The position numbers and the translations under genes were made by a program. Positions 1-64,000 of a DNA stretch of 64,000 nt are shown here, one piece after another. Below the pieces are notes generated by a model that saw nothing but the letters and a program-made list of their open reading frames with translations, was not told the DNA's origin and did no database searches. Numbering within the stretch: position 1 is the stretch's first letter; each line of letters begins with the position of its first letter. The stretch comes from Lacunisphaera sp. (GTDB taxonomy: Bacteria; Verrucomicrobiota; Verrucomicrobiia; Opitutales; Opitutaceae), in contig JAQSCO010000015.1 of NCBI GenBank assembly GCA_029945445.1, positions 144,066 through 208,065 on the forward strand. The letters are read 5' to 3'.

Positions 1-312
1 CAGTTCAATTTCACTTCCTCGCGGGCGACCGATGCGGAGATCACGGCCATCATCCGCCGTGTGCACGAAAAGTCCGGCTATATCGTGGACCCGCACACGG
101 CCTGCGCCTTCAAGGACCTCAATCCCGCCCGCATCAGCGTGGTGCTCGCGACGGCGCACCCGGCGAAATTTCCCGCGGCCATCCGCGCGGCCATCGGCCA
201 GGAGCCGACGCATCCGGCCCTCGAGGCCCTCAAGCCGCGCCCCGTCGTGAAACACCGGCTGCCGGCCAACGCGGCGGCGATCAAGGCGTTCATCGGGCAG
301 CACGCGGTGTGA
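1..312 (+). CDS. thrC: Threonine synthase, C-terminal part (gene begins before the window)
   Basis: The frame is open from the first base and ends with TGA at 310-312, giving about 103 residues. The segment matches the C-terminal end of threonine synthase: DPHTACAF followed by LATAHPAKFP, which are conserved near the end of this PLP enzyme. Threonine synthase converts O-phosphohomoserine to threonine in the cytoplasm. The PLP lysine and most of the fold lie outside the window. The next gene starts about 125 bp downstream on the same strand. I see no hairpin terminator in the gap. Confidence 0.88.
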   Translation, partial: QFNFTSSRATDAEITAIIRRVHEKSGYIVDPHTACAFKDLNPARISVVLATAHPAKFPAAIRAAIGQEPTHPALEALKPRPVVKHRLPANAAAIKAFIGQHAV

Positions 313-438
313 GCCACGTGCCGGCGCCAGTAGCGCGGCTAAAAAAATTTGGCATCGGCTGCATTACTTACGCTGCAATGCCGGCCCGCGGGCGTCGCGG
401 CGCTGGTGATTTCCGCCGGGGCGTGCGATAACTTCCCC

Positions 439-1179
439 ATGAGTTTTCAGGACCACTTCTCCACGAAGGCGGCGGTCTACGCCAAGGCGCGGCCGACGTA
501 TCCGCCGGCCTTGTTCACGGAGCTGGCGCGGCTCGCGCCCGGCCGGTCGCTGGCGTGGGACTGCGGCTCGGGCAACGGGCAGGCGGCGGTGGCGCTCGCG
601 GAGCACTTCGAGCGCGTCGTGGCGACCGAGCCCAGCGCGGCCCAACTGGCGGCAGCGACGGCGCACCCCCGGGTCACCTATGTGCAGAGTGCCGAGCTGG
701 CGCCCGGCGTGGCCGACCACACAGCCGACCTAGTAACTGCGGCGCAGGCGGCGCATTGGTTCGACCTGAAGATATTCTATCCCGAGGTGCGGCGGGTGCT
801 GCGCCCGGGCGGGCTGCTGGCTTTATGGAATTACGCCATTTGCCGCGTCGATCCCGCCATCGACCCGGTGCTGCAGCATTTCTACACGGACGTCGTCGGC
901 CCCTACTGGCCACCCGAGCGCAAGCATGCGGAGAACGGTTACCGGGAATTCGCGTTTCCCTTCCCGGAGATTCCGTTTCCGAAACTGGAGCTGGTGGTCG
1001 AGTGGAAGGCGGAGGATTTTGCGACCTATCTGCGCACCTGGTCGTCGGTCACGCGCTACACGGCGGCGCGCGGCATTGATCCGGTCGTCGGGTTTGAACC
1101 GCAACTGGCCAAGCTCTGGGGGCCCGGTCCACGGCGCGTCATGTGGCCGCTGGGCGGCCGGCTGGGTCGCGTCGGTTAG
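439..1179 (+). CDS. Class I SAM-dependent methyltransferase
   Basis: The protein has 246 residues. The Rossmann motif I, DCGSGNGQAA, lies near residue 38, and a post-I acidic residue follows in ATEP. A later VLRPGGLLALW is the usual strand-4/5 region of small-molecule methyltransferases of the UbiE/Methyltransf_11 class. The ATG at 439 begins MSFQDHFST, typical for this family; the frame is open further upstream but that part has no family resemblance. The substrate cannot be told from sequence. Its stop codon overlaps the stop of the convergent phospholipase gene by 3 bases. Confidence 0.82.
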   Translation: MSFQDHFSTKAAVYAKARPTYPPALFTELARLAPGRSLAWDCGSGNGQAAVALAEHFERVVATEPSAAQLAAATAHPRVTYVQSAELAPGVADHTADLVTAAQAAHWFDLKIFYPEVRRVLRPGGLLALWNYAICRVDPAIDPVLQHFYTDVVGPYWPPERKHAENGYREFAFPFPEIPFPKLELVVEWKAEDFATYLRTWSSVTRYTAARGIDPVVGFEPQLAKLWGPGPRRVMWPLGGRLGRVG

Positions 1180-2624
1180 AGCAGCGGCGCGAGCAGACGG
1201 GCGATCTCCTCGCCGATGGTCGGGATCAGCCGCGGCTTCTGGCGCCGTTCGAGCATCGGCTTGGAGAGGTCGAAGACCTCGTGCATCCATTTGGCCATGG
1301 CCTTGGCCTCGCTGGGCGAGTAGGTGACGGCCCCGACCTCAAAGTTCAGGAACAGGCTGCGGAGGTCCATGTTGGCGGAGCCAAACAGGCCCGTCTGTTC
1401 GTCGACGAGCAGCATCTTCGCGTGGTTCATGCCCGGCTGGTAGAGCAGGACCTTGGCGCCGGCGGCCTGCAGGCCGCGCAGGAAATGGCGGCGCGCGAGG
1501 TCGGTGATGGGGTGGTTGGATTTCGCCGGGACGACGATGCGCACGTCAATGCCGGCGCGCGCCTGCACCAGCAGCGAGCGGAACAGCACCTCGTCGGGGA
1601 TGAAGTAGGGTGTGACGATCCACACGCTGCGCTCAGCCTGCTGCACCAGCGAGAGGATGCCCTCGTAGAGCGCGTCGCCGGCGACATCGGGCCCACTGGC
1701 CACAATCTGCACCTCGCTGCCGCCCGCGGCCGCGGGGAGTTTCTCCGGCAGCTCCTTCTGCAGCCTGGCGAGCGGCTGGCCGCTGGCGAAGGCCCAGTCG
1801 GCCAGAAAAATCTCCTCGAGGGCGCGGACGGCGGGGCCCTCGATGATGCCGCCGAAGTCGCGGAAGCGGCGCTTGAGCGGGACGGGGCCCATGTATTCGA
1901 GGGCGACATTGCGGCCGCCGAGCGCGGCGACCTCGTGGTCGAAGATGGCGATCTTGCGGTGATTGCGGAGGTTGGCCGAGGCGGGCGTCGCCAGCGGCAT
2001 GACCGGCATGAAACGGACCACCTCGCCGCCGGCCTCGCGGATGGGGTCGCAAAAGCCGCGGCTGCTCCAGAAGCAGCCGAGGGCGTCGAGCAGGACGCGG
2101 ACCTTTACGCCCTCCCGTGCGCGCTGGGCGAGCAGCTTGACGAAGCGTTTGCCCACGGCGTCACGGCCGAGGATGAAGGTCATGATGTGGATGCTGTGCT
2201 TCGCCTCGCGGATGCCGCGCTCGAGTTTCTCAAAGGACTCCTCGCCCGTGGACAGGAAGCTGACGCGGTTGCCGCCGACGGGCGGGCAGGCGCCGTTGAG
2301 GGTGAGCACGCGCGCCGCGAAGGTGTCGGCCGACGGCCCGTGCGCCGTGTCCGGGAGGACGGGGCGCAGCGGGGCCTTGCCGGCCGCGAGCTTCCGGACC
2401 TTCCGGCCGCCGAATAGCAGGAAGAGCGGCACGCTGACATAGGGAATGAACGCGATGGCCAGCAGCCAGGCGAAGGTGTTGCCGGGTTGCTTGCGCTCGC
2501 TCATGAGCCGGGCAATGGCGAAGAAGGCCAGTAGGAAGCCGACGACGGTCAGCAGGTGGGGCAGCACGCCGTTGACGAACGGGTGCGCCACGAGCGCATC
2601 GTAATAGGTCTTCAGACTCTCCAT
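1176..2624 (-). CDS. cls: Cardiolipin synthase-type phospholipase D protein
   Basis: The product has 482 residues. Two N-terminal membrane segments (about residues 15-35 and 48-68, the second containing FAWLLAIAFIPYVSVPLFLLF) precede two phospholipase D domains. Each has an HKD motif: HRKIAIFD with His near residue 222 and HAKMLLVD with His near residue 401. This is the ClsA-like layout and predicts condensation of phosphatidylglycerol into cardiolipin at the inner membrane. I chose the ATG at 2624 (MESLKTYYD) because residues coded further upstream look non-coding (Pro/Arg-rich). pgsA and pgpA, which make the substrate, lie at 58.1-59.2 kb. Other PLD activities cannot be excluded. Confidence 0.85.
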   Translation of the reverse strand: MESLKTYYDALVAHPFVNGVLPHLLTVVGFLLAFFAIARLMSERKQPGNTFAWLLAIAFIPYVSVPLFLLFGGRKVRKLAAGKAPLRPVLPDTAHGPSADTFAARVLTLNGACPPVGGNRVSFLSTGEESFEKLERGIREAKHSIHIMTFILGRDAVGKRFVKLLAQRAREGVKVRVLLDALGCFWSSRGFCDPIREAGGEVVRFMPVMPLATPASANLRNHRKIAIFDHEVAALGGRNVALEYMGPVPLKRRFRDFGGIIEGPAVRALEEIFLADWAFASGQPLARLQKELPEKLPAAAGGSEVQIVASGPDVAGDALYEGILSLVQQAERSVWIVTPYFIPDEVLFRSLLVQARAGIDVRIVVPAKSNHPITDLARRHFLRGLQAAGAKVLLYQPGMNHAKMLLVDEQTGLFGSANMDLRSLFLNFEVGAVTYSPSEAKAMAKWMHEVFDLSKPMLERRQKPRLIPTIGEEIARLLAPLL

Positions 2625-2876
2625 CACACCGGCAAGAATCGCACCGATTCGCCCGTTGGCAAGCGGCGGCGCGATGCCGGCAACCGGCACGTCTAATCCC
2701 CGCGGCCTTGGAGACAGGGTGGCCGCCATCGGCCGGTCCGGGGATGGCAAACCGTTGCGGTCTTAGGGTCCCGCCCTCCCGCCGGGGCAGGGGTATTTTT
2801 TTATGGATTTCGCTAAAAAAATTTCTCAGCCTGCTGCCGCTACTGTTCCACCTGATAGACAACCCGCATAAAATTA

Positions 2877-3224
2877 ATGAATACACGTTCCAACAAGGGC
2901 TTCACGCTCGTCGAAATCATGATCGTCGTGGTCATCATCGGCCTTCTGGCCGCCATGGCCATTCCCGCCTTCCAAAAGGTCCGCCAGTCCTCGCAGGACA
3001 AAGCGGTGCTGAACAACTCCCGCCAGCTGTCGGCGGCCGCTGACCAGTATTACCTGGAGAACGGCGTCTCCACGGTGGCCTCCGCCGACCTCGTCGGTGC
3101 GACCAACTATGTGAAGGTCGTCAACACGGTGGCCTCCGAGACCTACCCGGCGAATCTCACCCAGGGTATCACCATCACGATCGCCGGCATTGCTGGCGTG
3201 CGCACGGTGACTTACGCGCCGTAA
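2877..3224 (+). CDS. Type IV pilin-like / pseudopilin protein
   Basis: The 115-residue protein has a short basic leader (MNTRSNKG), the prepilin peptidase site G/FTLVE with Glu at +5, and a hydrophobic helix (IMIVVVIIGLLAAMAIPAF). This is the class III signal of type IV pilins and type II secretion pseudopilins. After PilD-type cleavage the helix would pack into a pilus or pseudopilus. The remaining domain is small (about 75 residues) and Ser/Val/Ala-rich. No assembly genes are adjacent, so it is a free-standing pilin gene. No clear Shine-Dalgarno precedes the ATG. A strong hairpin terminator follows 25 bp after the stop, so it is probably monocistronic. Confidence 0.87.
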   Translation: MNTRSNKGFTLVEIMIVVVIIGLLAAMAIPAFQKVRQSSQDKAVLNNSRQLSAAADQYYLENGVSTVASADLVGATNYVKVVNTVASETYPANLTQGITITIAGIAGVRTVTYAP

Positions 3225-3249
3225 TCTGATCCAGCTTACGCTTTGACTC

Positions 3250-3283
3250 AAGGCCGCCCCCGGAAGGTGGGCGGCCTTTTTCT
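3250..3283 (+). terminator. Rho-independent terminator of the pilin gene
   Basis: A perfect 10-bp stem pairs AAGGCCGCCC (3250-3259) with GGGCGGCCTT (3269-3278) across a 9-nt loop. A T-rich tract follows. It sits 25 bp after the pilin stop codon. Confidence 0.9.
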
Positions 3284-3321
3284 TGGGCGGTTCTCTCTGC
3301 GGCAACCGGTGCGCGCCTAAA

Positions 3322-3354
3322 ACAAGAAACCCGCATCTCCCTAGAGATGCGGGT
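3322..3354 (-). terminator. Rho-independent terminator after tRNA-Tyr
   Basis: CCCGCATCTC (3330-3339) pairs with GAGATGCGGG (3344-3353) over a 4-nt loop, with one further A-T pair. On the minus strand the stem is followed by TTTCTTGTTTT. It lies about 10 bp past the CCA end of tRNA-Tyr and fits as its terminator. Together with the tRNA and the pilin terminator it accounts for most of the 3225-3529 gap. Confidence 0.85.
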
Positions 3355-3363
3355 CTTGTAAAT

Positions 3364-3451
3364 TGGTGGTGGAGACTGGAGTCGAACCAGTGAACGGCAA
3401 GAGCCGAATTGATTTACAGTCAACGTCCTTTGGCCACTTGGATACTCCACC
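3364..3451 (-). tRNA. tRNA-Tyr (anticodon GTA)
   Basis: Read on the minus strand, the acceptor arms GGTGGAG and CTCCACC pair. The anticodon stem GTTGA/TCAAT frames the loop CTGTAAA, giving anticodon GTA. A long variable arm (class II, as expected for bacterial Tyr) precedes the T arm ACTGG-TTCGACT-CCAGT. The discriminator is A and the CCA end is encoded. It lies downstream of radC, on the same strand. Confidence 0.97.
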
Positions 3452-3529
3452 AACAAAAAACCGAATGGCGAAGGTATGGGGGCGTTTTGTCCTTTGCCAA
3501 GAGGTTTTTTGCAAATCTGCCGGGCGGCT

Positions 3530-4252
3530 CTAAAGCACCCCGGATTCGCGGAAACTGTAGAAGCCGCGGCCCAGCGGATCGGCGGCCGCACGGCCCACGA
3601 TCACATGGTCGAGCAGGTCGATATCAACGGCCTTGGCCGCGTCGCGGAGCTGCCGGGTGACCTGCACGTCAGCTGCGCTGGGCGCGGGGTCGCCGCTCGG
3701 GTGGTTGTGGACGCAGACGATCGCCGTGGCGCCGTGGCGGATGGCCGCGCGGAAAACCTCGCGCGGGTGGGCGAGGCTGCTCGTGGCGGTGCCGGAGGTG
3801 ATCTCGACCTGCTTGAGGAGGCGGTTCTTGCGGTTCAGGCACAGCACCCAGAATTTTTCGACGGCGAGCCCCGCGATCTGCGGCACGAAATGCGCGTGGA
3901 CCAACTCGGGTCGGTTCAGCACGTCTTCCTCCGCCTCCGGGCCCTGCGTTTGCGCCCGGCGCACGATCTCCATGACCGTCACGAGCTGCAGGGCCTTGAC
4001 GCGGCCGATGCCGGTCAGGCGGCGGAAGTCGGACTCGTTCCATTTGACCAGGGCGGGCAGGGAGCCGGCGTCGGCGATGAGCCGCTGGGCGATGGTAATG
4101 ACGTTGTGGCCCTTGCTGCCGCTGCGGAGCAGCATGGCCAGCAACTCGGTGTCGCTGAGCGCGGCCGGGCCGAGTTTTTCCAGACGCTCCTGGGGGCGGT
4201 CGTTGACCGCGAGATCCTTCAGCCGCAACGGCTGGTAACTTTCATCGTTCAT
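3530..4252 (-). CDS. radC: RadC family JAB/MPN-domain protein
   Basis: The 240-residue protein has the N-terminal UPF0758 region (RPQERLEKLGPAALSDTELL), a helix-hairpin-helix-like stretch (RRLTGIGRVKALQLV), and the C-terminal JAB/MPN domain with HNHPSGDPAPSAAD near residues 182-195, the zinc-site motif of RadC. The biochemical role of RadC is unsettled despite the historical link to DNA repair. It is the last protein gene of a minus-strand run (rnc, mfd, SurA-like, radC). A 43-bp gap separates it from the gene upstream. Confidence 0.92.
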   Translation of the reverse strand: MNDESYQPLRLKDLAVNDRPQERLEKLGPAALSDTELLAMLLRSGSKGHNVITIAQRLIADAGSLPALVKWNESDFRRLTGIGRVKALQLVTVMEIVRRAQTQGPEAEEDVLNRPELVHAHFVPQIAGLAVEKFWVLCLNRKNRLLKQVEITSGTATSSLAHPREVFRAAIRHGATAIVCVHNHPSGDPAPSAADVQVTRQLRDAAKAVDIDLLDHVIVGRAAADPLGRGFYSFRESGVL

Positions 4253-4295
4253 GGGGCCGGCGGGGTTGCGCCCGCTGGCCCGCGGACTCGATGGG

Positions 4296-5306
4296 TTAAA
4301 AGTGCTTGATGTAGGCGTTGCGCCGGAGCTTCTCGAGCCAGCGCTCGGTCGCCTGGCGGGAACCCTGCTGGACGAGCGCCTTCTCGATGTCGGGGCGGAC
4401 CTCGTCGAGCGGCAGCACGCCGGCGTGCTTGCGCTCCTCGGCGAAGAAAATGAAGGCCCCCTCGGGCATGAGCAAGGGCTCGCTATACTTGCCTTTTTCG
4501 AGGGAGAAAATCGTGTCGCTGAATTCCTTGCGGAGATCGGAGCGGCGCTGCCAGCCCCAGTCGCCGCCCTTGCCCTTGCGGGAGTCCTGGCTGTATTGCC
4601 GGGCGAGGTTGCCGAAATCCGTGCCGGCCTTGAGCTGCGTGATGATGTCGCCGGCCTTGGTCTTCAGGGTGTCGTCGGTGTCGTCCGCGGCGCGCGCAAG
4701 CTGGATCAGGCGCAGGTGGACGCTGTCCTCCTGGAAGAAGCGTTCCTTGTTCTCGGCGTAGAAGGCCTCGATCTTGACCGGGCTGACGGTGCTGGCGGAC
4801 TTGGCCTGCTGCTGGCGCATGTAGCCGTAGATCATGTCCTCCTCCTGCTCCTTCCGGTAGTCCTTCTGCGAGATGCCGCGCGAGCGGAGATAGGCGAGGT
4901 ATTTGCTGCGGTCGCCGTCAAACTGGGTGATGATCGTCTCCGCAATGGCATTGTCGATGTAGCTGTCCGGCACGTGGCGTTTCTCGTCCTTATAGAAATC
5001 CTTCACGATCAGGACGCGGTCGATGAGGTTCTGGATGACGTCCTCCTGGAGGGCCTCGATCTTCTCGTTGAACTCCTTCTCGCTGCGGCTCTGGCGCTGG
5101 ATCTCGGGGATCAGCGGCGAGACTTCCCGGCGGATGTCGTCGACGGTGATGATCCGGTCCTCCGCGATGGCGGCGATCCCGTTGGCGTAGCGCAGGTTAA
5201 GATTGTCCTGCACGGGAGCCGGGGCTGGTTGCTGGGCCCACGCGGACAGGGCCGCGGCAAAGGCAAACAGGGCGACAGGAACGGGACGGAGACCTCGGTG
5301 AATCAT
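4296..5306 (-). CDS. SurA-like periplasmic peptidyl-prolyl isomerase (parvulin type)
   Basis: The 336-residue protein has a signal peptide ending near AWAQ. A SurA-N-like helical region follows (about residues 40-190; IAAIAEDRIITVDDI is a typical SurA start), then one parvulin domain (about residues 195-290), recognisable by FGNLARQYSQD and GGDWGW. SurA proteins chaperone outer-membrane proteins in the periplasm. E. coli SurA has two parvulin domains; this one has one. Its ATG overlaps the mfd stop in an ATGA junction, so the two are translationally coupled. Confidence 0.85.
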   Translation of the reverse strand: MIHRGLRPVPVALFAFAAALSAWAQQPAPAPVQDNLNLRYANGIAAIAEDRIITVDDIRREVSPLIPEIQRQSRSEKEFNEKIEALQEDVIQNLIDRVLIVKDFYKDEKRHVPDSYIDNAIAETIITQFDGDRSKYLAYLRSRGISQKDYRKEQEEDMIYGYMRQQQAKSASTVSPVKIEAFYAENKERFFQEDSVHLRLIQLARAADDTDDTLKTKAGDIITQLKAGTDFGNLARQYSQDSRKGKGGDWGWQRRSDLRKEFSDTIFSLEKGKYSEPLLMPEGAFIFFAEERKHAGVLPLDEVRPDIEKALVQQGSRQATERWLEKLRRNAYIKHF

Positions 5307-8300
5307 GAAGCGGGGAGATTAGTCAGAAAAATAATTATTTCCCTCAACCTTGCAAGGGGGGTGGGGGCGGTCAAGCGGGGAAAGCGGCTGCTTAATTGGA
5401 TGAAATCATCGCGGCGGCCCGAGTTGCGGAGGCATTTCAGGCGGGTGCCTTCGGTCTCGACTGACAATACGCCCTTTTGTTCCGCCCGGACCCGGATTTC
5501 GGTGACCAAGAGCAGCGCCTTCACGGGTTCGCCAAATTTTCCGAAGCGGTCGCGCAGCTCGGCCTCGAGATCCTTCACCTGCTTGGGATTCTCGGCCATC
5601 GCCAGTCGGCGGTAAAAATCGATCCGCAGCCGGGTTTCCCCGATATAGGTGGAAGACAGCCGGGCCTGGATTCTCCCGATCTCGCCCTCGGTCCGCTCGG
5701 CCTGCCGCAGTGCGCTGTAACTGTCGGTGGCGCCGGAGCGCACGGCCTCGGCGCCCTCGCCGACGAAGACGAAATCCAGCTTCACACTCGCGCGCACCAG
5801 CGCGGCGTGCTTCTCGCCCTTCAGTCGCGCCACGCTCTGCCGCAGCAACTGGCAGTAAAGCTCGAAGCCGATGCCGACGATGTGGCCGCTCTGCTCGGCG
5901 CCGAGGAGGTTGCCGGCGCCGCGGAGCTCGAGGTCGCGCATCGCGATGCGGAAACCCGCGCCGAGCTGGTTGTGCTGCCGGATGGCACTCAGCCGCTGCC
6001 GCGCGATGTCCAGCACGCGCGCGTGCCGGTGCAGCAGCAGGTAGGCGTAGGCCTGGTGCTTGAACCGGCCGACCCGCCCGCGGAGCTGGTAGAGCTGCGA
6101 CAACCCGAACCGATCCGCGCCCTCAATGATGAGCGTGTTGCAATTCGGGATGTCGAGGCCGCTCTCAATGATCGTCGTGCAGACGAGCACCTCGTATTGG
6201 CCCGCGACGAAATCCGTCATCATGCGCTCAAGGCCCTCGGCGCCCATCTGGCCGTGGCCGACACCGATGTTGACGCCGGGCAGCAGCTCGCGGAGCCGCG
6301 CCGCGACGAGGTCGATGCTCATGACCCGGTTGTGGAGGTAGAAAACCTGCCCCCCACGGCGCAGCTCGTGCTGGATCGCCTCGACCACTAGCTTTTCGTC
6401 GTAGCTCTTCACGATGGTCTGGATGGGCAGGCGGTTCGACGGGGCCGTTTCGATCGTGCTCAGGTCGCGCGCGCCGGTGAGCGCGAGATAAAGCGTGCGC
6501 GGGATAGGCGTGGCGCTCATCGAGAGCATGTCCACGTGCGCGCGCCAGCGCTTGAAGACTTCCTTGTGCTTCACGCCGAAGCGCTGCTCCTCGTCCACGA
6601 TGACGAGCCCGAGGTCCTGGAACTTCACGTCGGCCTGCACGAGCCGGTGCGTGCCGATCAGGATGTCGATCTTGCCCTCGGCCAGCGCGGCCACGATGCC
6701 GTCCTGCTCCTTGCGGGTGCGGAAACGGCTCAGCATCTCGATCGCCACGGGGTAGCCGGCCATGCGCTCGCGAAAGGTGTTGAGATGCTGCTGCGCCAGC
6801 ACGGTCGTCGGCACGAGGACGGCCACCTGCTTGCCGCCCATGACGGCCTTGAACGCGCCGCGGATCGCCACCTCGGTCTTGCCGAAGCCGACGTCGCCGC
6901 AGAGCAACCGGTCCATCGGCCGCGTGCGCTCCATGTCGGCCTTCAGATCGACGATGGCCTTCGCCTGGTCGCGGGTCTCGGCGAAGGGGAACGCGGCCTC
7001 GAATTCCTTCATCCACACCGTGTCTTCCGCAAACGCGTGGCCGGGCTGCGCCTCGCGCTGCGCCTGGATGGCGAGCAGCTCGGCGGCGAGGTCGAGCGTG
7101 GCGCGTTCGGCGGACTGGCGGGCCTTTTCCCAGCGGCCCGAGCCGACGCGGCCGAGCTGCGGCTTGGCCTTGGTCAGGCCGACGTAGCGGCTGATGAGAT
7201 GCGATTCCTGCAGCGGCACGTGCAGCGTCACCTTGTCGTCGAACTCGAGCGAGATGACCTCGCGGATGCCGTCGCCGGTCGCGAGCTTGGCCAAGCCGCG
7301 GAACTGCGCGATGCCGTGCGACAGGTGGACGACGAAGTCGCCTTCAACCAGCTCGGAGAAATCCAGCAGCTGGTCCACGGCCGACTGCGCGGCGATGGCG
7401 CGCTTGGCGGCGGTGCGGCGCACGCGGCGCCGGCCGAAGATCTCGGTTTCGGAAACGACAATGAGGCCCTTGCTCTTTGCCTCGGCATCGCGGTGCGTGA
7501 CGCGAAACCCCTCCGTCAGCGCTCCGCGCAGGAAGCGCGGCTTGATCTTCTTCAGGGCGGTGTGCTCGTCGAGCAGCTCGCGGACGCGCTGCTCCTCGCC
7601 CTCCTTCGATATGACGAAATCGATGGCGTAGCCCTCCTGCTTCCACGCTGCTACTTTCTCAAGAAACTGCCGGCGCGCGTCCTCCTCGGCCTGCAATCGC
7701 TCGTGCGCGATTAATTGCTCCTCCGGGTAGGAACGGTGATGCGCGAGCGATTCCGTGTCCCAGGTTTCCTCGGACTCGGCGCCATCGAACAACCGGCTGG
7801 TGAGATCGAGATCGCTGAGGGCGAGCAACCGGGCGCAGGCGCCCGGCAGGCGGCCGACGAAGTCGGTGGAGTCGACACTGGAGAGGGTGTCGAACAATTC
7901 CTCGAGTGCCTTGGGCTCGAGCAGGGCCGCGGGCGCGGTCCGCGGCAGGTAATCCAGCAGCGAGGCCCGCGCGCCGGACGTGTGGAGCAGCGCCGTTCCG
8001 GCCTGCTGGCCGGCCGGTGTTTGTCCGGGCCGGCCGCCCGGCAAAGGTGCGGCGGTGAGCGTCACCGACTCGAGCGGATCACCGGAGCGTTGCGTGACCG
8101 GATCGAGCGCGCGGATCTCCTCGAGGGTGTCGCCGAAGAAATCCAACCGGCAGGGCTGGTGGGCGGTGATCGGATAGACGTCCACGATGCCGCCGCGCAC
8201 GGCGTATTGGCCGGGGGCCTCGCACACCGCCTCGGAGTCGTAGTCGAAGGAGCGCAGCAGCTCGAGCAGGGCCTGGAACGGCTGGTGCGCGCCGCGCCGC

Positions 8301-8788
8301 AGCTCCACCTCGCGTGTCGCGAAGTCCGCCGGCGGCGGCACGGTCTGCAGCAGCGCGGCCGGTGTGGCGAGGATCAGGAGAGTCCTGTTTTGTTGTGGGC
8401 GGGGTGCCCTCAACCCGCCGGCTGCCTCTCCGCCGGGTGAGGGCACCCGGCCCGCATCTTGCAATCCGCGCAGCTTGCTGAGCACCGCGAGCCGGTCGCT
8501 CGCGGCGTTGAAGGCCTCGCGCATCTCGCGGTTGTCGGTCTGCGCCTCCGGGAAAAGCATGATCTCCAGCCCGGCCTCGCCGCCGTTGGCGGCGTGGAAC
8601 AGCGCGATGTCCTCCGCGAGCGAGTCGGCCGACTGCGTCTCCTCGTGCACCGCGAGCCAGACGGGGGCGGGCCATTGGCGGAGCAGTTCCACCAGGGCAT
8701 GGGGCTGCGCTGCCGGACAAACTCCGGTGACCTTGAAGCGGGGAGCGGTGGAAGACGGCACCATCGCGGGAGGCGCAAGGAAGGCCAA
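5303..8788 (-). CDS. mfd: Transcription-repair coupling factor
   Basis: The product has 1161 residues, the usual Mfd length. An N-terminal UvrB-like region is followed by the RNA-polymerase-interacting domain (GDFVVHLSHGIAQFRG), then superfamily 2 translocase motifs: Walker A GDVGFGKT near residues 631-638, DEEQRFG, SATPIPRT, and the RecG-like GRVGR box. A C-terminal TRCF domain completes it. Mfd removes stalled RNA polymerase and recruits nucleotide excision repair. The ATG at 8788 gives MAFLAPPAM; MVPSS eight codons later is an alternative start. It lies 30 bp after rnc and is coupled to the SurA-like gene. Confidence 0.97.
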   Translation of the reverse strand: MAFLAPPAMVPSSTAPRFKVTGVCPAAQPHALVELLRQWPAPVWLAVHEETQSADSLAEDIALFHAANGGEAGLEIMLFPEAQTDNREMREAFNAASDRLAVLSKLRGLQDAGRVPSPGGEAAGGLRAPRPQQNRTLLILATPAALLQTVPPPADFATREVELRRGAHQPFQALLELLRSFDYDSEAVCEAPGQYAVRGGIVDVYPITAHQPCRLDFFGDTLEEIRALDPVTQRSGDPLESVTLTAAPLPGGRPGQTPAGQQAGTALLHTSGARASLLDYLPRTAPAALLEPKALEELFDTLSSVDSTDFVGRLPGACARLLALSDLDLTSRLFDGAESEETWDTESLAHHRSYPEEQLIAHERLQAEEDARRQFLEKVAAWKQEGYAIDFVISKEGEEQRVRELLDEHTALKKIKPRFLRGALTEGFRVTHRDAEAKSKGLIVVSETEIFGRRRVRRTAAKRAIAAQSAVDQLLDFSELVEGDFVVHLSHGIAQFRGLAKLATGDGIREVISLEFDDKVTLHVPLQESHLISRYVGLTKAKPQLGRVGSGRWEKARQSAERATLDLAAELLAIQAQREAQPGHAFAEDTVWMKEFEAAFPFAETRDQAKAIVDLKADMERTRPMDRLLCGDVGFGKTEVAIRGAFKAVMGGKQVAVLVPTTVLAQQHLNTFRERMAGYPVAIEMLSRFRTRKEQDGIVAALAEGKIDILIGTHRLVQADVKFQDLGLVIVDEEQRFGVKHKEVFKRWRAHVDMLSMSATPIPRTLYLALTGARDLSTIETAPSNRLPIQTIVKSYDEKLVVEAIQHELRRGGQVFYLHNRVMSIDLVAARLRELLPGVNIGVGHGQMGAEGLERMMTDFVAGQYEVLVCTTIIESGLDIPNCNTLIIEGADRFGLSQLYQLRGRVGRFKHQAYAYLLLHRHARVLDIARQRLSAIRQHNQLGAGFRIAMRDLELRGAGNLLGAEQSGHIVGIGFELYCQLLRQSVARLKGEKHAALVRASVKLDFVFVGEGAEAVRSGATDSYSALRQAERTEGEIGRIQARLSSTYIGETRLRIDFYRRLAMAENPKQVKDLEAELRDRFGKFGEPVKALLLVTEIRVRAEQKGVLSVETEGTRLKCLRNSGRRDDFIQLSSRFPRLTAPTPLARLREIIIFLTNLPAS

Positions 8789-8818
8789 ATATCCCGCCAG
8801 CGCAATTCTGCGCTGCGT

Positions 8819-9544
8819 TTATTTCGCTTCGCCCGGCGTCCGCGCCCGCAGCACGGCCAGCGCGGCGGCGGCGGCGGCCTCCTCGGCCACTTTCTTGGAG
8901 GGGCCCTGGCCGGCGCCGAGTTTTTCGCCGTTCAGGATGACCGCCACCTCGAACTGGCGGGCGTGGCGCGGGCCGGTGGTCGAAAGCACTTCGTATTTCA
9001 ACGCGACGTTCCCGTGCTCGGGCTGCACCAGTTCCTGCAGGCGGCCCTTGGGGTTCTCGGCATCGTCGGCGAGCGCGAGGCGCGCGTCGAGCGAGCCATA
9101 CCACGCGAGGACGACGCGCTGCGTCGTCGGCAGGTCGCTGTCGAGGTAGATGGCGCCGACCAGCGCCTCAAAGGCGTCCTCCAGGCTGGAAGCGCGGGTG
9201 CGGCCGCCGGTTTCCTCCTCGCCCTTGCTGAGGCGCAGGCCGGTGTCGAACTGGAGATCGCGCGCGAGCTGGGTCAGGAACCCGCCCTTGGAGAGGATGG
9301 CGCGGCGGCGGCTGAGCACGCCCTCACGCTCGGTGGGCGTGGAGGCCCGGAAGAGGGCGTCGGTGAGGATGAAGTGCAGCACGGAGTCGCCGAGGAACTC
9401 GAGCCGCTGGTTATGCGCGCCGTCGGCGGGATTTTCCTGCGCGTAGGAGGCGTGCGTCAGGGCCTCGCGCAGCAGCGCCGGGTTGCGGAACTCGTAGCCG
9501 AGGCGTTGCTGGAGGGCGGCGAGGGATAGATCAGGAGAGCCCAT
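8819..9544 (-). CDS. rnc: Ribonuclease III
   Basis: The 241-residue protein has the RNase III signature RLEFLGDSVL around residues 47-56, a second acidic cluster in SLEDAFEALVGAIYLD, and a C-terminal double-stranded RNA-binding domain ending in KKVAEEAAAAAAL. It processes rRNA and other structured RNA in the cytoplasm. All acidic catalytic positions appear present. It is the first gene of the rnc-mfd-SurA-like-radC run. Confidence 0.96.
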   Translation of the reverse strand: MGSPDLSLAALQQRLGYEFRNPALLREALTHASYAQENPADGAHNQRLEFLGDSVLHFILTDALFRASTPTEREGVLSRRRAILSKGGFLTQLARDLQFDTGLRLSKGEEETGGRTRASSLEDAFEALVGAIYLDSDLPTTQRVVLAWYGSLDARLALADDAENPKGRLQELVQPEHGNVALKYEVLSTTGPRHARQFEVAVILNGEKLGAGQGPSKKVAEEAAAAAALAVLRARTPGEAK

Positions 9545-9547
9545 GGG

Positions 9548-9632
9548 AAGTTTCAGGTATCAAGAGGAGCAGAATCCGGAGGTGCCGCCGAGCACACTTG
9601 TTACTTGATCCTGGGCCCTTGTCACTTGCCGT
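9548..9632. repeat. Heptamer-phased inverted repeat, CTTGnnn type
   Basis: At 9597-9631 five in-phase heptamers run CTTGTTA, CTTGATC, CTGGGCC, CTTGTCA, CTTGCCG. The partner arm at 9548-9564 contains CAGGTATCAAG, which pairs with CTTGATCCTG with a one-base bulge. The element fills the gap between the rnc start and the stop codon of the permease gene at 9633. Confidence 0.75.
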
Positions 9633-10427
9633 TTAGGAGCTCGCGCTCGCGTAGCGGCGCAGGCCGCGGTGGAAGGTGATGGCCGCGGTCGCGAACCACG
9701 CGACGGTGATGCCGAGGATCCACGCGATGGCTTGGGGCGTGGCGCCGTGGAGCAGGACCTGGGCGGGGATATTGCTCACCACCACCATCGGCAGGGCCCA
9801 GACGAAGGCGAACTTGGCGACCCCGACGAAGGCCTGCCGCGGCAGGCGGGAGAATTCGCTCAGCGTGAAGTAGCTGCCCTCGATGCCCTGCGCACTCGTG
9901 ATCCAGAAGGCCGCGGAGATGCACAGCACCAGCACGCTGTAATGGATGACCACGCCGCAGAAGATCAGGAACACATACAGCGCCAGGTCCAGCAGGCTCG
10001 GGTGCAGCCCGAGCTGGTGCGCGGAATAGGCGACGACGGACAGGGCGACGAGCGAGTTGATCAGGCTGTCGGGGTCGAGCTTGCGCGTGGTCGCCATGAA
10101 CATGATGTTGCCCGGCTGCGCCATGAAGAAGTCGAAGTTGCCGCTGCGGATGTTGCGGCCCATCTCGAAGATGCTGCTCCAGAAAAAGCCCATCAGGAAG
10201 CGCTGGATGAGCATCGAGGTGCCGACGAGGAGCAGCATCTCGTATTTGGTCCAGCCGGCGACGGTCTTGGTGTGCGCATAGATGACCGAGACCATCAGGA
10301 TGTTCACGGTCATCCAGAAAAGTTCGACCAGCGCCCAGATGAAGAAATCGCCGCGGAACATCAGCGTCCGCACGATGGAGTAGCGGGCGGAGGTGAACCA
10401 GATGCGGGCGTAGTGGGCCAAGGTCAT
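9633..10427 (-). CDS. ABC-2 family transporter permease (COG3694-like)
   Basis: The 264-residue integral membrane protein has about six hydrophobic segments. It starts MTLAHYARIWFTSARYS and contains GRNIRSGNFDFFMAQPGN, a pattern of the ABC-2-like permease family usually encoded with a COG4587 partner and an ATPase. The partner lies immediately upstream (10561-11373), but no ATPase gene is adjacent in this window. The substrate is unknown. It probably forms a heterodimeric export channel. Confidence 0.8.
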   Translation of the reverse strand: MTLAHYARIWFTSARYSIVRTLMFRGDFFIWALVELFWMTVNILMVSVIYAHTKTVAGWTKYEMLLLVGTSMLIQRFLMGFFWSSIFEMGRNIRSGNFDFFMAQPGNIMFMATTRKLDPDSLINSLVALSVVAYSAHQLGLHPSLLDLALYVFLIFCGVVIHYSVLVLCISAAFWITSAQGIEGSYFTLSEFSRLPRQAFVGVAKFAFVWALPMVVVSNIPAQVLLHGATPQAIAWILGITVAWFATAAITFHRGLRRYASASS

Positions 10428-10430
10428 TTT

Positions 10431-10560
10431 TGATTTTTGATTCTCGATTTTCGATTGGCGGAGCCGGAAAGAGCGAATCCAGGCGGCGGGGCGAATCGCA
10501 GTTGGCGTGAGGTGATCAGTGGTTGGTTGGGGAATCCAAAATCGAGAATCAAAAATACAT
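10431..10560. repeat. Heptamer-phased inverted repeat, TGATTnn type
   Basis: Left arm 10431-10458 reads TGATTTT, TGATTCT, CGATTTT, CGATTGG. Right arm 10533-10560 reads AATCCAA, AATCGAG, AATCAAA, AATACAT. An 18-nt core (10434-10451 with 10538-10555) is a perfect inverted match. The element fills the whole gap between two ABC-2 permease genes, ending right at the stop of the upstream one. Confidence 0.85.
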
Positions 10561-11373
10561 TCATCCGCCCACGGCGGTGTGCAGCCGCAGCCCGCGCGTC
10601 CAGAGGAACTGGCCGATCATCAGGATGGCGACCGCCCAGCAGGCTTGGATGCCGAGGCCGGAGATGATGGCCGCGGGGTCGTTGAGGCGGCCGGTGAAGA
10701 TCGCGACCGGGAAATACATCTGGTAATAGTAGGGCAGATATTGGGAGATCCGGAAGAGCCAGTCGGGCAGCAGGTCGAGCGGGAAGATCTGCCCGCCGAG
10801 CACGGATTCGAGCGCCATGGACAGGATCACCATGCCCTGGATCTCGAGCAGCCAAAAGCTCAGCATGCCGAAGCAATACGCGATGCCGAACTGGATGAGC
10901 GCCGACATCGCCAGCGCCGGCAGGCCGAGCGCGAGGCGCCACCAGTCGTGCGGGACGGCCAGGTAATCCTTGAGCAGGGGATAGGTCACGACCACGGGCA
11001 GGAGGATGAGCAGGCCGGTGACGAGCCGCGCCGACACGTAGATGCTGAAGCGGTAGGCGAAATAATTGACCGGCTTGAGCAGGAACTGGTTGATGAGGCC
11101 GTTGCGGATCTCCTCGCTGATCTGGTAGTCCTCGTTGAACGCCCCGATCATGAACTGCACGACGATAAGCGCCACGAAGTAGGTGAAGGTCTGTGCGAAG
11201 CTGTAGCCGCCGATGGCCGCGTTGCCGGAGTAGGCCGAGCTCCAGAGGATGAACACCACCACCAGGTGGAAGAAAGAGAAGAAGCCGCGCACCGCGAAAT
11301 TCACCCGATAGACCAGATTGCTCTGGAGGCCGACGTTGAAGGCGGCGGCGTATTTGGTCAGGGTGGCGAGCAT
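10561..11373 (-). CDS. ABC-2 family transporter permease (COG4587-like)
   Basis: The 270-residue protein has about six predicted membrane segments. It has the family pattern EEIRNGLINQFLLKPVNYF between segments two and three, typical of the COG4587 half of a two-permease ABC exporter. The start at 11373 gives MLATLTKYAAAF. It would pair with the 9633-10427 product. The 133-bp gap to that gene is taken up entirely by a repeat. Confidence 0.8.
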   Translation of the reverse strand: MLATLTKYAAAFNVGLQSNLVYRVNFAVRGFFSFFHLVVVFILWSSAYSGNAAIGGYSFAQTFTYFVALIVVQFMIGAFNEDYQISEEIRNGLINQFLLKPVNYFAYRFSIYVSARLVTGLLILLPVVVTYPLLKDYLAVPHDWWRLALGLPALAMSALIQFGIAYCFGMLSFWLLEIQGMVILSMALESVLGGQIFPLDLLPDWLFRISQYLPYYYQMYFPVAIFTGRLNDPAAIISGLGIQACWAVAILMIGQFLWTRGLRLHTAVGG

Positions 11374-11378
11374 GGCTC

Positions 11379-11472
11379 AGTAGTGAGTAGCGGGTAGCGA
11401 GTAGTGAGTAGTCAGCATGCGGAGGATGGCAAATTTCCTATGCGCACTACTCGCTACTCGTTGTTCGCTACT
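11379..11472. repeat. Heptamer-phased inverted repeat, GAGTAGn type
   Basis: Left arm 11385-11412 is four in-phase heptamers: GAGTAGC, GGGTAGC, GAGTAGT, GAGTAGT. Right arm 11445-11472 is CACTACT, CGCTACT, CGTTGTT, CGCTACT. Across 27 nt the arms match at 22 positions. The right arm includes the stop codon of the ParA gene (11468-11470). Confidence 0.85.
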
Positions 11473-12265
11473 GGGGTGCCCCGTTTTCCTTCAGCCCGAA
11501 CCGCTCGGCGACTTCCTTGCCCAGGGCGCGGTAGGCGGTGGCACCGGGGCCGTGGGGGTCGTAGGAGAAGATCGGCTTGCCGAAGCTCGGGGCCTCGCTG
11601 AGGCGCACCGTGCGCGGGATGAGGGTTTCGAAGATCTTGTCGCCGAGGTGCTGCTTCACCTCGTCCACGACCTGCTTGGAGAGGTTGGTGCGGCTGTCGA
11701 ACATCGTCATGACGATGCCGCCGATATCGAGGGTGGGGTTGACGCCGGCCTCCTTGAGGCGACTGACGACCTTGAGGATCTGGCCGAGGCCCTCGAGCGC
11801 CATGTATTCGCATTGGAGCGCGATGAGCAGGTGGTCGGCGGCGGCGAGGGAATTCATCGAGAGCATGCCGAGGGCCGGCGGGCAGTCGATGATGATGGCG
11901 CGGTAGCCGCCGGAGTTGCGGAGCGGCTCGAGCACGGTGCGGAGCCGCATCAGGTAATTCGGCTGCTGGGCCAGCTCGATCTCGATCGCGGCGAGGTCCT
12001 GCTCCGACGGGATGAGCGCGAGGTGCGGCCACTCGGTCGGGGTGAGCATCTCGAACGCGCTGCCCTCGCCGCGGAGGGGTCCGTAGAGGCTCTTGCCCTC
12101 CTGTTTCTCGATGCCGAGGAAGCTGGTGGCGTTGGCCTGCGGGTCGAGGTCCACGACGAGGGTGTGGATCTTCCGCTCGGCGAGGGCCGCCGCGAGGTTG
12201 ACCGCGGTGGTGGTCTTGCCGACGCCGCCCTTCTGGTTGGCGATGGTGAAAACGGTGCAGGCCAT
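11468..12265 (-). CDS. ParA/Soj family ATPase
   Basis: The 265-residue protein has the deviant Walker A KGGVGKTTT near residues 12-20, the switch motif DLDPQANAT, and Walker B IIIDCPPALG. ParA ATPases position chromosomes, plasmids or other cargo by binding DNA non-specifically. The ATG at 12265 (MACTVFTIANQ) is preferred to an in-frame TTG two codons upstream. No parB follows; the next minus-strand gene is an ABC-2 permease. It could be the chromosomal ParA with parB elsewhere, or an orphan positioning ATPase. Confidence 0.9.
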   Translation of the reverse strand: MACTVFTIANQKGGVGKTTTAVNLAAALAERKIHTLVVDLDPQANATSFLGIEKQEGKSLYGPLRGEGSAFEMLTPTEWPHLALIPSEQDLAAIEIELAQQPNYLMRLRTVLEPLRNSGGYRAIIIDCPPALGMLSMNSLAAADHLLIALQCEYMALEGLGQILKVVSRLKEAGVNPTLDIGGIVMTMFDSRTNLSKQVVDEVKQHLGDKIFETLIPRTVRLSEAPSFGKPIFSYDPHGPGATAYRALGKEVAERFGLKENGAPQ

Positions 12266-12420
12266 GCGCAATTAACCGGAAAGAGCGCGCGGGAGTCTAG
12301 CGTTAAGTAGGGCGAGAGGTGGCCTGCCAGCCGTAGCCGATTTCCGCTGCGCGAATAAAATGCCCGCCGTCGCCGAGCCTATGGCCGGCAGCCTTCGGCT
12401 TCACTTCACGTGGCGAAGGC

Positions 12421-12494
12421 TGGAGGCGCGGGGCGGAATCGAACCGCCGATAGAGCTTTTGCAGAGCTCGGCCTTACCACTTGGCTACCGCGCC
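12421..12494 (-). tRNA. tRNA-Cys (anticodon GCA)
   Basis: On the minus strand GGCGCGG pairs with CCGCGCC. The anticodon stem GAGCT/AGCTC frames a loop with anticodon GCA. The T arm is GGCGG-TTCGATT-CCGCC, the discriminator is T and CCA is encoded. The rest of the 12266-12568 gap shows nothing else recognisable. Confidence 0.96.
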
Positions 12495-12568
12495 GGTGAC
12501 CAAACGAGCGCGCAACTTGTGTCAAAAAATGCCGTTCGGCAAGAACTGATATTTGGGAGGGGAACCGG

Positions 12569-13930
12569 TCACTTTGGACCGTCATCCGACTCGGCTTTCA
12601 GCTCATGCAGCGGCGGCACCGTCTTCAGCGCGGGCAGCGCGACGGCGACGATGACCACCACGAGGATCGTGCCGAGGCCGCCGCCGGCCGCAGCGGCGAC
12701 CGGGCCGAATAGCGCCGCGGCCAGTCCGGCGCGCAGCTCCGATATCTCGTTGGAGGAGCCGATGAACAATTGGTTGAACGCCGTCACGCGGCCGCGCAGC
12801 GCGTCGGGCGTCAGCAGCTGCACCAGCGTGTGGCGGACGACGACGCTGAAGTTGTCGCACACGCCGCTGAGGTAGAGCGCGGCCATGGAAAGCCAGAAAT
12901 TCGTCGAGAGTCCGAACAGCACGATGGCGGCGCCGAAGCCGGCGACCGACCACAGCATGCCGAGGCCCGGGCGCTTCGCCGGCGGGAGGTGCGTGACGAG
13001 GAAGGCCATCGTGATGGCACCGAGCGCGGGCGCGGCGCGCAGCCAGCCGAGGCCGGCCGGGCCGACGTGCAGGATCTTGTCGGCGTAGATGGGCAGCAGT
13101 GCCACGGCGCCGCCGAGGAGCACGGCGAAGAGGTCCAGCGTGATGGCCGCGAGGATGGGCTTGCGCTGCCAGATGAAGCGCACGCCGGCGAACACGTCGG
13201 GCGCCGGGCCCGCCGCCGCGGGACGGACCGGCGCATGGGTCTGCACGCCGAGCAGGAGCAGGGCGAACGCGACCGACGCCACGAAATCGAGCAGGTAGAC
13301 GGCGTCGTAGCCGGCGCCCGCGACGAGGAACCCGCCGAGCGCGGGGCCGATGACGGTGGAGAGTTCGAACGCGCTGGCGCTCCACGTGACGGCGTTGCTC
13401 ACGGCGCTGGTGGGAACCAGCAGCGGCACGAGCGCGGCGCGCGCGGGGTTGCCCAGCACGCGGGCGATCGACTGCAGGAACAGGAGGACGAAGATGACCG
13501 GCAGCGCGGGATTGTCGAAATGCAGCAGGGCCGGGTCGGTGTGGCGCTCGAACACCAGTGCGATGGAACGGAGCAGGCCGTTGGCGGCGCGGAGCGGGGC
13601 GAGGTCGGGCAGCGCCGCGTGGTAGCGGCTGAGCAGCAGGAGGCCGAGGGAAAAGAACCCCGCGGCGGCCATGGTCCACGCCACGAGCCGGCGCCGGTCG
13701 AGCCGGTCGGCGAGCACGCCCGCCGGCAGCACCAGCGCGAGCAGCGGGATGACATTGACGAGGCCGACGAGCCCGAGCGCCGTGGCCGAGTTGGTCCACT
13801 GGTAGATCTGCCAGGCGATGGCGACGCTCATGGCCTGGCGACCGGTGTTGGAAAGAAAGAAACCCGTGAGATAACGCGGGTAGCCGGCGTGCCGCATCGC
13901 GGCGTAGGGATCGCGCACGGGTGCGCTCAT
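12569..13930 (-). CDS. MFS transporter (EntS/MFS_3-like exporter)
   Basis: The 453-residue protein has about twelve hydrophobic segments. The major facilitator loop motif appears as GVLADRLDRRRL after segment two, and the N-terminal GFFLSNTGRQAMSVAIAW fits the enterobactin-exporter-like MFS_3 group. It probably exports a small molecule. Its ATG overlaps the stop of the sensor kinase gene (ATGA at 13927-13930), so the two are translated together. The frame is open further upstream, but that part lies over the kinase gene and is not coding. Confidence 0.87.
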   Translation of the reverse strand: MSAPVRDPYAAMRHAGYPRYLTGFFLSNTGRQAMSVAIAWQIYQWTNSATALGLVGLVNVIPLLALVLPAGVLADRLDRRRLVAWTMAAAGFFSLGLLLLSRYHAALPDLAPLRAANGLLRSIALVFERHTDPALLHFDNPALPVIFVLLFLQSIARVLGNPARAALVPLLVPTSAVSNAVTWSASAFELSTVIGPALGGFLVAGAGYDAVYLLDFVASVAFALLLLGVQTHAPVRPAAAGPAPDVFAGVRFIWQRKPILAAITLDLFAVLLGGAVALLPIYADKILHVGPAGLGWLRAAPALGAITMAFLVTHLPPAKRPGLGMLWSVAGFGAAIVLFGLSTNFWLSMAALYLSGVCDNFSVVVRHTLVQLLTPDALRGRVTAFNQLFIGSSNEISELRAGLAAALFGPVAAAAGGGLGTILVVVIVAVALPALKTVPPLHELKAESDDGPK

Positions 13931-16002
13931 GCCGGCGGAGCCTCCGGCTCGCTGAGGGACGCGAAGGGATGCACCGTGCCACTCTGCGCCACGGGCAGGA
14001 AGATGCGGAACACGGAGCCCCGGCCCGGCGTGCTCTCCACCTTCAGGGTGCCGTGGTGGGTGCGCACGATGCCGAGCACCGCGGCCAGCCCGAGCCCGCG
14101 GCCGGTGAACTTGGTGGTGAAGAAGGGATCGAAGATCCGCGCGAGCACCTCGGGCGGCATGCCGCAGCCGGTGTCGGTGATCGCGAGGCAGACGTAGTCG
14201 CCGGGCGAGACCTCCATGGCCGGCGGGGTCCCGGACGGGGCGGCCGAACCGATGGTGACGGCGGAGGTGGCGAGGCGGATCGTGCCGGGCCGGCCCTCCA
14301 GCGCCTCGGAGGCATTGATGACCAGGTTCATGATGACCTGGCGGATTTGCGAGGGATCCGCCTCGTTCCGCGGCAGGCCCGGGGCGAGGGCGAACTCGAG
14401 CTTCGGCTGCTTGCCGATGGAGAGCTCGAGCAGCCGCGTGGTCTCGGTCACGAGTTCGTTGAGGTGGATGCGCTCGGTCCGGAAGCTGCCCTTGCCCGCG
14501 TAGGCGAGCAGCTGGTGGCAGAGCTCGGCGGCGCGGTTGGCGGAGGTGAGCACGCTGTCGAGCCGCGCGCGGTTGGCGGCCGACTCGCCGGTCTCGAGGC
14601 GCGCGAGCGAGGTGTTGCCGACGATGACGGTCAGCAGGTTGTTGAAATCGTGCGCGATGCCGCCGGCGACCAAGCCGAGGCTCTCCAATTTCTGCGTCTC
14701 CTGCATCTTGTGCTGGAGCTTGCCGGCCTGCGCCTCGGCCAGCTTGCGGGCGGTGATGTCGGTCTGCGTGCCGGTGATGCGCCGGGGCGCACCGGTGGCG
14801 GGGTCGCGGGCGACGACCTTGCCGCGGTCGAGGATCCATTGCCATTCGCCTGATTTCGCCTTCAGGCGGTGCTCGCGGGCAAAGTGGTCCCGGCCGGCCC
14901 ACACGATTTTCTCGTCCGCGGTGAACGCGGCCAGGTCATCCGGGTGCAAAAGGTCGAGGAACCCCTTTCGGCCCTGTGAGATTTCATCCGGCGCGTAGCC
15001 GAGCATGCTGGCCCAGCGGGGGCTGCGCAAAACCCGGTCGGCCCCGACGTCGCAGTCCCAGAATCCGTCCTGGCTGCCCTCGAACACGAGCTGCAGTCGC
15101 TGCTCGTTCTCGCGGATGGCCTTCGCCTGGCGGGACAGGCGGCCCAGCAGGCTGCGCTGCCAGAGCAGCACGGCGAGGACCGCCGTCGCGACCAAGGTGA
15201 TGGCGGGCAGGTAGGGCCCGAGGTCGCGCCAGCGGAGCTGCTGGGGCTCGAGGGGGCCGAGCCATCTTTCATGCAGCGCATCCTGCTGCCGGTTCAACTT
15301 GAGGGTGAAGAGCCCCTGGTTGATGCGGGCGAGCAGCGCCTTCTGCCCGGGCTGCACGGCGAAGCAGAGCTGGTAGTTGATCTCGGTGAATTCCAGCGCG
15401 CTGCGCACGACGTGGGTGAACCCGAGGTGCTTGATCTGGTAGTCGGTGATGAGATGCGTGCCGAGCAACGCATCGCATTCGCCCCGCTCCACGGCCTGCA
15501 GGCATTCGGCCAGCGAGTTGTAGGTCCGGATGTCCGCGTCCCATGGCTGGCGGCGGGCGAACTCGTGCGTGATGGAGTTCTTGATCGCGGCGAGGCGCAG
15601 GCCGCGCAGGTCGGCCAGGGTGGTGATCGGCGGCCGTTCGCGGTGGAAGTAAAGGCCGCAGACGAGTTTCTCGTAGGGCAGGGAAAAATCCATCCGCGCC
15701 GCCCGTTCCTCGGAGGGCACCACGAGCCCCAGGATGTCGCCACGGCCCTGCTGGAAGTCGGCGTAAATATCCTGCCAGTGCCGGAGATCGAGCTCCACGC
15801 GCAGGCCCTGATCGGCGGCCACGGCCCGGATCAGGTCCACGGCGAAACCCTCCGGCTGCCCCTTGCCGTTCAGGGAGGCAAAGGGCGGGCTGGTGCTCTC
15901 CATCATCACGTGCAGGACGGGAGTCTCCGCCGCGGCCAGGGGGCCGGCCGCGAGCAGCGTGGTCAGCAGGGACAGGCGGCAGACGATGCGGGCCCGGCTC
16001 AT
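13927..16002 (-). CDS. Sensor histidine kinase with periplasmic solute-binding domain and PAS domain
   Basis: The 691-residue protein has a signal peptide (to about residue 24), then a family 3 extracellular solute-binding domain (about residues 28-250; FAVDLIRAVAADQGLRVEL is typical). A membrane segment follows near 265-283, then a PAS/PAC region (about 300-430) and a kinase core with GGIAHDFNN (His near residue 451) and an HATPase domain containing DTGCGM and GRGLGLA. The solute domain would sense an amino acid or similar ligand in the periplasm. No receiver domain or response regulator gene is adjacent. Both gene ends overlap neighbours by ATGA. Confidence 0.9.
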   Translation of the reverse strand: MSRARIVCRLSLLTTLLAAGPLAAAETPVLHVMMESTSPPFASLNGKGQPEGFAVDLIRAVAADQGLRVELDLRHWQDIYADFQQGRGDILGLVVPSEERAARMDFSLPYEKLVCGLYFHRERPPITTLADLRGLRLAAIKNSITHEFARRQPWDADIRTYNSLAECLQAVERGECDALLGTHLITDYQIKHLGFTHVVRSALEFTEINYQLCFAVQPGQKALLARINQGLFTLKLNRQQDALHERWLGPLEPQQLRWRDLGPYLPAITLVATAVLAVLLWQRSLLGRLSRQAKAIRENEQRLQLVFEGSQDGFWDCDVGADRVLRSPRWASMLGYAPDEISQGRKGFLDLLHPDDLAAFTADEKIVWAGRDHFAREHRLKAKSGEWQWILDRGKVVARDPATGAPRRITGTQTDITARKLAEAQAGKLQHKMQETQKLESLGLVAGGIAHDFNNLLTVIVGNTSLARLETGESAANRARLDSVLTSANRAAELCHQLLAYAGKGSFRTERIHLNELVTETTRLLELSIGKQPKLEFALAPGLPRNEADPSQIRQVIMNLVINASEALEGRPGTIRLATSAVTIGSAAPSGTPPAMEVSPGDYVCLAITDTGCGMPPEVLARIFDPFFTTKFTGRGLGLAAVLGIVRTHHGTLKVESTPGRGSVFRIFLPVAQSGTVHPFASLSEPEAPPA

Positions 16003-16841
16003 GTGCGGCGGGCGAGGAAGGGGTTGTGCTGTTTTTCCTGCTTCAGGGTGGTCAACGGCCCGTGGCCGCAGGCGAGCACGGTGTCGGCCGGCAACGGCAG
16101 GAGTTTTTGCCGGTTGTTCCGCAGCTGGAATTCATAGTGGGTGGCGCTGCCGCCCATCGAGCTGGCGAAGAGCGAATCGCCGACGATGGCGAGCGGGTAG
16201 GAAAGGCCGGTAATATAGAAGGAGGTCTGGCCGGGCGAGTGGCCCCAGGTGAACAGGGTCTTGAGCGCGAGTTCGCCCAGGTGGAAGTGGACGTTTTCCT
16301 GGAAGGTCTTCGCGCCGAGGCGGCCGAGCGGCTCCAGTTCGCTGCTCCAGATCTCGGCTTTGGTTTCCGCCAGCCGGTCGAGGTCGGCGATGTGGTCCTC
16401 GTGCGTGTGCGTCAGGAAAATGTAGCGCAGCGTCAGGTGCTCGGCGGCGATGGTGTCGAGCATGCCCACCGCGCTGGCGCCGGTGTCGAAGGCCGCGGCG
16501 AGGCGGGTCTTGGAGTCCCAGACGAGGTAGCTGTTGACGGTCATGTCCTCGAAGGCGGTGTTGAACATGGCGAAGCCGCGCTTGAACAGCGGCTGCTCCG
16601 GATACCATTCACGGCGGGCGAGCGCCACCAAGGCGTTGCGCTCCAGCCCGAGGGCCGGGGCCACGGCGAGGAGGGTGTTCTCGCGGATTTCGCCGCCCTT
16701 GACCGCGGCGAGGTCGGCCTCGCTGACGCCGGCCTTGGTGGCGAGGTCGGTGTCGGTGAACTTGAGACCGCGCTGGGCCTTGCCGATGACGTCGGTGAAA
16801 TTGTCCTCCAGGGGGATGCGTGGCATGCGACCATTATCCAT
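15999..16841 (-). CDS. Metallo-beta-lactamase-fold hydrolase with N-terminal XRE-like helix-turn-helix
   Basis: The 280-residue protein starts with about 65 residues resembling an XRE-type helix-turn-helix (DLATKAGVSEADLAAVKGG). A metallo-beta-lactamase fold follows with THTHEDH (His near 145 and 147, Asp 149, His 150), a distal GHSPGQTSFYI and a late CGHGPLTT. These are glyoxalase II-like metal ligands. The ATG at 16841 is preceded by AGGGGGA 9 nt upstream; MPRIPLED five codons later is an alternative. It is the first gene of an operon coupled by ATGA to the sensor kinase. The substrate is unknown. Confidence 0.82.
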   Translation of the reverse strand: MDNGRMPRIPLEDNFTDVIGKAQRGLKFTDTDLATKAGVSEADLAAVKGGEIRENTLLAVAPALGLERNALVALARREWYPEQPLFKRGFAMFNTAFEDMTVNSYLVWDSKTRLAAAFDTGASAVGMLDTIAAEHLTLRYIFLTHTHEDHIADLDRLAETKAEIWSSELEPLGRLGAKTFQENVHFHLGELALKTLFTWGHSPGQTSFYITGLSYPLAIVGDSLFASSMGGSATHYEFQLRNNRQKLLPLPADTVLACGHGPLTTLKQEKQHNPFLARRT

Positions 16842-16922
16842 CCCGGGAAATCCCCCTTTGCGCAAGCCGGCTTTGTGCGGGGCAGGGATTGACCTCGCGA
16901 CGCGGGGCTGCAGAGTGGCGCC

Positions 16923-17579
16923 ATGAACACAGGGCGAGTTCTCCTCGGGGTGGCCGGCCTGTTGGTCGCGGGGCAGCTCGGCGCCACCGAGGCGCTGCGG
17001 CTCACCGCCTACGAGCGCTCGCAGGGCTGGAGCTACCTGTTCGACGGGCAGTCGCTGAGCGACTGGCGCGGCTACCGGCAGAACAAGGTCCCGCCCAACT
17101 GGCAGGTCGTCGAGGGTTCGCTCACGAGCGGCGGCGGCACCGCCCTGGTGAGCGAGCAGAATTTCAAGGACTTCGAGCTGGTGTTCGACTGGAAGGTCAG
17201 CGCCGGCGGCAGCGCGGAGGTCTATTTCCATGTCAACGAGGACGGCCTGGCGCCCGGCGACTCGGGGCCGGTGATGCAGCTGGCCGGCGACGGCGTGAAG
17301 ATGGCCGGCAACGGCGGGCTCACGGATCCGATGCGCGACATCACGCTGCAGCCCGACGTGTGGTATCGCGGCAAGATCGTGGCGTTCGGCAACCAGGTGG
17401 AGCATTGGATCAGCGGCGACGAGGTGCTGCGCTACCTGGTCGACTCGCCCGACTGGCGCGCGGCGGTGGCCGGCAGCAGCTTCAGGGTTTTCAAGGAATA
17501 CGGGCTCGCGCGCGAGGGCCGCATCGTGCTCGCGGGCAAGAGCGTAATCTTCCGAAACATCAAGATCCGGGCGCTATAA
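16923..17579 (+). CDS. Secreted DUF1080 (3-keto-disaccharide hydrolase-like) protein
   Basis: The 218-residue protein has a signal peptide (MNTGRVLLGVAGLLVAGQLGA) and one DUF1080 domain, a concanavalin-like beta-sandwich. Family hallmarks are LFDGQSLSDWRG near residue 40, NWQVVEGSL, and the ending IVLAGKSVIFRNIKIRAL. DUF1080 is very common in Verrucomicrobia and Planctomycetes, usually exported and tied to glycoside use. It is divergent from the metallo-beta-lactamase operon with an 81-bp intergenic region that should hold both promoters. Confidence 0.88.
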   Translation: MNTGRVLLGVAGLLVAGQLGATEALRLTAYERSQGWSYLFDGQSLSDWRGYRQNKVPPNWQVVEGSLTSGGGTALVSEQNFKDFELVFDWKVSAGGSAEVYFHVNEDGLAPGDSGPVMQLAGDGVKMAGNGGLTDPMRDITLQPDVWYRGKIVAFGNQVEHWISGDEVLRYLVDSPDWRAAVAGSSFRVFKEYGLAREGRIVLAGKSVIFRNIKIRAL

Positions 17580-17591
17580 AGGGCGCGGTCA

Positions 17592-17622
17592 TTGGTTGAG
17601 AGTTGAGGGTTGGGGAAACCAA
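17592..17622. repeat. Short heptamer run, GGTTGAG type
   Basis: Three in-phase heptamers at 17594-17614 (GGTTGAG, AGTTGAG, GGTTGGG) follow the DUF1080 stop by 12 bp. TTGGTT (17592-17597) and AACCAA (17617-17622) can close a hairpin. Confidence 0.55.
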
Positions 17623-17655
17623 GCAGGGCAAGTCTGCGCCCTTACGTTTTGAACA

Positions 17656-17779
17656 TGTAGGGCCGGCGCTTGTCGCCGGGCCGGCTGGCGGAGGTGATGG
17701 CCCATGCGGCCTGCCGACAAGCGGCAGCCCTACAGACGGAGTCTAGAAAAAGTAGGGGCGGCGCATTGCTGCGCCGCCC
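17656..17779. repeat. TGTAGGG-type inverted repeat plus adjacent perfect hairpin
   Basis: TGTAGGGCCGGCGCTTGTCG at 17656-17675 is matched in inverse by 17713-17734, which ends CAGCCCTACA. A second, perfect hairpin follows: GGGCGGCGCA (17756-17765), loop TTGC, TGCGCCGCCC (17770-17779). The elements lie between two convergent genes (DUF1080 and tolC-type) and could end transcription from both sides. A related element is at 52223-52276. Nothing coding is seen in the 17580-17813 gap. Confidence 0.75.
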
Positions 17780-17813
17780 ACAGGGGATGTAACCGACAAA
17801 AGGGCCGGGCCGC

Positions 17814-19316
17814 TTATTGCGGCGGATCGATGTTGATGTTGAGCTTCGCGAGCGTGACGCCGAGCTGGCGGTCATAGTCGGCGAGCGCCTTGGCGTAGTC
17901 GGACTGGGCGAAGGCCTCGCGCACTTCGGCGCCGGAAAGGATTTCCTGCTGCTGCGAGACGAAGAAGGTGCTGCTCTGGCCGGCGCGCAGGCGCTTGACC
18001 TCGGCGTCGAGGGTGGATTGCGCGAGTTCGCGCGCCGCCCGGGTGGCCTGCACGCGTTTCTGGGCGGTCTCGATCTGGCCGGCGGCGTTGCCGACGCGGA
18101 CGACGATGCCCTGCTCGATGCGCTCGAGGTCGGTCTGCGCCTGGCGCTGGGCGAGCTGGGCGGCGCGGTAGCGGCCGCGCTCGGTGGTGAAGGTGAGGGG
18201 CACCGAGACGACGACGCCCCAGCTGTAGGCGCGGTAATCCTCGTCCCGCAACTGCTGGCGGCTGGTCCGGAGGCTCGCGTCGTAGCCGTTGTAGCCGTAG
18301 CTGCCGACGAGGTCGACGCGGGGGAGCAGCTGGTTGCGCTGCAGGCGGGTGTTGATGCCTTCCCGCTTGAGGGAAAGTTTCGCCTGCTGATAATCGGGGC
18401 GCTGCTCAAGGGCGACGCGGAAATCGGCGGTGGCGTCCACCACGACGACCGGGGCGGGCGCGGTCGGCTCGATGGTGATGCGCTGGCCCAACAGGCCCGG
18501 GGCGTGGACGTCGCTGATCAGCGCCTTCAAGGCGTTCTCGGTTTCGCGGACCTGGCGCTCGGCGATCAGGATGCCCTCCTCGCGGGTGGCCACGCGCGAG
18601 CGCGCGGACATGACGTCGTATTCGGACATGCTGCCGACCTTGAAGCGCTTCTCGTTTTCCGCGAGCAGGCCGGCGGCGAGTTCCCTGGAGCGGACGGCGC
18701 TGCGGTGGTTGGCGTAGGCGAAGTTGAGGTCGTGATAGGCGAAAATGACGCTGGTGATGGTGTCGATCACGGACTGCCGGAACGCCCACTGGCTGATGCC
18801 GCGGTTCACCTGCGCGATGCGGATCGAGGCGAGCGTCGGGCCGAAGCCGAAGTTCTTGAGCAGCGGCTGCGTGCCGGAGACTCCCGCGAAGGTGCTGAAG
18901 TTTTCCGCGTAGGCGTTGAACGTGCCGCGGCTGTTGGTGGTGCTGGTGCCGAGCCGGTAGGTCATGCCCCAGGGGAGGACGCCGCCGAGGCCGATGTCAT
19001 AGTCGTCGGTCTTCGTGTAGCTCGTCGGCCCGCGCAGGCCGGTGCTCGCACTGACGAGGGCGGGATTGAAACTCTCGGAGTAGGTGTAGTTGCCCGAAAT
19101 GACCGGGTCGAACTTGCCGAGCGCCTCGGTCACGCGGGCGGACGCGATGGCGGCGTCGAAGCCCTCGACCTTGATGGCGAAATTTTTCGCCAGCGCGCGC
19201 TGAATGGCGCCGTCCAGCGTAATGCTTTCACCGCCAGGGGGGGCCGTCTGGGCTTGGCTGGAAAGCGCGGCGAGGGAGAAAAAGGACAGGGCGATGAGGC
19301 GCCGGAGGATGAGCAT
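17814..19316 (-). CDS. TolC family outer-membrane efflux channel
   Basis: The 500-residue protein has a signal peptide (MLILRRLIALSFFSLAALSSQAQ) and two outer-membrane efflux protein repeats of coiled helices, with the family's ITLDGAIQRALAKN start and late RAARELAQSTLDAEVKRLRAG. It would form the trimeric outer-membrane duct for the adaptors and MacB-type pumps of this region. The ATG at 19316 gives a proper signal peptide. The upstream sigma-54 promoter predicts a leader of about 15 nt, so the further upstream in-frame ATG (19379) would lie outside the transcript. It is its own transcription unit. Confidence 0.9.
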   Translation of the reverse strand: MLILRRLIALSFFSLAALSSQAQTAPPGGESITLDGAIQRALAKNFAIKVEGFDAAIASARVTEALGKFDPVISGNYTYSESFNPALVSASTGLRGPTSYTKTDDYDIGLGGVLPWGMTYRLGTSTTNSRGTFNAYAENFSTFAGVSGTQPLLKNFGFGPTLASIRIAQVNRGISQWAFRQSVIDTITSVIFAYHDLNFAYANHRSAVRSRELAAGLLAENEKRFKVGSMSEYDVMSARSRVATREEGILIAERQVRETENALKALISDVHAPGLLGQRITIEPTAPAPVVVVDATADFRVALEQRPDYQQAKLSLKREGINTRLQRNQLLPRVDLVGSYGYNGYDASLRTSRQQLRDEDYRAYSWGVVVSVPLTFTTERGRYRAAQLAQRQAQTDLERIEQGIVVRVGNAAGQIETAQKRVQATRAARELAQSTLDAEVKRLRAGQSSTFFVSQQQEILSGAEVREAFAQSDYAKALADYDRQLGVTLAKLNINIDPPQ

Positions 19317-19340
19317 TGGTGGTTGAGTTGTCCCCGACTT

Positions 19341-19356
19341 TGCAACCCTCGTGCCA
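19341..19356 (-). promoter_or_regulatory. Sigma-54 promoter of the tolC-type gene
   Basis: On the minus strand the site reads TGGCACGAGGGTTGCA. It has the -24 GG and -12 GC ten bases apart, almost exactly the sigma-54 consensus. The predicted start of transcription is near 19331, about 15 nt ahead of the ATG. Confidence 0.9.
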
Positions 19357-19453
19357 CCCCCTAAACTAAAACTATTCACCTGGAATGCAGGGTTTTGCGC
19401 GATAATGAAAAACGTCCTCCAAGCGGGTCCGCTTCATCGGCGGGATTAGGGAA

Positions 19454-19467
19454 TCCCGAAAGTGGAA
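19454..19467. promoter_or_regulatory. Upstream activator palindrome (TCCC-N6-GGGA family), tolC unit
   Basis: TCCCGAAAGTGGAA differs from TCCC-N6-GGGA at one base. Its centre is 118 bp upstream of the -12 GC. The six-base spacer GAAAGT is identical to the site at 46756-46769. It is proposed as the binding site of the sigma-54 activator encoded at 50297-51664. Confidence 0.7.
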
Positions 19468-19470
19468 CGG

Positions 19471-19564
19471 GGCGCCTGCGGCGCAGTTAGGGGTTATGCG
19501 TTCTTGGTTAAGAGTGTCAGGTTCGAATAGCTCCTAACTCCTAGCCCCTAACGGCGCTTGCGCC
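19471..19564. repeat. Heptamer-phased inverted repeat, GTTnnnn type
   Basis: Six in-phase heptamers occupy 19486-19527 (GTTAGGG, GTTATGC, GTTCTTG, GTTAAGA, GTGTCAG, GTTCGAA). The opposing arm 19531-19551 is CTCCTAA, CTCCTAG, CCCCTAA. Outer GC-rich flanks 19471-19485 and 19552-19564 also pair. The element ends one base before the stop codon of the ADOP gene at 19566. Confidence 0.8.
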
Positions 19565-19565
19565 C

Positions 19566-22028
19566 TCACTCCGCCCGCAAGGCCACGATCGGGTCCACCC
19601 TGGCTGCCCGGCGCGCGGGCAGCCAGCTGGCGAGGCTCACCGCCAGTGCCAGTACGAGGCCCGCGAGGGCGAAGACGAGCGGACTCGCCGCGGGCAGCTC
19701 CGGCCACTGGCTGCGGGCGATGCGCACGGCGATCGCCGCCGCGGCGCCGCCAAAGACAAAACCGCCGGTGAGCAGCCAGGCGCCCTGCGTCGCGACCAGC
19801 CGGATCAGCCCGGCGGCCGTGGAGCCGAGCGCGGCGCGGATGCCGAACTCGCGCATGCGCCGCGTCACCTGCAGCGCGAGCAGGCCGTAGAGCCCGATGG
19901 CGGCGAGCACGAGGCCGAGGAGACCGAACAGCCCGATGAGCGTGAGGGCGAAGCGCTCGGTGACGCGCGTCAGCGCCACCTGCTCCGCCATCGTGCTCAG
20001 CTCGTAGGCGGCGAGCCGCGGGTCGACGCGGGCGAGCGCGGCGCGGACCGTGTTCTCCAGCGAGCGCGGCTCGACCGCGGTCTCGAGCACGAAGGTGAAC
20101 TCGTTGAACGTGACCGAGGCGGCCAGCACCTGCGCGAGCGGGAGGTGCAGCGTACCGTTGATCTCGCCGTCATTGGGGTCCTCGATGATCTTGGTGTCGG
20201 CGGCGACGCCGACGATGGTGAACCACGGCCGCGGGCCGTCGAGCCGGCCCCATTTCACCAATTGGCCGACGGCGTCCTTGCCCGGCCAGTAGCGGCGGGC
20301 GAAGGCCTCGTTGACAATGCACACGTGCTGGCCGGCGGCGTTGTCGGCCGTGGTGAAATCGCGCCCGCGCAGCAGGGTTTCGCCGGTGGTCGCGAAATAG
20401 CCCGGCACCGTGGCGCGCAGGTAGGCGAGATGGAAGCCCCGCGGCTCGGGCGGAACCGCCCCGGCGGGGTTGTTGCTGATGAGCTGGCGCGCGGCCTCCA
20501 CCGGATGCGGCAGGGTGACGGTCGCGGAGCGGACGCCCGGCACGGCGCGAAACTCCCCGAGCGCCTTGTCCAGCGCCTGGGTGCGCGCCTCCGGCGTCGG
20601 ATAAAGCTGGTCGAGGGTGACCTTGAAGTTCAGCCGGTTCTCCGTGGCGAAGCCCCAGGGCTGAGTGACGAGCGTGCGGAAGTGGCCGGTGAGGAGGCCG
20701 GCGCCGACGAGCAGCATGAGCGCGACGGCGATCTCCCCGACGACGAGGGCGCCGAGGAGGCGGCGCGTGCCGCGGTCGAGGGTGGCGCCGCGTCCGCCGC
20801 CAGTCATCGCCGAGCGCAGGTCCGCGCGGCTGGCGCGCCAGGCCGGCAGCAGGCCGAAGCCGAGTCCGGCCAGCAGGAGGGTGCCGGTGGCGAAGCCGAA
20901 CACGGGCAGGTTGAGCCGCACGGCGTGGTCGAACTCGCGCATGGCGCTGCCGGTGGCGTCGGAGCCCTCAGGGCTGAGCGCCACGAGCAGCGGCGAAAAC
21001 CAGGTGGCGATGAGCAGGCCCGCGGCGGTGCCGAGGGCGGCGAGCAGGAGGGACTGGGCGAGTGATTCGCGCAGTAGCTGGCGGCGGGAGGCGCCGAGCG
21101 CGGCGCGGATGGCCGTCTCGCCCTCGCGCTCCACGGCGCGGGCGAGGAGCAGGCCGGCGAAATTGGCGGCGGCCACCAGCAGCGCGCAGAGCGCGGCGCC
21201 GTAGATCGCGAGCAGCTTGGGCCGCAGGTCGGCGACGAAACCCTCGCGCAGCGGGCGGATGTAGGCGCGCACGGGGTTGCTGGCGTCGGGTGCGGCGGCG
21301 TTGAGGCTCGCGCAAATCCGCCGCATGGCCGCATCGGCGGCGGCCGCGGTCACGCCCGGCTTCAGCCGCGCGACGCCGTAAAGGAAATGGCCGCGACCGG
21401 CCCGCGCATCAAAGCCGGCGGCGAGAGGCACCCAGATGTCGGCCCGGTAGGGATGGCGGAAGGTCGGCGGCATGACGCCGACAACGGTGTGCGGCGTGCC
21501 GTCGAGCAGCAGGACCTGGCCGAGCGCGTCGGAGCGCCCGCCGAACTGCCGCTGCCAGAGGTCGTGCCCGATGATGACGGTGCGCGCGGCACCGGGCTTG
21601 TCCTCGGCGGCGGTGAAGTTGCGCCCGAGCACCGGCGCGACGCCGAGCACGGTGAAGAAGTCCGCGGTCACGCGCGCGGTGGGCAGGTAGCGCGGGGGCG
21701 TGCCGGTGGCGGCGCCGAGCGTCAGGCTGGTGCCGGTGGCGGCGCCGAAGCCGGTGAAGATTTCGCCGCTGTGCTCCCGCCATTGCTGCACGGTCAGCTC
21801 GGAGAGGTTGAGGGTGTTGGCGCGGGTGTCCGGCTGGTCGAAGGCCTCGTGGAGCCGCACGAGCCGGTCGGGCTCGGGGAAGGGCAGCGGGCGGAGCAGC
21901 GCGGCCTCGACGATGGAGAAGATCGCGGTGTTCACGCCGATGCCGAGGGCGAGCACGAGCACGGCGGCGGCGGTGAAGCCGGGGGACTTGGCGAGTTGGC
22001 GGAACGCGTGGCGGAGGTCTTGGAGCAT
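19566..22028 (-). CDS. ADOP-type MacB/FtsX ABC permease (copy 1)
   Basis: The 820-residue protein begins [20 protein letters not shown], the ADOP (acidobacterial duplicated orphan permease) start, with a first membrane helix ([18 protein letters not shown]). A MacB periplasmic core domain, an FtsX block of three helices ([20 protein letters not shown]), a second periplasmic domain, and a second FtsX block follow, ending in [12 protein letters not shown]. MacB-type pumps move substrates by mechanotransmission in the cell envelope. It is the last gene of ATPase-ADOP-ADOP (25196 to 19566), 50 bp after copy 2. The ATG at 22028 matches the ADOP N-terminus; codons upstream do not. Confidence 0.9.
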
Positions 22029-22078
22029 GGGTTGTAGTGCTCGTAGCAACCCGGTTGTGTCGGTGTGTTGACGGAAAG

Positions 22079-24505
22079 CTATTCGCTGCGCAGCGCCACC
22101 ATCGGGTCGGCCTGGGAGGCGCGGCGGGCGGGCAACCACAGCGCGGCGAGGCCCACGAGGCTGATCAACCCCGCTACGAGAAGGTAGATCACGGGGTTGT
22201 TCGCCATGTTGCCGCCGAAGACGGATTGCAGGGGGCGGGTCAGCAGGAAACCGGCGGCCAGCCCGAGGCCGATGCCCAGCGCAATCTGGAAGCCGCCTTG
22301 CCGCAGCACCAGCCGCAGCAGCTGGCCGACGGTGGAGCCCAGGGCCATGCGGATGCCGAACTCGCGCGTGCGCCGGCTCACCGCCTGCGAGGTGACACCA
22401 TACACGCCGATGGCGCCGAGGAAAAGCGTGATGCCCGCGAAGATCACGGCCATGTAGCCCACGATGCTGAACCCGCGCAGGGCGAGGGCCGTCTGGCTGG
22501 TCAGGGTGCCGATGGAGTGAATCGGCTGGTTGGGATCAATGCTGGCGATGGCCTTGCGCACGGCGGGCACGAGTTGGAGCGGATCGGACTTGGTCCGGAT
22601 GAACAGGTCGAGCCAACCCCAGCCCATCTGGTCCTGCGCGAGGTAGAAGCCGGCCTCGTTTTCGCCCGGGGTGGAAAAGATGCTCTGCATCTGCAGGTCG
22701 GGCACCACGCCGACCACGGTGACCCAGAGGTCCTGCGTCTGGTTGGTGCGGAAGCGGCGGCCAAGGGGATCCAGGCCCGGCCAGAATTTGCGCACGAACG
22801 ACTCGTTCACGATCGCGCTGCGCGTGTCCGTCGGCGTTTGCTCGCGCGTATCGAACAGCCGGCCGGCGACCGCCTTCACGGAAATAAGCGGGAAGTAATC
22901 GTTGGAGACGACCTCCAGCCAGACCGACGGCCGGTCGTTGTCATGGGCGTAGACCTTTCCCTCGGGGCCCACCTGCGTGTAAACCCCCGGGCCGATGAAG
23001 TTCCGGCTGGTGACGGCGACCGACTCGACGCCGGGCTCGGCGCGCAAGCGCTCGAGCAAGGTCCGGTAGAAACGGGCGCGCGCCTCGGGAGTGGGCTGGG
23101 TGCCTTCCTGCAATTCGACGCGGCCCGTGAGCAGCCGGTCGGGATCGTAATGGAGATTGGCCTGGCGGGTGAGATAGACCGTGAGGCTGAGGACGCCGGC
23201 GGCGACCAGCAGCATGGTGGAAAAAGTGATCTGCGCGGAGACGAGCCACCGGGCGAGCTTGCCCAAGCCCATGCCCGCGGCGGCGCGCGAATCGTCCTTC
23301 AACGCGGTATTGACATCAATCCGCGAAGCCTGCCACGCGGGCACAAGGCCGGCGAGCAGCCCCGCCGTGACGGTGGCCAGCACGGCGATTGCGAGCACGC
23401 GTTGATCCAGCCGGAAATCAAACCAGCCCGGGAGCGTCCCCTGATTGACCAGATATTCCTGCAGCAGGTCCACGCCAAACGAAGCCACGAGCAGGCCCCC
23501 GGCCGCGCCCAGACCCGCGAGGATGAAGGCTTCCGCGAGCAGCTGCCGGATGAGACGGCCACGGCTCGCCCCCACCGCCGCGCGCACCGCGAGTTCCCGG
23601 GTGCGCTGCGAGGCGCGGCCGAGGAGCATGCTGGCGACGTTCACGCAGGCGAGCAGGAGGATGAGCACGGTCATCGCCAGCATCATCAGGAGCAGGGGTT
23701 GGGTGCCGCCGCCGGAATAGGCGCGGGCGATGGTCTGCAAATTCATCCGCGCGTAGCCCTGGTTGGTCTCGGGCCAGAGCTTGACCAGGCTGGCCGCCAG
23801 CACGTCGAACTCCGTGCGCGCCTGGTCGACCGTGACTCCGGGCCTCAGCCGGCCAAACAGCTCGACCCGCTCGACCAGGCGCACGCGCGGATCGCTGGGC
23901 GTGGCGCGCAAGTTCGTCCACAGGTTTTGGTCGCCGGGAAACGTGAACTTGGGCGGCATGACCCCGATGATGGCTCCCGTCTCGCCGTTGATGGTGATCG
24001 TGCGCCCAAGAACGCCGGGTGCGGCGCCGAATTCCGTCTGCCAGAGCTTGTGCGAAAGGATGACAAAGAGAGGCTGCCCGGGCAGGTCCTCGGCCACGGT
24101 GAACCAGCGGCCCAGCATCGGCTGAATGCCCAAGACGTCCAGCAGGTTGGCGCTGGACAGGGCGCCGGTCTGCCGCGAGGGAACCAAACCGGGGCCGCTC
24201 AGGTTCAAGCCGAGCCACTGGGTGGCCGCAAGCGACTGGAAGGAAGTCTGTCGCTCGCGCAGCGCGAGATAATCGCGGTTGGGCAGCAATTCCCAATACT
24301 CCGGGCTGTTGTTTTTGGGGTCCTGCCGGGCGATGTGCAGCAAATGCTGCGCATCCGGCAGCGGCATGCCGCGCAGCAGGATGCCGTCGATCAGGCTGAA
24401 CTGGGTGGCGACAAGGCCGATGCCCAGCGCGAGGGAAAAGGCCGCGATCAGGCTGAAGCCTGGCTGGCGATACAGGAGCCGGAGAGCGTAGCGGAGGGTG
24501 CTCAT
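22079..24505 (-). CDS. ADOP-type MacB/FtsX ABC permease (copy 2)
   Basis: The 808-residue protein starts [19 protein letters not shown]. It has one N-terminal helix, two MacB core domains and two FtsX blocks, with [20 protein letters not shown] near residues 300-320 and [20 protein letters not shown] near 710-730. It ends [13 protein letters not shown]. It lies 25 bp downstream of a MacB-type ATPase gene and 50 bp upstream of copy 1. The operon therefore supplies one ATPase and two different full-length permeases. Each ADOP chain carries two FtsX units, so it may act as a fused dimer. Confidence 0.9.
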
Positions 24506-24530
24506 GACGGGGGCAGCAACAAAACGGTGC

Positions 24531-25196
<666 letters not shown>

Positions 25197-25226
25197 GCGA
25201 AATGGGTAGGCCTGCGCTGCCATATT

Positions 25227-25242
25227 TGCAACCTCTGTGCCA
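25227..25242 (-). promoter_or_regulatory. Sigma-54 promoter of the ATPase-ADOP-ADOP operon
   Basis: The minus strand reads TGGCACAGAGGTTGCA followed by AAT. GG and GC are ten bases apart. The predicted transcription start near 25217 gives a leader of about 20 nt. Confidence 0.9.
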
Positions 25243-25337
25243 GCGCGTCCCGAGAGTTTTGTCGCTGCCAGACAGAAGGTTATGGCAGGCGACTCACCGT
25301 CCGTTCCCGGGCGCGATTCGAATCCGAAATTCAGCCG

Positions 25338-25351
25338 TCCCGCTAACGGGA
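25338..25351. promoter_or_regulatory. Upstream activator palindrome TCCC-N6-GGGA, ATPase operon
   Basis: TCCCGCTAACGGGA is a palindrome of five-base arms (TCCCG/CGGGA) centred 116 bp upstream of the -12 GC. It sits 4 bp from the stop codon of the neighbouring Rsm22-like gene. Confidence 0.75.
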
Positions 25352-25354
25352 AAT

Positions 25355-26416
25355 TCAGGGGAAGCGCGCTTCGACGGCAGAGACGCGGTCGCCATGCCGG
25401 GTCCAGCGATAGATCATCGGTTCGCTCGCGTGCTTGAGCGCCTTGAAAATCTCCGGAGCATCGCGCTTCTGCAGTGTCAGATCAGCCACACCGTCCGCGG
25501 CGCAGCTGAAAATTTTCGCGTAACCCTTATACAATCTGGGCTCACCGATGATTCGCGCATAACCTTTTTCAGGCGCGCCTTGATCTAGCCGCGGCCCTGT
25601 CGGCCGTAGGCGCGGCGAAGGCTGATCGCCGATGACGCGGGCGAAACCCGCCGGCTCGGTAATGTTACGACGATCAAGGACGAGAAAACTGTAAGGCAGC
25701 GAGCGCAGGTCGATGCCGGCGCGCTGGCCGAACTTTACCCAACCCGAGTCGGCGTAGACCCCCGCCGGCGGCGCGGCGAAGAAATGGCACCAGTGCCGCT
25801 CGTTGCCGGCGGCAAGCACGCCGCACGTCGCGCGGTGCGTGCAGGGCGCCACGACCTGCAACGACGCGCCGAGCTTTTCGCGCCAGCCGCCGAGCGCGCG
25901 GCTGACCTCGTGCGTACCGGGCTCGACCCAGAGGATGGTCTCGGCGCGGGCGGCGAGCGCGCGCAGCTCGGTTCGCGCCGGTTCGTCGAGTTCGTTCAGC
26001 ACATGGCTGATGACCAGCACGCCGATCGGGCCGTCGGTGGCGGCGCGGCCGGTGGGCAGGCCGGGGAAGAGTTGCCTCGCGCGATGCTCCGCGAAATCCA
26101 TGGCGAGCGGCGAATGGTCGGACAACCGCAGCGCGGAGAAACTCGCCGCGCCGAAAAAATCCACGACGCGCCGGCCCGCGATGCCGCTGCCGCAGCCCCA
26201 GTCGAGTACGGTGGTCCCGGGGGGCGGCGACCAGCCGCGCAGTTTCAACTCGGCGAGCACGGCGTCCCATTTCCAGCCGATGCGCTCGCCGAAGGTGAAG
26301 TCGTAGCACTCGAGATCGGTGATCGTGTGCCAGTAGGGTCCGGCGGTCCTGGCGGCCGAGAGAAATGTCTCGCGCAGCCGGTCGAGCACCTCCCAGTCGA
26401 GCGATTCCCAGTTCAT
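25355..26416 (-). CDS. Rsm22-like SAM-dependent methyltransferase family protein
   Basis: The 353-residue protein has a Rossmann methyltransferase core with LDWGCGSGIAGRRV near residue 70. The Rsm22 family signature, CTHRATCGVL followed by WCHFF (near residue 200), may be a metal site in mitochondrial Rsm22 and its bacterial relatives, which are linked to small-ribosomal-subunit assembly. The C-terminal third carries three similar GYARIIGEP-like segments. A 25-bp palindrome lies 26 bp upstream of the ATG. The gene separates the MacB-type operon from a second methyltransferase gene. Confidence 0.78.
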   Translation of the reverse strand: MNWESLDWEVLDRLRETFLSAARTAGPYWHTITDLECYDFTFGERIGWKWDAVLAELKLRGWSPPPGTTVLDWGCGSGIAGRRVVDFFGAASFSALRLSDHSPLAMDFAEHRARQLFPGLPTGRAATDGPIGVLVISHVLNELDEPARTELRALAARAETILWVEPGTHEVSRALGGWREKLGASLQVVAPCTHRATCGVLAAGNERHWCHFFAAPPAGVYADSGWVKFGQRAGIDLRSLPYSFLVLDRRNITEPAGFARVIGDQPSPRLRPTGPRLDQGAPEKGYARIIGEPRLYKGYAKIFSCAADGVADLTLQKRDAPEIFKALKHASEPMIYRWTRHGDRVSAVEARFP

Positions 26417-26441
26417 GTGCGGACGCGCCGAGGCCCGGGCT

Positions 26442-26466
26442 GTTTGTAATATAATACGTTACAAAC
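26442..26466. promoter_or_regulatory. Perfect 8-bp dyad GTTTGTAA-N9-TTACAAAC
   Basis: GTTTGTAA (26442-26449) and TTACAAAC (26459-26466) flank TATAATACG. The dyad spans a TATAAT-like hexamer and is far more AT-rich than its surroundings. It lies between the start of the Rsm22-like gene and the stop of the gene upstream. The form suggests an operator for a dimeric repressor over a promoter. Confidence 0.6.
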
Positions 26467-26483
26467 CGGTTTGGGTGGGAAGG

Positions 26484-27674
26484 TCATTGGCCGAGGTCGA
26501 AGTAGAGCTGCCGGGCGAGGGCCTGGGTCTTCACGCCGTAGAAGGCGGCCAGCTCGCGCACCTTCCGCGCGTCGGCCTCGGTGCGGGCGGGGCCGGCTCG
26601 TTTTGTGGCCGCGATCATGATGTTCTTGGCCGTATGCTCGGTGGAGATGAACTCGAAGACCTTGGTGTCGTAGCCGGCCCACTCCAGCAGCAGGGCGCGC
26701 AGCGCGTCGGTGGCGAACTCGGCGTGGCGCTCCGCGAAAATCCCGTGCGCCAGCGCCGGAGCCAGCACCGGGGCGGGGTGCAACTGCGCGCGGAGCTCCT
26801 TCTGGCAGCAGGGGGCCACGACAATCAGGGCGGCGCCCGCCTGCACGCCCTTGGCGATGGCGTCGTCGGTGGCGGTGTCGCAGGCGTGCAGCGCGATCAG
26901 GACGTCGAGCGTGGCGAAGGCCGCGGACTCGATCGTGCCGGGCAGAAAGCTGAGCCGGGCGCGGCCGGTCTCGCGCGCGAGGCGGTTGCAGAGCTCGACC
27001 AGCTCGGGCCGGGCCTCGATGCCGCGGACGTGGGCGGCGCGCGCGGCGACGAGGTTGAAGTAGTCGCTGGTGGCGAAGGTCAGGTAGCCCTTGCCGCAGC
27101 CCATGTCGGCGATCTCGAGCGGCCGGTGGGAGGGGAGCGCCGCATCCGCCGCAAGGTGACTGAGGATCTCCACGAACTTGTGGATCTGCCGGTGCTTGTC
27201 GGCCATGCCCTCGCGGACCGAGCCAGTTGAAGTCGTGACGCCCAGCGCCTGCAGCCACGGCTGGCTCTCGCCGGTGAGCAGGCGCTGCTTCGGGCGGTCG
27301 TGGGCGGGGTCGGGTTTCTCCTCCCCGGCGGGTCCGTAGGTCAGGCGCGGTTCGCCCTTCTTGTTGTATTCGAGCTGGGCCAGGCGGGTGGTGGTGAACA
27401 GGTGGGCGCTGTGGAAATCCGCGCCGATGAGCGGGGCGAGCGTCGTCAAGGCATCCTCGGGCGGGAAATTCTTGGTGATGTCCTGCCGTTCGTGCCGCCA
27501 GACGAGCGAGAGATGCGGCGCGCCGCGTACCTCGACCGGGCGGGCGAAAAGATTGCGCAACGTGGCGTCGGCGCCACGGGGCTTGCCAAGCGTGAGGCGG
27601 ACGAAACTGCCGTCGCGCACGCTGGCACCGAGCTGGGCGAGGAATTGCTCCCGGAGGATGGCTTCGTCGGTCAT
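26484..27674 (-). CDS. SAM-dependent methyltransferase (Methyltransf_32-like)
   Basis: The 396-residue protein has a variable N-terminal half and a C-terminal methyltransferase domain with IADMGCGKGYLTFAT near residue 190 and VLIALHACDTATDDAI near 275. A conserved VVAPCCQKELR follows, typical of the Methyltransf_32 family. The substrate is unknown; relatives are suspected RNA or protein methyltransferases. The ATG at 27674 overlaps the stop of the DCC-family gene (TGATGA junction), so the two are coupled. Confidence 0.82.
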   Translation of the reverse strand: MTDEAILREQFLAQLGASVRDGSFVRLTLGKPRGADATLRNLFARPVEVRGAPHLSLVWRHERQDITKNFPPEDALTTLAPLIGADFHSAHLFTTTRLAQLEYNKKGEPRLTYGPAGEEKPDPAHDRPKQRLLTGESQPWLQALGVTTSTGSVREGMADKHRQIHKFVEILSHLAADAALPSHRPLEIADMGCGKGYLTFATSDYFNLVAARAAHVRGIEARPELVELCNRLARETGRARLSFLPGTIESAAFATLDVLIALHACDTATDDAIAKGVQAGAALIVVAPCCQKELRAQLHPAPVLAPALAHGIFAERHAEFATDALRALLLEWAGYDTKVFEFISTEHTAKNIMIAATKRAGPARTEADARKVRELAAFYGVKTQALARQLYFDLGQ

Positions 27675-28054
27675 CACCGGATGAGCATAGAGAATATCCG
27701 GCGATTGCGAGCCACGATCCGGTAGCAGAACTCCAGCAGCGGCGCCGCGCCGGACTGGTAGCCGCGCAGCAGCACCCCGCGCCGGCCCCGGCCGTGCGCG
27801 CGGGCCCGCAGGGCGGCCTGTGCGCCGGAGTAGACCGCGCCGTCCGGCTCGACGAGCTGGAGCGCCCCGGCATAGGCCGCCGCAGGGATCTCGGGAAATC
27901 TTTCCCGCGCCTCCTGTGACGGGGCCACGTCGACCCGCCCGGCGAAATCCCGCTGCCATTGCCCGGCCCATTGCCGGCAGAAACGGCAGTCGCCGTCGAA
28001 GAGCACGAGCGGCCGCGGAGGCGGGGCGGCGACGCGATAGCGGGGGAACGGCAT
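27674..28054 (-). CDS. DCC family thiol-disulfide oxidoreductase-like protein (DUF393)
   Basis: The 126-residue protein contains FDGDCRFCRQW near residue 20. This DGxCxxC motif defines the DCC1/DUF393 family of predicted thioredoxin-fold oxidoreductases. No signal peptide is seen. Its stop overlaps the start of the methyltransferase gene downstream. The biological role of the family is poorly known. Confidence 0.82.
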   Translation of the reverse strand: MPFPRYRVAAPPPRPLVLFDGDCRFCRQWAGQWQRDFAGRVDVAPSQEARERFPEIPAAAYAGALQLVEPDGAVYSGAQAALRARAHGRGRRGVLLRGYQSGAAPLLEFCYRIVARNRRIFSMLIR

Positions 28055-28099
28055 GCCGCAGAGATGCCGGCGTCGGGCCGGCGCGGCAAGCGCGGCGTA

Positions 28100-28966
28100 T
28101 CAGAGCTTCTTCAGCGCCTCGCTGGCCTGCGCGAATTTCGGGTCGACCTTCAGGGCGGCTTCGTAGGCGGCGCGGGCGCCGGGCTTGTCGCCTTTCTTCT
28201 CGAGCAGGTTGCCGATGCGCCAGTGGGCGGCGGCGTGGCCGGGCTCGCCCTCGGGCGGAGTCAACTCCACGCAGCGGCGCAGGGACGCGAGGCCCCGGTC
28301 CAGAGACTGGCCGGTGTTGGCCGCGAGCCGGCCGACCTGGTAGAGCGAGGTGTAGTCGTCGGGCGAGGATTTCAGCGCCGCGTCAAACTCGGCGAAGGCC
28401 TGGTCGTATTTTTTGTCCGCGGCGTAAACTTGGGCGCAGAGCTGGCGCCCGCGCAGCAGGTTGATCTGCTTTACCGCCAGCGCTTGTTCGAGCGCCTTCT
28501 CGTTGCTGCCGCCGGCGAAACCCGGTGCCTGCAGGTAGAAGCTCATCAGGCTCTGGCGTGCGTCGAGGTTTTTGCCGTCGAGTTCCACCGCTTTTTCATA
28601 CTCGGTCCTGCACTTCTTCGCCAAACCCATTTGGGAAAAGAGGGAGGCCTTCTGGGCGGTCCGGCCGTAGGCGTCGCCGAGCCGGTGGTGGTAACGGCTG
28701 TCATTGGGCGTGAGCTGGACCGACTTCTCCAGGTAAGCGACGGCCTTCTCGGCGTCGTCGCGCTGCAGGGCCAGTCGGCCGAGGTAGAACTGGACGTCGC
28801 CGTCGGCGGGATGCGCCGTGGCCAGCATCTCGAAAGCCTGCTGCGCCTCGAGCGGCTTGTGCTGGGTGTAGAACTCGACCGCGGCGCGGTAGTCGGCGGA
28901 ATCGAGGGCCGCGAACGCGAGCGGCGCGAGGCCGGCGAAGGCGGCGAGGGTGCGGAAATATTTCAT
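28100..28966 (-). CDS. Secreted tetratricopeptide-repeat protein
   Basis: The 288-residue protein has a signal peptide (MKYFRTLAAFAGLAPLAFA) followed by about six TPR-like helical pairs, for example FYLGRLALQRDDAEKAVAYL and AHWRIGNLLEKKGDKPGARA. Such proteins act as periplasmic scaffolds. It begins 34 bp after ADOP copy 3 on the same strand and may be cotranscribed with it. The ATG at 28966 is chosen for the signal peptide. Confidence 0.83.
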   Translation of the reverse strand: MKYFRTLAAFAGLAPLAFAALDSADYRAAVEFYTQHKPLEAQQAFEMLATAHPADGDVQFYLGRLALQRDDAEKAVAYLEKSVQLTPNDSRYHHRLGDAYGRTAQKASLFSQMGLAKKCRTEYEKAVELDGKNLDARQSLMSFYLQAPGFAGGSNEKALEQALAVKQINLLRGRQLCAQVYAADKKYDQAFAEFDAALKSSPDDYTSLYQVGRLAANTGQSLDRGLASLRRCVELTPPEGEPGHAAAHWRIGNLLEKKGDKPGARAAYEAALKVDPKFAQASEALKKL

Positions 28967-29000
28967 GCGGTTGGGAAACTGGGTCGGGCTAAAAGTTCCG

Positions 29001-31427
29001 TCAATCCGTCCGGAGCGCGACCAGCGGGTCGATGCGCGAGGCGCGGAGCGAAGGCAGCAGGCAGGCGAGGGCGGCGACAATCGCGAAGAACCCGGCGACG
29101 GCGCCGAAGACGGCGGGGTCGAAGGGCTTTACCTCGTAGAGCGCCTGCGACAGGAGCTTGCTCGCGGCGAGAGCGCCGCCCAGGCCCAGGAGCAGCCCGA
29201 GGCCGACCAGGAGCGCGCCGGAGCGCAGCATCAGGTTGAGGATGTTACCGGTACTGGCCCCGAGAGCCATGCGCACGCCGATCTCGCCGGTGCGTTGCGT
29301 GACCGAATAGGCCATCACGGAGTAGACGCCAACGGCGGCGAGCAGCGCGGCGATGCCGGCGAAACAGATCAGCAGGGCCATCGTCACGCGCTGGACGCCG
29401 AGCGATTGCGTGAGGAGCTCGTCCATCGTCTGCGGCGTGGCCAATGCGACGGTCGGATCCAGCTCGACCAGAATGCGGCGCAACACCGGGATGAGGGCGG
29501 CCGCCTGCAGGCCGGGTTTGGCTTGGGCCACCACGGCCATGAAAGCTCCGCCGCGCTGGTCACGGGGATAGTAGATCTCATCCGGCGCTGGCACGGCGAG
29601 CCCGGCGGACTTTACGTCGCGCACGACGCCGACAATCCGGACCGGAGTGTCACCCTTGGGACCGGTGAGGAAATACTGGTCGAGCGGTGAGACAGAAGGG
29701 AAAAGCCGTTTGGCGAACGACTCGTTGACAATGGCCACCGGTTCGCCGGCAAAGAGGTCATGGTCCGTGAAGAAGCGGCCGGCGGCGAGACTGATGCCGA
29801 GCGTGGCGAAATATCCAGGGGTCGCGATGCGGATGTTGGCGAGCGGGCGTTCCTGCACCGGCAGCACCGGGCGGCCCTTCACTCCATAAGGGGAGAAAAA
29901 GCCCGCTCCAGTGAGGGGCAGGCCGGTGATGGCGGCGCCGTGGGCAAATTCCGGGGTGACATCGAGGCGCTCCTGCAGATGGCGGTAGAAGTCGCGCATC
30001 AATTCCGGCTTATTGTACTTGGAACTGGGCAGATTGATGATGCCGTAGGCCCGGCCCTCGGTGGCAAAGCCCGGCTCGGTCTTCAGCAGCCGGTAGAAGC
30101 TCAGCACGAACAGTCCGGCGCAGATGAGCAGCGTGAGCGACAGGGCGACCTGCACGACAACCAGGAGCTGGCGGAAGGCCTTGGCGGCCGTGCCGCCACC
30201 AGCGCCGCGCGAGGAGTCCTTGAGCACCATCTGGACATTGGTGCGGGAGGCTTGCCAGGCGGGATACAGTCCGATGAGCAGCCCGGCGAGGAGGGCGATC
30301 GCGAGGGAGAACAGCAGCACGCCCGGATCGAGCGCGATCTCGTCGGCGCGGGGGATCTGGGGGCCGGCGAGCACCTGAATGCCGCGCAGACTCCACCAGG
30401 CGAGCAGGACGCCGAGTCCGCAGGCGGCCAGACTGAACACCGTGCTCTCGACGATGAACTGGCGGATGATCTCGCCCGGCCGGGCGCCGAGCGCCAGCCG
30501 CACGGCGATTTCCTTCTGCCGGGCACTGACGCGGGCGAGGAAGAGATTGGCGATGTTGGCGCAGGCGATGAGCAGCACGGCGGCGACGGCGCCGGCAAGG
30601 GTCCAAAACGTGCGTCCGAGGTTGCCGAGCACCTGCTGGGTGATGGTGCGGATTTCGTTGTCGTTGGTGCTGTCGATGTGCGCGGGATTGGCGGCCTTGA
30701 ATTGCGCGGCCATTTCCTTGATGCGCAGGTTGGCTTGCGCGAGCGTGACGCCGGGGGCCAGCCGGGCGTAGGCCTGATGGACAATGGCGAACTGCCGCTG
30801 TTGCGGGTTGATGAAAGGCAACTCGAGCGGGCGGGGCACGATGATATCGGTGCCATTGAAGGGCGCGGGCATGGTGGCAGTTATCACGCCCACGACCTCG
30901 CGGGCCACGCCATCGATCTGGAGCACGCGGCCGAGTATCCCGGGGTCACTGTTAAAACGGTGCCGCCAAAGCCGTTCGCTGATCATCACGACGGGCGGAC
31001 CGCCTTCCTTGTCCTCCTCGGCGGTGAACTGCCGGCCCCGGATGGGCTGCAGGCCAAGAATGGGCAGGAAGTTGGCTGAGGCGTGCAAGCCGCCGACCTG
31101 CTCGGGCTCGCCCGTCCCCTCCGTCAGCGTGAAGCCGTTGCCGGCGGACATGCTGATATCGGCAAATACGTCGGGGCGCGTCCGGTAAGCCTCGAACTTG
31201 GCCCAGGAAAGCGCGGGGGCCTGGAGCGAGCGCTCGTTGTTGATCGCCCAGATGCTGACGAGCGTATCGGGCTTGGGGTAGGGCAGCGGCCGCAGCACGA
31301 CGGCCTGAAGCACGCTGAAGAGCGAGGTGCACGAACCGATCGCAATCGCCATGGTGAGCACGGCGACCGCGGTAAATCCGGGGCTTTTGAGGAGGGCGCG
31401 GAAAGCGAAACGCAGATCGGGCAACAT
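29001..31427 (-). CDS. ADOP-type MacB/FtsX ABC permease (copy 3)
   Basis: The 808-residue protein starts MLPDLRFAFRALLKSPGFTA and ends RASRIDPLVALRTD. It has two MacB core domains and two FtsX blocks with SARQKEIAVRLALGARPGEI (near residues 300-320) and TQRTGEIGVRMALGASTGNI (near 700-720). It has no ATPase in its own unit and would depend on the ATPases at 24531 or 44421. It lies 28 bp after copy 4, in the unit led by the 46-residue protein at 34194. Confidence 0.9.
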   Translation of the reverse strand: MLPDLRFAFRALLKSPGFTAVAVLTMAIAIGSCTSLFSVLQAVVLRPLPYPKPDTLVSIWAINNERSLQAPALSWAKFEAYRTRPDVFADISMSAGNGFTLTEGTGEPEQVGGLHASANFLPILGLQPIRGRQFTAEEDKEGGPPVVMISERLWRHRFNSDPGILGRVLQIDGVAREVVGVITATMPAPFNGTDIIVPRPLELPFINPQQRQFAIVHQAYARLAPGVTLAQANLRIKEMAAQFKAANPAHIDSTNDNEIRTITQQVLGNLGRTFWTLAGAVAAVLLIACANIANLFLARVSARQKEIAVRLALGARPGEIIRQFIVESTVFSLAACGLGVLLAWWSLRGIQVLAGPQIPRADEIALDPGVLLFSLAIALLAGLLIGLYPAWQASRTNVQMVLKDSSRGAGGGTAAKAFRQLLVVVQVALSLTLLICAGLFVLSFYRLLKTEPGFATEGRAYGIINLPSSKYNKPELMRDFYRHLQERLDVTPEFAHGAAITGLPLTGAGFFSPYGVKGRPVLPVQERPLANIRIATPGYFATLGISLAAGRFFTDHDLFAGEPVAIVNESFAKRLFPSVSPLDQYFLTGPKGDTPVRIVGVVRDVKSAGLAVPAPDEIYYPRDQRGGAFMAVVAQAKPGLQAAALIPVLRRILVELDPTVALATPQTMDELLTQSLGVQRVTMALLICFAGIAALLAAVGVYSVMAYSVTQRTGEIGVRMALGASTGNILNLMLRSGALLVGLGLLLGLGGALAASKLLSQALYEVKPFDPAVFGAVAGFFAIVAALACLLPSLRASRIDPLVALRTD

Positions 31428-31455
31428 CGGGTGCAGTAGTTGAGTGCGGCCGAGC

Positions 31456-33966
31456 TTACTCCGCCCGCAGCGCGATCATGGGGTCGACGCGGGTGGCGCG
31501 GCGGGCCGGGACGAGCGTGGCGACGAAGGCGACGGCGCTGAGCAGGCCGAAGACGGTGAGGTAGGTGGCGGGATCGGTCGGACTGACCTTGAAGAGGAAG
31601 TTGCTGATGCCCTGCTGGCCGAGGATCGCCGCGACGAGCGCGAGCCCGAGGCCGGCGGCGAGGCCGGAGCCCAGCTGCCACGCGCTCTGGCCGAAGACCA
31701 TCTTCAGGATGCGGCCATGGTCGGCCCCGAGGGCCATGCGGATGCCGAATTCATGGGTGCGCTGGTTGACGGAGAAGCTCATCACGCCGTAGAGGCCGAC
31801 CGCGGCAAGCAGCATGGCCACGGCGCCGAAGGCGGAGAACATGACGGCGACAATGCGGTTCTGCGCGAGGATTTCGCTGAGGAGCACCCGGGGCACGCCG
31901 GCGAAGTAGAGCGGGAGGTTGGGGTCGATCTTCTGGATGACGCGGCGGAGGGGGGCGGCGGCGTTTTCGCCGGCCTGCTGGCCGCGCAGGCGCACGATGA
32001 TGGTCGCGAACTGCGAGGCGATGGGCCCCGCCGCGGCCGGGCCGAAGGAGTTCACATACATCGGCGCATAGAAGCCGGTGTTGTCGGACTGGCTGTTGAA
32101 GGGGCCGGCCATGCGGACCTCGGAGACCACGCCGATGATGGTGCGCCACGGGCCGAACCGCTCGTTGTTGGCGACGGTGCGGAAACGGCGGCCGAGGGCG
32201 GACGCGGGGCCGAAGTATTTCTTCGCGAAGCCGGCGTTGACGATCGCGACGGGCAGTTTCTGGTCGGACTCCTCGGAGGTGAAATCGCGGCCTTCCAGGA
32301 GCTTCATGCCCAGCGTCGCGAAAAACCCGTCGGTCACGCTTTCAAACTCCGCCTGCGGCCGATCCTCGGGCTTGGCGTAGGCCTTGCCCTCGATCTCGAT
32401 CGGGCCGTTGCCGGAGAAAGTCATCCGGAAACGGGTGGTGAACGCCGCCGCCTCGAACTCCGGGCTCGCGCGCAGCTCGCGGAGCACGCGTTCGTAGAAG
32501 AGGCGCTTGGCCTCGGCTGTCGGGTAATCGGCCTCGAAGAGACCCATGCGGGCGGAGTAGACCGCGCCGGTGTCGTAGCCGTAGTCGATATTCTGCTGGC
32601 GGAGGATGGACTTCACCTGCAGGAGCGAGCCGACGAGAAGGATGGCGGTGATGACGATCTGGAAGATGACGAGGCCGCGGGTGAGGATGGTGGTGAAGCG
32701 GCCGGTGTTGCCACGGCCGGATTCCTTCAGGACTTCGCTGGCGTTGGCCCGCGAGGCGAGCCACGCCGGGATTAGGCCGGAGACGAGCGCGGCCGTGACG
32801 GTGGCGCCGACGGTGAAGAGGAGCACGCGCCCGTCGATCTCGAACGTAATCCAATAGGGCAGCGGGAAAGGCAGGGCCTTGGTGGTGGTGAACAGGAGGT
32901 CCACCGCCCAATAGGCGAGCGCGATGCCGATGGTGGCGCCGAGCGTGGCGACGAGCAGGCTCTCGGTGAGCATCTGGCGGACGAGGCGGCCGCGCGTGGC
33001 GCCGAGCGAGGAGCGGATGGCGAGTTCCTTGGCCCGAAGGGTGGCCCGGGCGAACTGCATGTTCATGACGTTGACGCAGGCGATGAGGAGCACGCCAACG
33101 CAGAAGCCAAGCATGGTGAACATGAGGCCGCGGAGCTGCGGGCCGGTGAAACTCTGGATGAGCGGCTGCACCTGGCCGGCGTTGACGTCCTTGTTGGTGT
33201 CAGGATAAGCGGCAGCAAGATTCTTGGCGATGGTGGTGAGTTCCAGCTGCGCCTGGTCAACGGTGGAGGCGGGCTTGAGGCGGGCGAGGATCGCGACGTT
33301 GTTGGCGAGGGGATCGTTGCGGGGCTTGACCGGGAACTCGTTGAAAAGCGGCACCCAGAGCTGCTCGCTGATGGGAAACTGGAAATTCCTCGGCATGACG
33401 CCGATGACGGTGGCGGACCGGCCGTTGACGCGCACAGTCTGGCCGATGACGGCGGGATTGGAACTGAAGTCGCGCTCCCAGACCTGGTGGCCGATGATGA
33501 CGACCTTGGGCGCACCGGGCTGGTTGTCTTCCGGCAGGAAGTCACGGCCGAGCACGGGGGCGACGCCGACGATGGAGAAGAATCTGTCGGTGACGTAGGC
33601 GCCGGTGAGACGCTGCGGCGTGCCGTTGATCGTGAGGTTGATCGTGGACTGGTTGAGGTAGGCGGCGGTGGCGGTGTAGGACTGCGCCTGCTGGGAGAGG
33701 TCCTCGTAGTCCAGGCCCGTGACCCGGCCGTTGAAGTTGTTGTTGCCGTTGCCGGTCTTCGGGTCGATGAGCTGGAGGCTGACGAGCTGCTCGCTGTGCG
33801 GGAAGGAAAAGCCGCGGAGGACGACGCCGTTGACGACCGCGAACTGCGCGGTCACGGCGCAAATGCCGAGGGCGAGCACGAAGACCGCGAGGGCGCAGAA
33901 GGATTTTTCCTTGATGAGCACGCGGAGGCCGATGCGCAGGTCCTGGAGGAAGGTGGCAATGATCAT
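31456..33966 (-). CDS. ADOP-type MacB/FtsX ABC permease (copy 4)
   Basis: The 836-residue protein starts MIIATFLQDLRIGLRVLIKE with a helix (ALAVFVLALGICAVTAQFAV). It carries two periplasmic core domains and two FtsX blocks, including TLRAKELAIRSSLGATRGRL, and ends RRATRVDPMIALRAE. It follows the 46-residue membrane protein gene by 87 bp and precedes copy 3 by 28 bp. No adaptor or ATPase lies in this unit. Confidence 0.9.
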   Translation of the reverse strand: MIIATFLQDLRIGLRVLIKEKSFCALAVFVLALGICAVTAQFAVVNGVVLRGFSFPHSEQLVSLQLIDPKTGNGNNNFNGRVTGLDYEDLSQQAQSYTATAAYLNQSTINLTINGTPQRLTGAYVTDRFFSIVGVAPVLGRDFLPEDNQPGAPKVVIIGHQVWERDFSSNPAVIGQTVRVNGRSATVIGVMPRNFQFPISEQLWVPLFNEFPVKPRNDPLANNVAILARLKPASTVDQAQLELTTIAKNLAAAYPDTNKDVNAGQVQPLIQSFTGPQLRGLMFTMLGFCVGVLLIACVNVMNMQFARATLRAKELAIRSSLGATRGRLVRQMLTESLLVATLGATIGIALAYWAVDLLFTTTKALPFPLPYWITFEIDGRVLLFTVGATVTAALVSGLIPAWLASRANASEVLKESGRGNTGRFTTILTRGLVIFQIVITAILLVGSLLQVKSILRQQNIDYGYDTGAVYSARMGLFEADYPTAEAKRLFYERVLRELRASPEFEAAAFTTRFRMTFSGNGPIEIEGKAYAKPEDRPQAEFESVTDGFFATLGMKLLEGRDFTSEESDQKLPVAIVNAGFAKKYFGPASALGRRFRTVANNERFGPWRTIIGVVSEVRMAGPFNSQSDNTGFYAPMYVNSFGPAAAGPIASQFATIIVRLRGQQAGENAAAPLRRVIQKIDPNLPLYFAGVPRVLLSEILAQNRIVAVMFSAFGAVAMLLAAVGLYGVMSFSVNQRTHEFGIRMALGADHGRILKMVFGQSAWQLGSGLAAGLGLALVAAILGQQGISNFLFKVSPTDPATYLTVFGLLSAVAFVATLVPARRATRVDPMIALRAE

Positions 33967-34053
33967 GGGGAGGGAGGTTGGGGGTGGCGGCGCAGTCTCG
34001 CGCGGAGGTCGGAGTCTGTCAGGGTGGGTTCGGAAATGGGTGGGTGGCCGCGG

Positions 34054-34194
34054 TCAGAGGCGCAGCGCGATGCACAGAAAACAGAACACGGCGACCGCGA
34101 GCGTGAACAAGCCGCTGCCGCTGAGGCTGGCCCGGGGCACGCCATTGGGTTGCCGCGTGAGGGAAATCAGCCAGTTGTATTCAGTGCCGAGCAT
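34054..34194 (-). CDS. Small single-span membrane protein (46 residues) heading a sigma-54 unit
   Basis: The ATG at 34194 opens a 46-codon frame beginning MLGTEYNWLISLTRQPNGVP and ending in one strong hydrophobic helix (GLFTLAVAVFCFLCIALRL). The predicted sigma-54 transcription start near 34203 lies only about 9 nt upstream, so this is the first frame ribosomes would meet. It precedes ADOP copy 4. No homologue is recognised. It could be a pump accessory peptide, a leader peptide, or non-coding. The helix and the position are the support. Confidence 0.5.
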   Translation of the reverse strand: MLGTEYNWLISLTRQPNGVPRASLSGSGLFTLAVAVFCFLCIALRL

Positions 34195-34212
34195 CGTGGA
34201 ATGTGTTCGTAT

Positions 34213-34228
34213 TGCACGCGTGATGCCA
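34213..34228 (-). promoter_or_regulatory. Sigma-54 promoter of the small protein-ADOP-ADOP unit
   Basis: The minus strand reads TGGCATCACGCGTGCA. GG and GC keep the ten-base gap. The -12 element is GTGCA instead of TTGCA, so it may be weaker than the tolC site. Confidence 0.8.
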
Positions 34229-34324
34229 AGGGAGCAGACTGTTGCTATTCGTTGGGGTTAAGAATCTAGGAAATATCTGCGCCGAGTCTCATCGACGAAA
34301 ACTTCTGAAAATGAAATTCGGCCG

Positions 34325-34338
34325 TCCCAATTGCGGGA
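34325..34338. promoter_or_regulatory. Upstream activator palindrome TCCC-N6-GGGA, ADOP 4/3 unit
   Basis: TCCCAATTGCGGGA, within CCGTCCC...GGGATGG, is centred 117 bp upstream of the -12 GC. It lies 11 bp past the stop of the DUF4097-like gene. Confidence 0.75.
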
Positions 34339-34349
34339 TGGTTTCCGGC

Positions 34350-35108
34350 TCAGCGTTCGCGGATGGCGATGCTGCCATTCACGGTGTCGAGCACGATGCG
34401 CGGGCCGGAGCCGCCGCCGATGTTGCCGGCAAGCGAATGGCGGCCGGCCTTGCCGAGTTTGATCGCCTGGTCGACGGTGACGCGACCGTTGACGGAGTCG
34501 GCCTGGAGCTCGGCGCTCGCGCCCTTCGGGAGCGTGAGCTCGGCGCGGCCGTTGACCGAGTCGAGCTTCACGTCGTGCACGCGGTCGAGCGACGCGAACT
34601 CCGCGCTCAGGCGGCCGTTGACGGAATCGAGGCGGGCGTCGGCCATGAGGCCGCGCGCGGTGATGGTGCCATTGACGGTGTCGAGGTTCACGGCGCCCTG
34701 CACGCCGATGACGGTGATGTCGGAGTTGACGGAATCGATCTTCTGCAGCCGGGCGCCGGCGGGGACCATCAGGCGGTAGCGCACGGAGGCGTTGACGTTG
34801 CTGTGGAACCAGCCGCCTTTCTCATACTTGGTGTGGATGCTCAGCTTGGCCGGGGCGGAATCGATCTCGAGCGTCACCTTGTGCAGATCCTCGTCGGTCT
34901 TGGCGCGTTTCTCGGCCTCGAGTGAAACCTCGGCCTTGTCCCACGCAGTGATGGTGATGTCGCCATTGACGTTGTCCAGATGGACGGTGCCGTCCGCGGC
35001 GAGCGGGAAGGTCTTGTTGACGGTCTCGGTGACACTCGCGCGCGCCACGGGGGCGGCGAGCACGAGGATCGTGAAGAGGAGGGGGGCGCGGAGTGTTTTG
35101 GGAGTCAT
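34350..35108 (-). CDS. Secreted DUF4097-like beta-repeat protein
   Basis: The 252-residue protein has a signal peptide ending near ARAS and about seven repeats of a D(S/T)VNG-type unit roughly 20-30 residues apart (LDNVNGDITI, IDSVNSDITV, LDTVNGTITA, LDSVNGRLSA, LDSVNGRAEL, ADSVNGRVTV, LDTVNGSIAI). This is the DUF4097/adhesin-like beta-solenoid pattern. It is probably periplasmic or surface-exposed. The ATG at 35108 is chosen for the signal peptide. It is last in a minus-strand run after ADOP copy 5 and a 161-residue secreted protein. Confidence 0.82.
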   Translation of the reverse strand: MTPKTLRAPLLFTILVLAAPVARASVTETVNKTFPLAADGTVHLDNVNGDITITAWDKAEVSLEAEKRAKTDEDLHKVTLEIDSAPAKLSIHTKYEKGGWFHSNVNASVRYRLMVPAGARLQKIDSVNSDITVIGVQGAVNLDTVNGTITARGLMADARLDSVNGRLSAEFASLDRVHDVKLDSVNGRAELTLPKGASAELQADSVNGRVTVDQAIKLGKAGRHSLAGNIGGGSGPRIVLDTVNGSIAIRER

Positions 35109-35177
35109 AGGGGATATAAACCGAAGCGTGAGAGAAAAGTTACTTGGCAATGCAGGCCCGTATATTGCCGCGGGCTG

Positions 35178-35663
35178 CTATTTATGCGCGAGTTCGTCGG
35201 CTATTTTCCTAAAGTCAGCGGGAGGGCCGCCGACTTTTGTCTCATGCTGTTCCTTGTCCTTGACCCGGTAGTTCAAGTTCGCCGCGTCCAGTGCCAGCAG
35301 CTGGCGGTGTGCGACCGACAGGTCGACCTGTGCTTGGTCGGAATTTGAGGCAAAGCGCTCGGAGGTGACGCGCAGCGTTCCATCCACAATGGTCCAGCTT
35401 TGCTTGATCCAGACCCACATGGCCTGCTTGAAGATCACCTTGACCCGTAGAATCTGGCTGGCGCTGCCATCCTCGCGGTAAGTGGCATAGGCCGTGACGG
35501 AGGCAATGCCGGCGCTCTTCTCGGAGAGCCAGGTGCCGACAATGGCCTGCCGGAGAACGGCGTCTTGCGGCAGCTGGGTCGTGGGTTCCCCGGCGGCGGG
35601 CGCAGCAAGGACCGCGACGGGCAAAAACAGGGCCAGAAGAAAGAAGAGGGACGCTTTACTCAT
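35178..35663 (-). CDS. Secreted hypothetical protein with a lipocalin-like pattern
   Basis: The 161-residue protein has a clear signal peptide (MSKASLFFLLALFLPVAVLA). The mature part has IVGTWLSE, TYREDGSAS and QSWTIVDGTLRV, a strand pattern like small lipocalin-type or DUF-class beta-barrels (GTW...DG...W...D). I do not recognise a named family. It lies between ADOP copy 5 and the DUF4097-like gene, same strand. Confidence 0.7.
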   Translation of the reverse strand: MSKASLFFLLALFLPVAVLAAPAAGEPTTQLPQDAVLRQAIVGTWLSEKSAGIASVTAYATYREDGSASQILRVKVIFKQAMWVWIKQSWTIVDGTLRVTSERFASNSDQAQVDLSVAHRQLLALDAANLNYRVKDKEQHETKVGGPPADFRKIADELAHK

Positions 35664-35754
35664 CGGGCGGATGCGTGATGCGGGAGACTGGCAAAGGTTT
35701 ACTCGGAGTGCCCGCCTTCACCCGGCAGAGCCACGGCGAGGAAGCAGGATAGAA

Positions 35755-38352
35755 TTATTCGGAGCGCAAAGCCTGCAGGGGACTGACGCGCATGGCACGG
35801 CGGGCCGGGAACCAGCAGGCGAGCAGGGCGACGGCCGCGAGCACGGCGGGCGCGGTGAGGAACGTCGCCGGGTCGAGCGGGCTGACCTTGTAGAGCATGC
35901 TCGCGAGCAACTGGCCGAGGCCGAGGCCCAGCGCGAGGCCGAGCGCGACACCGCTGACGATCATCGAAGCGCCTTCGCGGATAATCATGGATTGAACGGC
36001 CGCGGGGGCGGCGCCGAGCGCCATCCGGATGCCGATCTCGCGGGTGCGGCGGGAAACGGAGTAGGCCTTGACGCCGTAGAGGCCGACGACGGCGAGCAAC
36101 AGGGCGAGGCCGCCGAAGACGGAGAACAGGATGGCGCCGGTGCGCACGAGCCAGATCTCGAAGCTGCTCTCGAGGTGCTGGCGGAAGGTCTTGCTCGAAA
36201 TGATGGGCACATTGGGGGCGGCGGTGCGCAACTCGCGGCGGACGGTGTCGAAGAACGCGGCGTCGGTGCCGGGGGCGCGCTGGGCGGTTCGGATCTGGAA
36301 GTAGACGTTGCTTTGGTAACCCTGGGCGAAGGGGACGAAGACGCAGCCGTTGACCTCATCGCTGAAGAGCGTCCAGCGGGTTGCAGGCACGATGCCGACG
36401 ATCTCGATCGATTTGGACTGATTCTGGTCTTCGATGGTCGCGCTGATGCCGGCTTTCTTTTCCGCTCCGCCGGCGGTGGGCGCGTCGCGCTCGGCGAATT
36501 GGATGTGCTGGCCGAGGGCGTCGCCTTGGGGCCAGAGTTTCTTGGCGAGCACTTCGTCAATGATGGCGACGGCGGGCGCGCCAGAGGATTCGGCTTCAGC
36601 CTTGGTGAAGGCACGGCCGCGGAGGAGCGGGAGAGCGTTCGTGGAGAAGTAGTCAGCGCCGACGCTGTTCCAGCGGGCGTTGAAGGCGAGGCCTTCGGCG
36701 GCGGTAGCGGGCTTGGCGTCGGGCGCGACCTTGAGGCCGGCGCGCATGACTGCCTTGTCGAGGCTCACGAGGCCGAAGGGAATCACGGCGGAAAGACTGA
36801 CGGACTGCACGCCGGGAAGCGCGGCGAGTCGGTCGTTGGCGGCCCGGTAGAGTTGGGCGCTGCGGATTTCGTCGTAGCCACCAAGGCTGGCGTCCATCTC
36901 GACCAGCAGGGTGTCGTCGGCCTTGAAGCCGGTCTCGACGTGGCTGGCAGTGACGGCGCCGCGGATGAAAAGGCCGGCCGAGGTCAGCAAACCAAGCGAG
37001 AGCGCCAGTTGGGCGACGACGAGGGGATTGCGCGGCAGCCAGCGGCGGCGGCGTTCAACGCGATCCTCGCCGGCATTGTCCTTGAGATCGGAGATTACGT
37101 CGCCGCGGGAGAGCTTGAGCGCCGGCCCGAGGGCGAAAGCGAGCGTGGCAAGCGTGCAGAAGGTGAAGGTCGCAACGAAGACGGCGGGGTTGGTGGCACC
37201 TTGAAAGAAGAGGCCGACCGGAACCATGGCGCCGAGCGAATGGACGAGCACGGTGGTGGACCAGGTGCCGAGCAGGAAACCGGCGAGGCCGCCGGCCAGC
37301 GCGAGCACGAAGCCTTCGGTGAGCAGTTGCCGGATGATGCGGCCGCGGCCACCGCCGAGGGCGAGGCGGATGGCGAACTCCTTCCGGCGCGCCGTGCCGC
37401 GGGCAAGCAGCATGTTGGCCAGGTTGAGGCTGGCGATGAGCAGGACGATGCCGGCCATCGCCAGCAACGTCGTCGCGAGGAGGGGGAGCGACTTTTCCTC
37501 CGAGGGCGCGTTGCTGGTGCTCAGGCGTGGCAGCGGGCGTGAAGTGAAAGTCTGATCCTTCATCTCCGCGGGGAAGCTTTCGCGGAGGTGGACCGCGGCT
37601 GATTTCAGCCACGGTTCCGCCGTCGCCATCGTCTGGCCCGGCCGGAGACGGCCGATGACGATGAGCCTGAAGGAGTCGGCCCCGGCGAGCGCGCGCTTCC
37701 CTTCGGCGGCAAAATCGTTGTTGAGGAGATCGAAGCAGCCGAGCGGGAAATAGAGTTCGGGACCGAAAAGCATCATTGTGCCGCTGAAGCCGCGGGGGGT
37801 GATGCCGACGACGGTGAAAGCGCGCTCGTTGACGCGGATCGTGCGGCCGACGATGTCGGCGGGAAAGCCGAGCCGCTGCCAATACGCGTAACTGACGATG
37901 CTCACCTGCACGCTGGCGCCGGGCTTTTCCTCCTCGGGCAGGAAGCTGCGGCCGCGGATGAGCGGCACTTGGAGGGTGCTGAAATAATTCGAGCTGACCA
38001 TGGCACCGAAGGTGCGGCGCGCGGACTCGCCATCACCCACGCCGACCATGGCCAGCATGTGCGCCAGCACGTCGGTGAACGGCGCCGCCGGTTGCCGCTG
38101 GAGCTCCTGGAAGGCGGGATAGGAGAACATGCGGAATTGCTTCTGGTCCTTTTCACTCTGCGTGTAGAGCTGCACGACCTGCTTTTCGGCGGGCCACGGG
38201 CGCGGGCTGAACACGAGTTCGTCGACCATGCTGAAGATGGCGGTGTTGACGCCGATGCCGAGGGCGAGGACGGCGATGGCGGCGGCGGTGAAGCCAGGGG
38301 TCTTGGCGAGGAGGCGGAGGGAGAACTTCAGGTCCTGCAGGAGGGTGTTCAT
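35755..38352 (-). CDS. ADOP-type MacB/FtsX ABC permease (copy 5)
   Basis: At 865 residues this is the longest of the seven. It starts MNTLLQDLKFSLRLLAKTPG and ends RRAMRVSPLQALRSE. The first helix is [17 protein letters not shown]. FtsX blocks contain TARRKEFAIRLALGGGRGRI and SRRTREIGIRMALGAAPAAV. The extra length is in the second periplasmic domain. Its 5' region (38353-38436) shows no sigma-54 site and no TCCC-N6-GGGA palindrome, unlike the other ADOP units. Two secreted-protein genes follow. Confidence 0.9.
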   Translation of the reverse strand: MNTLLQDLKFSLRLLAKTPGFTAAAIAVLALGIGVNTAIFSMVDELVFSPRPWPAEKQVVQLYTQSEKDQKQFRMFSYPAFQELQRQPAAPFTDVLAHMLAMVGVGDGESARRTFGAMVSSNYFSTLQVPLIRGRSFLPEEEKPGASVQVSIVSYAYWQRLGFPADIVGRTIRVNERAFTVVGITPRGFSGTMMLFGPELYFPLGCFDLLNNDFAAEGKRALAGADSFRLIVIGRLRPGQTMATAEPWLKSAAVHLRESFPAEMKDQTFTSRPLPRLSTSNAPSEEKSLPLLATTLLAMAGIVLLIASLNLANMLLARGTARRKEFAIRLALGGGRGRIIRQLLTEGFVLALAGGLAGFLLGTWSTTVLVHSLGAMVPVGLFFQGATNPAVFVATFTFCTLATLAFALGPALKLSRGDVISDLKDNAGEDRVERRRRWLPRNPLVVAQLALSLGLLTSAGLFIRGAVTASHVETGFKADDTLLVEMDASLGGYDEIRSAQLYRAANDRLAALPGVQSVSLSAVIPFGLVSLDKAVMRAGLKVAPDAKPATAAEGLAFNARWNSVGADYFSTNALPLLRGRAFTKAEAESSGAPAVAIIDEVLAKKLWPQGDALGQHIQFAERDAPTAGGAEKKAGISATIEDQNQSKSIEIVGIVPATRWTLFSDEVNGCVFVPFAQGYQSNVYFQIRTAQRAPGTDAAFFDTVRRELRTAAPNVPIISSKTFRQHLESSFEIWLVRTGAILFSVFGGLALLLAVVGLYGVKAYSVSRRTREIGIRMALGAAPAAVQSMIIREGASMIVSGVALGLALGLGLGQLLASMLYKVSPLDPATFLTAPAVLAAVALLACWFPARRAMRVSPLQALRSE

Positions 38353-38436
38353 AGGGGAAGGCAGCGGTGCTTCCCTCGAAAACACGGTTCCACCCGCGGA
38401 GTTGCAGGAAACTTCCGCTGCCCAGGCAGCCGCCGC

Positions 38437-38769
38437 TCAGTATTCCGGGGGTTCCTCGGCCTTGGGCACGGCCGCCGTGGGGCCGGAAGTAAAAAGCCGC
38501 TCGAACGCGTCGTAGCTGGTCAGTTCATGGACGATGAAATCGATCAGCCCGGCCTGGGCCAAGGGCAGCGATCCGAGGTGCCGCCGGGCCTCGGCCGCAT
38601 GGGGGCATTCAAGCATGATCACGGCGTGTCGGTCCTGAGTGAACCAGATATCGCGGATGACGCCCTGCTTCCGGAGCGCCCAGACATCCGCGGCCTCCTG
38701 CCGCAGCAGGTCGGGCGGCAGGGCGGCGCCCACGGGTGAGAGTTCGCGTTCAATGGCGAGGATGCGCAT
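38437..38769 (-). CDS. Small dimeric alpha/beta-barrel-like protein (muconolactone isomerase-like)
   Basis: The 110-residue cytoplasmic protein has the ferredoxin-like pattern of muconolactone isomerase or YCII relatives: an N-terminal strand (RILAIERE), helix (LLRQEAADVWALRKQG), strands (IRDIWFTQD, AVIMLECP) and a closing IDFIVHELTSYDAFERLF. The assignment to this fold is inference from the pattern. It lies 15 bp after a VOC-family gene, so the two are probably cotranscribed. Confidence 0.6.
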   Translation of the reverse strand: MRILAIERELSPVGAALPPDLLRQEAADVWALRKQGVIRDIWFTQDRHAVIMLECPHAAEARRHLGSLPLAQAGLIDFIVHELTSYDAFERLFTSGPTAAVPKAEEPPEY

Positions 38770-38784
38770 GGTCTGGTTCTCCCA

Positions 38785-39192
38785 TCATGATTTGGCGCGC
38801 GGGGTCCGGGTTCGGCCGGGCTGCTGGCCGCAAGTGCCGTCGTCCCGGCGGTGCAGGATCACCACATGGCCGTCGGGATCGCTGACCTCCAGGTGCTGGC
38901 AGTTTCCGTGGCTCTGCGGTGGGGCGGCCATGGACACGCCCTTCGCCTGCAGCTCCGCATGCGCCGCAGTGATGTCGCCCACGGCCAGGGCGAGCCGGGC
39001 GCCGGCCGGGATCTCGCCGGCCTTCGCCCCGCCCTTGAGGGCGAGCGTGAGGTTGCCGCAGTTGAACTCGGCCCACTGGTATTCCTCGCTGAGGATCTCC
39101 TGCTTCAGGCCGAGCACGTCGCGATAGAACTTAACCGCGCGGGACAGGTCGCTCACGTGATAGAGGACAAAGTCGGTGCCGCGGATTTTCAT
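38785..39192 (-). CDS. VOC family (glyoxalase/dioxygenase superfamily) protein
   Basis: The 135-residue protein has the VOC start FVLYHVSDLSRAVKFYRDVLGL, an internal EFNCGNLTLAL, and the closing VSDPDGHVVILHR. This is one pair of beta-alpha-beta-beta-beta units. Metal ligands would include His14 and a later Glu or His; the substrate is unknown. It lies 169 bp downstream of ADOP copy 6, with GC-rich hairpins in the gap, and 15 bp upstream of the small barrel protein. Confidence 0.85.
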   Translation of the reverse strand: MKIRGTDFVLYHVSDLSRAVKFYRDVLGLKQEILSEEYQWAEFNCGNLTLALKGGAKAGEIPAGARLALAVGDITAAHAELQAKGVSMAAPPQSHGNCQHLEVSDPDGHVVILHRRDDGTCGQQPGRTRTPRAKS

Positions 39193-39361
39193 GGCTGGTT
39201 GGGGATTAGCGCCGAACCAGCGTGGAAAGTTCCGGCTGAAGGATACTGCTAGTGCCGGGCGGCCGGCTTGTCGAACCCGCCTCCGTCGGGAACGACGGCA
39301 GTAGGCGGCCGAATATTATTCAGCAATCCGCCGCATGCGAAAAGCCGCGGCGGCCGCGGTC

Positions 39362-41797
39362 CTATTCAGCGCGCAGGGCCTCGATCGGGTTCACGCGCGT
39401 CGCCTTGCGGGCCGGCAGCCAGCTGGCGAGCAGGGCGGCGAGCGCAAGCACGACCGGAGCGAGTGCGAGCGTCGCCGGGTCGGTCGGGGCGATGCCGTAG
39501 AGGAGCCGGCCGACCACAGAGCTGAGCGCGAGGTAGGCGGCGAGGCCGGTTGCAACGCCGATCAGCACGAGGCGCGCGCCCTGGCGGAGGACCAGCGACG
39601 CGATGTCGCCGGGGGTGGCGCCGAGTGCGAGGCGGACGCCGAACTCGGAGGTGCGCTGGGCGACGGAGAAGGCGAGCACGCCGTAGACGCCGAGGACGGC
39701 GAGCAGGAGCGCGACGCCGCTGAAGAGCGAGAGCAGGAGCATCGGGGCGCGCCGCGACTGGGCGACCTCGTCCATGCGCTGCTGCATCGTGCGGATGTCG
39801 AAGACCGGCTGCTCGGGATCGGCCGAGTGCACCGCCTCGCGCACCGCGGCGGTCAGCGCGGTCGGGTCGCCGCCGGTCTTGATGACGAGAATGAGATTGT
39901 TGCGGGTCGTCTGGGCAAACGGGTAGTAGAGGGTCTCCTTCTTCACGTCCTCGTCGAGGCCCTGGAATTTGATGGGGGCGATGACGCCGACAATGGTCCA
40001 GATCAAGGGCTCCTTTTCCGAGCCGCCGCGGCTGATGCGTTTGCCGAGCGAATCCTGGCCCGGCCAGTATTTGTCGGCAAGGACGCGGTCGACGACGACA
40101 ACTTTTTGCGCGCCCTCGGCGTCCGCGTCGGTGAACAGCCGGCCGCGGACCAGCGTCATGCCCATGGTCTTGAAATAACCGGGATCAACCGCGCGCTGCT
40201 GGCCATGCGGTTCGGGGGCGCCCGCGGGCAGCACGACATCGGGCATCTTGTAGGAACCGGAGCTGTTGTTGCCGGTGAAGGGGAGGACGTCGGTCAGGCC
40301 GGCGGAGGTCACGCCCGGGAGCGCGCGCAGGCGGGCGAGGGTGGCGTCGGCAAACGCGATGCGCTTGGCCGGCTGGTCGTATTTGGCGTCGGGCAGGCTG
40401 AGGCGCGCGGTGATGACGCCGCCGGGGCTGAAGCCGGGATTCTGCTCCTGCAGGCGTTCGAAGCTGCGGACGAGCAGGCCCGCGGTGGAGAGCAGCATGA
40501 CGGCGAGGGCGATCTCGCCGACGACGAGCGCGGCGCGGAGGAAAGTTGTGCGCCTGCCGGCGGAGCCGCGCGTGCCGGCTTCCTTGAGGGCTGCGGCGGC
40601 GTCGCTGCGCGAAGCGGACCATGCGGGCAGCGCGCCAAAACCGAGGCCGGTCACCAGCGCGCAGGCGAGCGTGAAGGCGAAGACGCTCGGGTCGAGTTGC
40701 ACGGCAAAGGCGCGCGGCAGCGTCGAGAGGCCGAGCGAGCCGAGGGTGTCGACGCCCCACCAGGCGACGAGCAGGCCGAGGGCGCCACCGCCGAGGAAGA
40801 GGAGCAGGCTTTCGAGCAACAGCAGGCGCATCAGCCGGCCGCGGCCGGCGCCGAGCGCGGCGCGGATGGCGAGTTCGCGCTCGCGGGCCACGGCGCGGGC
40901 GAGGAGCAGGCTGGCGACGTTGGCGCAGCCGATGAGGAGCGCGGCGGCCACACCGGCCTGCACGAGCCAGAGCATGCCGCGGATGTTCGCGACGTTCTGC
41001 TCGAGGAAGCCGTTCACCTTTCCGCCGAAGCCGCTGGTCTTCCAGAATTCGCGGGAGTCGGCGATGCGCTCGGCGTTGCGCGCCTGGATGACGTCGAGGT
41101 CGCGCTGCACGGCGTCGAGGGTGGCGCCGGGCTTGAGCCGCGCGATGGAGGAGGAGTATTCGTTGCCGCGCTCGTCATCGGTCTTTTGCTGCGCCGTGAA
41201 GGCGAACGGCACCCAGGCCTGCGTGCGCGGGTTCGGGAAATAGAAACCCTCCGGCATGACGCCGATCACGGTATAAGCCTGGGTGTTGAGCCGGATCGAC
41301 CGGCCGATGATCGCCGGATTGGCGCCGAAGCGGTTTTTCCAGAGCGCGTGGCTGAGCACGATGACATGATCGGTGCCCGGCTCGGCCTCGGCGTCGGTGA
41401 ACACGCGGCCGAGCTTCGCGCCGGTCTGCAGCGTGGTGAAGAGCGAGGGGGTGGTGCAGAGCCCGATGATGCGTTCGGGCTCGCTGTCGCTGGAGAGGTT
41501 GTAGCTGCGATTGGTGAACATCGCCGTGTCGGCGAAACCGGCCACGCCTGCGCGGCGGTCGAGGTAGTCGGGGATGGAGACGCCGGCGTTGGGCAGGCCC
41601 ATCAGCGGGTAGGAATTGTAGACGTAGACCAGCTTCTCCGAGTCCGGCCACGGGTAGGGCTTGAGCAGGATCGCGTGGACGACGGAGAAGATCGCGCTGT
41701 TGGCGCCGATGCAGAGCGCGAGCGTGGCGATCGCGATGATCGTGAAGCCGGGCGACTTGCGGAGGGAGCGGAGGGCGTATTTCAGGTCAGACAGCAT
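39362..41797 (-). CDS. ADOP-type MacB/FtsX ABC permease (copy 6)
   Basis: The 811-residue protein starts MLSDLKYALRSLRKSPGFTI and ends RKATRVNPIEALRAE. Two FtsX blocks carry [20 protein letters not shown] and AQRTSEFGVRLALGATPGDI. It starts 10 bp after copy 7 stops, so the two are tightly linked and possibly translationally coupled. It is the last pump gene of the adaptor-ATPase-ADOP-ADOP unit that begins at 46616. Confidence 0.9.
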   Translation of the reverse strand: MLSDLKYALRSLRKSPGFTIIAIATLALCIGANSAIFSVVHAILLKPYPWPDSEKLVYVYNSYPLMGLPNAGVSIPDYLDRRAGVAGFADTAMFTNRSYNLSSDSEPERIIGLCTTPSLFTTLQTGAKLGRVFTDAEAEPGTDHVIVLSHALWKNRFGANPAIIGRSIRLNTQAYTVIGVMPEGFYFPNPRTQAWVPFAFTAQQKTDDERGNEYSSSIARLKPGATLDAVQRDLDVIQARNAERIADSREFWKTSGFGGKVNGFLEQNVANIRGMLWLVQAGVAAALLIGCANVASLLLARAVARERELAIRAALGAGRGRLMRLLLLESLLLFLGGGALGLLVAWWGVDTLGSLGLSTLPRAFAVQLDPSVFAFTLACALVTGLGFGALPAWSASRSDAAAALKEAGTRGSAGRRTTFLRAALVVGEIALAVMLLSTAGLLVRSFERLQEQNPGFSPGGVITARLSLPDAKYDQPAKRIAFADATLARLRALPGVTSAGLTDVLPFTGNNSSGSYKMPDVVLPAGAPEPHGQQRAVDPGYFKTMGMTLVRGRLFTDADAEGAQKVVVVDRVLADKYWPGQDSLGKRISRGGSEKEPLIWTIVGVIAPIKFQGLDEDVKKETLYYPFAQTTRNNLILVIKTGGDPTALTAAVREAVHSADPEQPVFDIRTMQQRMDEVAQSRRAPMLLLSLFSGVALLLAVLGVYGVLAFSVAQRTSEFGVRLALGATPGDIASLVLRQGARLVLIGVATGLAAYLALSSVVGRLLYGIAPTDPATLALAPVVLALAALLASWLPARKATRVNPIEALRAE

Positions 41798-41807
41798 TTT
41801 TTGAAAA

Positions 41808-44213
41808 TCATTCGCTACGCAGGGCGGTGAGCGGATCGATCCGCGTGGCGCGGCGGGCGGGCAGCCAGCAGGCAAAGACGGCCACGGCGGCGAGCAGCAG
41901 TGGCACGCCGATGAAAACCACCGGATCGTAGATGGAGGTCTCAAAGACCATCTGCTGCAGCAGGCGCGCGGCGGCGAAGGCCCCGAGCAGGCCGAGGACG
42001 AGGCCTGCGGCGATGAGCCCGGCACCTTCCCGCAGGACCAGGCCGAGCACCGCGCGGGGACTGGCGCCGAGCGCGGCCCGGATGCCGAACTCGCGCGTGC
42101 GTTGCGCCACGCCGTAGGCGATAAGCCCGTAAAGTCCGATCCCGGAGAGCAGCAGTGCGAGGCTGGCGAACAGCCCGAACAGCATCAGGTAGAGCCGCGG
42201 TTGCGTCACCGTGTTGGCCACGAGTTTTTCCACCGGCGAGACCGAGCCGACCGCCTGGTCGGGGTCCACGCTCCAGACGGCCTGCTGCATGGCCTTGGCG
42301 AGGGTGTCGGGCCGGACATTGGTGCGGACGATGAGGGAACCGAACGCCGTGGGCCGCTGCACGATCGAGCGGTAGACCTGCAGCGGCAGCTGGGCAACAC
42401 CCAAGCCGGTGCGGAGGACGTCGCCCACGACGCCGACGATCTCGAATTCCGCCGCCGGCGAGGCGCTGGTGCTGCGCAGCCGCCGGCCGACCGGGTTTTC
42501 GTTGCCAAAGAATTGCTTCGCGGTGGCGGCGCTGATGACGACCACGCCCGGCGCCTTCGGGTCGTCGGCGCCGGTGAAGGTGCGGCCGGCGAGAAGCGGG
42601 ATGCCGGCGGCCTTGAAAAAGTCCACGCCGACCGAATCGTAGAAGGCCTGCGGGACATTCTGCTCGTTGACGTTGCTCGGGCCGACCGGCAGCAACGTGA
42701 CGGGGATGCCCCAAGTGAAAGGCAGGGTTTGCGTGAAGCCGGCGGCGGTCACGCCGGGCACGGCCGCGACGGCCTGCTCGACGCGCACGTAGAAATCGCG
42801 GCGCTTGTCGGCGGTGTCGTAGCGCTTGTTCGGGAGGGAGACATTGAGCGCGAGCAGCCGGCCGGTGCTCATGCCGGGGTTTTGCCGCAGGATGGCGCCG
42901 AAGCTGCGGCCGAGCAGGCCGGCGGCGACGAGCAGGACGAGCGCGAGGGCGATCTCGGCCACAACCAGGCCGGAACGCAACCGGTGCGACGCGGGGCCGG
43001 CCGAACCGCGCCCGGCGCCGTCCTTGAGCGCGTCGTTGGGGTCGGTCCGGGAGGCGCTCCATGCGGGGACGAGGCCGAAGGCCACGCCGGTCGCGAGCGT
43101 GAGGGCCAGGGCGGCGAGCAGCACAGGCGAATTGATGGCGATCTCGCCGGCCCGGGGTAGCCAGCCGTCGCCGACGACACCGAGGATGGCGCCAATGCCC
43201 CAGTTGGCGAACAGCACGCCGAGACCGCCGCCGACGGCGGCCAGCACGAGGCTCTCGGTCAGGAGCTGCCGCAGCAGGTGCCCGCCGGACGCGCCGAGCG
43301 CGGCGCGGACCGCGAGTTCCTTGCGGCGGCCGATGGCGCGGACGACTGAAAGTCCGGCGACGTTGGCGCAGGTGATGAGGAGGACGCACGCGACGGCGCC
43401 GAGGACGACGTGGAGGCCGGTGCGGTAGTTGCCGACCACGAGCCCTTGCAGGTCGGCGACAGCGAGCGACCAGCCCTCGTAGTCCTTCGGGTGCGCTTGC
43501 TCCAGCTGGCGGCCGAAGGTCAGCATCTCGGCGCCGGCCTGCTCGAGGTTCACGCCGTCCTTGAGCCGGGCAAAGGTGCTCCAGTAGCGCGTGGCGCGAT
43601 CCAGGGCCGCCTTGCCGTTCATCGGGATCGGGCGGAAGAGGGCGGCGTTGCCCCAAGGGTCGCTGAAACTGTCGGGCATGACGCCGATCACTGTGTGCGG
43701 CACGTCATCCAGCACGATCTGCTGGCCGATGATGTCCGGCCGGGCGTGGAATTGGCTGCGCCATAGGGCGGCGCCGAGCACGACGACCGGCGGGGCGCCC
43801 TCGGTGGTCTCGTCGGGGTTCCAGGTGCGGCCGAGCATCGGCGCAATGCCGAAGAGCCTGAAATAGGATTCCGTCGCCTGCGCCTCCGTCAGCTGGGCCG
43901 GGGTGGCGGTCTTCGTCAGGTTGACGTAGTAATATTGCTGGGCGGCGATCTCGGCGAAGGACCGGTTTGCCCGCGCGAGATCCAGGAAGGTTGCCGGGGC
44001 AAGGATTGAGGCGCCCTGTTCCTTGTGCTGCGACTGCACCTGCACCAACCGGCCCGAGTTGCGGTAGGCGAGCGGCTTGAGGAGCAGCGCGTGCACGATC
44101 GAGAAGATGGCCGTCGAGGCACCGATGCCGAGCGCGAGGATCAGGATCGCGACGATGGAAAACCCGGGCGACTTGCCCAACGAGCGGGCGGCGGAGTGGA
44201 GGGCGTGGATCAT
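41808..44213 (-). CDS. ADOP-type MacB/FtsX ABC permease (copy 7)
   Basis: The 801-residue protein starts MIHALHSAARSLGKSPGFSI and ends RRATRIDPLTALRSE. FtsX blocks carry IGRRKELAVRAALGASGGHL and [20 protein letters not shown]. The ATG at 44213 aligns with the ADOP start. It is 207 bp downstream of its ATPase gene; the gap contains a strong hairpin at 44350-44378 but no promoter I can recognise. It is followed by copy 6 after 10 bp. Confidence 0.9.
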   Translation of the reverse strand: MIHALHSAARSLGKSPGFSIVAILILALGIGASTAIFSIVHALLLKPLAYRNSGRLVQVQSQHKEQGASILAPATFLDLARANRSFAEIAAQQYYYVNLTKTATPAQLTEAQATESYFRLFGIAPMLGRTWNPDETTEGAPPVVVLGAALWRSQFHARPDIIGQQIVLDDVPHTVIGVMPDSFSDPWGNAALFRPIPMNGKAALDRATRYWSTFARLKDGVNLEQAGAEMLTFGRQLEQAHPKDYEGWSLAVADLQGLVVGNYRTGLHVVLGAVACVLLITCANVAGLSVVRAIGRRKELAVRAALGASGGHLLRQLLTESLVLAAVGGGLGVLFANWGIGAILGVVGDGWLPRAGEIAINSPVLLAALALTLATGVAFGLVPAWSASRTDPNDALKDGAGRGSAGPASHRLRSGLVVAEIALALVLLVAAGLLGRSFGAILRQNPGMSTGRLLALNVSLPNKRYDTADKRRDFYVRVEQAVAAVPGVTAAGFTQTLPFTWGIPVTLLPVGPSNVNEQNVPQAFYDSVGVDFFKAAGIPLLAGRTFTGADDPKAPGVVVISAATAKQFFGNENPVGRRLRSTSASPAAEFEIVGVVGDVLRTGLGVAQLPLQVYRSIVQRPTAFGSLIVRTNVRPDTLAKAMQQAVWSVDPDQAVGSVSPVEKLVANTVTQPRLYLMLFGLFASLALLLSGIGLYGLIAYGVAQRTREFGIRAALGASPRAVLGLVLREGAGLIAAGLVLGLLGAFAAARLLQQMVFETSIYDPVVFIGVPLLLAAVAVFACWLPARRATRIDPLTALRSE

Positions 44214-44349
44214 TTTTGGGAAAAGCACAACCGCCAGTTCGCGGTGGGGAGGGGATGACCACCGAAGTGACCCCACAACCGTGAGTGGCGGAAGTGCAAA
44301 GTACGGGTGGAAACGGGCCTCCGGGCCGCCTCCTGATTATTCCAGATGC

Positions 44350-44378
44350 GTTGAACCCGTCCGGAGGCCGGGTTCAAC
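44350..44378. other. Perfect 10-bp hairpin between ATPase and permease genes
   Basis: GTTGAACCCG (44350-44359) pairs with CGGGTTCAAC (44369-44378) over a 9-nt loop. No T-tract follows on either strand, so it is not a standard terminator. It may act as an mRNA-stabilising or partially terminating element between the ATPase and ADOP copy 7. Confidence 0.6.
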
Positions 44379-44420
44379 CGAGGGCTTGCGCCTTAGTGCG
44401 CAGAGCCGGCCCCGATAGGC

Positions 44421-45140
44421 TCAGGTGGACGCTTCCGCTTCCCGGGTGACGGCGCTTTCCTCGACGACGCGGCCGTCGAACACGTGGATGGTCCGCTCGG
44501 CGTGGCGCGCGAAGCGCGTGTCGTGCGTGACCATCACGATGGTCGAGCCCGCGCGGTGCAGCGAGTGGAGCAGCTCCATCACGGCGTCACCGTTCTTCGA
44601 GTCGAGGTTGCCGGTGGGCTCGTCCGCGAGCAGGACGGCGGGGGAGCCGGCGAGGGCGCGGGCGACCGCGACGCGCTGCTGTTGACCGCCGGAGAGCTGG
44701 GACGGGAGATGCTTGGCGCGGTGGCCCATGCCGACCTTTTCGAGCGCCTCGGTGACGCGCGTCTTGCGCTCGGTGGCGGGCATGCCGCGGTAGGTGAGGG
44801 GGAGCTCGACGTTCTCGTAGACCGTGAGGTCGCCGATGAGGTTGAAGGACTGGAAAATGAAACCGATCTCGCGGTTGCGGATGCGGGCGCGCTCGGGGAG
44901 CGTGAGGCCCTGGACGGGACGGCCGTTCAGGACGTAGCTGCCGTCCGTCGGCGTGTCGAGCAGGCCGAGGATGGAGAGCAGGGTGGACTTGCCGCAACCG
45001 GACGGGCCGGCGATCGACACGTATTCACCCTTGCGGATGTCCATGTGGATGCCGGACAGGGCGTGGGTCTCGACCTCGTCGGTCAGGAAGACCTTGGTCA
45101 CGCCGTCGAGTTTGATCAGGGAGGGATTTTCGTTGGTCAT
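44421..45140 (-). CDS. MacB/LolD-type ABC transporter ATP-binding protein
   Basis: The 239-residue ATPase has Walker A GPSGCGKST, Q-loop IFQSFNL, signature [15 protein letters not shown], Walker [12 protein letters not shown] and H-loop VTHDTRF. It is the canonical MacB/LolD class. It lies 222 bp after the HlyD-type adaptor gene and upstream of ADOP copies 7 and 6. It is the most likely motor for those permeases and possibly for the ATPase-less ADOP copies. Confidence 0.93.
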   Translation of the reverse strand: MTNENPSLIKLDGVTKVFLTDEVETHALSGIHMDIRKGEYVSIAGPSGCGKSTLLSILGLLDTPTDGSYVLNGRPVQGLTLPERARIRNREIGFIFQSFNLIGDLTVYENVELPLTYRGMPATERKTRVTEALEKVGMGHRAKHLPSQLSGGQQQRVAVARALAGSPAVLLADEPTGNLDSKNGDAVMELLHSLHRAGSTIVMVTHDTRFARHAERTIHVFDGRVVEESAVTREAEAST

Positions 45141-45202
45141 GGGGGGAGGGAGTCGTGGTTGAGGTACAGTAACACCGGCAGGTGCCTGGCGGTTACAGGA
45201 AA

Positions 45203-45274
45203 TTATTCCTTCGCGTCCGGGTCGGTGGCGACCAGGGCGGTGAGGAGGGCGAGGATGAGGACGGGAGCGAACAT
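45203..45274 (-). CDS. Possible 23-residue membrane peptide
   Basis: The gap between adaptor and ATPase genes holds an ATG-started 23-codon frame, beginning MFAPVLILALLTALVATDPD and ending in AKE. One short hydrophobic helix precedes an acidic tail. No Shine-Dalgarno is visible and no homologue is recognised. The rest of the 45141-45362 gap shows nothing else. The frame may be a chance occurrence. Confidence 0.25.
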   Translation of the reverse strand: MFAPVLILALLTALVATDPDAKE

Positions 45275-45362
45275 GGTGGGAAAGGACGGTGGCTGGAATA
45301 CACGGCAGGAGCGGAGGAAGTTTCAGTTTTCGTCGGTTCCGGCGGGTGCGGCATGAAAATGA

Positions 45363-46616
45363 TCAATTCAGCCGGATGCGGTCGTTGGCGTCCCACTGGG
45401 ACATGTCGGAGAGGATGACGCGGTCGCCGGGCGAGAGGCCCTGGACGATCTCGATGGTGTTGACGGAGCTGCGGCCGAGCTGGACCTGGGTGCGGACGGC
45501 CTCGTTGCCCTCGGCGGCGAGCTTGAAGATGCCGACGGTGCTCTTCTCCTGGCCGAAGGCAGGGCGGCCGACGTAGATGACATCGTTCAGGCGCTCGAGC
45601 TCGATGGTGCCGTCGACCGAGAGATCGGGGCGGGCGCCGCGCGGGAGCTCGTTCACGATCGTAACGTCGACGAGGACGGTGCCGTTCTGCACGGCGGGGT
45701 CGATGCGGGCGACGCGGCCCTCGACGATGCCGTTGCGGGTGTCGATCTGGGAAATCTGGCCGATGGCGATGTCCTTGGCCTGGGTTTCCGCGATGCGGAT
45801 CTCCGCCTTGAGCTTGGACGGATCGGCGACGCGGGCGAGGTTGCTGCCCGGCTGGACCTGGGCGCCGACCTCGACGGGGAGGGCGGAGAGCACGCCGTTC
45901 ATGCTCGAGCGGACCTTGAGCGCCTCGAGTTCGTCCAGGCGGAGCTTGGCGAGCGAGCGCAGGCGCTCGACCTCGGCCTCCTGCACGGCGAGCTGGGGCT
46001 TGATGGATTCCTGGGAAAAGGCGTAGCGTTTCTGCTCGATCGCGTTGCTGGTGGCGCCATCGGACGCGGTGGCTTGGGCGAGCTTGAGCTCCAGCTCGGA
46101 CACGAGGCCGTCGCGGAAGAGCTGCTCCTTCACGTCCGACTGGAGCTTGGTGGTTTCGAAATTTGACTTGGCGCGGGCGGCGGCGGCCTCGGCGGCCAGC
46201 AGCTGGCTCTCGAGCTGCACGCGCAGGTTCGCCAACTGGGCCTCGGCGGCGCGAAGCTGGGACTGGGCGTTGTCGGCGGCGGACATGACGTCGGGGTTGG
46301 CGAGTTCGAGGATGAGCGTGCCCGGCTGGACCAGCGCGCCCGGGCGGATGATGATCTTGTCGACCCGGCCCTGCGTGCGCGCGGCGATCCAGCGGATTTC
46401 CTCCGGCACGAGCGTGCCGAGGCCGCGCACCTGGCGGACCATCGGGCCGCGCTTCACGGTGTCGATCCACACGAGGTTGCGCTCCACGGTCGGCGCCGCG
46501 GGCTTGAGGCGCGACAGGCCGACGGTGATGCCGATGAGCACGACCGCGGCGATGATGCCGTAAATGATGCGCTTCTGGCGCTTTTCCTTGGCTACGTTGG
46601 GGCGGGCAATGTCCAT
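45363..46616 (-). CDS. MacA/HlyD-type periplasmic adaptor protein
   Basis: The 417-residue protein has one N-terminal membrane helix (IIYGIIAAVVLIGITVGL). A lipoyl/barrel-sandwich hybrid half follows (GRVDKIIIRPGALVQPGTLI), then a long coiled-coil hairpin (about residues 115-235), the second lipoyl half (NGVLSALPVEVGAQVQPGS) and beta-barrel and membrane-proximal domains. It would bridge the inner-membrane pump and the TolC-type channel. It heads the adaptor-ATPase-ADOP-ADOP unit. The ATG at 46616 is supported by a predicted sigma-54 transcription start near 46633. Confidence 0.9.
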   Translation of the reverse strand: MDIARPNVAKEKRQKRIIYGIIAAVVLIGITVGLSRLKPAAPTVERNLVWIDTVKRGPMVRQVRGLGTLVPEEIRWIAARTQGRVDKIIIRPGALVQPGTLILELANPDVMSAADNAQSQLRAAEAQLANLRVQLESQLLAAEAAAARAKSNFETTKLQSDVKEQLFRDGLVSELELKLAQATASDGATSNAIEQKRYAFSQESIKPQLAVQEAEVERLRSLAKLRLDELEALKVRSSMNGVLSALPVEVGAQVQPGSNLARVADPSKLKAEIRIAETQAKDIAIGQISQIDTRNGIVEGRVARIDPAVQNGTVLVDVTIVNELPRGARPDLSVDGTIELERLNDVIYVGRPAFGQEKSTVGIFKLAAEGNEAVRTQVQLGRSSVNTIEIVQGLSPGDRVILSDMSQWDANDRIRLN

Positions 46617-46642
46617 GCGGTGGTTAGTTGTGCGCGGATATT

Positions 46643-46658
46643 TGCAACGTTCATGCCA
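46643..46658 (-). promoter_or_regulatory. Sigma-54 promoter of the adaptor-ATPase-ADOP-ADOP operon
   Basis: The minus strand reads TGGCATGAACGTTGCA followed by AAT. GG and GC are ten bases apart. The leader is predicted at about 17 nt and contains ACAACT, as in two other leaders of the regulon. Confidence 0.9.
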
Positions 46659-46665
46659 ACGGCAT

Positions 46666-46700
46666 AGTTAGCTGTAAGCTGTTAGCGCTAAGAGGTAAGC
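46666..46700. repeat. Heptamer run between enhancer palindrome and sigma-54 promoter
   Basis: Five in-phase heptamers: AGTTAGC, TGTAAGC, TGTTAGC, GCTAAGA, GGTAAGC. No clear opposing arm is seen. The run occupies DNA that would loop between the activator site and the promoter. Confidence 0.65.
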
Positions 46701-46755
46701 CGATCTAGCAGGCTTCGCAGGAATATCGTTTCAGAGCGAAGCTGGGATAGGCACG

Positions 46756-46769
46756 TCCCGAAAGTGGGA
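46756..46769. promoter_or_regulatory. Upstream activator palindrome TCCC-N6-GGGA, adaptor operon
   Basis: TCCCGAAAGTGGGA, within CGTCCC...GGGATG, is centred 118 bp upstream of the -12 GC. It shares the spacer GAAAGT with the tolC site. Confidence 0.78.
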
Positions 46770-46892
46770 TGACGGGCTAAGCGACATTTCTCCGGCTGGC
46801 TCCGGCCTGGAGTTTTTTCTTTAATCCGTTTCCGGGCGGCGCAATAAAATCCACCCACCTTTGCGAGTCTCGGAATTACGATTCAAACTGAC

Positions 46893-48908
46893 ATGCTGAC
46901 CATGCCCAAGATGAGACTTGGGCAGCTGCTGTTGCTGGCGTGGTTGGGTGGAGTGCTCCTGTTGTGGCAATATCTGGCGAGTGGGGGGCTTTCGTTTTCG
47001 GAATCTGCCTTCACAGTTTCGATTCCGTTGGGCGGCTATTTTCTCGGGGACCTGTTCCTAAAATTCGCGCTGCAGGATAATGAGCGGCTCGACAATCTGC
47101 CGGCCCGGCTGGCCTGCGGGATCATCCTCGCCGATGTCCTGTTGTATGTTTCGGTCCTCGCGCTGCCGTTCGGCCCGGCGCTCGACTGGGGTCTCATTTT
47201 TGTCGCGGCCCTGATCGGCTGGGTTCTGGCCCGGCGGAGTTCCAGTGGGAGTTCGTCGCCGGCGGGCATTGGGCCCGAGGCGATTTTTTTGTTTCTGGCC
47301 CCGGTTGCAGTCACCTTTTGGTGCCGCGAATTGCTTTCGCCCGTGCAGCCGGACGGCCCGGTCGTGGTTATCCGGGCTTGGCAGGACATTTATTCTCACG
47401 TCTGCCTGATCGCCGATTTCGCGGCCTCGCGGGGCATGGGCACGATTTCCGACCTGCATGGGGCGGGGATTCCATCCCTGCCATATCATCAGGCGGCCTA
47501 TATGCTGTCGGCCGCGCTGGTCGATGGCGCGGGAGTTTCCGCCTTGGCGGCCTATGCCGGCCTGATGGTGCCGCTGGGGCTGCTGGTCGCGGCGTGCGCC
47601 GGCTACGCGCTGGCGGCCGCGGTGTTTGGCCGTTGGCCGGCGCTGGCGGGAGGCCTCGCGCTGCTGCTGCTGCCGGATGCCGTGCAACAAGGCGCGGGCA
47701 ATCCCTTCCTCGGTTACCAATGGATGCAGCAATCGGCGCCGGCCTGCGGTTATGGCCTGGCTTGTGCCGCCCTGGTGTTTGCGCTGCTCCACGAAGCGTG
47801 TCGCGCCGGTCGCTACCGCCTGGTCGCCTTCGGCTGGCTCTTCGTGGCCTTTACGCTGCTGCACAAGGCCCAGTTTTTTTTCGCCATCGCCTACCTGGCC
47901 CTGATTTTCCCTTCGTTGTTCCTGGCCGGCTTGTCCACGAGGCACCGGATACTTTCTCTGCTGCTGCTGACGGGAATTTACGGGGTGGTGATCGCCGCCT
48001 CCCAGACCATTCCCAGTGTGCCGGTGATCCGCCTGGATGGATCCGGCTTGATGAGCTATTCGCGCCTGATCCTGAACAACCAGGCCGACGGTTTTCTGCA
48101 GCAGATCTTCACGGCCCTGTTCGCCAATGCCGCCGGGAACTGGCCTTACCGGGCCGCGGCTTTCGTCCTGCTCTTGACCATCGTCACGTTCGGCGCGCAT
48201 GCCCTCGTCTACCTGGTGCAGGTGCGGCAACTGCGGCGCACGGATGATCGCCGGGTGTGGCTGTTTCCGCTCCTGGTCGCGGCGTTCTATCTGGCGATGG
48301 CGGCCGGCCTGGCCCTTGACGACCGGCAACTCGGGACGAGCGTGGAACTGCTCCACCGGCCCTTCCTTTGGGCCTATTTTGTCATGGTCCTGTGGGTTGG
48401 GGCGGTCACCTACCGGCGGTTTTTCCGTGATGCGCCGCCGGCGACCATGGGCGCCACACTGGCTCTCGCGTCCGTCGCGCTGGCCTTGCTGCTCGTGCCG
48501 GCCACGTTCGGGACGGGCATCCAGACCATGAAGCATTGGGGATTCGGCCACCAGCGGCTCCCGGCCGGACAGATCGCGGCGGCCAATTTCATCCGGGCGA
48601 ACAGTGCCCGCGGCGACCTCGTGCAGGAGGGGCGCACCGGCATCTGCGTCATCCTGTCTGCGCTGTGCGAGCGCCGGGCGTTCGCGATCACCACGAGCGG
48701 GGCGCGCGAACCCGCCGAGCTGGGGGTGCGGCTGAAGGCGTTGGAGGAACTGAACGGCCTGCGCGACGCCCGGCTGGTCGAGGCGTTCATGCAGCAACAC
48801 TCGATCCGCTGGTATGTGATCAATCCCGGCGACCAAGTTCCCTGGGCGGACACCCTCGGCCGGCCGCCGGTCTTTGAGAGCGACGGCTATCGCGTATTTC
48901 GCTTTTGA
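46893..48908 (+). CDS. Large multi-pass membrane protein, GT-C-like, function unknown
   Basis: The 671-residue protein has about twelve to fourteen hydrophobic segments and a soluble C-terminal tail of about 130 residues (IAAANFIRANSARGDLV to the end). A periplasmic-looking loop GIPSLPYHQAAYMLSAAL and the overall layout resemble GT-C-type glycosyltransferases or related polymer-processing membrane proteins, but I see no decisive motif. Starts at 46893, 46902 and 46911 are possible. It runs opposite to the surrounding efflux genes and splits the adaptor unit from the regulator unit. Confidence 0.7.
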   Translation: MLTMPKMRLGQLLLLAWLGGVLLLWQYLASGGLSFSESAFTVSIPLGGYFLGDLFLKFALQDNERLDNLPARLACGIILADVLLYVSVLALPFGPALDWGLIFVAALIGWVLARRSSSGSSSPAGIGPEAIFLFLAPVAVTFWCRELLSPVQPDGPVVVIRAWQDIYSHVCLIADFAASRGMGTISDLHGAGIPSLPYHQAAYMLSAALVDGAGVSALAAYAGLMVPLGLLVAACAGYALAAAVFGRWPALAGGLALLLLPDAVQQGAGNPFLGYQWMQQSAPACGYGLACAALVFALLHEACRAGRYRLVAFGWLFVAFTLLHKAQFFFAIAYLALIFPSLFLAGLSTRHRILSLLLLTGIYGVVIAASQTIPSVPVIRLDGSGLMSYSRLILNNQADGFLQQIFTALFANAAGNWPYRAAAFVLLLTIVTFGAHALVYLVQVRQLRRTDDRRVWLFPLLVAAFYLAMAAGLALDDRQLGTSVELLHRPFLWAYFVMVLWVGAVTYRRFFRDAPPATMGATLALASVALALLLVPATFGTGIQTMKHWGFGHQRLPAGQIAAANFIRANSARGDLVQEGRTGICVILSALCERRAFAITTSGAREPAELGVRLKALEELNGLRDARLVEAFMQQHSIRWYVINPGDQVPWADTLGRPPVFESDGYRVFRF

Positions 48909-48927
48909 ACCCGGGCCGCGGCCCGGC

Positions 48928-50277
48928 TTACAGCGGCAGTCGCAGGCAGGCTATGCAGCCGGATGTGCCTTCGCGGTTTTCCAGCGTGAGCGAGCCGCCA
49001 TGGTTCTCCGCAATCTGGCGGCAGAGCACCAGGCCGATGCCCGAGCCGGACGGCTTGGTGGTGAAAAAGGGCACGAAAAGATTCTGCGGGTTGGCGATGC
49101 CCGGGCCGTCGTCCTCGACGAAAATCTCGAGCGCGCCGGCGGAGCGACGCCAGCCGACGCGAACGCAACAAGTCGGGGCGCCGGACTGGCCGGCCTCGGG
49201 CGCAGCCTCGCCGGCGTTCTTGACGAGGTTGATGACGACCTGCTCAAGCTGCGCGGCGTCGACCTGGGCGGTCAGCTCGGGACCCTCGACGAGTTGGACC
49301 GCGGTGCGGGTCTCGAGCGAGACGATGCGGCGGAGGAGCGGGCCGATCTCGCACGCCTGCTTGTTCGGCGCGGGCAGCTTCGCGAGCCGCGCGTAGGATT
49401 GCATGAACTTGTTCAGGCCCTCGGCGCGCGTCTCGATGATCTCGAGGCCGCCCATCATGTCCTTCTCCCAGTCCTCCGCGCGCGCGGGGCGCCGCAGCAT
49501 GGTGGTGAGGCTGCCGGCGATGGACTTGATCGGCGCGAGCGAGTTGTTGAGCTCGTGGCCGATGACGCGCACGAGGCGCTGCCAGGCCTTCAGTTCCTCC
49601 TCACGCAACGGCTGGCTGAGGTCGGCGATGACGACCAGCTTGTGCGGCAGGCCCCCCTCGCGAAAGCTCGTGCGGCGCATGCCCCAGCGCCCCGTGCCGC
49701 CGGGGAAGGTGCGGGTCAGGACGCGCGTGGCGTCCCCGGCGAGGCAGTCGGCCAGGTCGAGCTCCTTGGCCTGCCGGCCGAGGATGCGCTCGGCGGGCTG
49801 GGCGATGAGCTCCTGCGCGGAGCGGTTCACGAGGCGAAGCGTCTCGTTGGCGTCGAAGGCGAAGATGGCGACGTCGATTTCCTCCATGACGGTGCGCAGC
49901 AGCGCGGTGGCCTCGAGCGCGCCGAGGCGCTGCTCCTGCAGGACGCCGGAGAGCATGTTGATCTCGGACATCACGTCGCCGAGCGGCTCGTCGCGGTTGG
50001 CGCCGCGGGCGCGCACGGAGAAATCGCCCTCGCGCAGCGCGGTGAGCAGGTTGGCCATCGTCTGGAGGGGCCGGACCACGCGTTCGCGCAACGCGAGCGC
50101 AAAGCCGAGCCAGAACAGGACCATGATGAGGCCGAAGGTCCACTGCTGCTTCGGTTGGTAGTCGCCGACCCACAGCAGCGTGAGCGCCGTGATCATCGCC
50201 GGCAGGCCGGCGAGAAGCGCATAGTAGAAAATGCGCTGCTCGTGCGGGATCCGGCTGCGTTTGGGTGAGGAAGCCAT
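48928..50277 (-). CDS. NtrY-like sensor histidine kinase with minimal extracytoplasmic loop
   Basis: The 449-residue protein has two membrane helices (about residues 17-37 and 47-64) joined by only about nine residues (GDYQPKQQW). A HAMP-like linker, a PAS domain (about 125-220), a dimerisation domain with VIGHELNNSLAPI (His241) and an HATPase domain with DDGPGI and GSGIGLVL follow. It lacks any periplasmic sensor domain. It lies 19 bp downstream of the NtrC-type regulator gene and is almost certainly its partner. The whole unit has its own sigma-54 promoter at 52073-52088. Confidence 0.92.
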   Translation of the reverse strand: MASSPKRSRIPHEQRIFYYALLAGLPAMITALTLLWVGDYQPKQQWTFGLIMVLFWLGFALALRERVVRPLQTMANLLTALREGDFSVRARGANRDEPLGDVMSEINMLSGVLQEQRLGALEATALLRTVMEEIDVAIFAFDANETLRLVNRSAQELIAQPAERILGRQAKELDLADCLAGDATRVLTRTFPGGTGRWGMRRTSFREGGLPHKLVVIADLSQPLREEELKAWQRLVRVIGHELNNSLAPIKSIAGSLTTMLRRPARAEDWEKDMMGGLEIIETRAEGLNKFMQSYARLAKLPAPNKQACEIGPLLRRIVSLETRTAVQLVEGPELTAQVDAAQLEQVVINLVKNAGEAAPEAGQSGAPTCCVRVGWRRSAGALEIFVEDDGPGIANPQNLFVPFFTTKPSGSGIGLVLCRQIAENHGGSLTLENREGTSGCIACLRLPL

Positions 50278-50296
50278 GGAGCGGCAAGCCCAGAGC

Positions 50297-51664
<1,368 letters not shown>

Positions 51665-51762
51665 CTGGGGGAGTGACGAGGGGGTGAGGAAAAGAGTCAA
51701 GAGCGCGAAGCACCCCGCGCTCCGGGCGGGCCAACGCTGATTCACCGCGTCGGCGCGGCGAC

Positions 51763-52044
51763 TCAGGCGGCGAGGCGGTCCTTGCGGGAAGCGCGGGTGA
51801 CGCAGGGCGCGGCGCCGGACGACGTCAGCTTCGGCCGCAGGAGGGGAGCCGGCACATGCAGCGGCAGGTAGCGGCGGGAGTAATCGTAGGTCGCAAAGCC
51901 GAGGATGGCAAGCGAGGCGCCGGCGCCGAGGATGACATCGCCGGGCAGGCGCGCGACGAAGGCGGAGTTGGCGAGGGCGAAGGCAGCCACTCCGGCGGTG
52001 ACGGCGGCGAAAACGATGGAAAGCAGTTTGTTGAAGTTTTTCAT
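51763..52044 (-). CDS. Small two-span membrane protein heading the regulator operon
   Basis: The 93-residue protein starts MKNFNKLLSIVFAAVTAGVA and has two predicted membrane helices (about residues 7-27 and 33-52) and a basic, Pro-rich cytoplasmic-looking tail ending RASRKDRLAA. No named family is recognised. Its ATG is about 19 nt from a predicted sigma-54 transcription start. The regulator and kinase genes follow on the same strand (98 bp to the regulator). It may modulate the kinase in the membrane. Confidence 0.75.
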   Translation of the reverse strand: MKNFNKLLSIVFAAVTAGVAAFALANSAFVARLPGDVILGAGASLAILGFATYDYSRRYLPLHVPAPLLRPKLTSSGAAPCVTRASRKDRLAA

Positions 52045-52072
52045 GGGAGAGTTGTGTTGCTGCGTCCCTCTT

Positions 52073-52088
52073 TGCTAGCGCCGTGCCA
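52073..52088 (-). promoter_or_regulatory. Sigma-54 promoter of the membrane protein-regulator-kinase operon
   Basis: The minus strand reads TGGCACGGCGCTAGCA. The -24 element is perfect and the -12 element is TAGCA instead of TTGCA, with correct GG-N10-GC spacing. It implies positive autoregulation of the two-component system. Confidence 0.82.
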
Positions 52089-52199
52089 AATTTCATCGCG
52101 TCCGGCTAACTGCAACGCGGGCAGGCAGATAAGGCAGGTGGCGCCAAATCCCCACGTCCTTCGGCCAACCCCGATTCAGCCGGCAACGGGAGCGATGAT

Positions 52200-52213
52200 T
52201 CCCACGAATGGGA
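52200..52213. promoter_or_regulatory. Upstream activator palindrome TCCC-N6-GGGA, regulator operon
   Basis: TCCCACGAATGGGA extends to ATTCCC...GGGAAAAT. Its centre is 132 bp from the -12 GC, compared with 116-118 bp at the other four units. Confidence 0.75.
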
Positions 52214-52222
52214 AAATTCCGG

Positions 52223-52276
52223 TGTAGGGGCGGAGCTTGTCGCCGCCCGCGGGCGTCCACAAGGGACGCCCCTACA
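52223..52276. repeat. TGTAGGGGCG-type inverted repeat at the 3' end of the MacB-type operon
   Basis: Arm 52223-52248 begins TGTAGGGGCGGAGCTTGTCG. Arm 52251-52276 ends GGGACGCCCCTACA, and its reverse complement begins TGTAGGGGCGTCCCTTGTGG. Only two bases separate the arms. It lies 12 bp beyond the MacB-type permease stop and may act as that operon's terminator. It is related to the element at 17656-17734. Confidence 0.8.
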
Positions 52277-52288
52277 AATGACACGCGC

Positions 52289-53497
52289 CTACTCGTAGCG
52301 GAGCGCCTCGATCGGGTCGAGTTGGGCGGCCTTGCGCGCCGGATAAAATCCGAAGAACACGCCAATGGCCGCGCTGAACGCGACGGCCCCGACGATGGCG
52401 GAAGTTGAGACGAGCACGGGCCAGCCGTTCAGTCGCGAGATCAGTTGCGACGAGCCGACGCCGAGCAGCACGCCAAGCGCGCCGCCCATGGAACTCAGGA
52501 TGATGGCCTCGATCAGGAACTGGGTGAGGACATCGCGGCCGTGCGCGCCGACCGCGAGCCGGATGCCGATCTCGCGCGTGCGCTCGGTGACGGACACGAG
52601 CATGATGTTCATGATGCCGATGCCGCCGACGATGAGCGAGACGCCGGCGATGGCGCCGAGCAGCACGGTCATGGTCTTGGTCGTGGCCGTGGCGGCCTCG
52701 GCGAGTTCCTGCTGGTTGCGGACGGTGAAGTCGGGCTCGCGGCCGCTGCGGCGCTGCTGGAGCAGGTCGGTGACGTCCTGCTGGATGCGGGCCATGATCT
52801 CGGGCGACTGGGCCTGGATGAGGATCGAGTTGAGGTTGGGCCGCCGGGCGATGCGTTTCAGGTGGCTGGTGTAGGGGATGACGACGACGTCATCCTGGTC
52901 CTGCCCGAAAAAATTAAAGCCCTTGTTCGAGAGCACGCCCAGCACGCGGAACGGGATGTTGCGGATGCGCAGATTCTGGCCGACGGGATCGCTGTCCGGG
53001 AAAAGCTGGGTCGCCACGGTCTTGCCGATGACGCAGACCTTAGTGGCGCTGCGGACATCCGCCTCGCTGAACATCTCGCCCTCGGCGATGGGCCAGAGAC
53101 GGATGTCGAGGTAGGCGGTGTCCTCGCCGCGGATCGAGGAATTCCAGTTCAGGCCGTTGGCGAGGATCTGGGAGCGGTCGCTCATCTCGGGGCTGAGGGC
53201 GACGATGCCGGAGATTTCCTGGCGGATGGCGAGGGCGTCCTCGACGGTCAGGCTGCTGGCGGAGCCCCAGCCGCCGCGCATGCCGCCGGAGTTGTTGCTG
53301 CCGGGAAAGACGGAGATAATGTTCTGGCCGAGGCTGGCGATCGACGCCTCAACCTGGGACTTGGCGCCGTTGCCGATGCTCACCATGGCGATGACCGCGG
53401 CCACGCCGATGATGATGCCGAGGGCGGTGAGCACGGAGCGCATGGCGCTGCGGCGCAGCGCGCGGAGGGCGACCTTGATGATGTTCAGGAAGCGCAT
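52289..53497 (-). CDS. MacB-type ABC permease (FtsX family, standard size)
   Basis: The 402-residue protein has the classic MacB permease half: N-terminal helix (LTALGIIIGVAAVIAMVSIG), periplasmic core domain (about residues 45-270), and three C-terminal helices with GGIGIMNIMLVSVTERTREI and LDPIEALRYE at the end. Unlike the ADOP proteins it has one FtsX unit and its ATPase is encoded separately 4 bp upstream (53502). It forms a MacA-ATPase-permease operon with the two genes upstream. Confidence 0.93.
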   Translation of the reverse strand: MRFLNIIKVALRALRRSAMRSVLTALGIIIGVAAVIAMVSIGNGAKSQVEASIASLGQNIISVFPGSNNSGGMRGGWGSASSLTVEDALAIRQEISGIVALSPEMSDRSQILANGLNWNSSIRGEDTAYLDIRLWPIAEGEMFSEADVRSATKVCVIGKTVATQLFPDSDPVGQNLRIRNIPFRVLGVLSNKGFNFFGQDQDDVVVIPYTSHLKRIARRPNLNSILIQAQSPEIMARIQQDVTDLLQQRRSGREPDFTVRNQQELAEAATATTKTMTVLLGAIAGVSLIVGGIGIMNIMLVSVTERTREIGIRLAVGAHGRDVLTQFLIEAIILSSMGGALGVLLGVGSSQLISRLNGWPVLVSTSAIVGAVAFSAAIGVFFGFYPARKAAQLDPIEALRYE

Positions 53498-53501
53498 GGG
53501 G

Positions 53502-54263
<762 letters not shown>

Positions 54264-54270
54264 GCGGAAC

Positions 54271-55743
54271 TCAGAACCGACGGCCACCGCCGAAGGGATT
54301 GCTGGCTGGCTGGCTGGCGGGAGAAGCACCGGTGACCGTCACCAGCCCGGTGATGATGGTTTCGCCCTCGGTGAGGCCGTCAACGACCTCCGAGGCGGAG
54401 CCGTCGGTGATGCCGATTTTGACCGCCACAGGCTCCGGGGTGGAGTCCTTCTTGCCGCCGGGCAGGCGGTAGAGAGTGCGGGTGGTGACGACGGATTCAC
54501 CCGGGGCGGCCGCGGCGGGGAGCAGGCCGCGTTCGGTGAGGAGCTTGCGGAACTGCTCGCGCTGCTCCGGGGTGGCGTCGCGGAAACTGGTGAGGCCGAC
54601 CTCGGCCATGATGGCGCGCATCTGCTCGCGTTGTTCCGGCGTGGCGTCGGCCCCGGGGAAACCGCCGCGCCGGCCGCCGGCGTCGCCGCCCGCGCGCCGG
54701 TTGCCGCCGTCGCCGCCGGCATTGCCCGCCGGGCGGGCGGACGGGGCAGGAGCGGCGGAAGGGGTGGCCGGGGCCGGTCCGGCCGCGGCGGCCTTGACGC
54801 CGGAGTTCTCCGGCAGGCGGACGCGCAGGGCCGAATTGGGAATGCGCAGGGTGTTCTCACGGCTGGCGACGATGATGGAGACATTGGCGGTCATGCCCGG
54901 GCGCAGCTTGAGGTCCTTGTTGTCCACGTTGATGATCGTCTCGTAGGTGACGACGTTGCTGGTGGACTTGGGGGCGTTGCGCACCTGGGTGACCAGGCCG
55001 GTGAAGGCGCGGTTGGGGAAGGCGTCAACGGTGAAGGTGACCTTCTGGCCGGCCTCGACCGAGCCGACGTCGGACTCGGCGACGGCCGCGGTGATCTGCA
55101 TCTTGGCCAGGTCGTTCGCGATGGTGAACAGGGTGGGGGCGTTCAGGCTGGCGGCGACGGTCTTGCCCTCCTCGGTCTGCTTGGAGATGACGATGCCGTC
55201 GATGGGCGAGCTGATGGTGCAGCGCTCAAGGTCGACGCGGGCGTTCTCCACCGTGGCCTTGCTGGTGAGTTGCTGGGCGTCCGACTGCTGGAGCAGGGCG
55301 AGGGCCTGGTCGTAGTCCTGCTGGGAGATGAGCTGTTTATCGCGGAGTCCCCGGGACCGCTCGGTGTTGAGGCGCTGGAGCCGGTTGCCCGCCTCGGTGG
55401 AGGCAAGGTTGGCCTCGGCCTGGCGGAGTTTCTGCTGGTAGGTGGACGGGTCGATCTCGGCGAGCTTCTGGCCCTTGGTCACGGGGGTGTTGAAATCCAC
55501 GTAGAGTTTCTGGACCAGGCCCGAGATCTGGCTGCCGACGTCGACACTCAGCAGCGGGTCGAGCTGGCCGGTTGCGGTGACGACCTGCCGGATGCTGCCG
55601 CGCGCGATGGTGGTGGTGGTGTATTCCGGCGCCCGGCCGTCCTCCTTGCTGCGGGCGTAATAATAGTAGCCCGCGCCGCCCGCCACGGCGATGAGCAGCA
55701 GGGTGCCGATGATTTTGAGGGGGAACCTGCCGGGTGCTGGCAT
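54271..55743 (-). CDS. MacA-type periplasmic adaptor with a Gly/Pro-rich insertion
   Basis: The 490-residue protein has an N-terminal membrane helix (FPLKIIGTLLLIAVAGGAGYYYY), lipoyl halves, a coiled-coil hairpin (about residues 95-165) and beta-barrel domain. A low-complexity Ala/Pro/Gly-rich insertion follows (about residues 325-375), then two copies of ATPEQREQ(M/F)R spaced about 22 residues apart (54526-54660). The insertion is absent from ordinary MacA proteins, which have about 370-400 residues. It heads the MacA-ATPase-permease operon; no sigma-54 site is seen upstream. Confidence 0.9.
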   Translation of the reverse strand: MPAPGRFPLKIIGTLLLIAVAGGAGYYYYARSKEDGRAPEYTTTTIARGSIRQVVTATGQLDPLLSVDVGSQISGLVQKLYVDFNTPVTKGQKLAEIDPSTYQQKLRQAEANLASTEAGNRLQRLNTERSRGLRDKQLISQQDYDQALALLQQSDAQQLTSKATVENARVDLERCTISSPIDGIVISKQTEEGKTVAASLNAPTLFTIANDLAKMQITAAVAESDVGSVEAGQKVTFTVDAFPNRAFTGLVTQVRNAPKSTSNVVTYETIINVDNKDLKLRPGMTANVSIIVASRENTLRIPNSALRVRLPENSGVKAAAAGPAPATPSAAPAPSARPAGNAGGDGGNRRAGGDAGGRRGGFPGADATPEQREQMRAIMAEVGLTSFRDATPEQREQFRKLLTERGLLPAAAAPGESVVTTRTLYRLPGGKKDSTPEPVAVKIGITDGSASEVVDGLTEGETIITGLVTVTGASPASQPASNPFGGGRRF

Positions 55744-55851
55744 AAGGGAAATAAGTAGATGCGGAATCGGGCAGGCGCAAAGCAATACCCTTCCGGCTTC
55801 AGATTGACGGCGGCGCCCCGCCAAAGTTTCACGGACGGGGGAATTCCTGTT

Positions 55852-55866
55852 GCCTAGGGCCTAGGC
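55852..55866. promoter_or_regulatory. 15-bp palindrome GCCTAGGGCCTAGGC in a divergent promoter region
   Basis: Two CCTAGG hexamers flank a single G, forming a palindrome with one central unpaired base. It lies in the 149-bp region between the divergent macA-type and S10 peptidase genes, 26 bp before the peptidase ATG. CTAG is often rare in bacterial DNA, so two copies here stand out. It is a candidate operator. Confidence 0.45.
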
Positions 55867-55892
55867 GCATTATTCGCTCCCGGGCTTACCCC

Positions 55893-57458
55893 ATGAAAAC
55901 CCTCCGTCACTTGTTCTGGCTGGTATTGCTGTCGTTCACCCTCGCCGCGCGCGCGGAGGAGGAACCGAAGGACAAGGAGAAGGACAAAAGCGCCGACAAG
56001 GCCGCACCCACCGAGGCCAAGGAACCCAAGCTCTCGGTCACCGAGCACGAGGTTACCATCAACGGCAAGGTCATCAAATACCGCGCCACCGCCGGCTACC
56101 TCGTCCTCAAGGACGACAAGGAAAAGCCCCGCGCGAACATCTACTTCACCGCCTACACCAAGCTGGACGAGCCCGACGCCGCGAAGCGCCCGCTGATGTT
56201 CTCCTTCAACGGCGGCCCCGGCTCCGCGTCCATCTGGCTGCACATGGGCGCCCTCGGCCCGAAGCGCGTCGTCATGACGGACAAGGGCGAGTCGCTCCCG
56301 CCGCCCTACAAGTGGCAGGACAACGAATTCTCCTGGCTCGACGAGACCGACCTCGTGTTCATCGACCCGGTCACGACCGGCTACAGCCGCGCGGCGAAGG
56401 ACGTCGACCCGAAGCAATTCCACGGCTTCACCGGCGACATCGAGTCGGTGGCCGACTTCATCCGCCTCTGGACCACGCGCAACCAGCGCTGGGCTTCGCC
56501 GAAGTTCCTCGTCGGTGAAAGCTACGGCACCACGCGCGCCGCCGGCCTGTCCGACTATCTCCAGCAGAAATACACCCTCTACCTCAACGGCATCATCCTG
56601 ATCTCCTCGATCATGAACTTCGAGACGGCGCTCTTCGCGCCGGGCAACGACCTGCCGTATCAGCTGTTCCTCCCGACCTACACGGCGGCCGCCTTCTACC
56701 ACGGGAAACTCAAGGGCGACTACGCGAAGGACCTGACGGCGACCCTGAACCGCGCGAAGGAATTCGCCGCGAAGGACTATACGCTCGCGCTCATGCAGGG
56801 CGACGCGCTGCCCGCCGCCGACCGCGACAAGATCGCGAAGGAGCTTTCATCGCTCACCGGCCTCTCGCAGGACTATATCATCAGGCAGAACCTCCGCGTG
56901 AGCATCTTCCAGTTCGTCACCGAGCTGAAGCGCGACGAAAACCGCACGGTCGGCCGGCTCGACAGCCGCTTCACCGGCATCGCGCCCGGTGCGGGTGACG
57001 GCGGCGGGCGCGGCGGCGACGGCGGTTTCTTCGACCCGAGCCTCGAGGCCATCAACGGCGGCTACACGAACGCATTCAACGACTACGCGCGCCGCGAGCT
57101 GAAATACGAGAGCGACCTGCCGTATGATATCCTCACCGGCAACGTCCAGCCCTGGAGCTACGCCAACGCGCAGAACCAATACCTCAACGTCGCGTCGACG
57201 CTGAAGTCGGCGATGACGAAGAACACGTTCCTGAAGGTCTGGATCGCCAACGGCTACTACGACCTCGCGACGCCGTTCTTCGCCACGGAATACACCGTCA
57301 GGCACATGGGCCTCGATCCCGCCGTGCGGAACAACATCAAGCTGACCTACTACGAGGCCGGCCACATGATGTATATCCACATGGACTCGATGAAAAAGCT
57401 GAAGGCCGACTTCAGCGCCTACATGGCCGACACGCTCAGGGCGGCGGGCGTGAAGTGA
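55893..57458 (+). CDS. Secreted S10 family serine carboxypeptidase-like protein
   Basis: The 521-residue protein has a signal peptide (MKTLRHLFWLVLLSFTLAARA), a charged Lys/Glu/Asp-rich linker, and an alpha/beta-hydrolase catalytic domain of peptidase family S10. NGGPGSAS (oxyanion region) lies near residue 108, nucleophile Ser210 in GESYG, Asp457 in NGYYDLATP and His491 in EAGHMM. Bacterial S10 proteins are exported and thought to trim peptides from the C-terminus. A Gly-rich loop (GAGDGGGRGGDGG) interrupts the cap region. A strong terminator follows. Confidence 0.9.
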   Translation: MKTLRHLFWLVLLSFTLAARAEEEPKDKEKDKSADKAAPTEAKEPKLSVTEHEVTINGKVIKYRATAGYLVLKDDKEKPRANIYFTAYTKLDEPDAAKRPLMFSFNGGPGSASIWLHMGALGPKRVVMTDKGESLPPPYKWQDNEFSWLDETDLVFIDPVTTGYSRAAKDVDPKQFHGFTGDIESVADFIRLWTTRNQRWASPKFLVGESYGTTRAAGLSDYLQQKYTLYLNGIILISSIMNFETALFAPGNDLPYQLFLPTYTAAAFYHGKLKGDYAKDLTATLNRAKEFAAKDYTLALMQGDALPAADRDKIAKELSSLTGLSQDYIIRQNLRVSIFQFVTELKRDENRTVGRLDSRFTGIAPGAGDGGGRGGDGGFFDPSLEAINGGYTNAFNDYARRELKYESDLPYDILTGNVQPWSYANAQNQYLNVASTLKSAMTKNTFLKVWIANGYYDLATPFFATEYTVRHMGLDPAVRNNIKLTYYEAGHMMYIHMDSMKKLKADFSAYMADTLRAAGVK

Positions 57459-57484
57459 GCCGCGGCTGGTTGTCCCTTCCCGAG

Positions 57485-57511
57485 GCCGGCGCCGCGTGCG
57501 CCGGCTTTTAT
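57485..57511 (+). terminator. Rho-independent terminator after the S10 peptidase gene
   Basis: GCCGGCGC (57485-57492) pairs with GCGCCGGC (57498-57505) over a 5-nt loop, followed by TTTTATTT. It overlaps the 3' end of the convergent coaD gene (stop at 57508-57510). Confidence 0.88.
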
Positions 57512-57990
57512 TTGGTGGCGTAGGTCTTGCGCAGGGCGCGGGCCACATTGCCGGGGACGAACTTCCGGACGTCGCCGCCGAGCTTGGCGATCTGCTTCAC
57601 CAGCGACGAGCTGGTGTAGCTGTAGGACTCATTGGGCATCACGAAAATCGTCTCAATCTCCGGCTCGAGGTGCCGGTTCATCAGGGCCATGTTGAACTCG
57701 AACTCGAAGTCGGACAGCGCGCGGAGGCCGCGGATGATGGCATGCGACTTCTGCTGCCGGGCGAACTCCACGAGCAGGCCCTCGAAGCTCACGACGTCGA
57801 CGTTGGGCAGGCCACGCAGGTTGGCGCGGATGAGCGCGACGCGCTGCTCGGGGGTGAAGAGCGCCTTCTTGGTCGAGTCGATGGCGACGGCAACCCGCAC
57901 ATGCGTGAACAGCTGCGCGGCGCGCTGGAGCACGTCGAGGTGGCCGTTGGTGAAGGGGTCGAAGGTCCCGGGGTAGATGCAGCGTTTCAT
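57508..57990 (-). CDS. coaD: Phosphopantetheine adenylyltransferase
   Basis: The 160-residue protein has IYPGTFDPFTNGHLD with the nucleotidyltransferase T/HxGH motif (TNGH, residues 14-17), RGLRALSDFEFEF for substrate binding, and SYTSSSLVKQIAKLGG, the ISSS-like ATP site. It makes dephospho-CoA from 4'-phosphopantetheine, the penultimate step of coenzyme A synthesis. The ATG at 57990 fits the family start; an in-frame start four codons upstream is less likely. Confidence 0.96.
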   Translation of the reverse strand: MKRCIYPGTFDPFTNGHLDVLQRAAQLFTHVRVAVAIDSTKKALFTPEQRVALIRANLRGLPNVDVVSFEGLLVEFARQQKSHAIIRGLRALSDFEFEFNMALMNRHLEPEIETIFVMPNESYSYTSSSLVKQIAKLGGDVRKFVPGNVARALRKTYATK

Positions 57991-58124
57991 GGCTCGAACC
58001 AACCGGCAGGATTGCGCGGCGGGGCCGGATGGCGAGGAAGTTTTGTGTCAAATTCCCGCGGCCGGGGCCCGGCGCGGCAATCAAGGGATTGCCAAGCGCG
58101 CCGCGGGTGTCTCGACTGCGGCCG

Positions 58125-58727
58125 ATGCGTTTTACCCTCGCCAACTGGATGACTGTCTCGCGGATCCCGGCGATGTTCGCCATCGTCTGGCTGATGAACC
58201 GGGATTTTCCCGAGGCGGCGACCATCGCGTTCTGGCTGTTCATCGCGGCGGCGCTGACCGACTGGTTCGACGGCATGATCGCGCGCGCGCGCGGCGAGGT
58301 GTCGTCCTTCGGGCGCTTCATGGACGCGGTCGTCGACAAGGTGATGGTCATCGGCCTGATGATCGCGCTGGTGGTCGGGGATTACTTCATGGGCTACGAG
58401 AACTTCGCGATGATGCTCCTGCTCTGCATTCTCGGGCGGGAATTCCTGGTGTCGGGCATGCGCATGGCGGCGGTGACCAAGGGAATTGTGGTGGAGGCCG
58501 ACATGGGCGGCAAGGTGAAGACCTTCGTGCAGCTCAACGCCATTGGCTGGCTGCTCGGCGCGCGCATGATGTCGCAGGATCTCGGCCACCTGTTCAGCCC
58601 CGCTGATCGCTGGATCATCACCACGCTGCATGTCATCGGCATGTTCTTTTACCTGATGTCCGCGGTGCTGACCATCACCTCCGCGATCTCGTATTTCCGG
58701 CGGCACGGGCACGTGGTGCTCGACTGA
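58125..58727 (+). CDS. pgsA: CDP-diacylglycerol-glycerol-3-phosphate 3-phosphatidyltransferase
   Basis: The 200-residue membrane protein has about five or six helices. The CDP-alcohol phosphotransferase motif D-x2-DG-x2-AR-x8-G-x3-D-x3-D is complete: it begins DWFDGMIAR near residue 47 and ends GRFMDAVVD. It makes phosphatidylglycerol phosphate. The ATG at 58125 (MRFTLANWMT) is chosen over an earlier in-frame ATG because PgsA proteins start with this NLAN-like helix. pgpA follows 2 bp later. Confidence 0.94.
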   Translation: MRFTLANWMTVSRIPAMFAIVWLMNRDFPEAATIAFWLFIAAALTDWFDGMIARARGEVSSFGRFMDAVVDKVMVIGLMIALVVGDYFMGYENFAMMLLLCILGREFLVSGMRMAAVTKGIVVEADMGGKVKTFVQLNAIGWLLGARMMSQDLGHLFSPADRWIITTLHVIGMFFYLMSAVLTITSAISYFRRHGHVVLD

Positions 58728-58729
58728 CC

Positions 58730-59245
58730 ATGCGCCTGACCCAGCCCGACTGGCCGCGCCGGCTGCCGGCGAAATTCGTGATGGCGGTGGCCACGTTGGG
58801 TCCGCTTGGTCGGCGGCTGCCGGCACCGGGCACGTGGGGCTCGGCGGCGGGCCTGCTCTACGTGCTGGTGTTCTTCCGGCACCTCAACGCCCTCGAGACG
58901 CTCGCGGTCTCCGCGGTCGCCGCCTACCTGGCGGTCGGCTTCACCGGCGAGGCGGCGCGTCGGATGGGCCGCACCGATCCGGGCGAGGTTAACCTCGACG
59001 AGTTTGTCGTGATGCCGCTGGTGTTCCTCGGCTGGCACTTCGGTCCCGGCGGCGTCTGGCCGGAGTGGGTCGGCCTGCTCGCGGGTTTCGGGCTGTTCCG
59101 GTTCTACGACATCCTGAAGCCGCTCGGCATAAAACGCCTGCAGTCCTGGCCGGACGGGTGGGGCATCGTGGTGGACGATGTTGCCGCCGCGCTCACGTCA
59201 TGCGCCACGCTGCACCTCGCCGCGTGGCTGTGGACGCGGCGCTGA
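58730..59245 (+). CDS. pgpA: Phosphatidylglycerophosphatase A
   Basis: The 171-residue membrane protein has the PgpA motifs APGTWGS near residue 32, DPGEVNLDEFVVMP near residue 83 and FRFYDILKPLGIKRLQ, with PDGWGIVVDDVAAA. It dephosphorylates phosphatidylglycerol phosphate, the step after PgsA. The two genes are 2 bp apart, one operon for phosphatidylglycerol synthesis. Its stop lies 1 bp from the stop of the convergent SnoaL-like gene. Confidence 0.95.
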   Translation: MRLTQPDWPRRLPAKFVMAVATLGPLGRRLPAPGTWGSAAGLLYVLVFFRHLNALETLAVSAVAAYLAVGFTGEAARRMGRTDPGEVNLDEFVVMPLVFLGWHFGPGGVWPEWVGLLAGFGLFRFYDILKPLGIKRLQSWPDGWGIVVDDVAAALTSCATLHLAAWLWTRR

Positions 59246-59246
59246 C

Positions 59247-59618
59247 TCAGCGGGCGAAGATGGTCTTGGTCCCGGCAATGGTCCAGGCCCGCGTGATGCG
59301 GCCGTCCTGCACATCGTAGATCATCACAAGTTCGATCTCTCCCGGGCCCTCGGGAAAGGTGCGGGTGACCTTCTCATGGTCGATGACCAGCGTGCCGGCG
59401 ACGATGCGTTTCAGCAAGGCCGCGTGCAGGTTCGGCTCCTGGAACCGGACGGTGAAGCGCGCCCGCAATTCCGCCGAGCCGCGCGCGAGTAATTTATCCG
59501 GATGCTCGAGCAGCTGCGCGTCGTCGGCGTAGACCGCGAGGAGAGTGACGATATCCCGCGCGTTGAACGCATCGAGCTGCCGCTGGACGACGACTTCGGG
59601 AGCGGCGGAGTTCATCAT
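59247..59618 (-). CDS. SnoaL-like / NTF2-fold domain protein
   Basis: The 123-residue protein has the NTF2-like pattern: VQRQLDAFNARDIVTLLAVYADDAQLLEH at the start, then GSAELRARFTVRF and a closing IYDVQDGRITRAWTIAGT. Such small cone-shaped domains act as isomerases, cyclases or ligand binders. The role is unknown here. The start MMNSAA at 59618 overlaps the stop of the VOC gene; the second Met is an alternative. Confidence 0.82.
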   Translation of the reverse strand: MMNSAAPEVVVQRQLDAFNARDIVTLLAVYADDAQLLEHPDKLLARGSAELRARFTVRFQEPNLHAALLKRIVAGTLVIDHEKVTRTFPEGPGEIELVMIYDVQDGRITRAWTIAGTKTIFAR

Positions 59619-59986
59619 TTGGATGAGAGCGACAGCACGTTGCCGTCGGGGTCCTTGAACCACGCGATGCGGGCGCCGCCCGGCGCGGTCCAGATGCCGC
59701 GGGCGTCCTGCTGCATCCACGGGTAGCGCTCGAAGACGAGGCCGCGCTTCGTGAGAACGGCGACGCGCTTCGACACATCGGCGACGCGCCAGCCGAGGAT
59801 GGTGAAGCCGGCGGGGTGGAAGCCGGGCACCTTGACGACGCGAATGGTCGTCCCGCCGCTCCTGAACACCAGCGCGAAGGCATCCTTCGACACAAAACGC
59901 AGCCCGAGTTTCTCTGCGTAGAATTTCTTCGCGCGCCGAAAGTCCCTCGTGGGGATGAAGCCGATGACTTTTGCAGGAGTCGGCAT
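59615..59986 (-). CDS. VOC family (glyoxalase superfamily) protein
   Basis: The 123-residue protein has the VOC pattern: IPTRDFRRAKKFYAEKLGL, DVSKRVAVLTKRGL and FKDPDGNVLSL. It contains one beta-alpha-beta-beta-beta pair. Antibiotic-resistance or glyoxalase-like roles occur in the superfamily but cannot be assigned here. It overlaps the SnoaL-like gene by 4 bp and lies 18 bp after an outer-membrane-type protein gene. Confidence 0.85.
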   Translation of the reverse strand: MPTPAKVIGFIPTRDFRRAKKFYAEKLGLRFVSKDAFALVFRSGGTTIRVVKVPGFHPAGFTILGWRVADVSKRVAVLTKRGLVFERYPWMQQDARGIWTAPGGARIAWFKDPDGNVLSLSSK

Positions 59987-60004
59987 AATCAGCGATGGGC
60001 CGGA

Positions 60005-60934
60005 CTACTTCGCTGCCTTCTCCGCCTTGCCGCCGCCGAACAGGCGCTTGAGGCTGAACTCGCCGCGGATCTTGCCGCCGGTGTCGATGCGCAGGCCGTC
60101 GGGGCCCTCGGTGAACTTCATGCTGACGCCGAAGAGCCAGCGGCCCTTCGAGTTGAAGGTGAGCTTGCGCGGCAGGTCCCACGCGAAGCCGGGCTTCGCG
60201 AAAAAGAACTGCTGGTTATCCTTCCCGATGAGCGAGGTCGTCTGGTAGCCGGCCTCGAGCGTGTAATGGTAGGGAAAGCGGTCGAGCACGAAGCCCGCCC
60301 CGAAGAGCAGCGAACTGCTGTGCGTGTCGTTCTTGCGGAAGCTGCCCGCGACCGAGGACTTTTCCATGAGGTCGATGGTGGGACTGACGAAGTAGGTGAG
60401 GCCCGGCGTGTGCGGGCTCTTGCGCGAGATGACGAGGTAGGGCGAGTAGTGGTTGTAGCCGTCGGTCAGGTCGAGCGGCGGGCGGCCGACCGGCAGGCGG
60501 ACATTGATGCCGGTGCTGGCGTCGTAGTCGGGGTGCAGCCATTCGTGGAAGGCGTATTTGCCGCCGAACTGGACGTCGCCGATGCCGTTGCCCGGCGAGC
60601 CGCTCTTGAGCCCGTGCTCGAAATACGGCTCGATGGTCGCGGTGAACTCCACGTGGTCGTTCACCCCCCAGCGGAGGCCGAGCGGGATGCGCACGTAGCT
60701 GCGCGAGGTGAAGTCGCCGAGGTGCGGGTGCACGATGAAGCGGATGGAGCCCTTGCGCTCGGTCTTCGGCAGGTCGGTGTCGAAGATGCCGTTGACCTTG
60801 TGCATGGCTTGGTCGTCTGCCGCGCTGGCCTCGCGGGCGGCCGCAGGGGGCGATTCCTGCGCCGGGAGGGAATTGAGGGCGAGAAGCGCCGGCACACACA
60901 GGCAGACCACTGAGCGGAGGGAGCGGAGGTTCAT
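60005..60934 (-). CDS. Predicted outer-membrane beta-barrel-like protein (paralogue A)
   Basis: The 309-residue protein has a signal peptide ending near LPAQ and a series of amphipathic strands, including VHPHLGDFTSRSYVRIPLGL, VNDHVEFTATIEPYFEHGL and VGRPPLDLTDGYNHYSPYLV. The C-terminus is not the usual aromatic-ended barrel strand but a basic tail (GGKAEKAAK). It is clearly homologous to the protein encoded just upstream (61037-61966): both share PHxGDxxxRxYxR, GLRWxxNDHxE and P(V/P)GxPPLDxTDGYxH. No named family is recognised. Confidence 0.75.
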   Translation of the reverse strand: MNLRSLRSVVCLCVPALLALNSLPAQESPPAAAREASAADDQAMHKVNGIFDTDLPKTERKGSIRFIVHPHLGDFTSRSYVRIPLGLRWGVNDHVEFTATIEPYFEHGLKSGSPGNGIGDVQFGGKYAFHEWLHPDYDASTGINVRLPVGRPPLDLTDGYNHYSPYLVISRKSPHTPGLTYFVSPTIDLMEKSSVAGSFRKNDTHSSSLLFGAGFVLDRFPYHYTLEAGYQTTSLIGKDNQQFFFAKPGFAWDLPRKLTFNSKGRWLFGVSMKFTEGPDGLRIDTGGKIRGEFSLKRLFGGGKAEKAAK

Positions 60935-61036
60935 TCTTTGGTGACGAATTAAATACTGCCTCCCTGCGGTCCGGCTCAACCAATTAAGCGAGCCGAGAAT
61001 AGCCGCACTGTAATTTTCCGGTGGCTTCCGCGCCCG

Positions 61037-61966
61037 TCATTTCGCCTGCGACGTCCGCTGGCGGAAGCCGTCCATGAACTGGCGGAGCGTGATTTCCACG
61101 CGCAGGCGCGAACTCAGGCTGAAGTCCACCCCGTCCGGACCTACCGAGGTGCGCGCGCCCAGTCCCAGGATAAACTGTCCCTTGGACTGGAAGGTGAACC
61201 GCCGCGGCACATACCAGAGCAGGCCGGGCTGCACATAGAGGAAATGGTTCGTGCGCTGGCCGATCAGCGCCGTCGTGGCGTAGGTGCTGGTGAACGTCCA
61301 CTTGATCTGGCCGGCATCGTAGACGCCGCCGCCGGTGATCGAGACCGAGTGGTCATGAGGTTGATTGAAGCCGGGCGTCCCGGGGATGGTGCTCTTCTTG
61401 ATGAAGTCCAGCCCCATGCCGCCGAATCCCGTCAGGCGGGGATACCGCTGCAACTGGTGCTGCACGACAAAGGTGGGCCGCAGGTGGCAATACCCGTCGG
61501 TCATGTCCAGCGGCGGATGGCCGACGGGGAACTCGCCGCTCAACTCCACGCTGGTCTCGTAGTCGGTCCACGGCAGGTCGTCGAAGATGTATTTGGCGCT
61601 GCCGCTGAGTTCACCGATGCCGTAGCCCGCCGAGCCCTTCAGGCCGTGGGTGAAGAAAACCGAGGCGGCGGACTTCAATTCGAAATGGTCGTTCAGCGCC
61701 CAGCGCAGGCCGGTCTCCATGCGCATGTAGTCGCGATGGACCAAGTCGCCGAAATGGGGCCGGACCGTGAGCTTGATCGCGTTCGGCCGGTCCAGCTCCG
61801 GCAGGTCGCTGCCGAACAGGTCGCTGAGGTGCGGGAGGTAGCGGGTGGCCAGGCTCGGCGGGCCCGCGGGCGCGGGCGGGGGGGAAGACGCGGGCGGGGT
61901 CTGCGCCCAGACGGCGGTGACCGCAAACAGGATGGTGGTGAGGGTGAGGGAGAGGCGGCGGGCCAT
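61037..61966 (-). CDS. Predicted outer-membrane beta-barrel-like protein (paralogue B)
   Basis: The 309-residue protein has a signal peptide (MARRLSLTLTTILFAVTAVWA) and a Pro/Ala-rich segment. Strands match paralogue A: VRPHFGDLVHRDYMRMETGL, GLRWALNDHFELKS, FFTHGLKGSAGYGIGEL and VGHPPLDMTDGYCHLRP. The pair is a tandem duplication separated by 102 bp. It starts 4 bp after a nusG-like gene stops. The function is unknown. Confidence 0.75.
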   Translation of the reverse strand: MARRLSLTLTTILFAVTAVWAQTPPASSPPPAPAGPPSLATRYLPHLSDLFGSDLPELDRPNAIKLTVRPHFGDLVHRDYMRMETGLRWALNDHFELKSAASVFFTHGLKGSAGYGIGELSGSAKYIFDDLPWTDYETSVELSGEFPVGHPPLDMTDGYCHLRPTFVVQHQLQRYPRLTGFGGMGLDFIKKSTIPGTPGFNQPHDHSVSITGGGVYDAGQIKWTFTSTYATTALIGQRTNHFLYVQPGLLWYVPRRFTFQSKGQFILGLGARTSVGPDGVDFSLSSRLRVEITLRQFMDGFRQRTSQAK

Positions 61967-61970
61967 TAGG

Positions 61971-62483
61971 TCAGGGAAGGAGTTGAAGGCTTTCGAGCGG
62001 CAGCCGGACCAGCAGGCCCTGTTGCAGCACGTCGACTGACACCACAATTCCCCGCGGGTTCACAGGGTCATCTACGTATCCTTCCAGCCCGTGCAGCGGG
62101 CCGCCCTGCACCCGGACGTGGGTGCCCTTCCGCACCAGCGGGTGCAGCGCCGCCTCGAGGCCGGAGGCGCAGACCGTTTTCACGACTTCCATCTGGCGCA
62201 GGAACACCGGCTCGTTCGCAACCATCAGGGCGCGGACCAGCAGGTCCTGCTGGTAGATGCGGTCCTTCCGCGCGGGCTCGAGCCGGGCGAAGACGTAGCC
62301 GGGAAACAGCGGCTTGGTGAAGGTCTTTCGCTGGTTGCCGTAGCGGCGCACGCTCTGGATGAGCGGCAGGTAATGGTTGAACTGCTCCACCGTGAGCAGC
62401 GCGGAGAATTTCTTCTCGCAGCGGGGCTTGGTGTGGCAGACGAACCAGCGTGGTTCGGCGAAGTCCGGCAGGTGCTGGCCCAT
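61971..62483 (-). CDS. NusG paralogue (RfaH/UpxY-like)
   Basis: The 170-residue protein has a NusG N-terminal domain (WFVCHTKPRCEKKF, KTFTKPLFPGYVFAR) and a KOW-type C-terminal domain (VRKGTHVRVQGGPLHGLEGYV). Specialised NusG paralogues act as operon-specific antiterminators, often for surface polysaccharides or outer-membrane proteins. It lies 4 bp downstream of aroQ and 4 bp upstream of the outer-membrane-type pair, the sort of gene such factors serve. Confidence 0.88.
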   Translation of the reverse strand: MGQHLPDFAEPRWFVCHTKPRCEKKFSALLTVEQFNHYLPLIQSVRRYGNQRKTFTKPLFPGYVFARLEPARKDRIYQQDLLVRALMVANEPVFLRQMEVVKTVCASGLEAALHPLVRKGTHVRVQGGPLHGLEGYVDDPVNPRGIVVSVDVLQQGLLVRLPLESLQLLP

Positions 62484-62487
62484 GGGG

Positions 62488-62916
62488 TCAGATCTTCGCC
62501 AGCTGGTTCAGCGCCTCGGTGTAACCGGCGAAACCCTTGCCGCTGATCAGCGCAATGCAGGCGCCGGCGGTCATCGAGTGGCGGCGGAATTTCTCGCGCC
62601 GCTTGATGTCGGAGATGTGCACCTCGACGGCCGGCAGGTCGGCGCTGGCGAGGGCGTCGCGCAGGGCGATGCTGGTGTGCGAGTAGGCGCCGAAGTTGAC
62701 GATGAAGGCCTCGATACCGGCGTCGGTCAGCGCGTGGATCCGGTCGACCAGCGCGCCCTCGTGGGCCGATTGGAAGAACACCACGGTGAACCCGAGCCGC
62801 TTCGCCTCCGCCCGGATGAGCTTCTCCAGGTCCTGGAGCGTGGCGCGGCCGTAGATCTCCGGCTGGCGCTTGCCGAGCCGGTCGAGGTTGGGGCCGTGGA
62901 GAATGGCGATTTTCAT
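62488..62916 (-). CDS. aroQ: Type II 3-dehydroquinate dehydratase
   Basis: The 142-residue protein has the AroQ start ILHGPNLDRLGKRQPEIYG with catalytic Tyr22, then NFGAYSHTSIALRDAL (the common form is NPGAYTHTS) and VEVHISDIKRREKFRRHS with the catalytic His region. It dehydrates 3-dehydroquinate in the shikimate pathway. The Pro to Phe change in NFGAY is uncommon. The gene is followed after 4 bp by the nusG paralogue. Confidence 0.94.
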   Translation of the reverse strand: MKIAILHGPNLDRLGKRQPEIYGRATLQDLEKLIRAEAKRLGFTVVFFQSAHEGALVDRIHALTDAGIEAFIVNFGAYSHTSIALRDALASADLPAVEVHISDIKRREKFRRHSMTAGACIALISGKGFAGYTEALNQLAKI

Positions 62917-62924
62917 GCGGGAGA

Positions 62925-63004
62925 AACCACCGAATACACGGAATACACAGAAGGATTCAGTCGAGTTAAATCTTCTTTCTGTGTGTTCCGTGTATTCGGT
63001 GGTT
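62925..63004. repeat. Near-perfect 28-nt inverted repeat with period-9 words
   Basis: Arms 62925-62952 and 62977-63004 match at 27 of 28 positions. The left arm begins AACCACCGAATACACGGAAT, with near-copies about nine bases apart (CGAATACAC, GGAATACAC). The loop is 24 nt. The right arm ends 2 bp before the Nif3-like stop and the left arm starts 8 bp upstream of the aroQ ATG. Confidence 0.88.
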
Positions 63005-63006
63005 AA

Positions 63007-63759
63007 TCAGAGCGGGTTGTCGGTCTCGATGAATTCCCAGGGTAGGTGGAATTTCTTCGCGAGTTCGGCGGCGAGGGCCTTTACGCCGTGCATCTCCGTG
63101 GCGTAATGGCCGCAGCAAATCAGGTTGAGCTTGTGCTCCTGCGCGTAGTTGAACCACTCCTCGCGCAGCTCGCCGGTGATGAGCGTGTCGACGCCCGCCG
63201 CGACCAGCTGGGGCACGGCGCTGTTACCGCTGCCACTGCAGAAAGCAATCTGCTTGGGCGTCGCGGCGCCATAGTCGATGGAGGTCACGTGCGGATAGAG
63301 TTCCTCCAGACGGGCGCAGAGCTGGGAGCGCTTCAGCTTGTTCGGCGCGATCCAGCCGATGGCCTCGTTCTCGTGGAAAAGGAAGGGGCGCTTGGGCTTC
63401 AGGCCGAGCTGGCGGGCAAGGATGACGTTGTTGCCGATCTCCTCGTGGGCGTCGAGCGGCAGGTGGCTGGAGTAGACGGCGCAGTTGCCGCGGACGAGCG
63501 CGGCGTAACGCGAATAGACCGGTCCGGTCAGCGGCGTCACGCCGCCCCAGAACAGGCCGTGGTGCACGATGAGGAAGTCGATGCCGCGCGCCACGGCGGT
63601 CTCGAACGGCACGAGGCCGGCGTCCACGGCGGCGCCGATGCGGGTCACGCGGCCGTCGTTGCCCACTTGGAGGCCGTTGTGCGCGCCGGGGAAGTCCTTG
63701 AAGGCGGCGCGGCGGGTGCGTTTGTCGCAGTATTCGGTGAGTTGCTGGAGCGAAGCCAT
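63007..63759 (-). CDS. Nif3-like dinuclear metal centre protein
   Basis: The 250-residue protein has the Nif3/YbgI metal ligands: IVHHGLFW near residue 65, SSHLPLDAHEEIGNN near 100, and CGHYATEMHGVKAL near 222. Nif3 proteins form hexamers with dinuclear metal sites; the activity is still uncertain (annotated as GTP cyclohydrolase 1 type 2). The ATG at 63759 gives MASLQQLTEYCD, the family start. It is 1 bp from the stop of the upstream polyketide synthase-like gene. Confidence 0.92.
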   Translation of the reverse strand: MASLQQLTEYCDKRTRRAAFKDFPGAHNGLQVGNDGRVTRIGAAVDAGLVPFETAVARGIDFLIVHHGLFWGGVTPLTGPVYSRYAALVRGNCAVYSSHLPLDAHEEIGNNVILARQLGLKPKRPFLFHENEAIGWIAPNKLKRSQLCARLEELYPHVTSIDYGAATPKQIAFCSGSGNSAVPQLVAAGVDTLITGELREEWFNYAQEHKLNLICCGHYATEMHGVKALAAELAKKFHLPWEFIETDNPL

Positions 63760-63760
63760 G

Positions 63761-64000
63761 CTAGATGCCGATTCGGCAACTATGTGCGCTAAAGCCTGCG
63801 CCAAAACTCACGAGCCAAAAATCGCCGGCGGCATCCGGCGTCGCGGTCTGCAGGGTCTCCTCCAGGCCGAACAACACGGAGGGACTGCTCATGTTGCCGA
63901 AGTCGCGCAGCACGGTGCGGCTCGCCGCGAGGGAGTAGGGCGCGACCACCGGCTCGAGCGCGTCGAGCACATCGCGGCCCCCGGGATGCGTGACAACGCG
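63761..64000 (-). CDS. Type III polyketide synthase / chalcone synthase-like C-terminus (partial)
   Basis: The frame is open to the window edge (80 codons including the stop). The segment has THPGGRDVLDALEP, with the catalytic His, then DFGNMSSPSVLF with the catalytic Asn, and SFGAGFSAH. These are the C-terminal half motifs of chalcone synthase-type type III polyketide synthases; a KAS III-like enzyme is the alternative. The cysteine half lies beyond the window. Confidence 0.8.
   Translation of the reverse strand, partial: RVVTHPGGRDVLDALEPVVAPYSLAASRTVLRDFGNMSSPSVLFGLEETLQTATPDAAGDFWLVSFGAGFSAHSCRIGI

What the first reader, a model, noticed from the sequence alone, without database searches (positions are those of the whole stretch)
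9548..46700. Six intergenic arrays of in-phase degenerate heptamers, each locus with its own heptamer
At 9597-9631, 10431-10560, 11385-11472, 17594-17614, 19486-19551 and 46666-46700 the DNA reads as consecutive 7-nt words sharing three to five fixed bases (CTTGnnn, TGATTnn, GAGTAGn, GGTTGAG, GTTnnnn, nnTTAGC types). Four are paired inverted arms. The consensus differs at each place, so this is not one dispersed sequence but one pattern. Heptameric short tandem repeats are known in cyanobacteria; inverted, locus-specific versions at gene ends are not something I know to be described.
Basis: seen in the sequence. Interest (0 to 1): 0.8.

Follow-up and report, generated by a model that had tools for sequence, protein, structure and literature searches.

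The report
Seven-base-word hairpins between operon genes
In a family of bacteria the short gaps between neighbouring genes of an operon often hold a hairpin-shaped stretch built from repeated seven-letter DNA words; the word differs from species to species at the same gap, and one kind sits the same way round relative to the genes, so it looks like a real, little-described element whose job is not yet known.

Summary
In detail: all six places show period-7 repetition above dinucleotide-shuffled gaps (p 0.017 to <0.001), and period 7 stands out in intergenic DNA of the 1.07 Mb sampled (42 runs against a mean of 2 in 20 shuffles). "Each locus its own heptamer" does not: 81 arrays of four congeners form 11 word families (random words 20-28). 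At one orthologous gap the word type changes without phylogenetic signal and 16 of 30 genomes lack an array. Intergenic heptamers, inverted pairs included, are in print, function unknown. New here: (1) strongly biased arm order (GTAG then CTAC 288 placements, reverse 3, in 100 genomes), lineage-bound rather than universal; (2) a stereotyped, oriented GTAG junction element: stop, ~5 nt, ~4 GTAGYGR words, GCAT, loop, ~5 YCRCTAC words, ~9 nt, ATG; co-directional in 33 of 35 sites, its GAGCAT mark on the stop side in 27 of 27 assignable ones; marked form in 13 of 25 genomes of the family, 0 of 263 others of the phylum. Stem strength in mRNA is not favoured. The mechanism remains open.

The parts
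9597..9628 (-). stop-side arm, CAAG words (CAAGTGACAAGGGCCCAGGATCAAGTAACAAG on the minus strand), 4 nt after the TAA of the permease gene 9633-10427
   Evidence: CAAG family
9548..9564 (-). start-side arm, CTTG words (CTTGATACCTGAAACTT), 3 nt before the ATG of the RNase III gene 8819-9544
10533..10556 (-). stop-side arm, GATT words (ATTTTTGATTCTCGATTTTGGATT), 4 nt after the stop of permease gene 10561-11373
10428..10456 (-). start-side arm, AATC words, abutting the ATG of permease gene 9633-10427
11446..11472 (-). stop-side arm, GTAG words; a GTAG word supplies the TAG stop (11468-11470) of the ParA-like gene 11468-12265
11440..11443 (-). GCAT at the inner edge of the stop-side arm, the place of the GAGCAT mark in relatives (here TGCGCAT, not GAGCAT)
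   Evidence: mark in relatives
11379..11415 (-). start-side arm, CTAC words, 5 nt before the ATG of permease gene 10561-11373
17595..17615 (.). single short array GTTGAGAGTTGAGGGTTGGGG, no partner arm found
   Evidence: p=0.010
19531..19552 (-). stop-side arm (GTTAGGGGCTAGGAGTTAGGAG), 13 nt after the stop of gene 19566-22028
19486..19498 (-). start-side arm (CATAACCCCTAAC), far (about 170 nt) from the next start codon
46667..46699 (.). single degenerate array in a divergent gap, no partner arm seen
   Evidence: p=0.005

Best explanation
These are hairpin-shaped junction elements with interchangeable seven-base-word arms, lodged between the stop codon of one gene and the start codon of the next gene in an operon. 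SHOWN: period 7; few word families per genus; inverted arms with a strongly biased order within the family; preference for co-directional junctions; differing words and empty sites at one orthologous junction in 30 genomes; and, for the GTAG type in this bacterial family (probably Opitutaceae), a stereotyped oriented anatomy (stop, about 5 nt, about four GTAGYGR words, GCAT, loop, about five YCRCTAC words, about 9 nt, ATG). INFERRED: the GTAG copies descend from one dispersed element that spreads or is exchanged between junctions. It is tolerated, or useful, there because the paired arms bring stop and start back near each other (median 17 nt outside the arms), so that translation can still pass from one gene to the next. 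In these genomes Shine-Dalgarno sites are barely used, so a pyrimidine-rich arm next to ATG may cost little. The step from geometry to translational coupling is a hypothesis; the enzyme that moves or copies the element is not identified.
For: Geometry: stop to first word median 5 nt, last word to start median 9 nt, stop codon inside the array in 9 of 33. 33 of 35 GTAG sites in co-directional junctions, mark on the stop side in 27 of 27 with a one-sided mark there, and in 6 of 6 such sites from Verrucomicrobia records. AGCAT at the stop-side inner edge in 25 of 32, at the other edge in 2 of 32; GTAGG or GTAGA (as reverse complement) 14 and 13 at the other edge, 0 at the stop side; random-window control 32 of 1400. 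Co-directional gaps: 50 of 58 array gaps against 622 of 909 gaps, p=0.002. Arm order in 100 genomes: GTAG first 288 placements, reverse 3; CAAG first 174, reverse 13 (overlapping placements counted). Turnover. Weak Shine-Dalgarno use: 114 of 1438 genes against 82 shuffled. Marked form in 13 of 25 genomes of the family and 0 of 263 others of the phylum.
Against: On the mRNA strand the arms carry more A.C than G.U (GTAG 67 to 26, 45 to 19; CAAG 27 to 8; mixed own-genus set 29 to 17, p=0.10) and antisense RNA folds better in 30 of 33: stem stability in mRNA is not favoured, which speaks against a strong RNA hairpin. Variable positions do not match between the two arms of a locus clearly more than between loci (GTAG 0.859 to 0.832, p=0.13; GATT 0.778 to 0.807; CTTG 0.762 to 0.755). 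Both ends flush in 12 own-genus hairpins against 7.7 expected; 5' arm near the stop in 25 of 29 (15.8 expected), 3' arm near the start in only 13 of 29 (15.8 expected). For CAAG no orientation mark was clear and 20 of 26 confidently called sites were co-directional. 16 of 30 genomes lack an array at the junction followed. A short T run follows the 3' arm in part of the GTAG sites (>=4 T in 8 of 33, control 7 of 660), which a terminator would also show. Arm order is not universal: for GAAC/GTTC it is GTTC first in this family (75 to 7 placements, control columns) but mixed (8 to 6) in 30 loci from four genomes outside it. Gene sides were called by a codon model, not from annotation.
Confidence: 0.4

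Rival explanations
1. REP/REPIN-like miniature transposons moved by a Y1 (HUH) transposase: GTAG stop-side feet, CTAC at the far end, dispersed copies.
For: GTAG-first order resembles REPs, which end in GTAG; O. terrae, a verrucomicrobium, is reported highly enriched in GTAG REPs (PMC3733652, passages); five Y1_Tnp matches, three over the cut-off, in the own genome.
Against: In the about 3.2-kb loci around the five Y1 matches only one weak 15-nt period-7 run was seen. Other families (CAAG, GATT) lack the tag. Loops look unrelated between most sites by eye; no alignment was run. Most REP stems are 6-9 bp (PMC3733652); these arms are mostly 2-6 words.
Confidence: 0.15
2. Mutational by-product: slippage with a 7-nt register plus template switching builds and erases quasi-palindromes wherever they do no harm; no function.
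For: Heptamers are called the most abundant intergenic tandem repeat of many prokaryotes, function unknown (PMC6344855, passages); rapid turnover; words of other phyla are not nearer to own words than composition-matched permutations (p=0.27).
Against: Arms are not clearly corrected towards each other; the same word families recur at many loci; the oriented GAGCAT mark and the regular word counts (4 and 5 words in 15 of 33) need common descent or selection.
Confidence: 0.2
3. Binding-site arrays: a protein binds GTAGYGR-type words on DNA or single-stranded nucleic acid, so sequence rather than pairing is kept.
For: Core positions are kept while variable ones drift in the two arms; CspB binding of heptamer repeats is discussed in PMC4679880 (passage).
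Against: Different word families at the same junction would need many proteins; a 7-bp step turns neighbouring sites around the helix (general knowledge).
Confidence: 0.12
4. Transcription attenuator: the hairpin with the short T run before ATG ends part of the transcripts between two genes.
For: At least 4 T in a row within 9 nt after the 3' arm in 8 of 33 GTAG sites against 7 of 660 control windows; at least 3 T in 12 of 33 against 31 of 660.
Against: 21 of 33 sites have fewer than 3 T in a row; the arms are weaker as RNA on the mRNA strand than on the other; convergent gaps, where terminators are expected, hold 2 of 58 array gaps.
Confidence: 0.08
5. Backup stop codons: words of the stop-side arm place stops in all three frames after the upstream gene.
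For: 36 of 47 5' arms of the set from other phyla and families have stops in all frames, 21.8 expected.
Against: The excess vanishes without GTAG-bearing arms (9 against 8.5 of 17) and is not clear in the own genus set (12 against 9.3 of 50; 62 of 300 permutations as high).
Confidence: 0.05

Closest known systems
GGGAATC / GGGGA(T/C)T heptameric repeats of Xanthomonas and Nostoc (PMC4692102, passages)
   Same: Heptamers, mostly intergenic, dispersed, often as convergent inverted pairs (70 in Xcc, 75 in Xac)
   Different: There one G-rich word was studied per genome, proposed as G-quadruplexes, and its sites were more conserved than controls; here about ten degenerate words per genus, differing at orthologous junctions; no internal mark in the passages read
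tRNA-Leu intron P6b stem of Nostoc (PMC4476775, passages)
   Same: Arms of degenerate heptamers of two classes, TDNGATT and NNTGAGT, that replace each other; the GATT and GTAG words of the window resemble them by eye
   Different: Inside one intron, not at operon junctions; no descent shown (foreign words not nearer than chance)
TAACTGA repeats of Beggiatoaceae (PMC4679880, passages)
   Same: Heptamer arrays directly upstream of start codons
   Different: Direct repeats of one word, one inverted case only
REP / REPIN with RAYT (PMC3733652, passages; PMC3116915, listing only)
   Same: Dispersed extragenic palindromes with a GTAG tag
   Different: Short stems, not described there as period 7, often near RAYT genes
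Geobacter four- and five-heptamer elements (PMC2700814, passages and legends)
   Same: Degenerate heptamer arrays in many copies, some drawn as looped strand-switching pairs
   Different: Proposed regulator sites; one family also intragenic; other words
Cyanobacterial STRR (Vioque 1997 seen as a reference title only; Mazel 1990 recalled)
   Same: Short tandem repeats, heptamers as recalled
   Different: Not compared in detail here

Membership tests
Heptameric intergenic tandem repeats (STRR / 7-nt SSR) | Unit of 7 nt repeated in tandem, mainly intergenic | tested here: met
   in congeners (in G012 period 7 is only slightly ahead of periods 8, 10 and 11)
Heptameric intergenic tandem repeats (STRR / 7-nt SSR) | Perfect or near-perfect repeats of one word | tested here: not met
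   fixed and variable positions within a word, several words per genome
REP / REPIN | GTAG tag at one end of a short palindrome | tested here: inconclusive
   GTAG is the repeated word itself in one family; other families lack it
REP / REPIN | RAYT gene flanked by the repeats | tested here: not met
   five Y1_Tnp loci, one weak 15-nt run beside one of them
Nostoc P6b heptanucleotide stem | Located in the trnL group I intron | tested here: not met
   window sites lie between protein genes; the only Rfam hit of the window at gathering score is a tRNA elsewhere
Known structured RNA | Match to an Rfam family at gathering score | tested here: not met
   Searches (window; 20 of the 40 short sites held by then): 11 hits, all microRNA families, all below gathering score
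Intrinsic terminator | GC-rich stem followed by a T run | tested here: inconclusive
   T run of 4 or more after the 3' arm in 8 of 33 GTAG sites; convergent gaps hold 2 of 58 array gaps
Miniature transposon (MITE) | Conserved whole element and target duplication | not tested
   no alignment of loops and no target-duplication test was run

The most novel reading that the evidence does not exclude
A class of oriented intercistronic elements: modular hairpins whose arms are written in exchangeable 7-nt words (also 6, 8 and 10 nt), anchored at the stop codon of one gene and the start codon of the next, that spread between operon junctions and set or preserve coupling between neighbouring genes. 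In this bacterial family the GTAG type carries a directional GAGCAT mark. If so, the widespread, unexplained heptamer periodicity of bacterial intergenic DNA would in part be the trace of such junction elements.
Probability: 0.3. Interest if true: 0.82.

Novelty: new variant of a known kind. Interest (0 to 1): 0.6.

Why it matters
Heptamer repeats have been called the most abundant intergenic tandem repeats in a wide range of prokaryotes, with no clear clue to their function (PMC6344855, passage). The arm-order bias, the differing words at one junction and the oriented GTAG element turn that puzzle into tests that can be run in a single operon, and give a defined element to delete, invert or exchange.

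Tried and rejected
Rejected: one word per locus. A dictionary shared across phyla: 52 foreign arrays were not nearer to own words than permuted ones; the spread of GTAG arrays over many phyla came from searching for that word (I analysed 80 of the 119 loci it fetched), and none of 5 GTAG hairpins from outside Verrucomicrobia had the mark. Arm-to-arm copying: not supported; a first version was biased because arms had been chosen by similarity, and its clustering merged families. Selected mRNA stem. Stop-codon arms as a general rule. Shine-Dalgarno bridging: such sites are hardly used. A general purine rule for 5' arms: holds for period-7 hairpins (40 to 12 own genus, 46 to 3 elsewhere) but also for other hairpins (95 to 36), and GTTC-first arms break it. 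A universal arm order: no, see GAAC/GTTC (control columns). The reverse-pattern controls are not neutral, since GTTC and GATG are words themselves: GTTC first 75, GAAC first 7; GATG first 23, CATC first 5 placements. First crude gene-side calls on long loci disagreed with the orientation rule in some rows; they ranked ORFs by length in GC-rich DNA and were replaced by a codon model.

Mended on checking: the terminator test was first put down as not met; one search made it inconclusive, so an attenuator rival (0.08) was added and two other rivals lowered.

Rows dropped: 2 of 35 GTAG sites not called co-directional; 25 of 45 CAAG sites with weak or other gene context; one printed place (G037) not fetched, so 35 of 36 distinct printed places, from 12 genomes; the printed list was itself cut by the tool.
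Full report
WHAT WAS CHECKED. The window is part of contig C15 (144066-208065) of a 4.17-Mb, 66-contig genome. A same-genus genome, G017, gives the same permease match (contig place and E-value) as the genome of a record titled Lacunisphaera sp. K-2018 MAG004, so the genus is probably Lacunisphaera and the family Opitutaceae. All six places of the finding show lag-7 repetition above shuffles of their own gap (p from 0.017 to <0.001); four have inverted arms.

GENOME-WIDE SIGNAL. In 1.143 Mb fetched (1.068 Mb not N) intergenic runs of score >=13 number 21 at period 7 and 1-4 at the other periods from 4 to 13; period 14, its harmonic, has 10. Twenty dinucleotide shuffles of the intergenic DNA gave 0 or 1. 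Of 78 period-7 arrays in and out of called genes, 22 have an inverted partner of score >=14 within 250 nt, against 0 of 233 controls; at score >=12, 24 against 5 of 233. In three congeners the picture is less uniform: intergenic runs of score >=9 number 18 at period 7 in G016 (at most 3 at periods 4-13 otherwise), 9 in G003 (7 at period 8) and 9 in G012 (7, 6 and 6 at periods 8, 10 and 11).

WORDS. The 81 intergenic arrays of the four genomes cluster into 11 families, the largest with 22 members; column-relabelled words gave 20-28 clusters, largest at most 10. Hence the words are dispersed, not locus-specific.

THE SAME GAP IN RELATIVES. Four consecutive genes of the window (ParA-like ATPase, two ABC-2 permeases, RNase III) were followed in 30 genomes, the own one included. 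At the permease-permease gap, classed by reading: GATT words in 5, GAATTAA in 2, GAATTAC in 1, a period-6 CTCNTT word in 4, several arrays in 1, another dyad in 1, and a gap of 3-19 nt without array in 16. On a tree of the three proteins (9 of 27 inner branches well supported) GATT needs 5 changes for 5 rows, and all types together 13 changes (shuffled mean 13.3, as low in 107 of 200); only presence against absence is clustered (7 changes, shuffled 10.3, 15 of 500 as low). The ATPase-permease gap is partly inherited: the own genome, L065, L067 and L068 share CTAC words and a TTTGCCATC-like loop (by eye). Between the own genome and G016, 51 syntenic gaps hold arrays in both in 6, in one only in 8, in neither in 37; the other five genome pairs have both / one only / neither of 2/2/19, 0/1/44, 0/3/63, 3/2/34 and 0/1/34.

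PLACE. Among 909 gaps of 40-350 nt in the four genomes, array gaps are co-directional in 50 of 58 against 622 of 909 overall (p=0.002). Of 67 arrays in co-directional gaps, 32 lie within 12 nt of the next start and 21 within 12 nt of the stop (18.4 expected each). Hairpin 5' arms lie within 12 nt of the stop in 25 of 29, 3' arms within 12 nt of the start in 13 of 29 (15.8 expected each). Several upstream genes take their stop codon from the array itself. Shine-Dalgarno sites are barely used (114 of 1438 genes, 82 after shuffling).

ARM ORDER. In the sequences held, arms of twelve tested cores come in one order in 71 cases and the other in 1 (cores overlap). In 100 genomes of the family: GTAG then CTAC 288 placements in 38 genomes, reverse 3 in 2; CAAG then CTTG 174 in 27, reverse 13 in 5, ten of the 13 in two genomes with a different palindrome. 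One site may give several placements. The control columns add two pairs: GTTC then GAAC 75 in 25 genomes, reverse 7 in 5; GATG then CATC 23 in 10, reverse 5 in 3. Outside the family the order is not fixed for every word: GAAC first 8, GTTC first 6 distinct placements in 30 loci of four unnamed Verrucomicrobiota genomes. The rule is therefore lineage-bound.

THE GTAG ELEMENT. For 35 sites of 12 genomes a GAGCA[TC]-type mark sits at one inner edge only in 28 (13 five-side, 15 three-side), at both in 1, at neither in 6; random windows 32 of 1400. With gene sides called by a codon model, 33 of 35 sites are co-directional and the mark is on the arm next to the upstream stop in 27 of 27 with a one-sided mark; two more marked sites had no co-directional call. 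Six co-directional marked sites from Verrucomicrobia records agree, two others there had no co-directional call. In sense orientation AGCAT is at the stop-side edge in 25 of 32 and at the other in 2. Four and five words is the commonest count (15 of 33); stop to arm median 5 nt, arm to start median 9 nt, together median 17 nt, range -9 to 53. The own genome holds five distinct places of the marked form; it was found in 13 of 25 genomes of the family and none of 263 others of the phylum. The window's own GTAG site has GCAT at that place but not the full mark.

RESULTS AGAINST A SIMPLE RNA HAIRPIN. Variable positions of the two arms are not clearly more alike within a locus than between loci. 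In sense, A.C exceeds G.U: 67 to 26, 45 to 19 under a stricter site choice, CAAG 27 to 8, own-genus mixed set 29 to 17, not significant. The antisense strand folds better in 30 of 33; gaps without hairpins lean the same way (19 of 60 more stable in sense), so part of this is general leader composition. A T run of 4 or more follows the 3' arm in 8 of 33 (control 7 of 660).

MECHANISM. The anatomy puts stop and start at the foot of one stem, oriented by a mark. The reading I prefer is an element that lives at junctions because it keeps neighbouring cistrons together, possibly coupling them; selection on stem strength is not seen, so this stays at 0.4. A Y1-driven REP-like origin lacks support from gene neighbourhoods. 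Pure slippage does not explain orientation and the shared mark. An attenuator is possible for part of the sites.

PRIOR ART. Seen in passages only: PMC4679880, PMC4692102, PMC4476775, PMC2700814, PMC3733652, PMC4060949, PMC6344855, PMC7593598 (one reference line), PMC13155455. PMC3116915 and all others were seen in search listings only. Eight literature searches (titles and starts of abstracts of the 10-30 listed papers each) in the held open library showed no description of heptamer-arm elements in Opitutaceae or of a GAGCAT-marked junction hairpin; most subscription papers are not held. The Costa 2002, Mazel 1990 and Elhai 2008 papers on cyanobacterial repeats are recalled, not seen.

Noticed in passing
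L062, L064, L072, L085 (permease-permease gap); G003 and G012 stretches L091-L129: Arrays of period 6 (CTCNTT), 8 (CGCAAAG-, CACGACG-, TCTCCGTG-type) and 10 (ATTCGTGTCT-type), several with inverted arms, in the same kind of gap.
   Followed up: partly
L276, L280, L284, L288, L292, L296, L300: In unnamed Verrucomicrobiota a GTTCTCC heptamer array lies between GC-rich sequences that recur from site to site and look like two small palindromes, a composite dispersed element.
   Followed up: no
genomes G314 and G034 (listing): Dispersed palindromes CTTGACTCTTGACA...TGTCAAGAGTCAAG, heptamer-like with the opposite arm order.
   Followed up: no
genomes G090, G274, G281: Very many GTTCNNN placements with near-equal counts on both strands (83/85, 89/88, 128/144); in G266 23/62.
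   Followed up: partly
window 8819-9544: The gene after the CAAG-type hairpin is RNase III, an enzyme that cuts double-stranded RNA; E. coli rnc is known (recalled) to regulate itself through a leader hairpin.
   Followed up: no
own genome C15:82652-94077 and G016:C1:2938618-2951667: Clusters of CTTG and GATT arrays (7 in the own genome, 10 in G016) in a region partly syntenic between the two, with partly different words.
   Followed up: partly
window 12424-12494: tRNA gene on the minus strand, the only Rfam hit of the window at gathering score.
   Followed up: no
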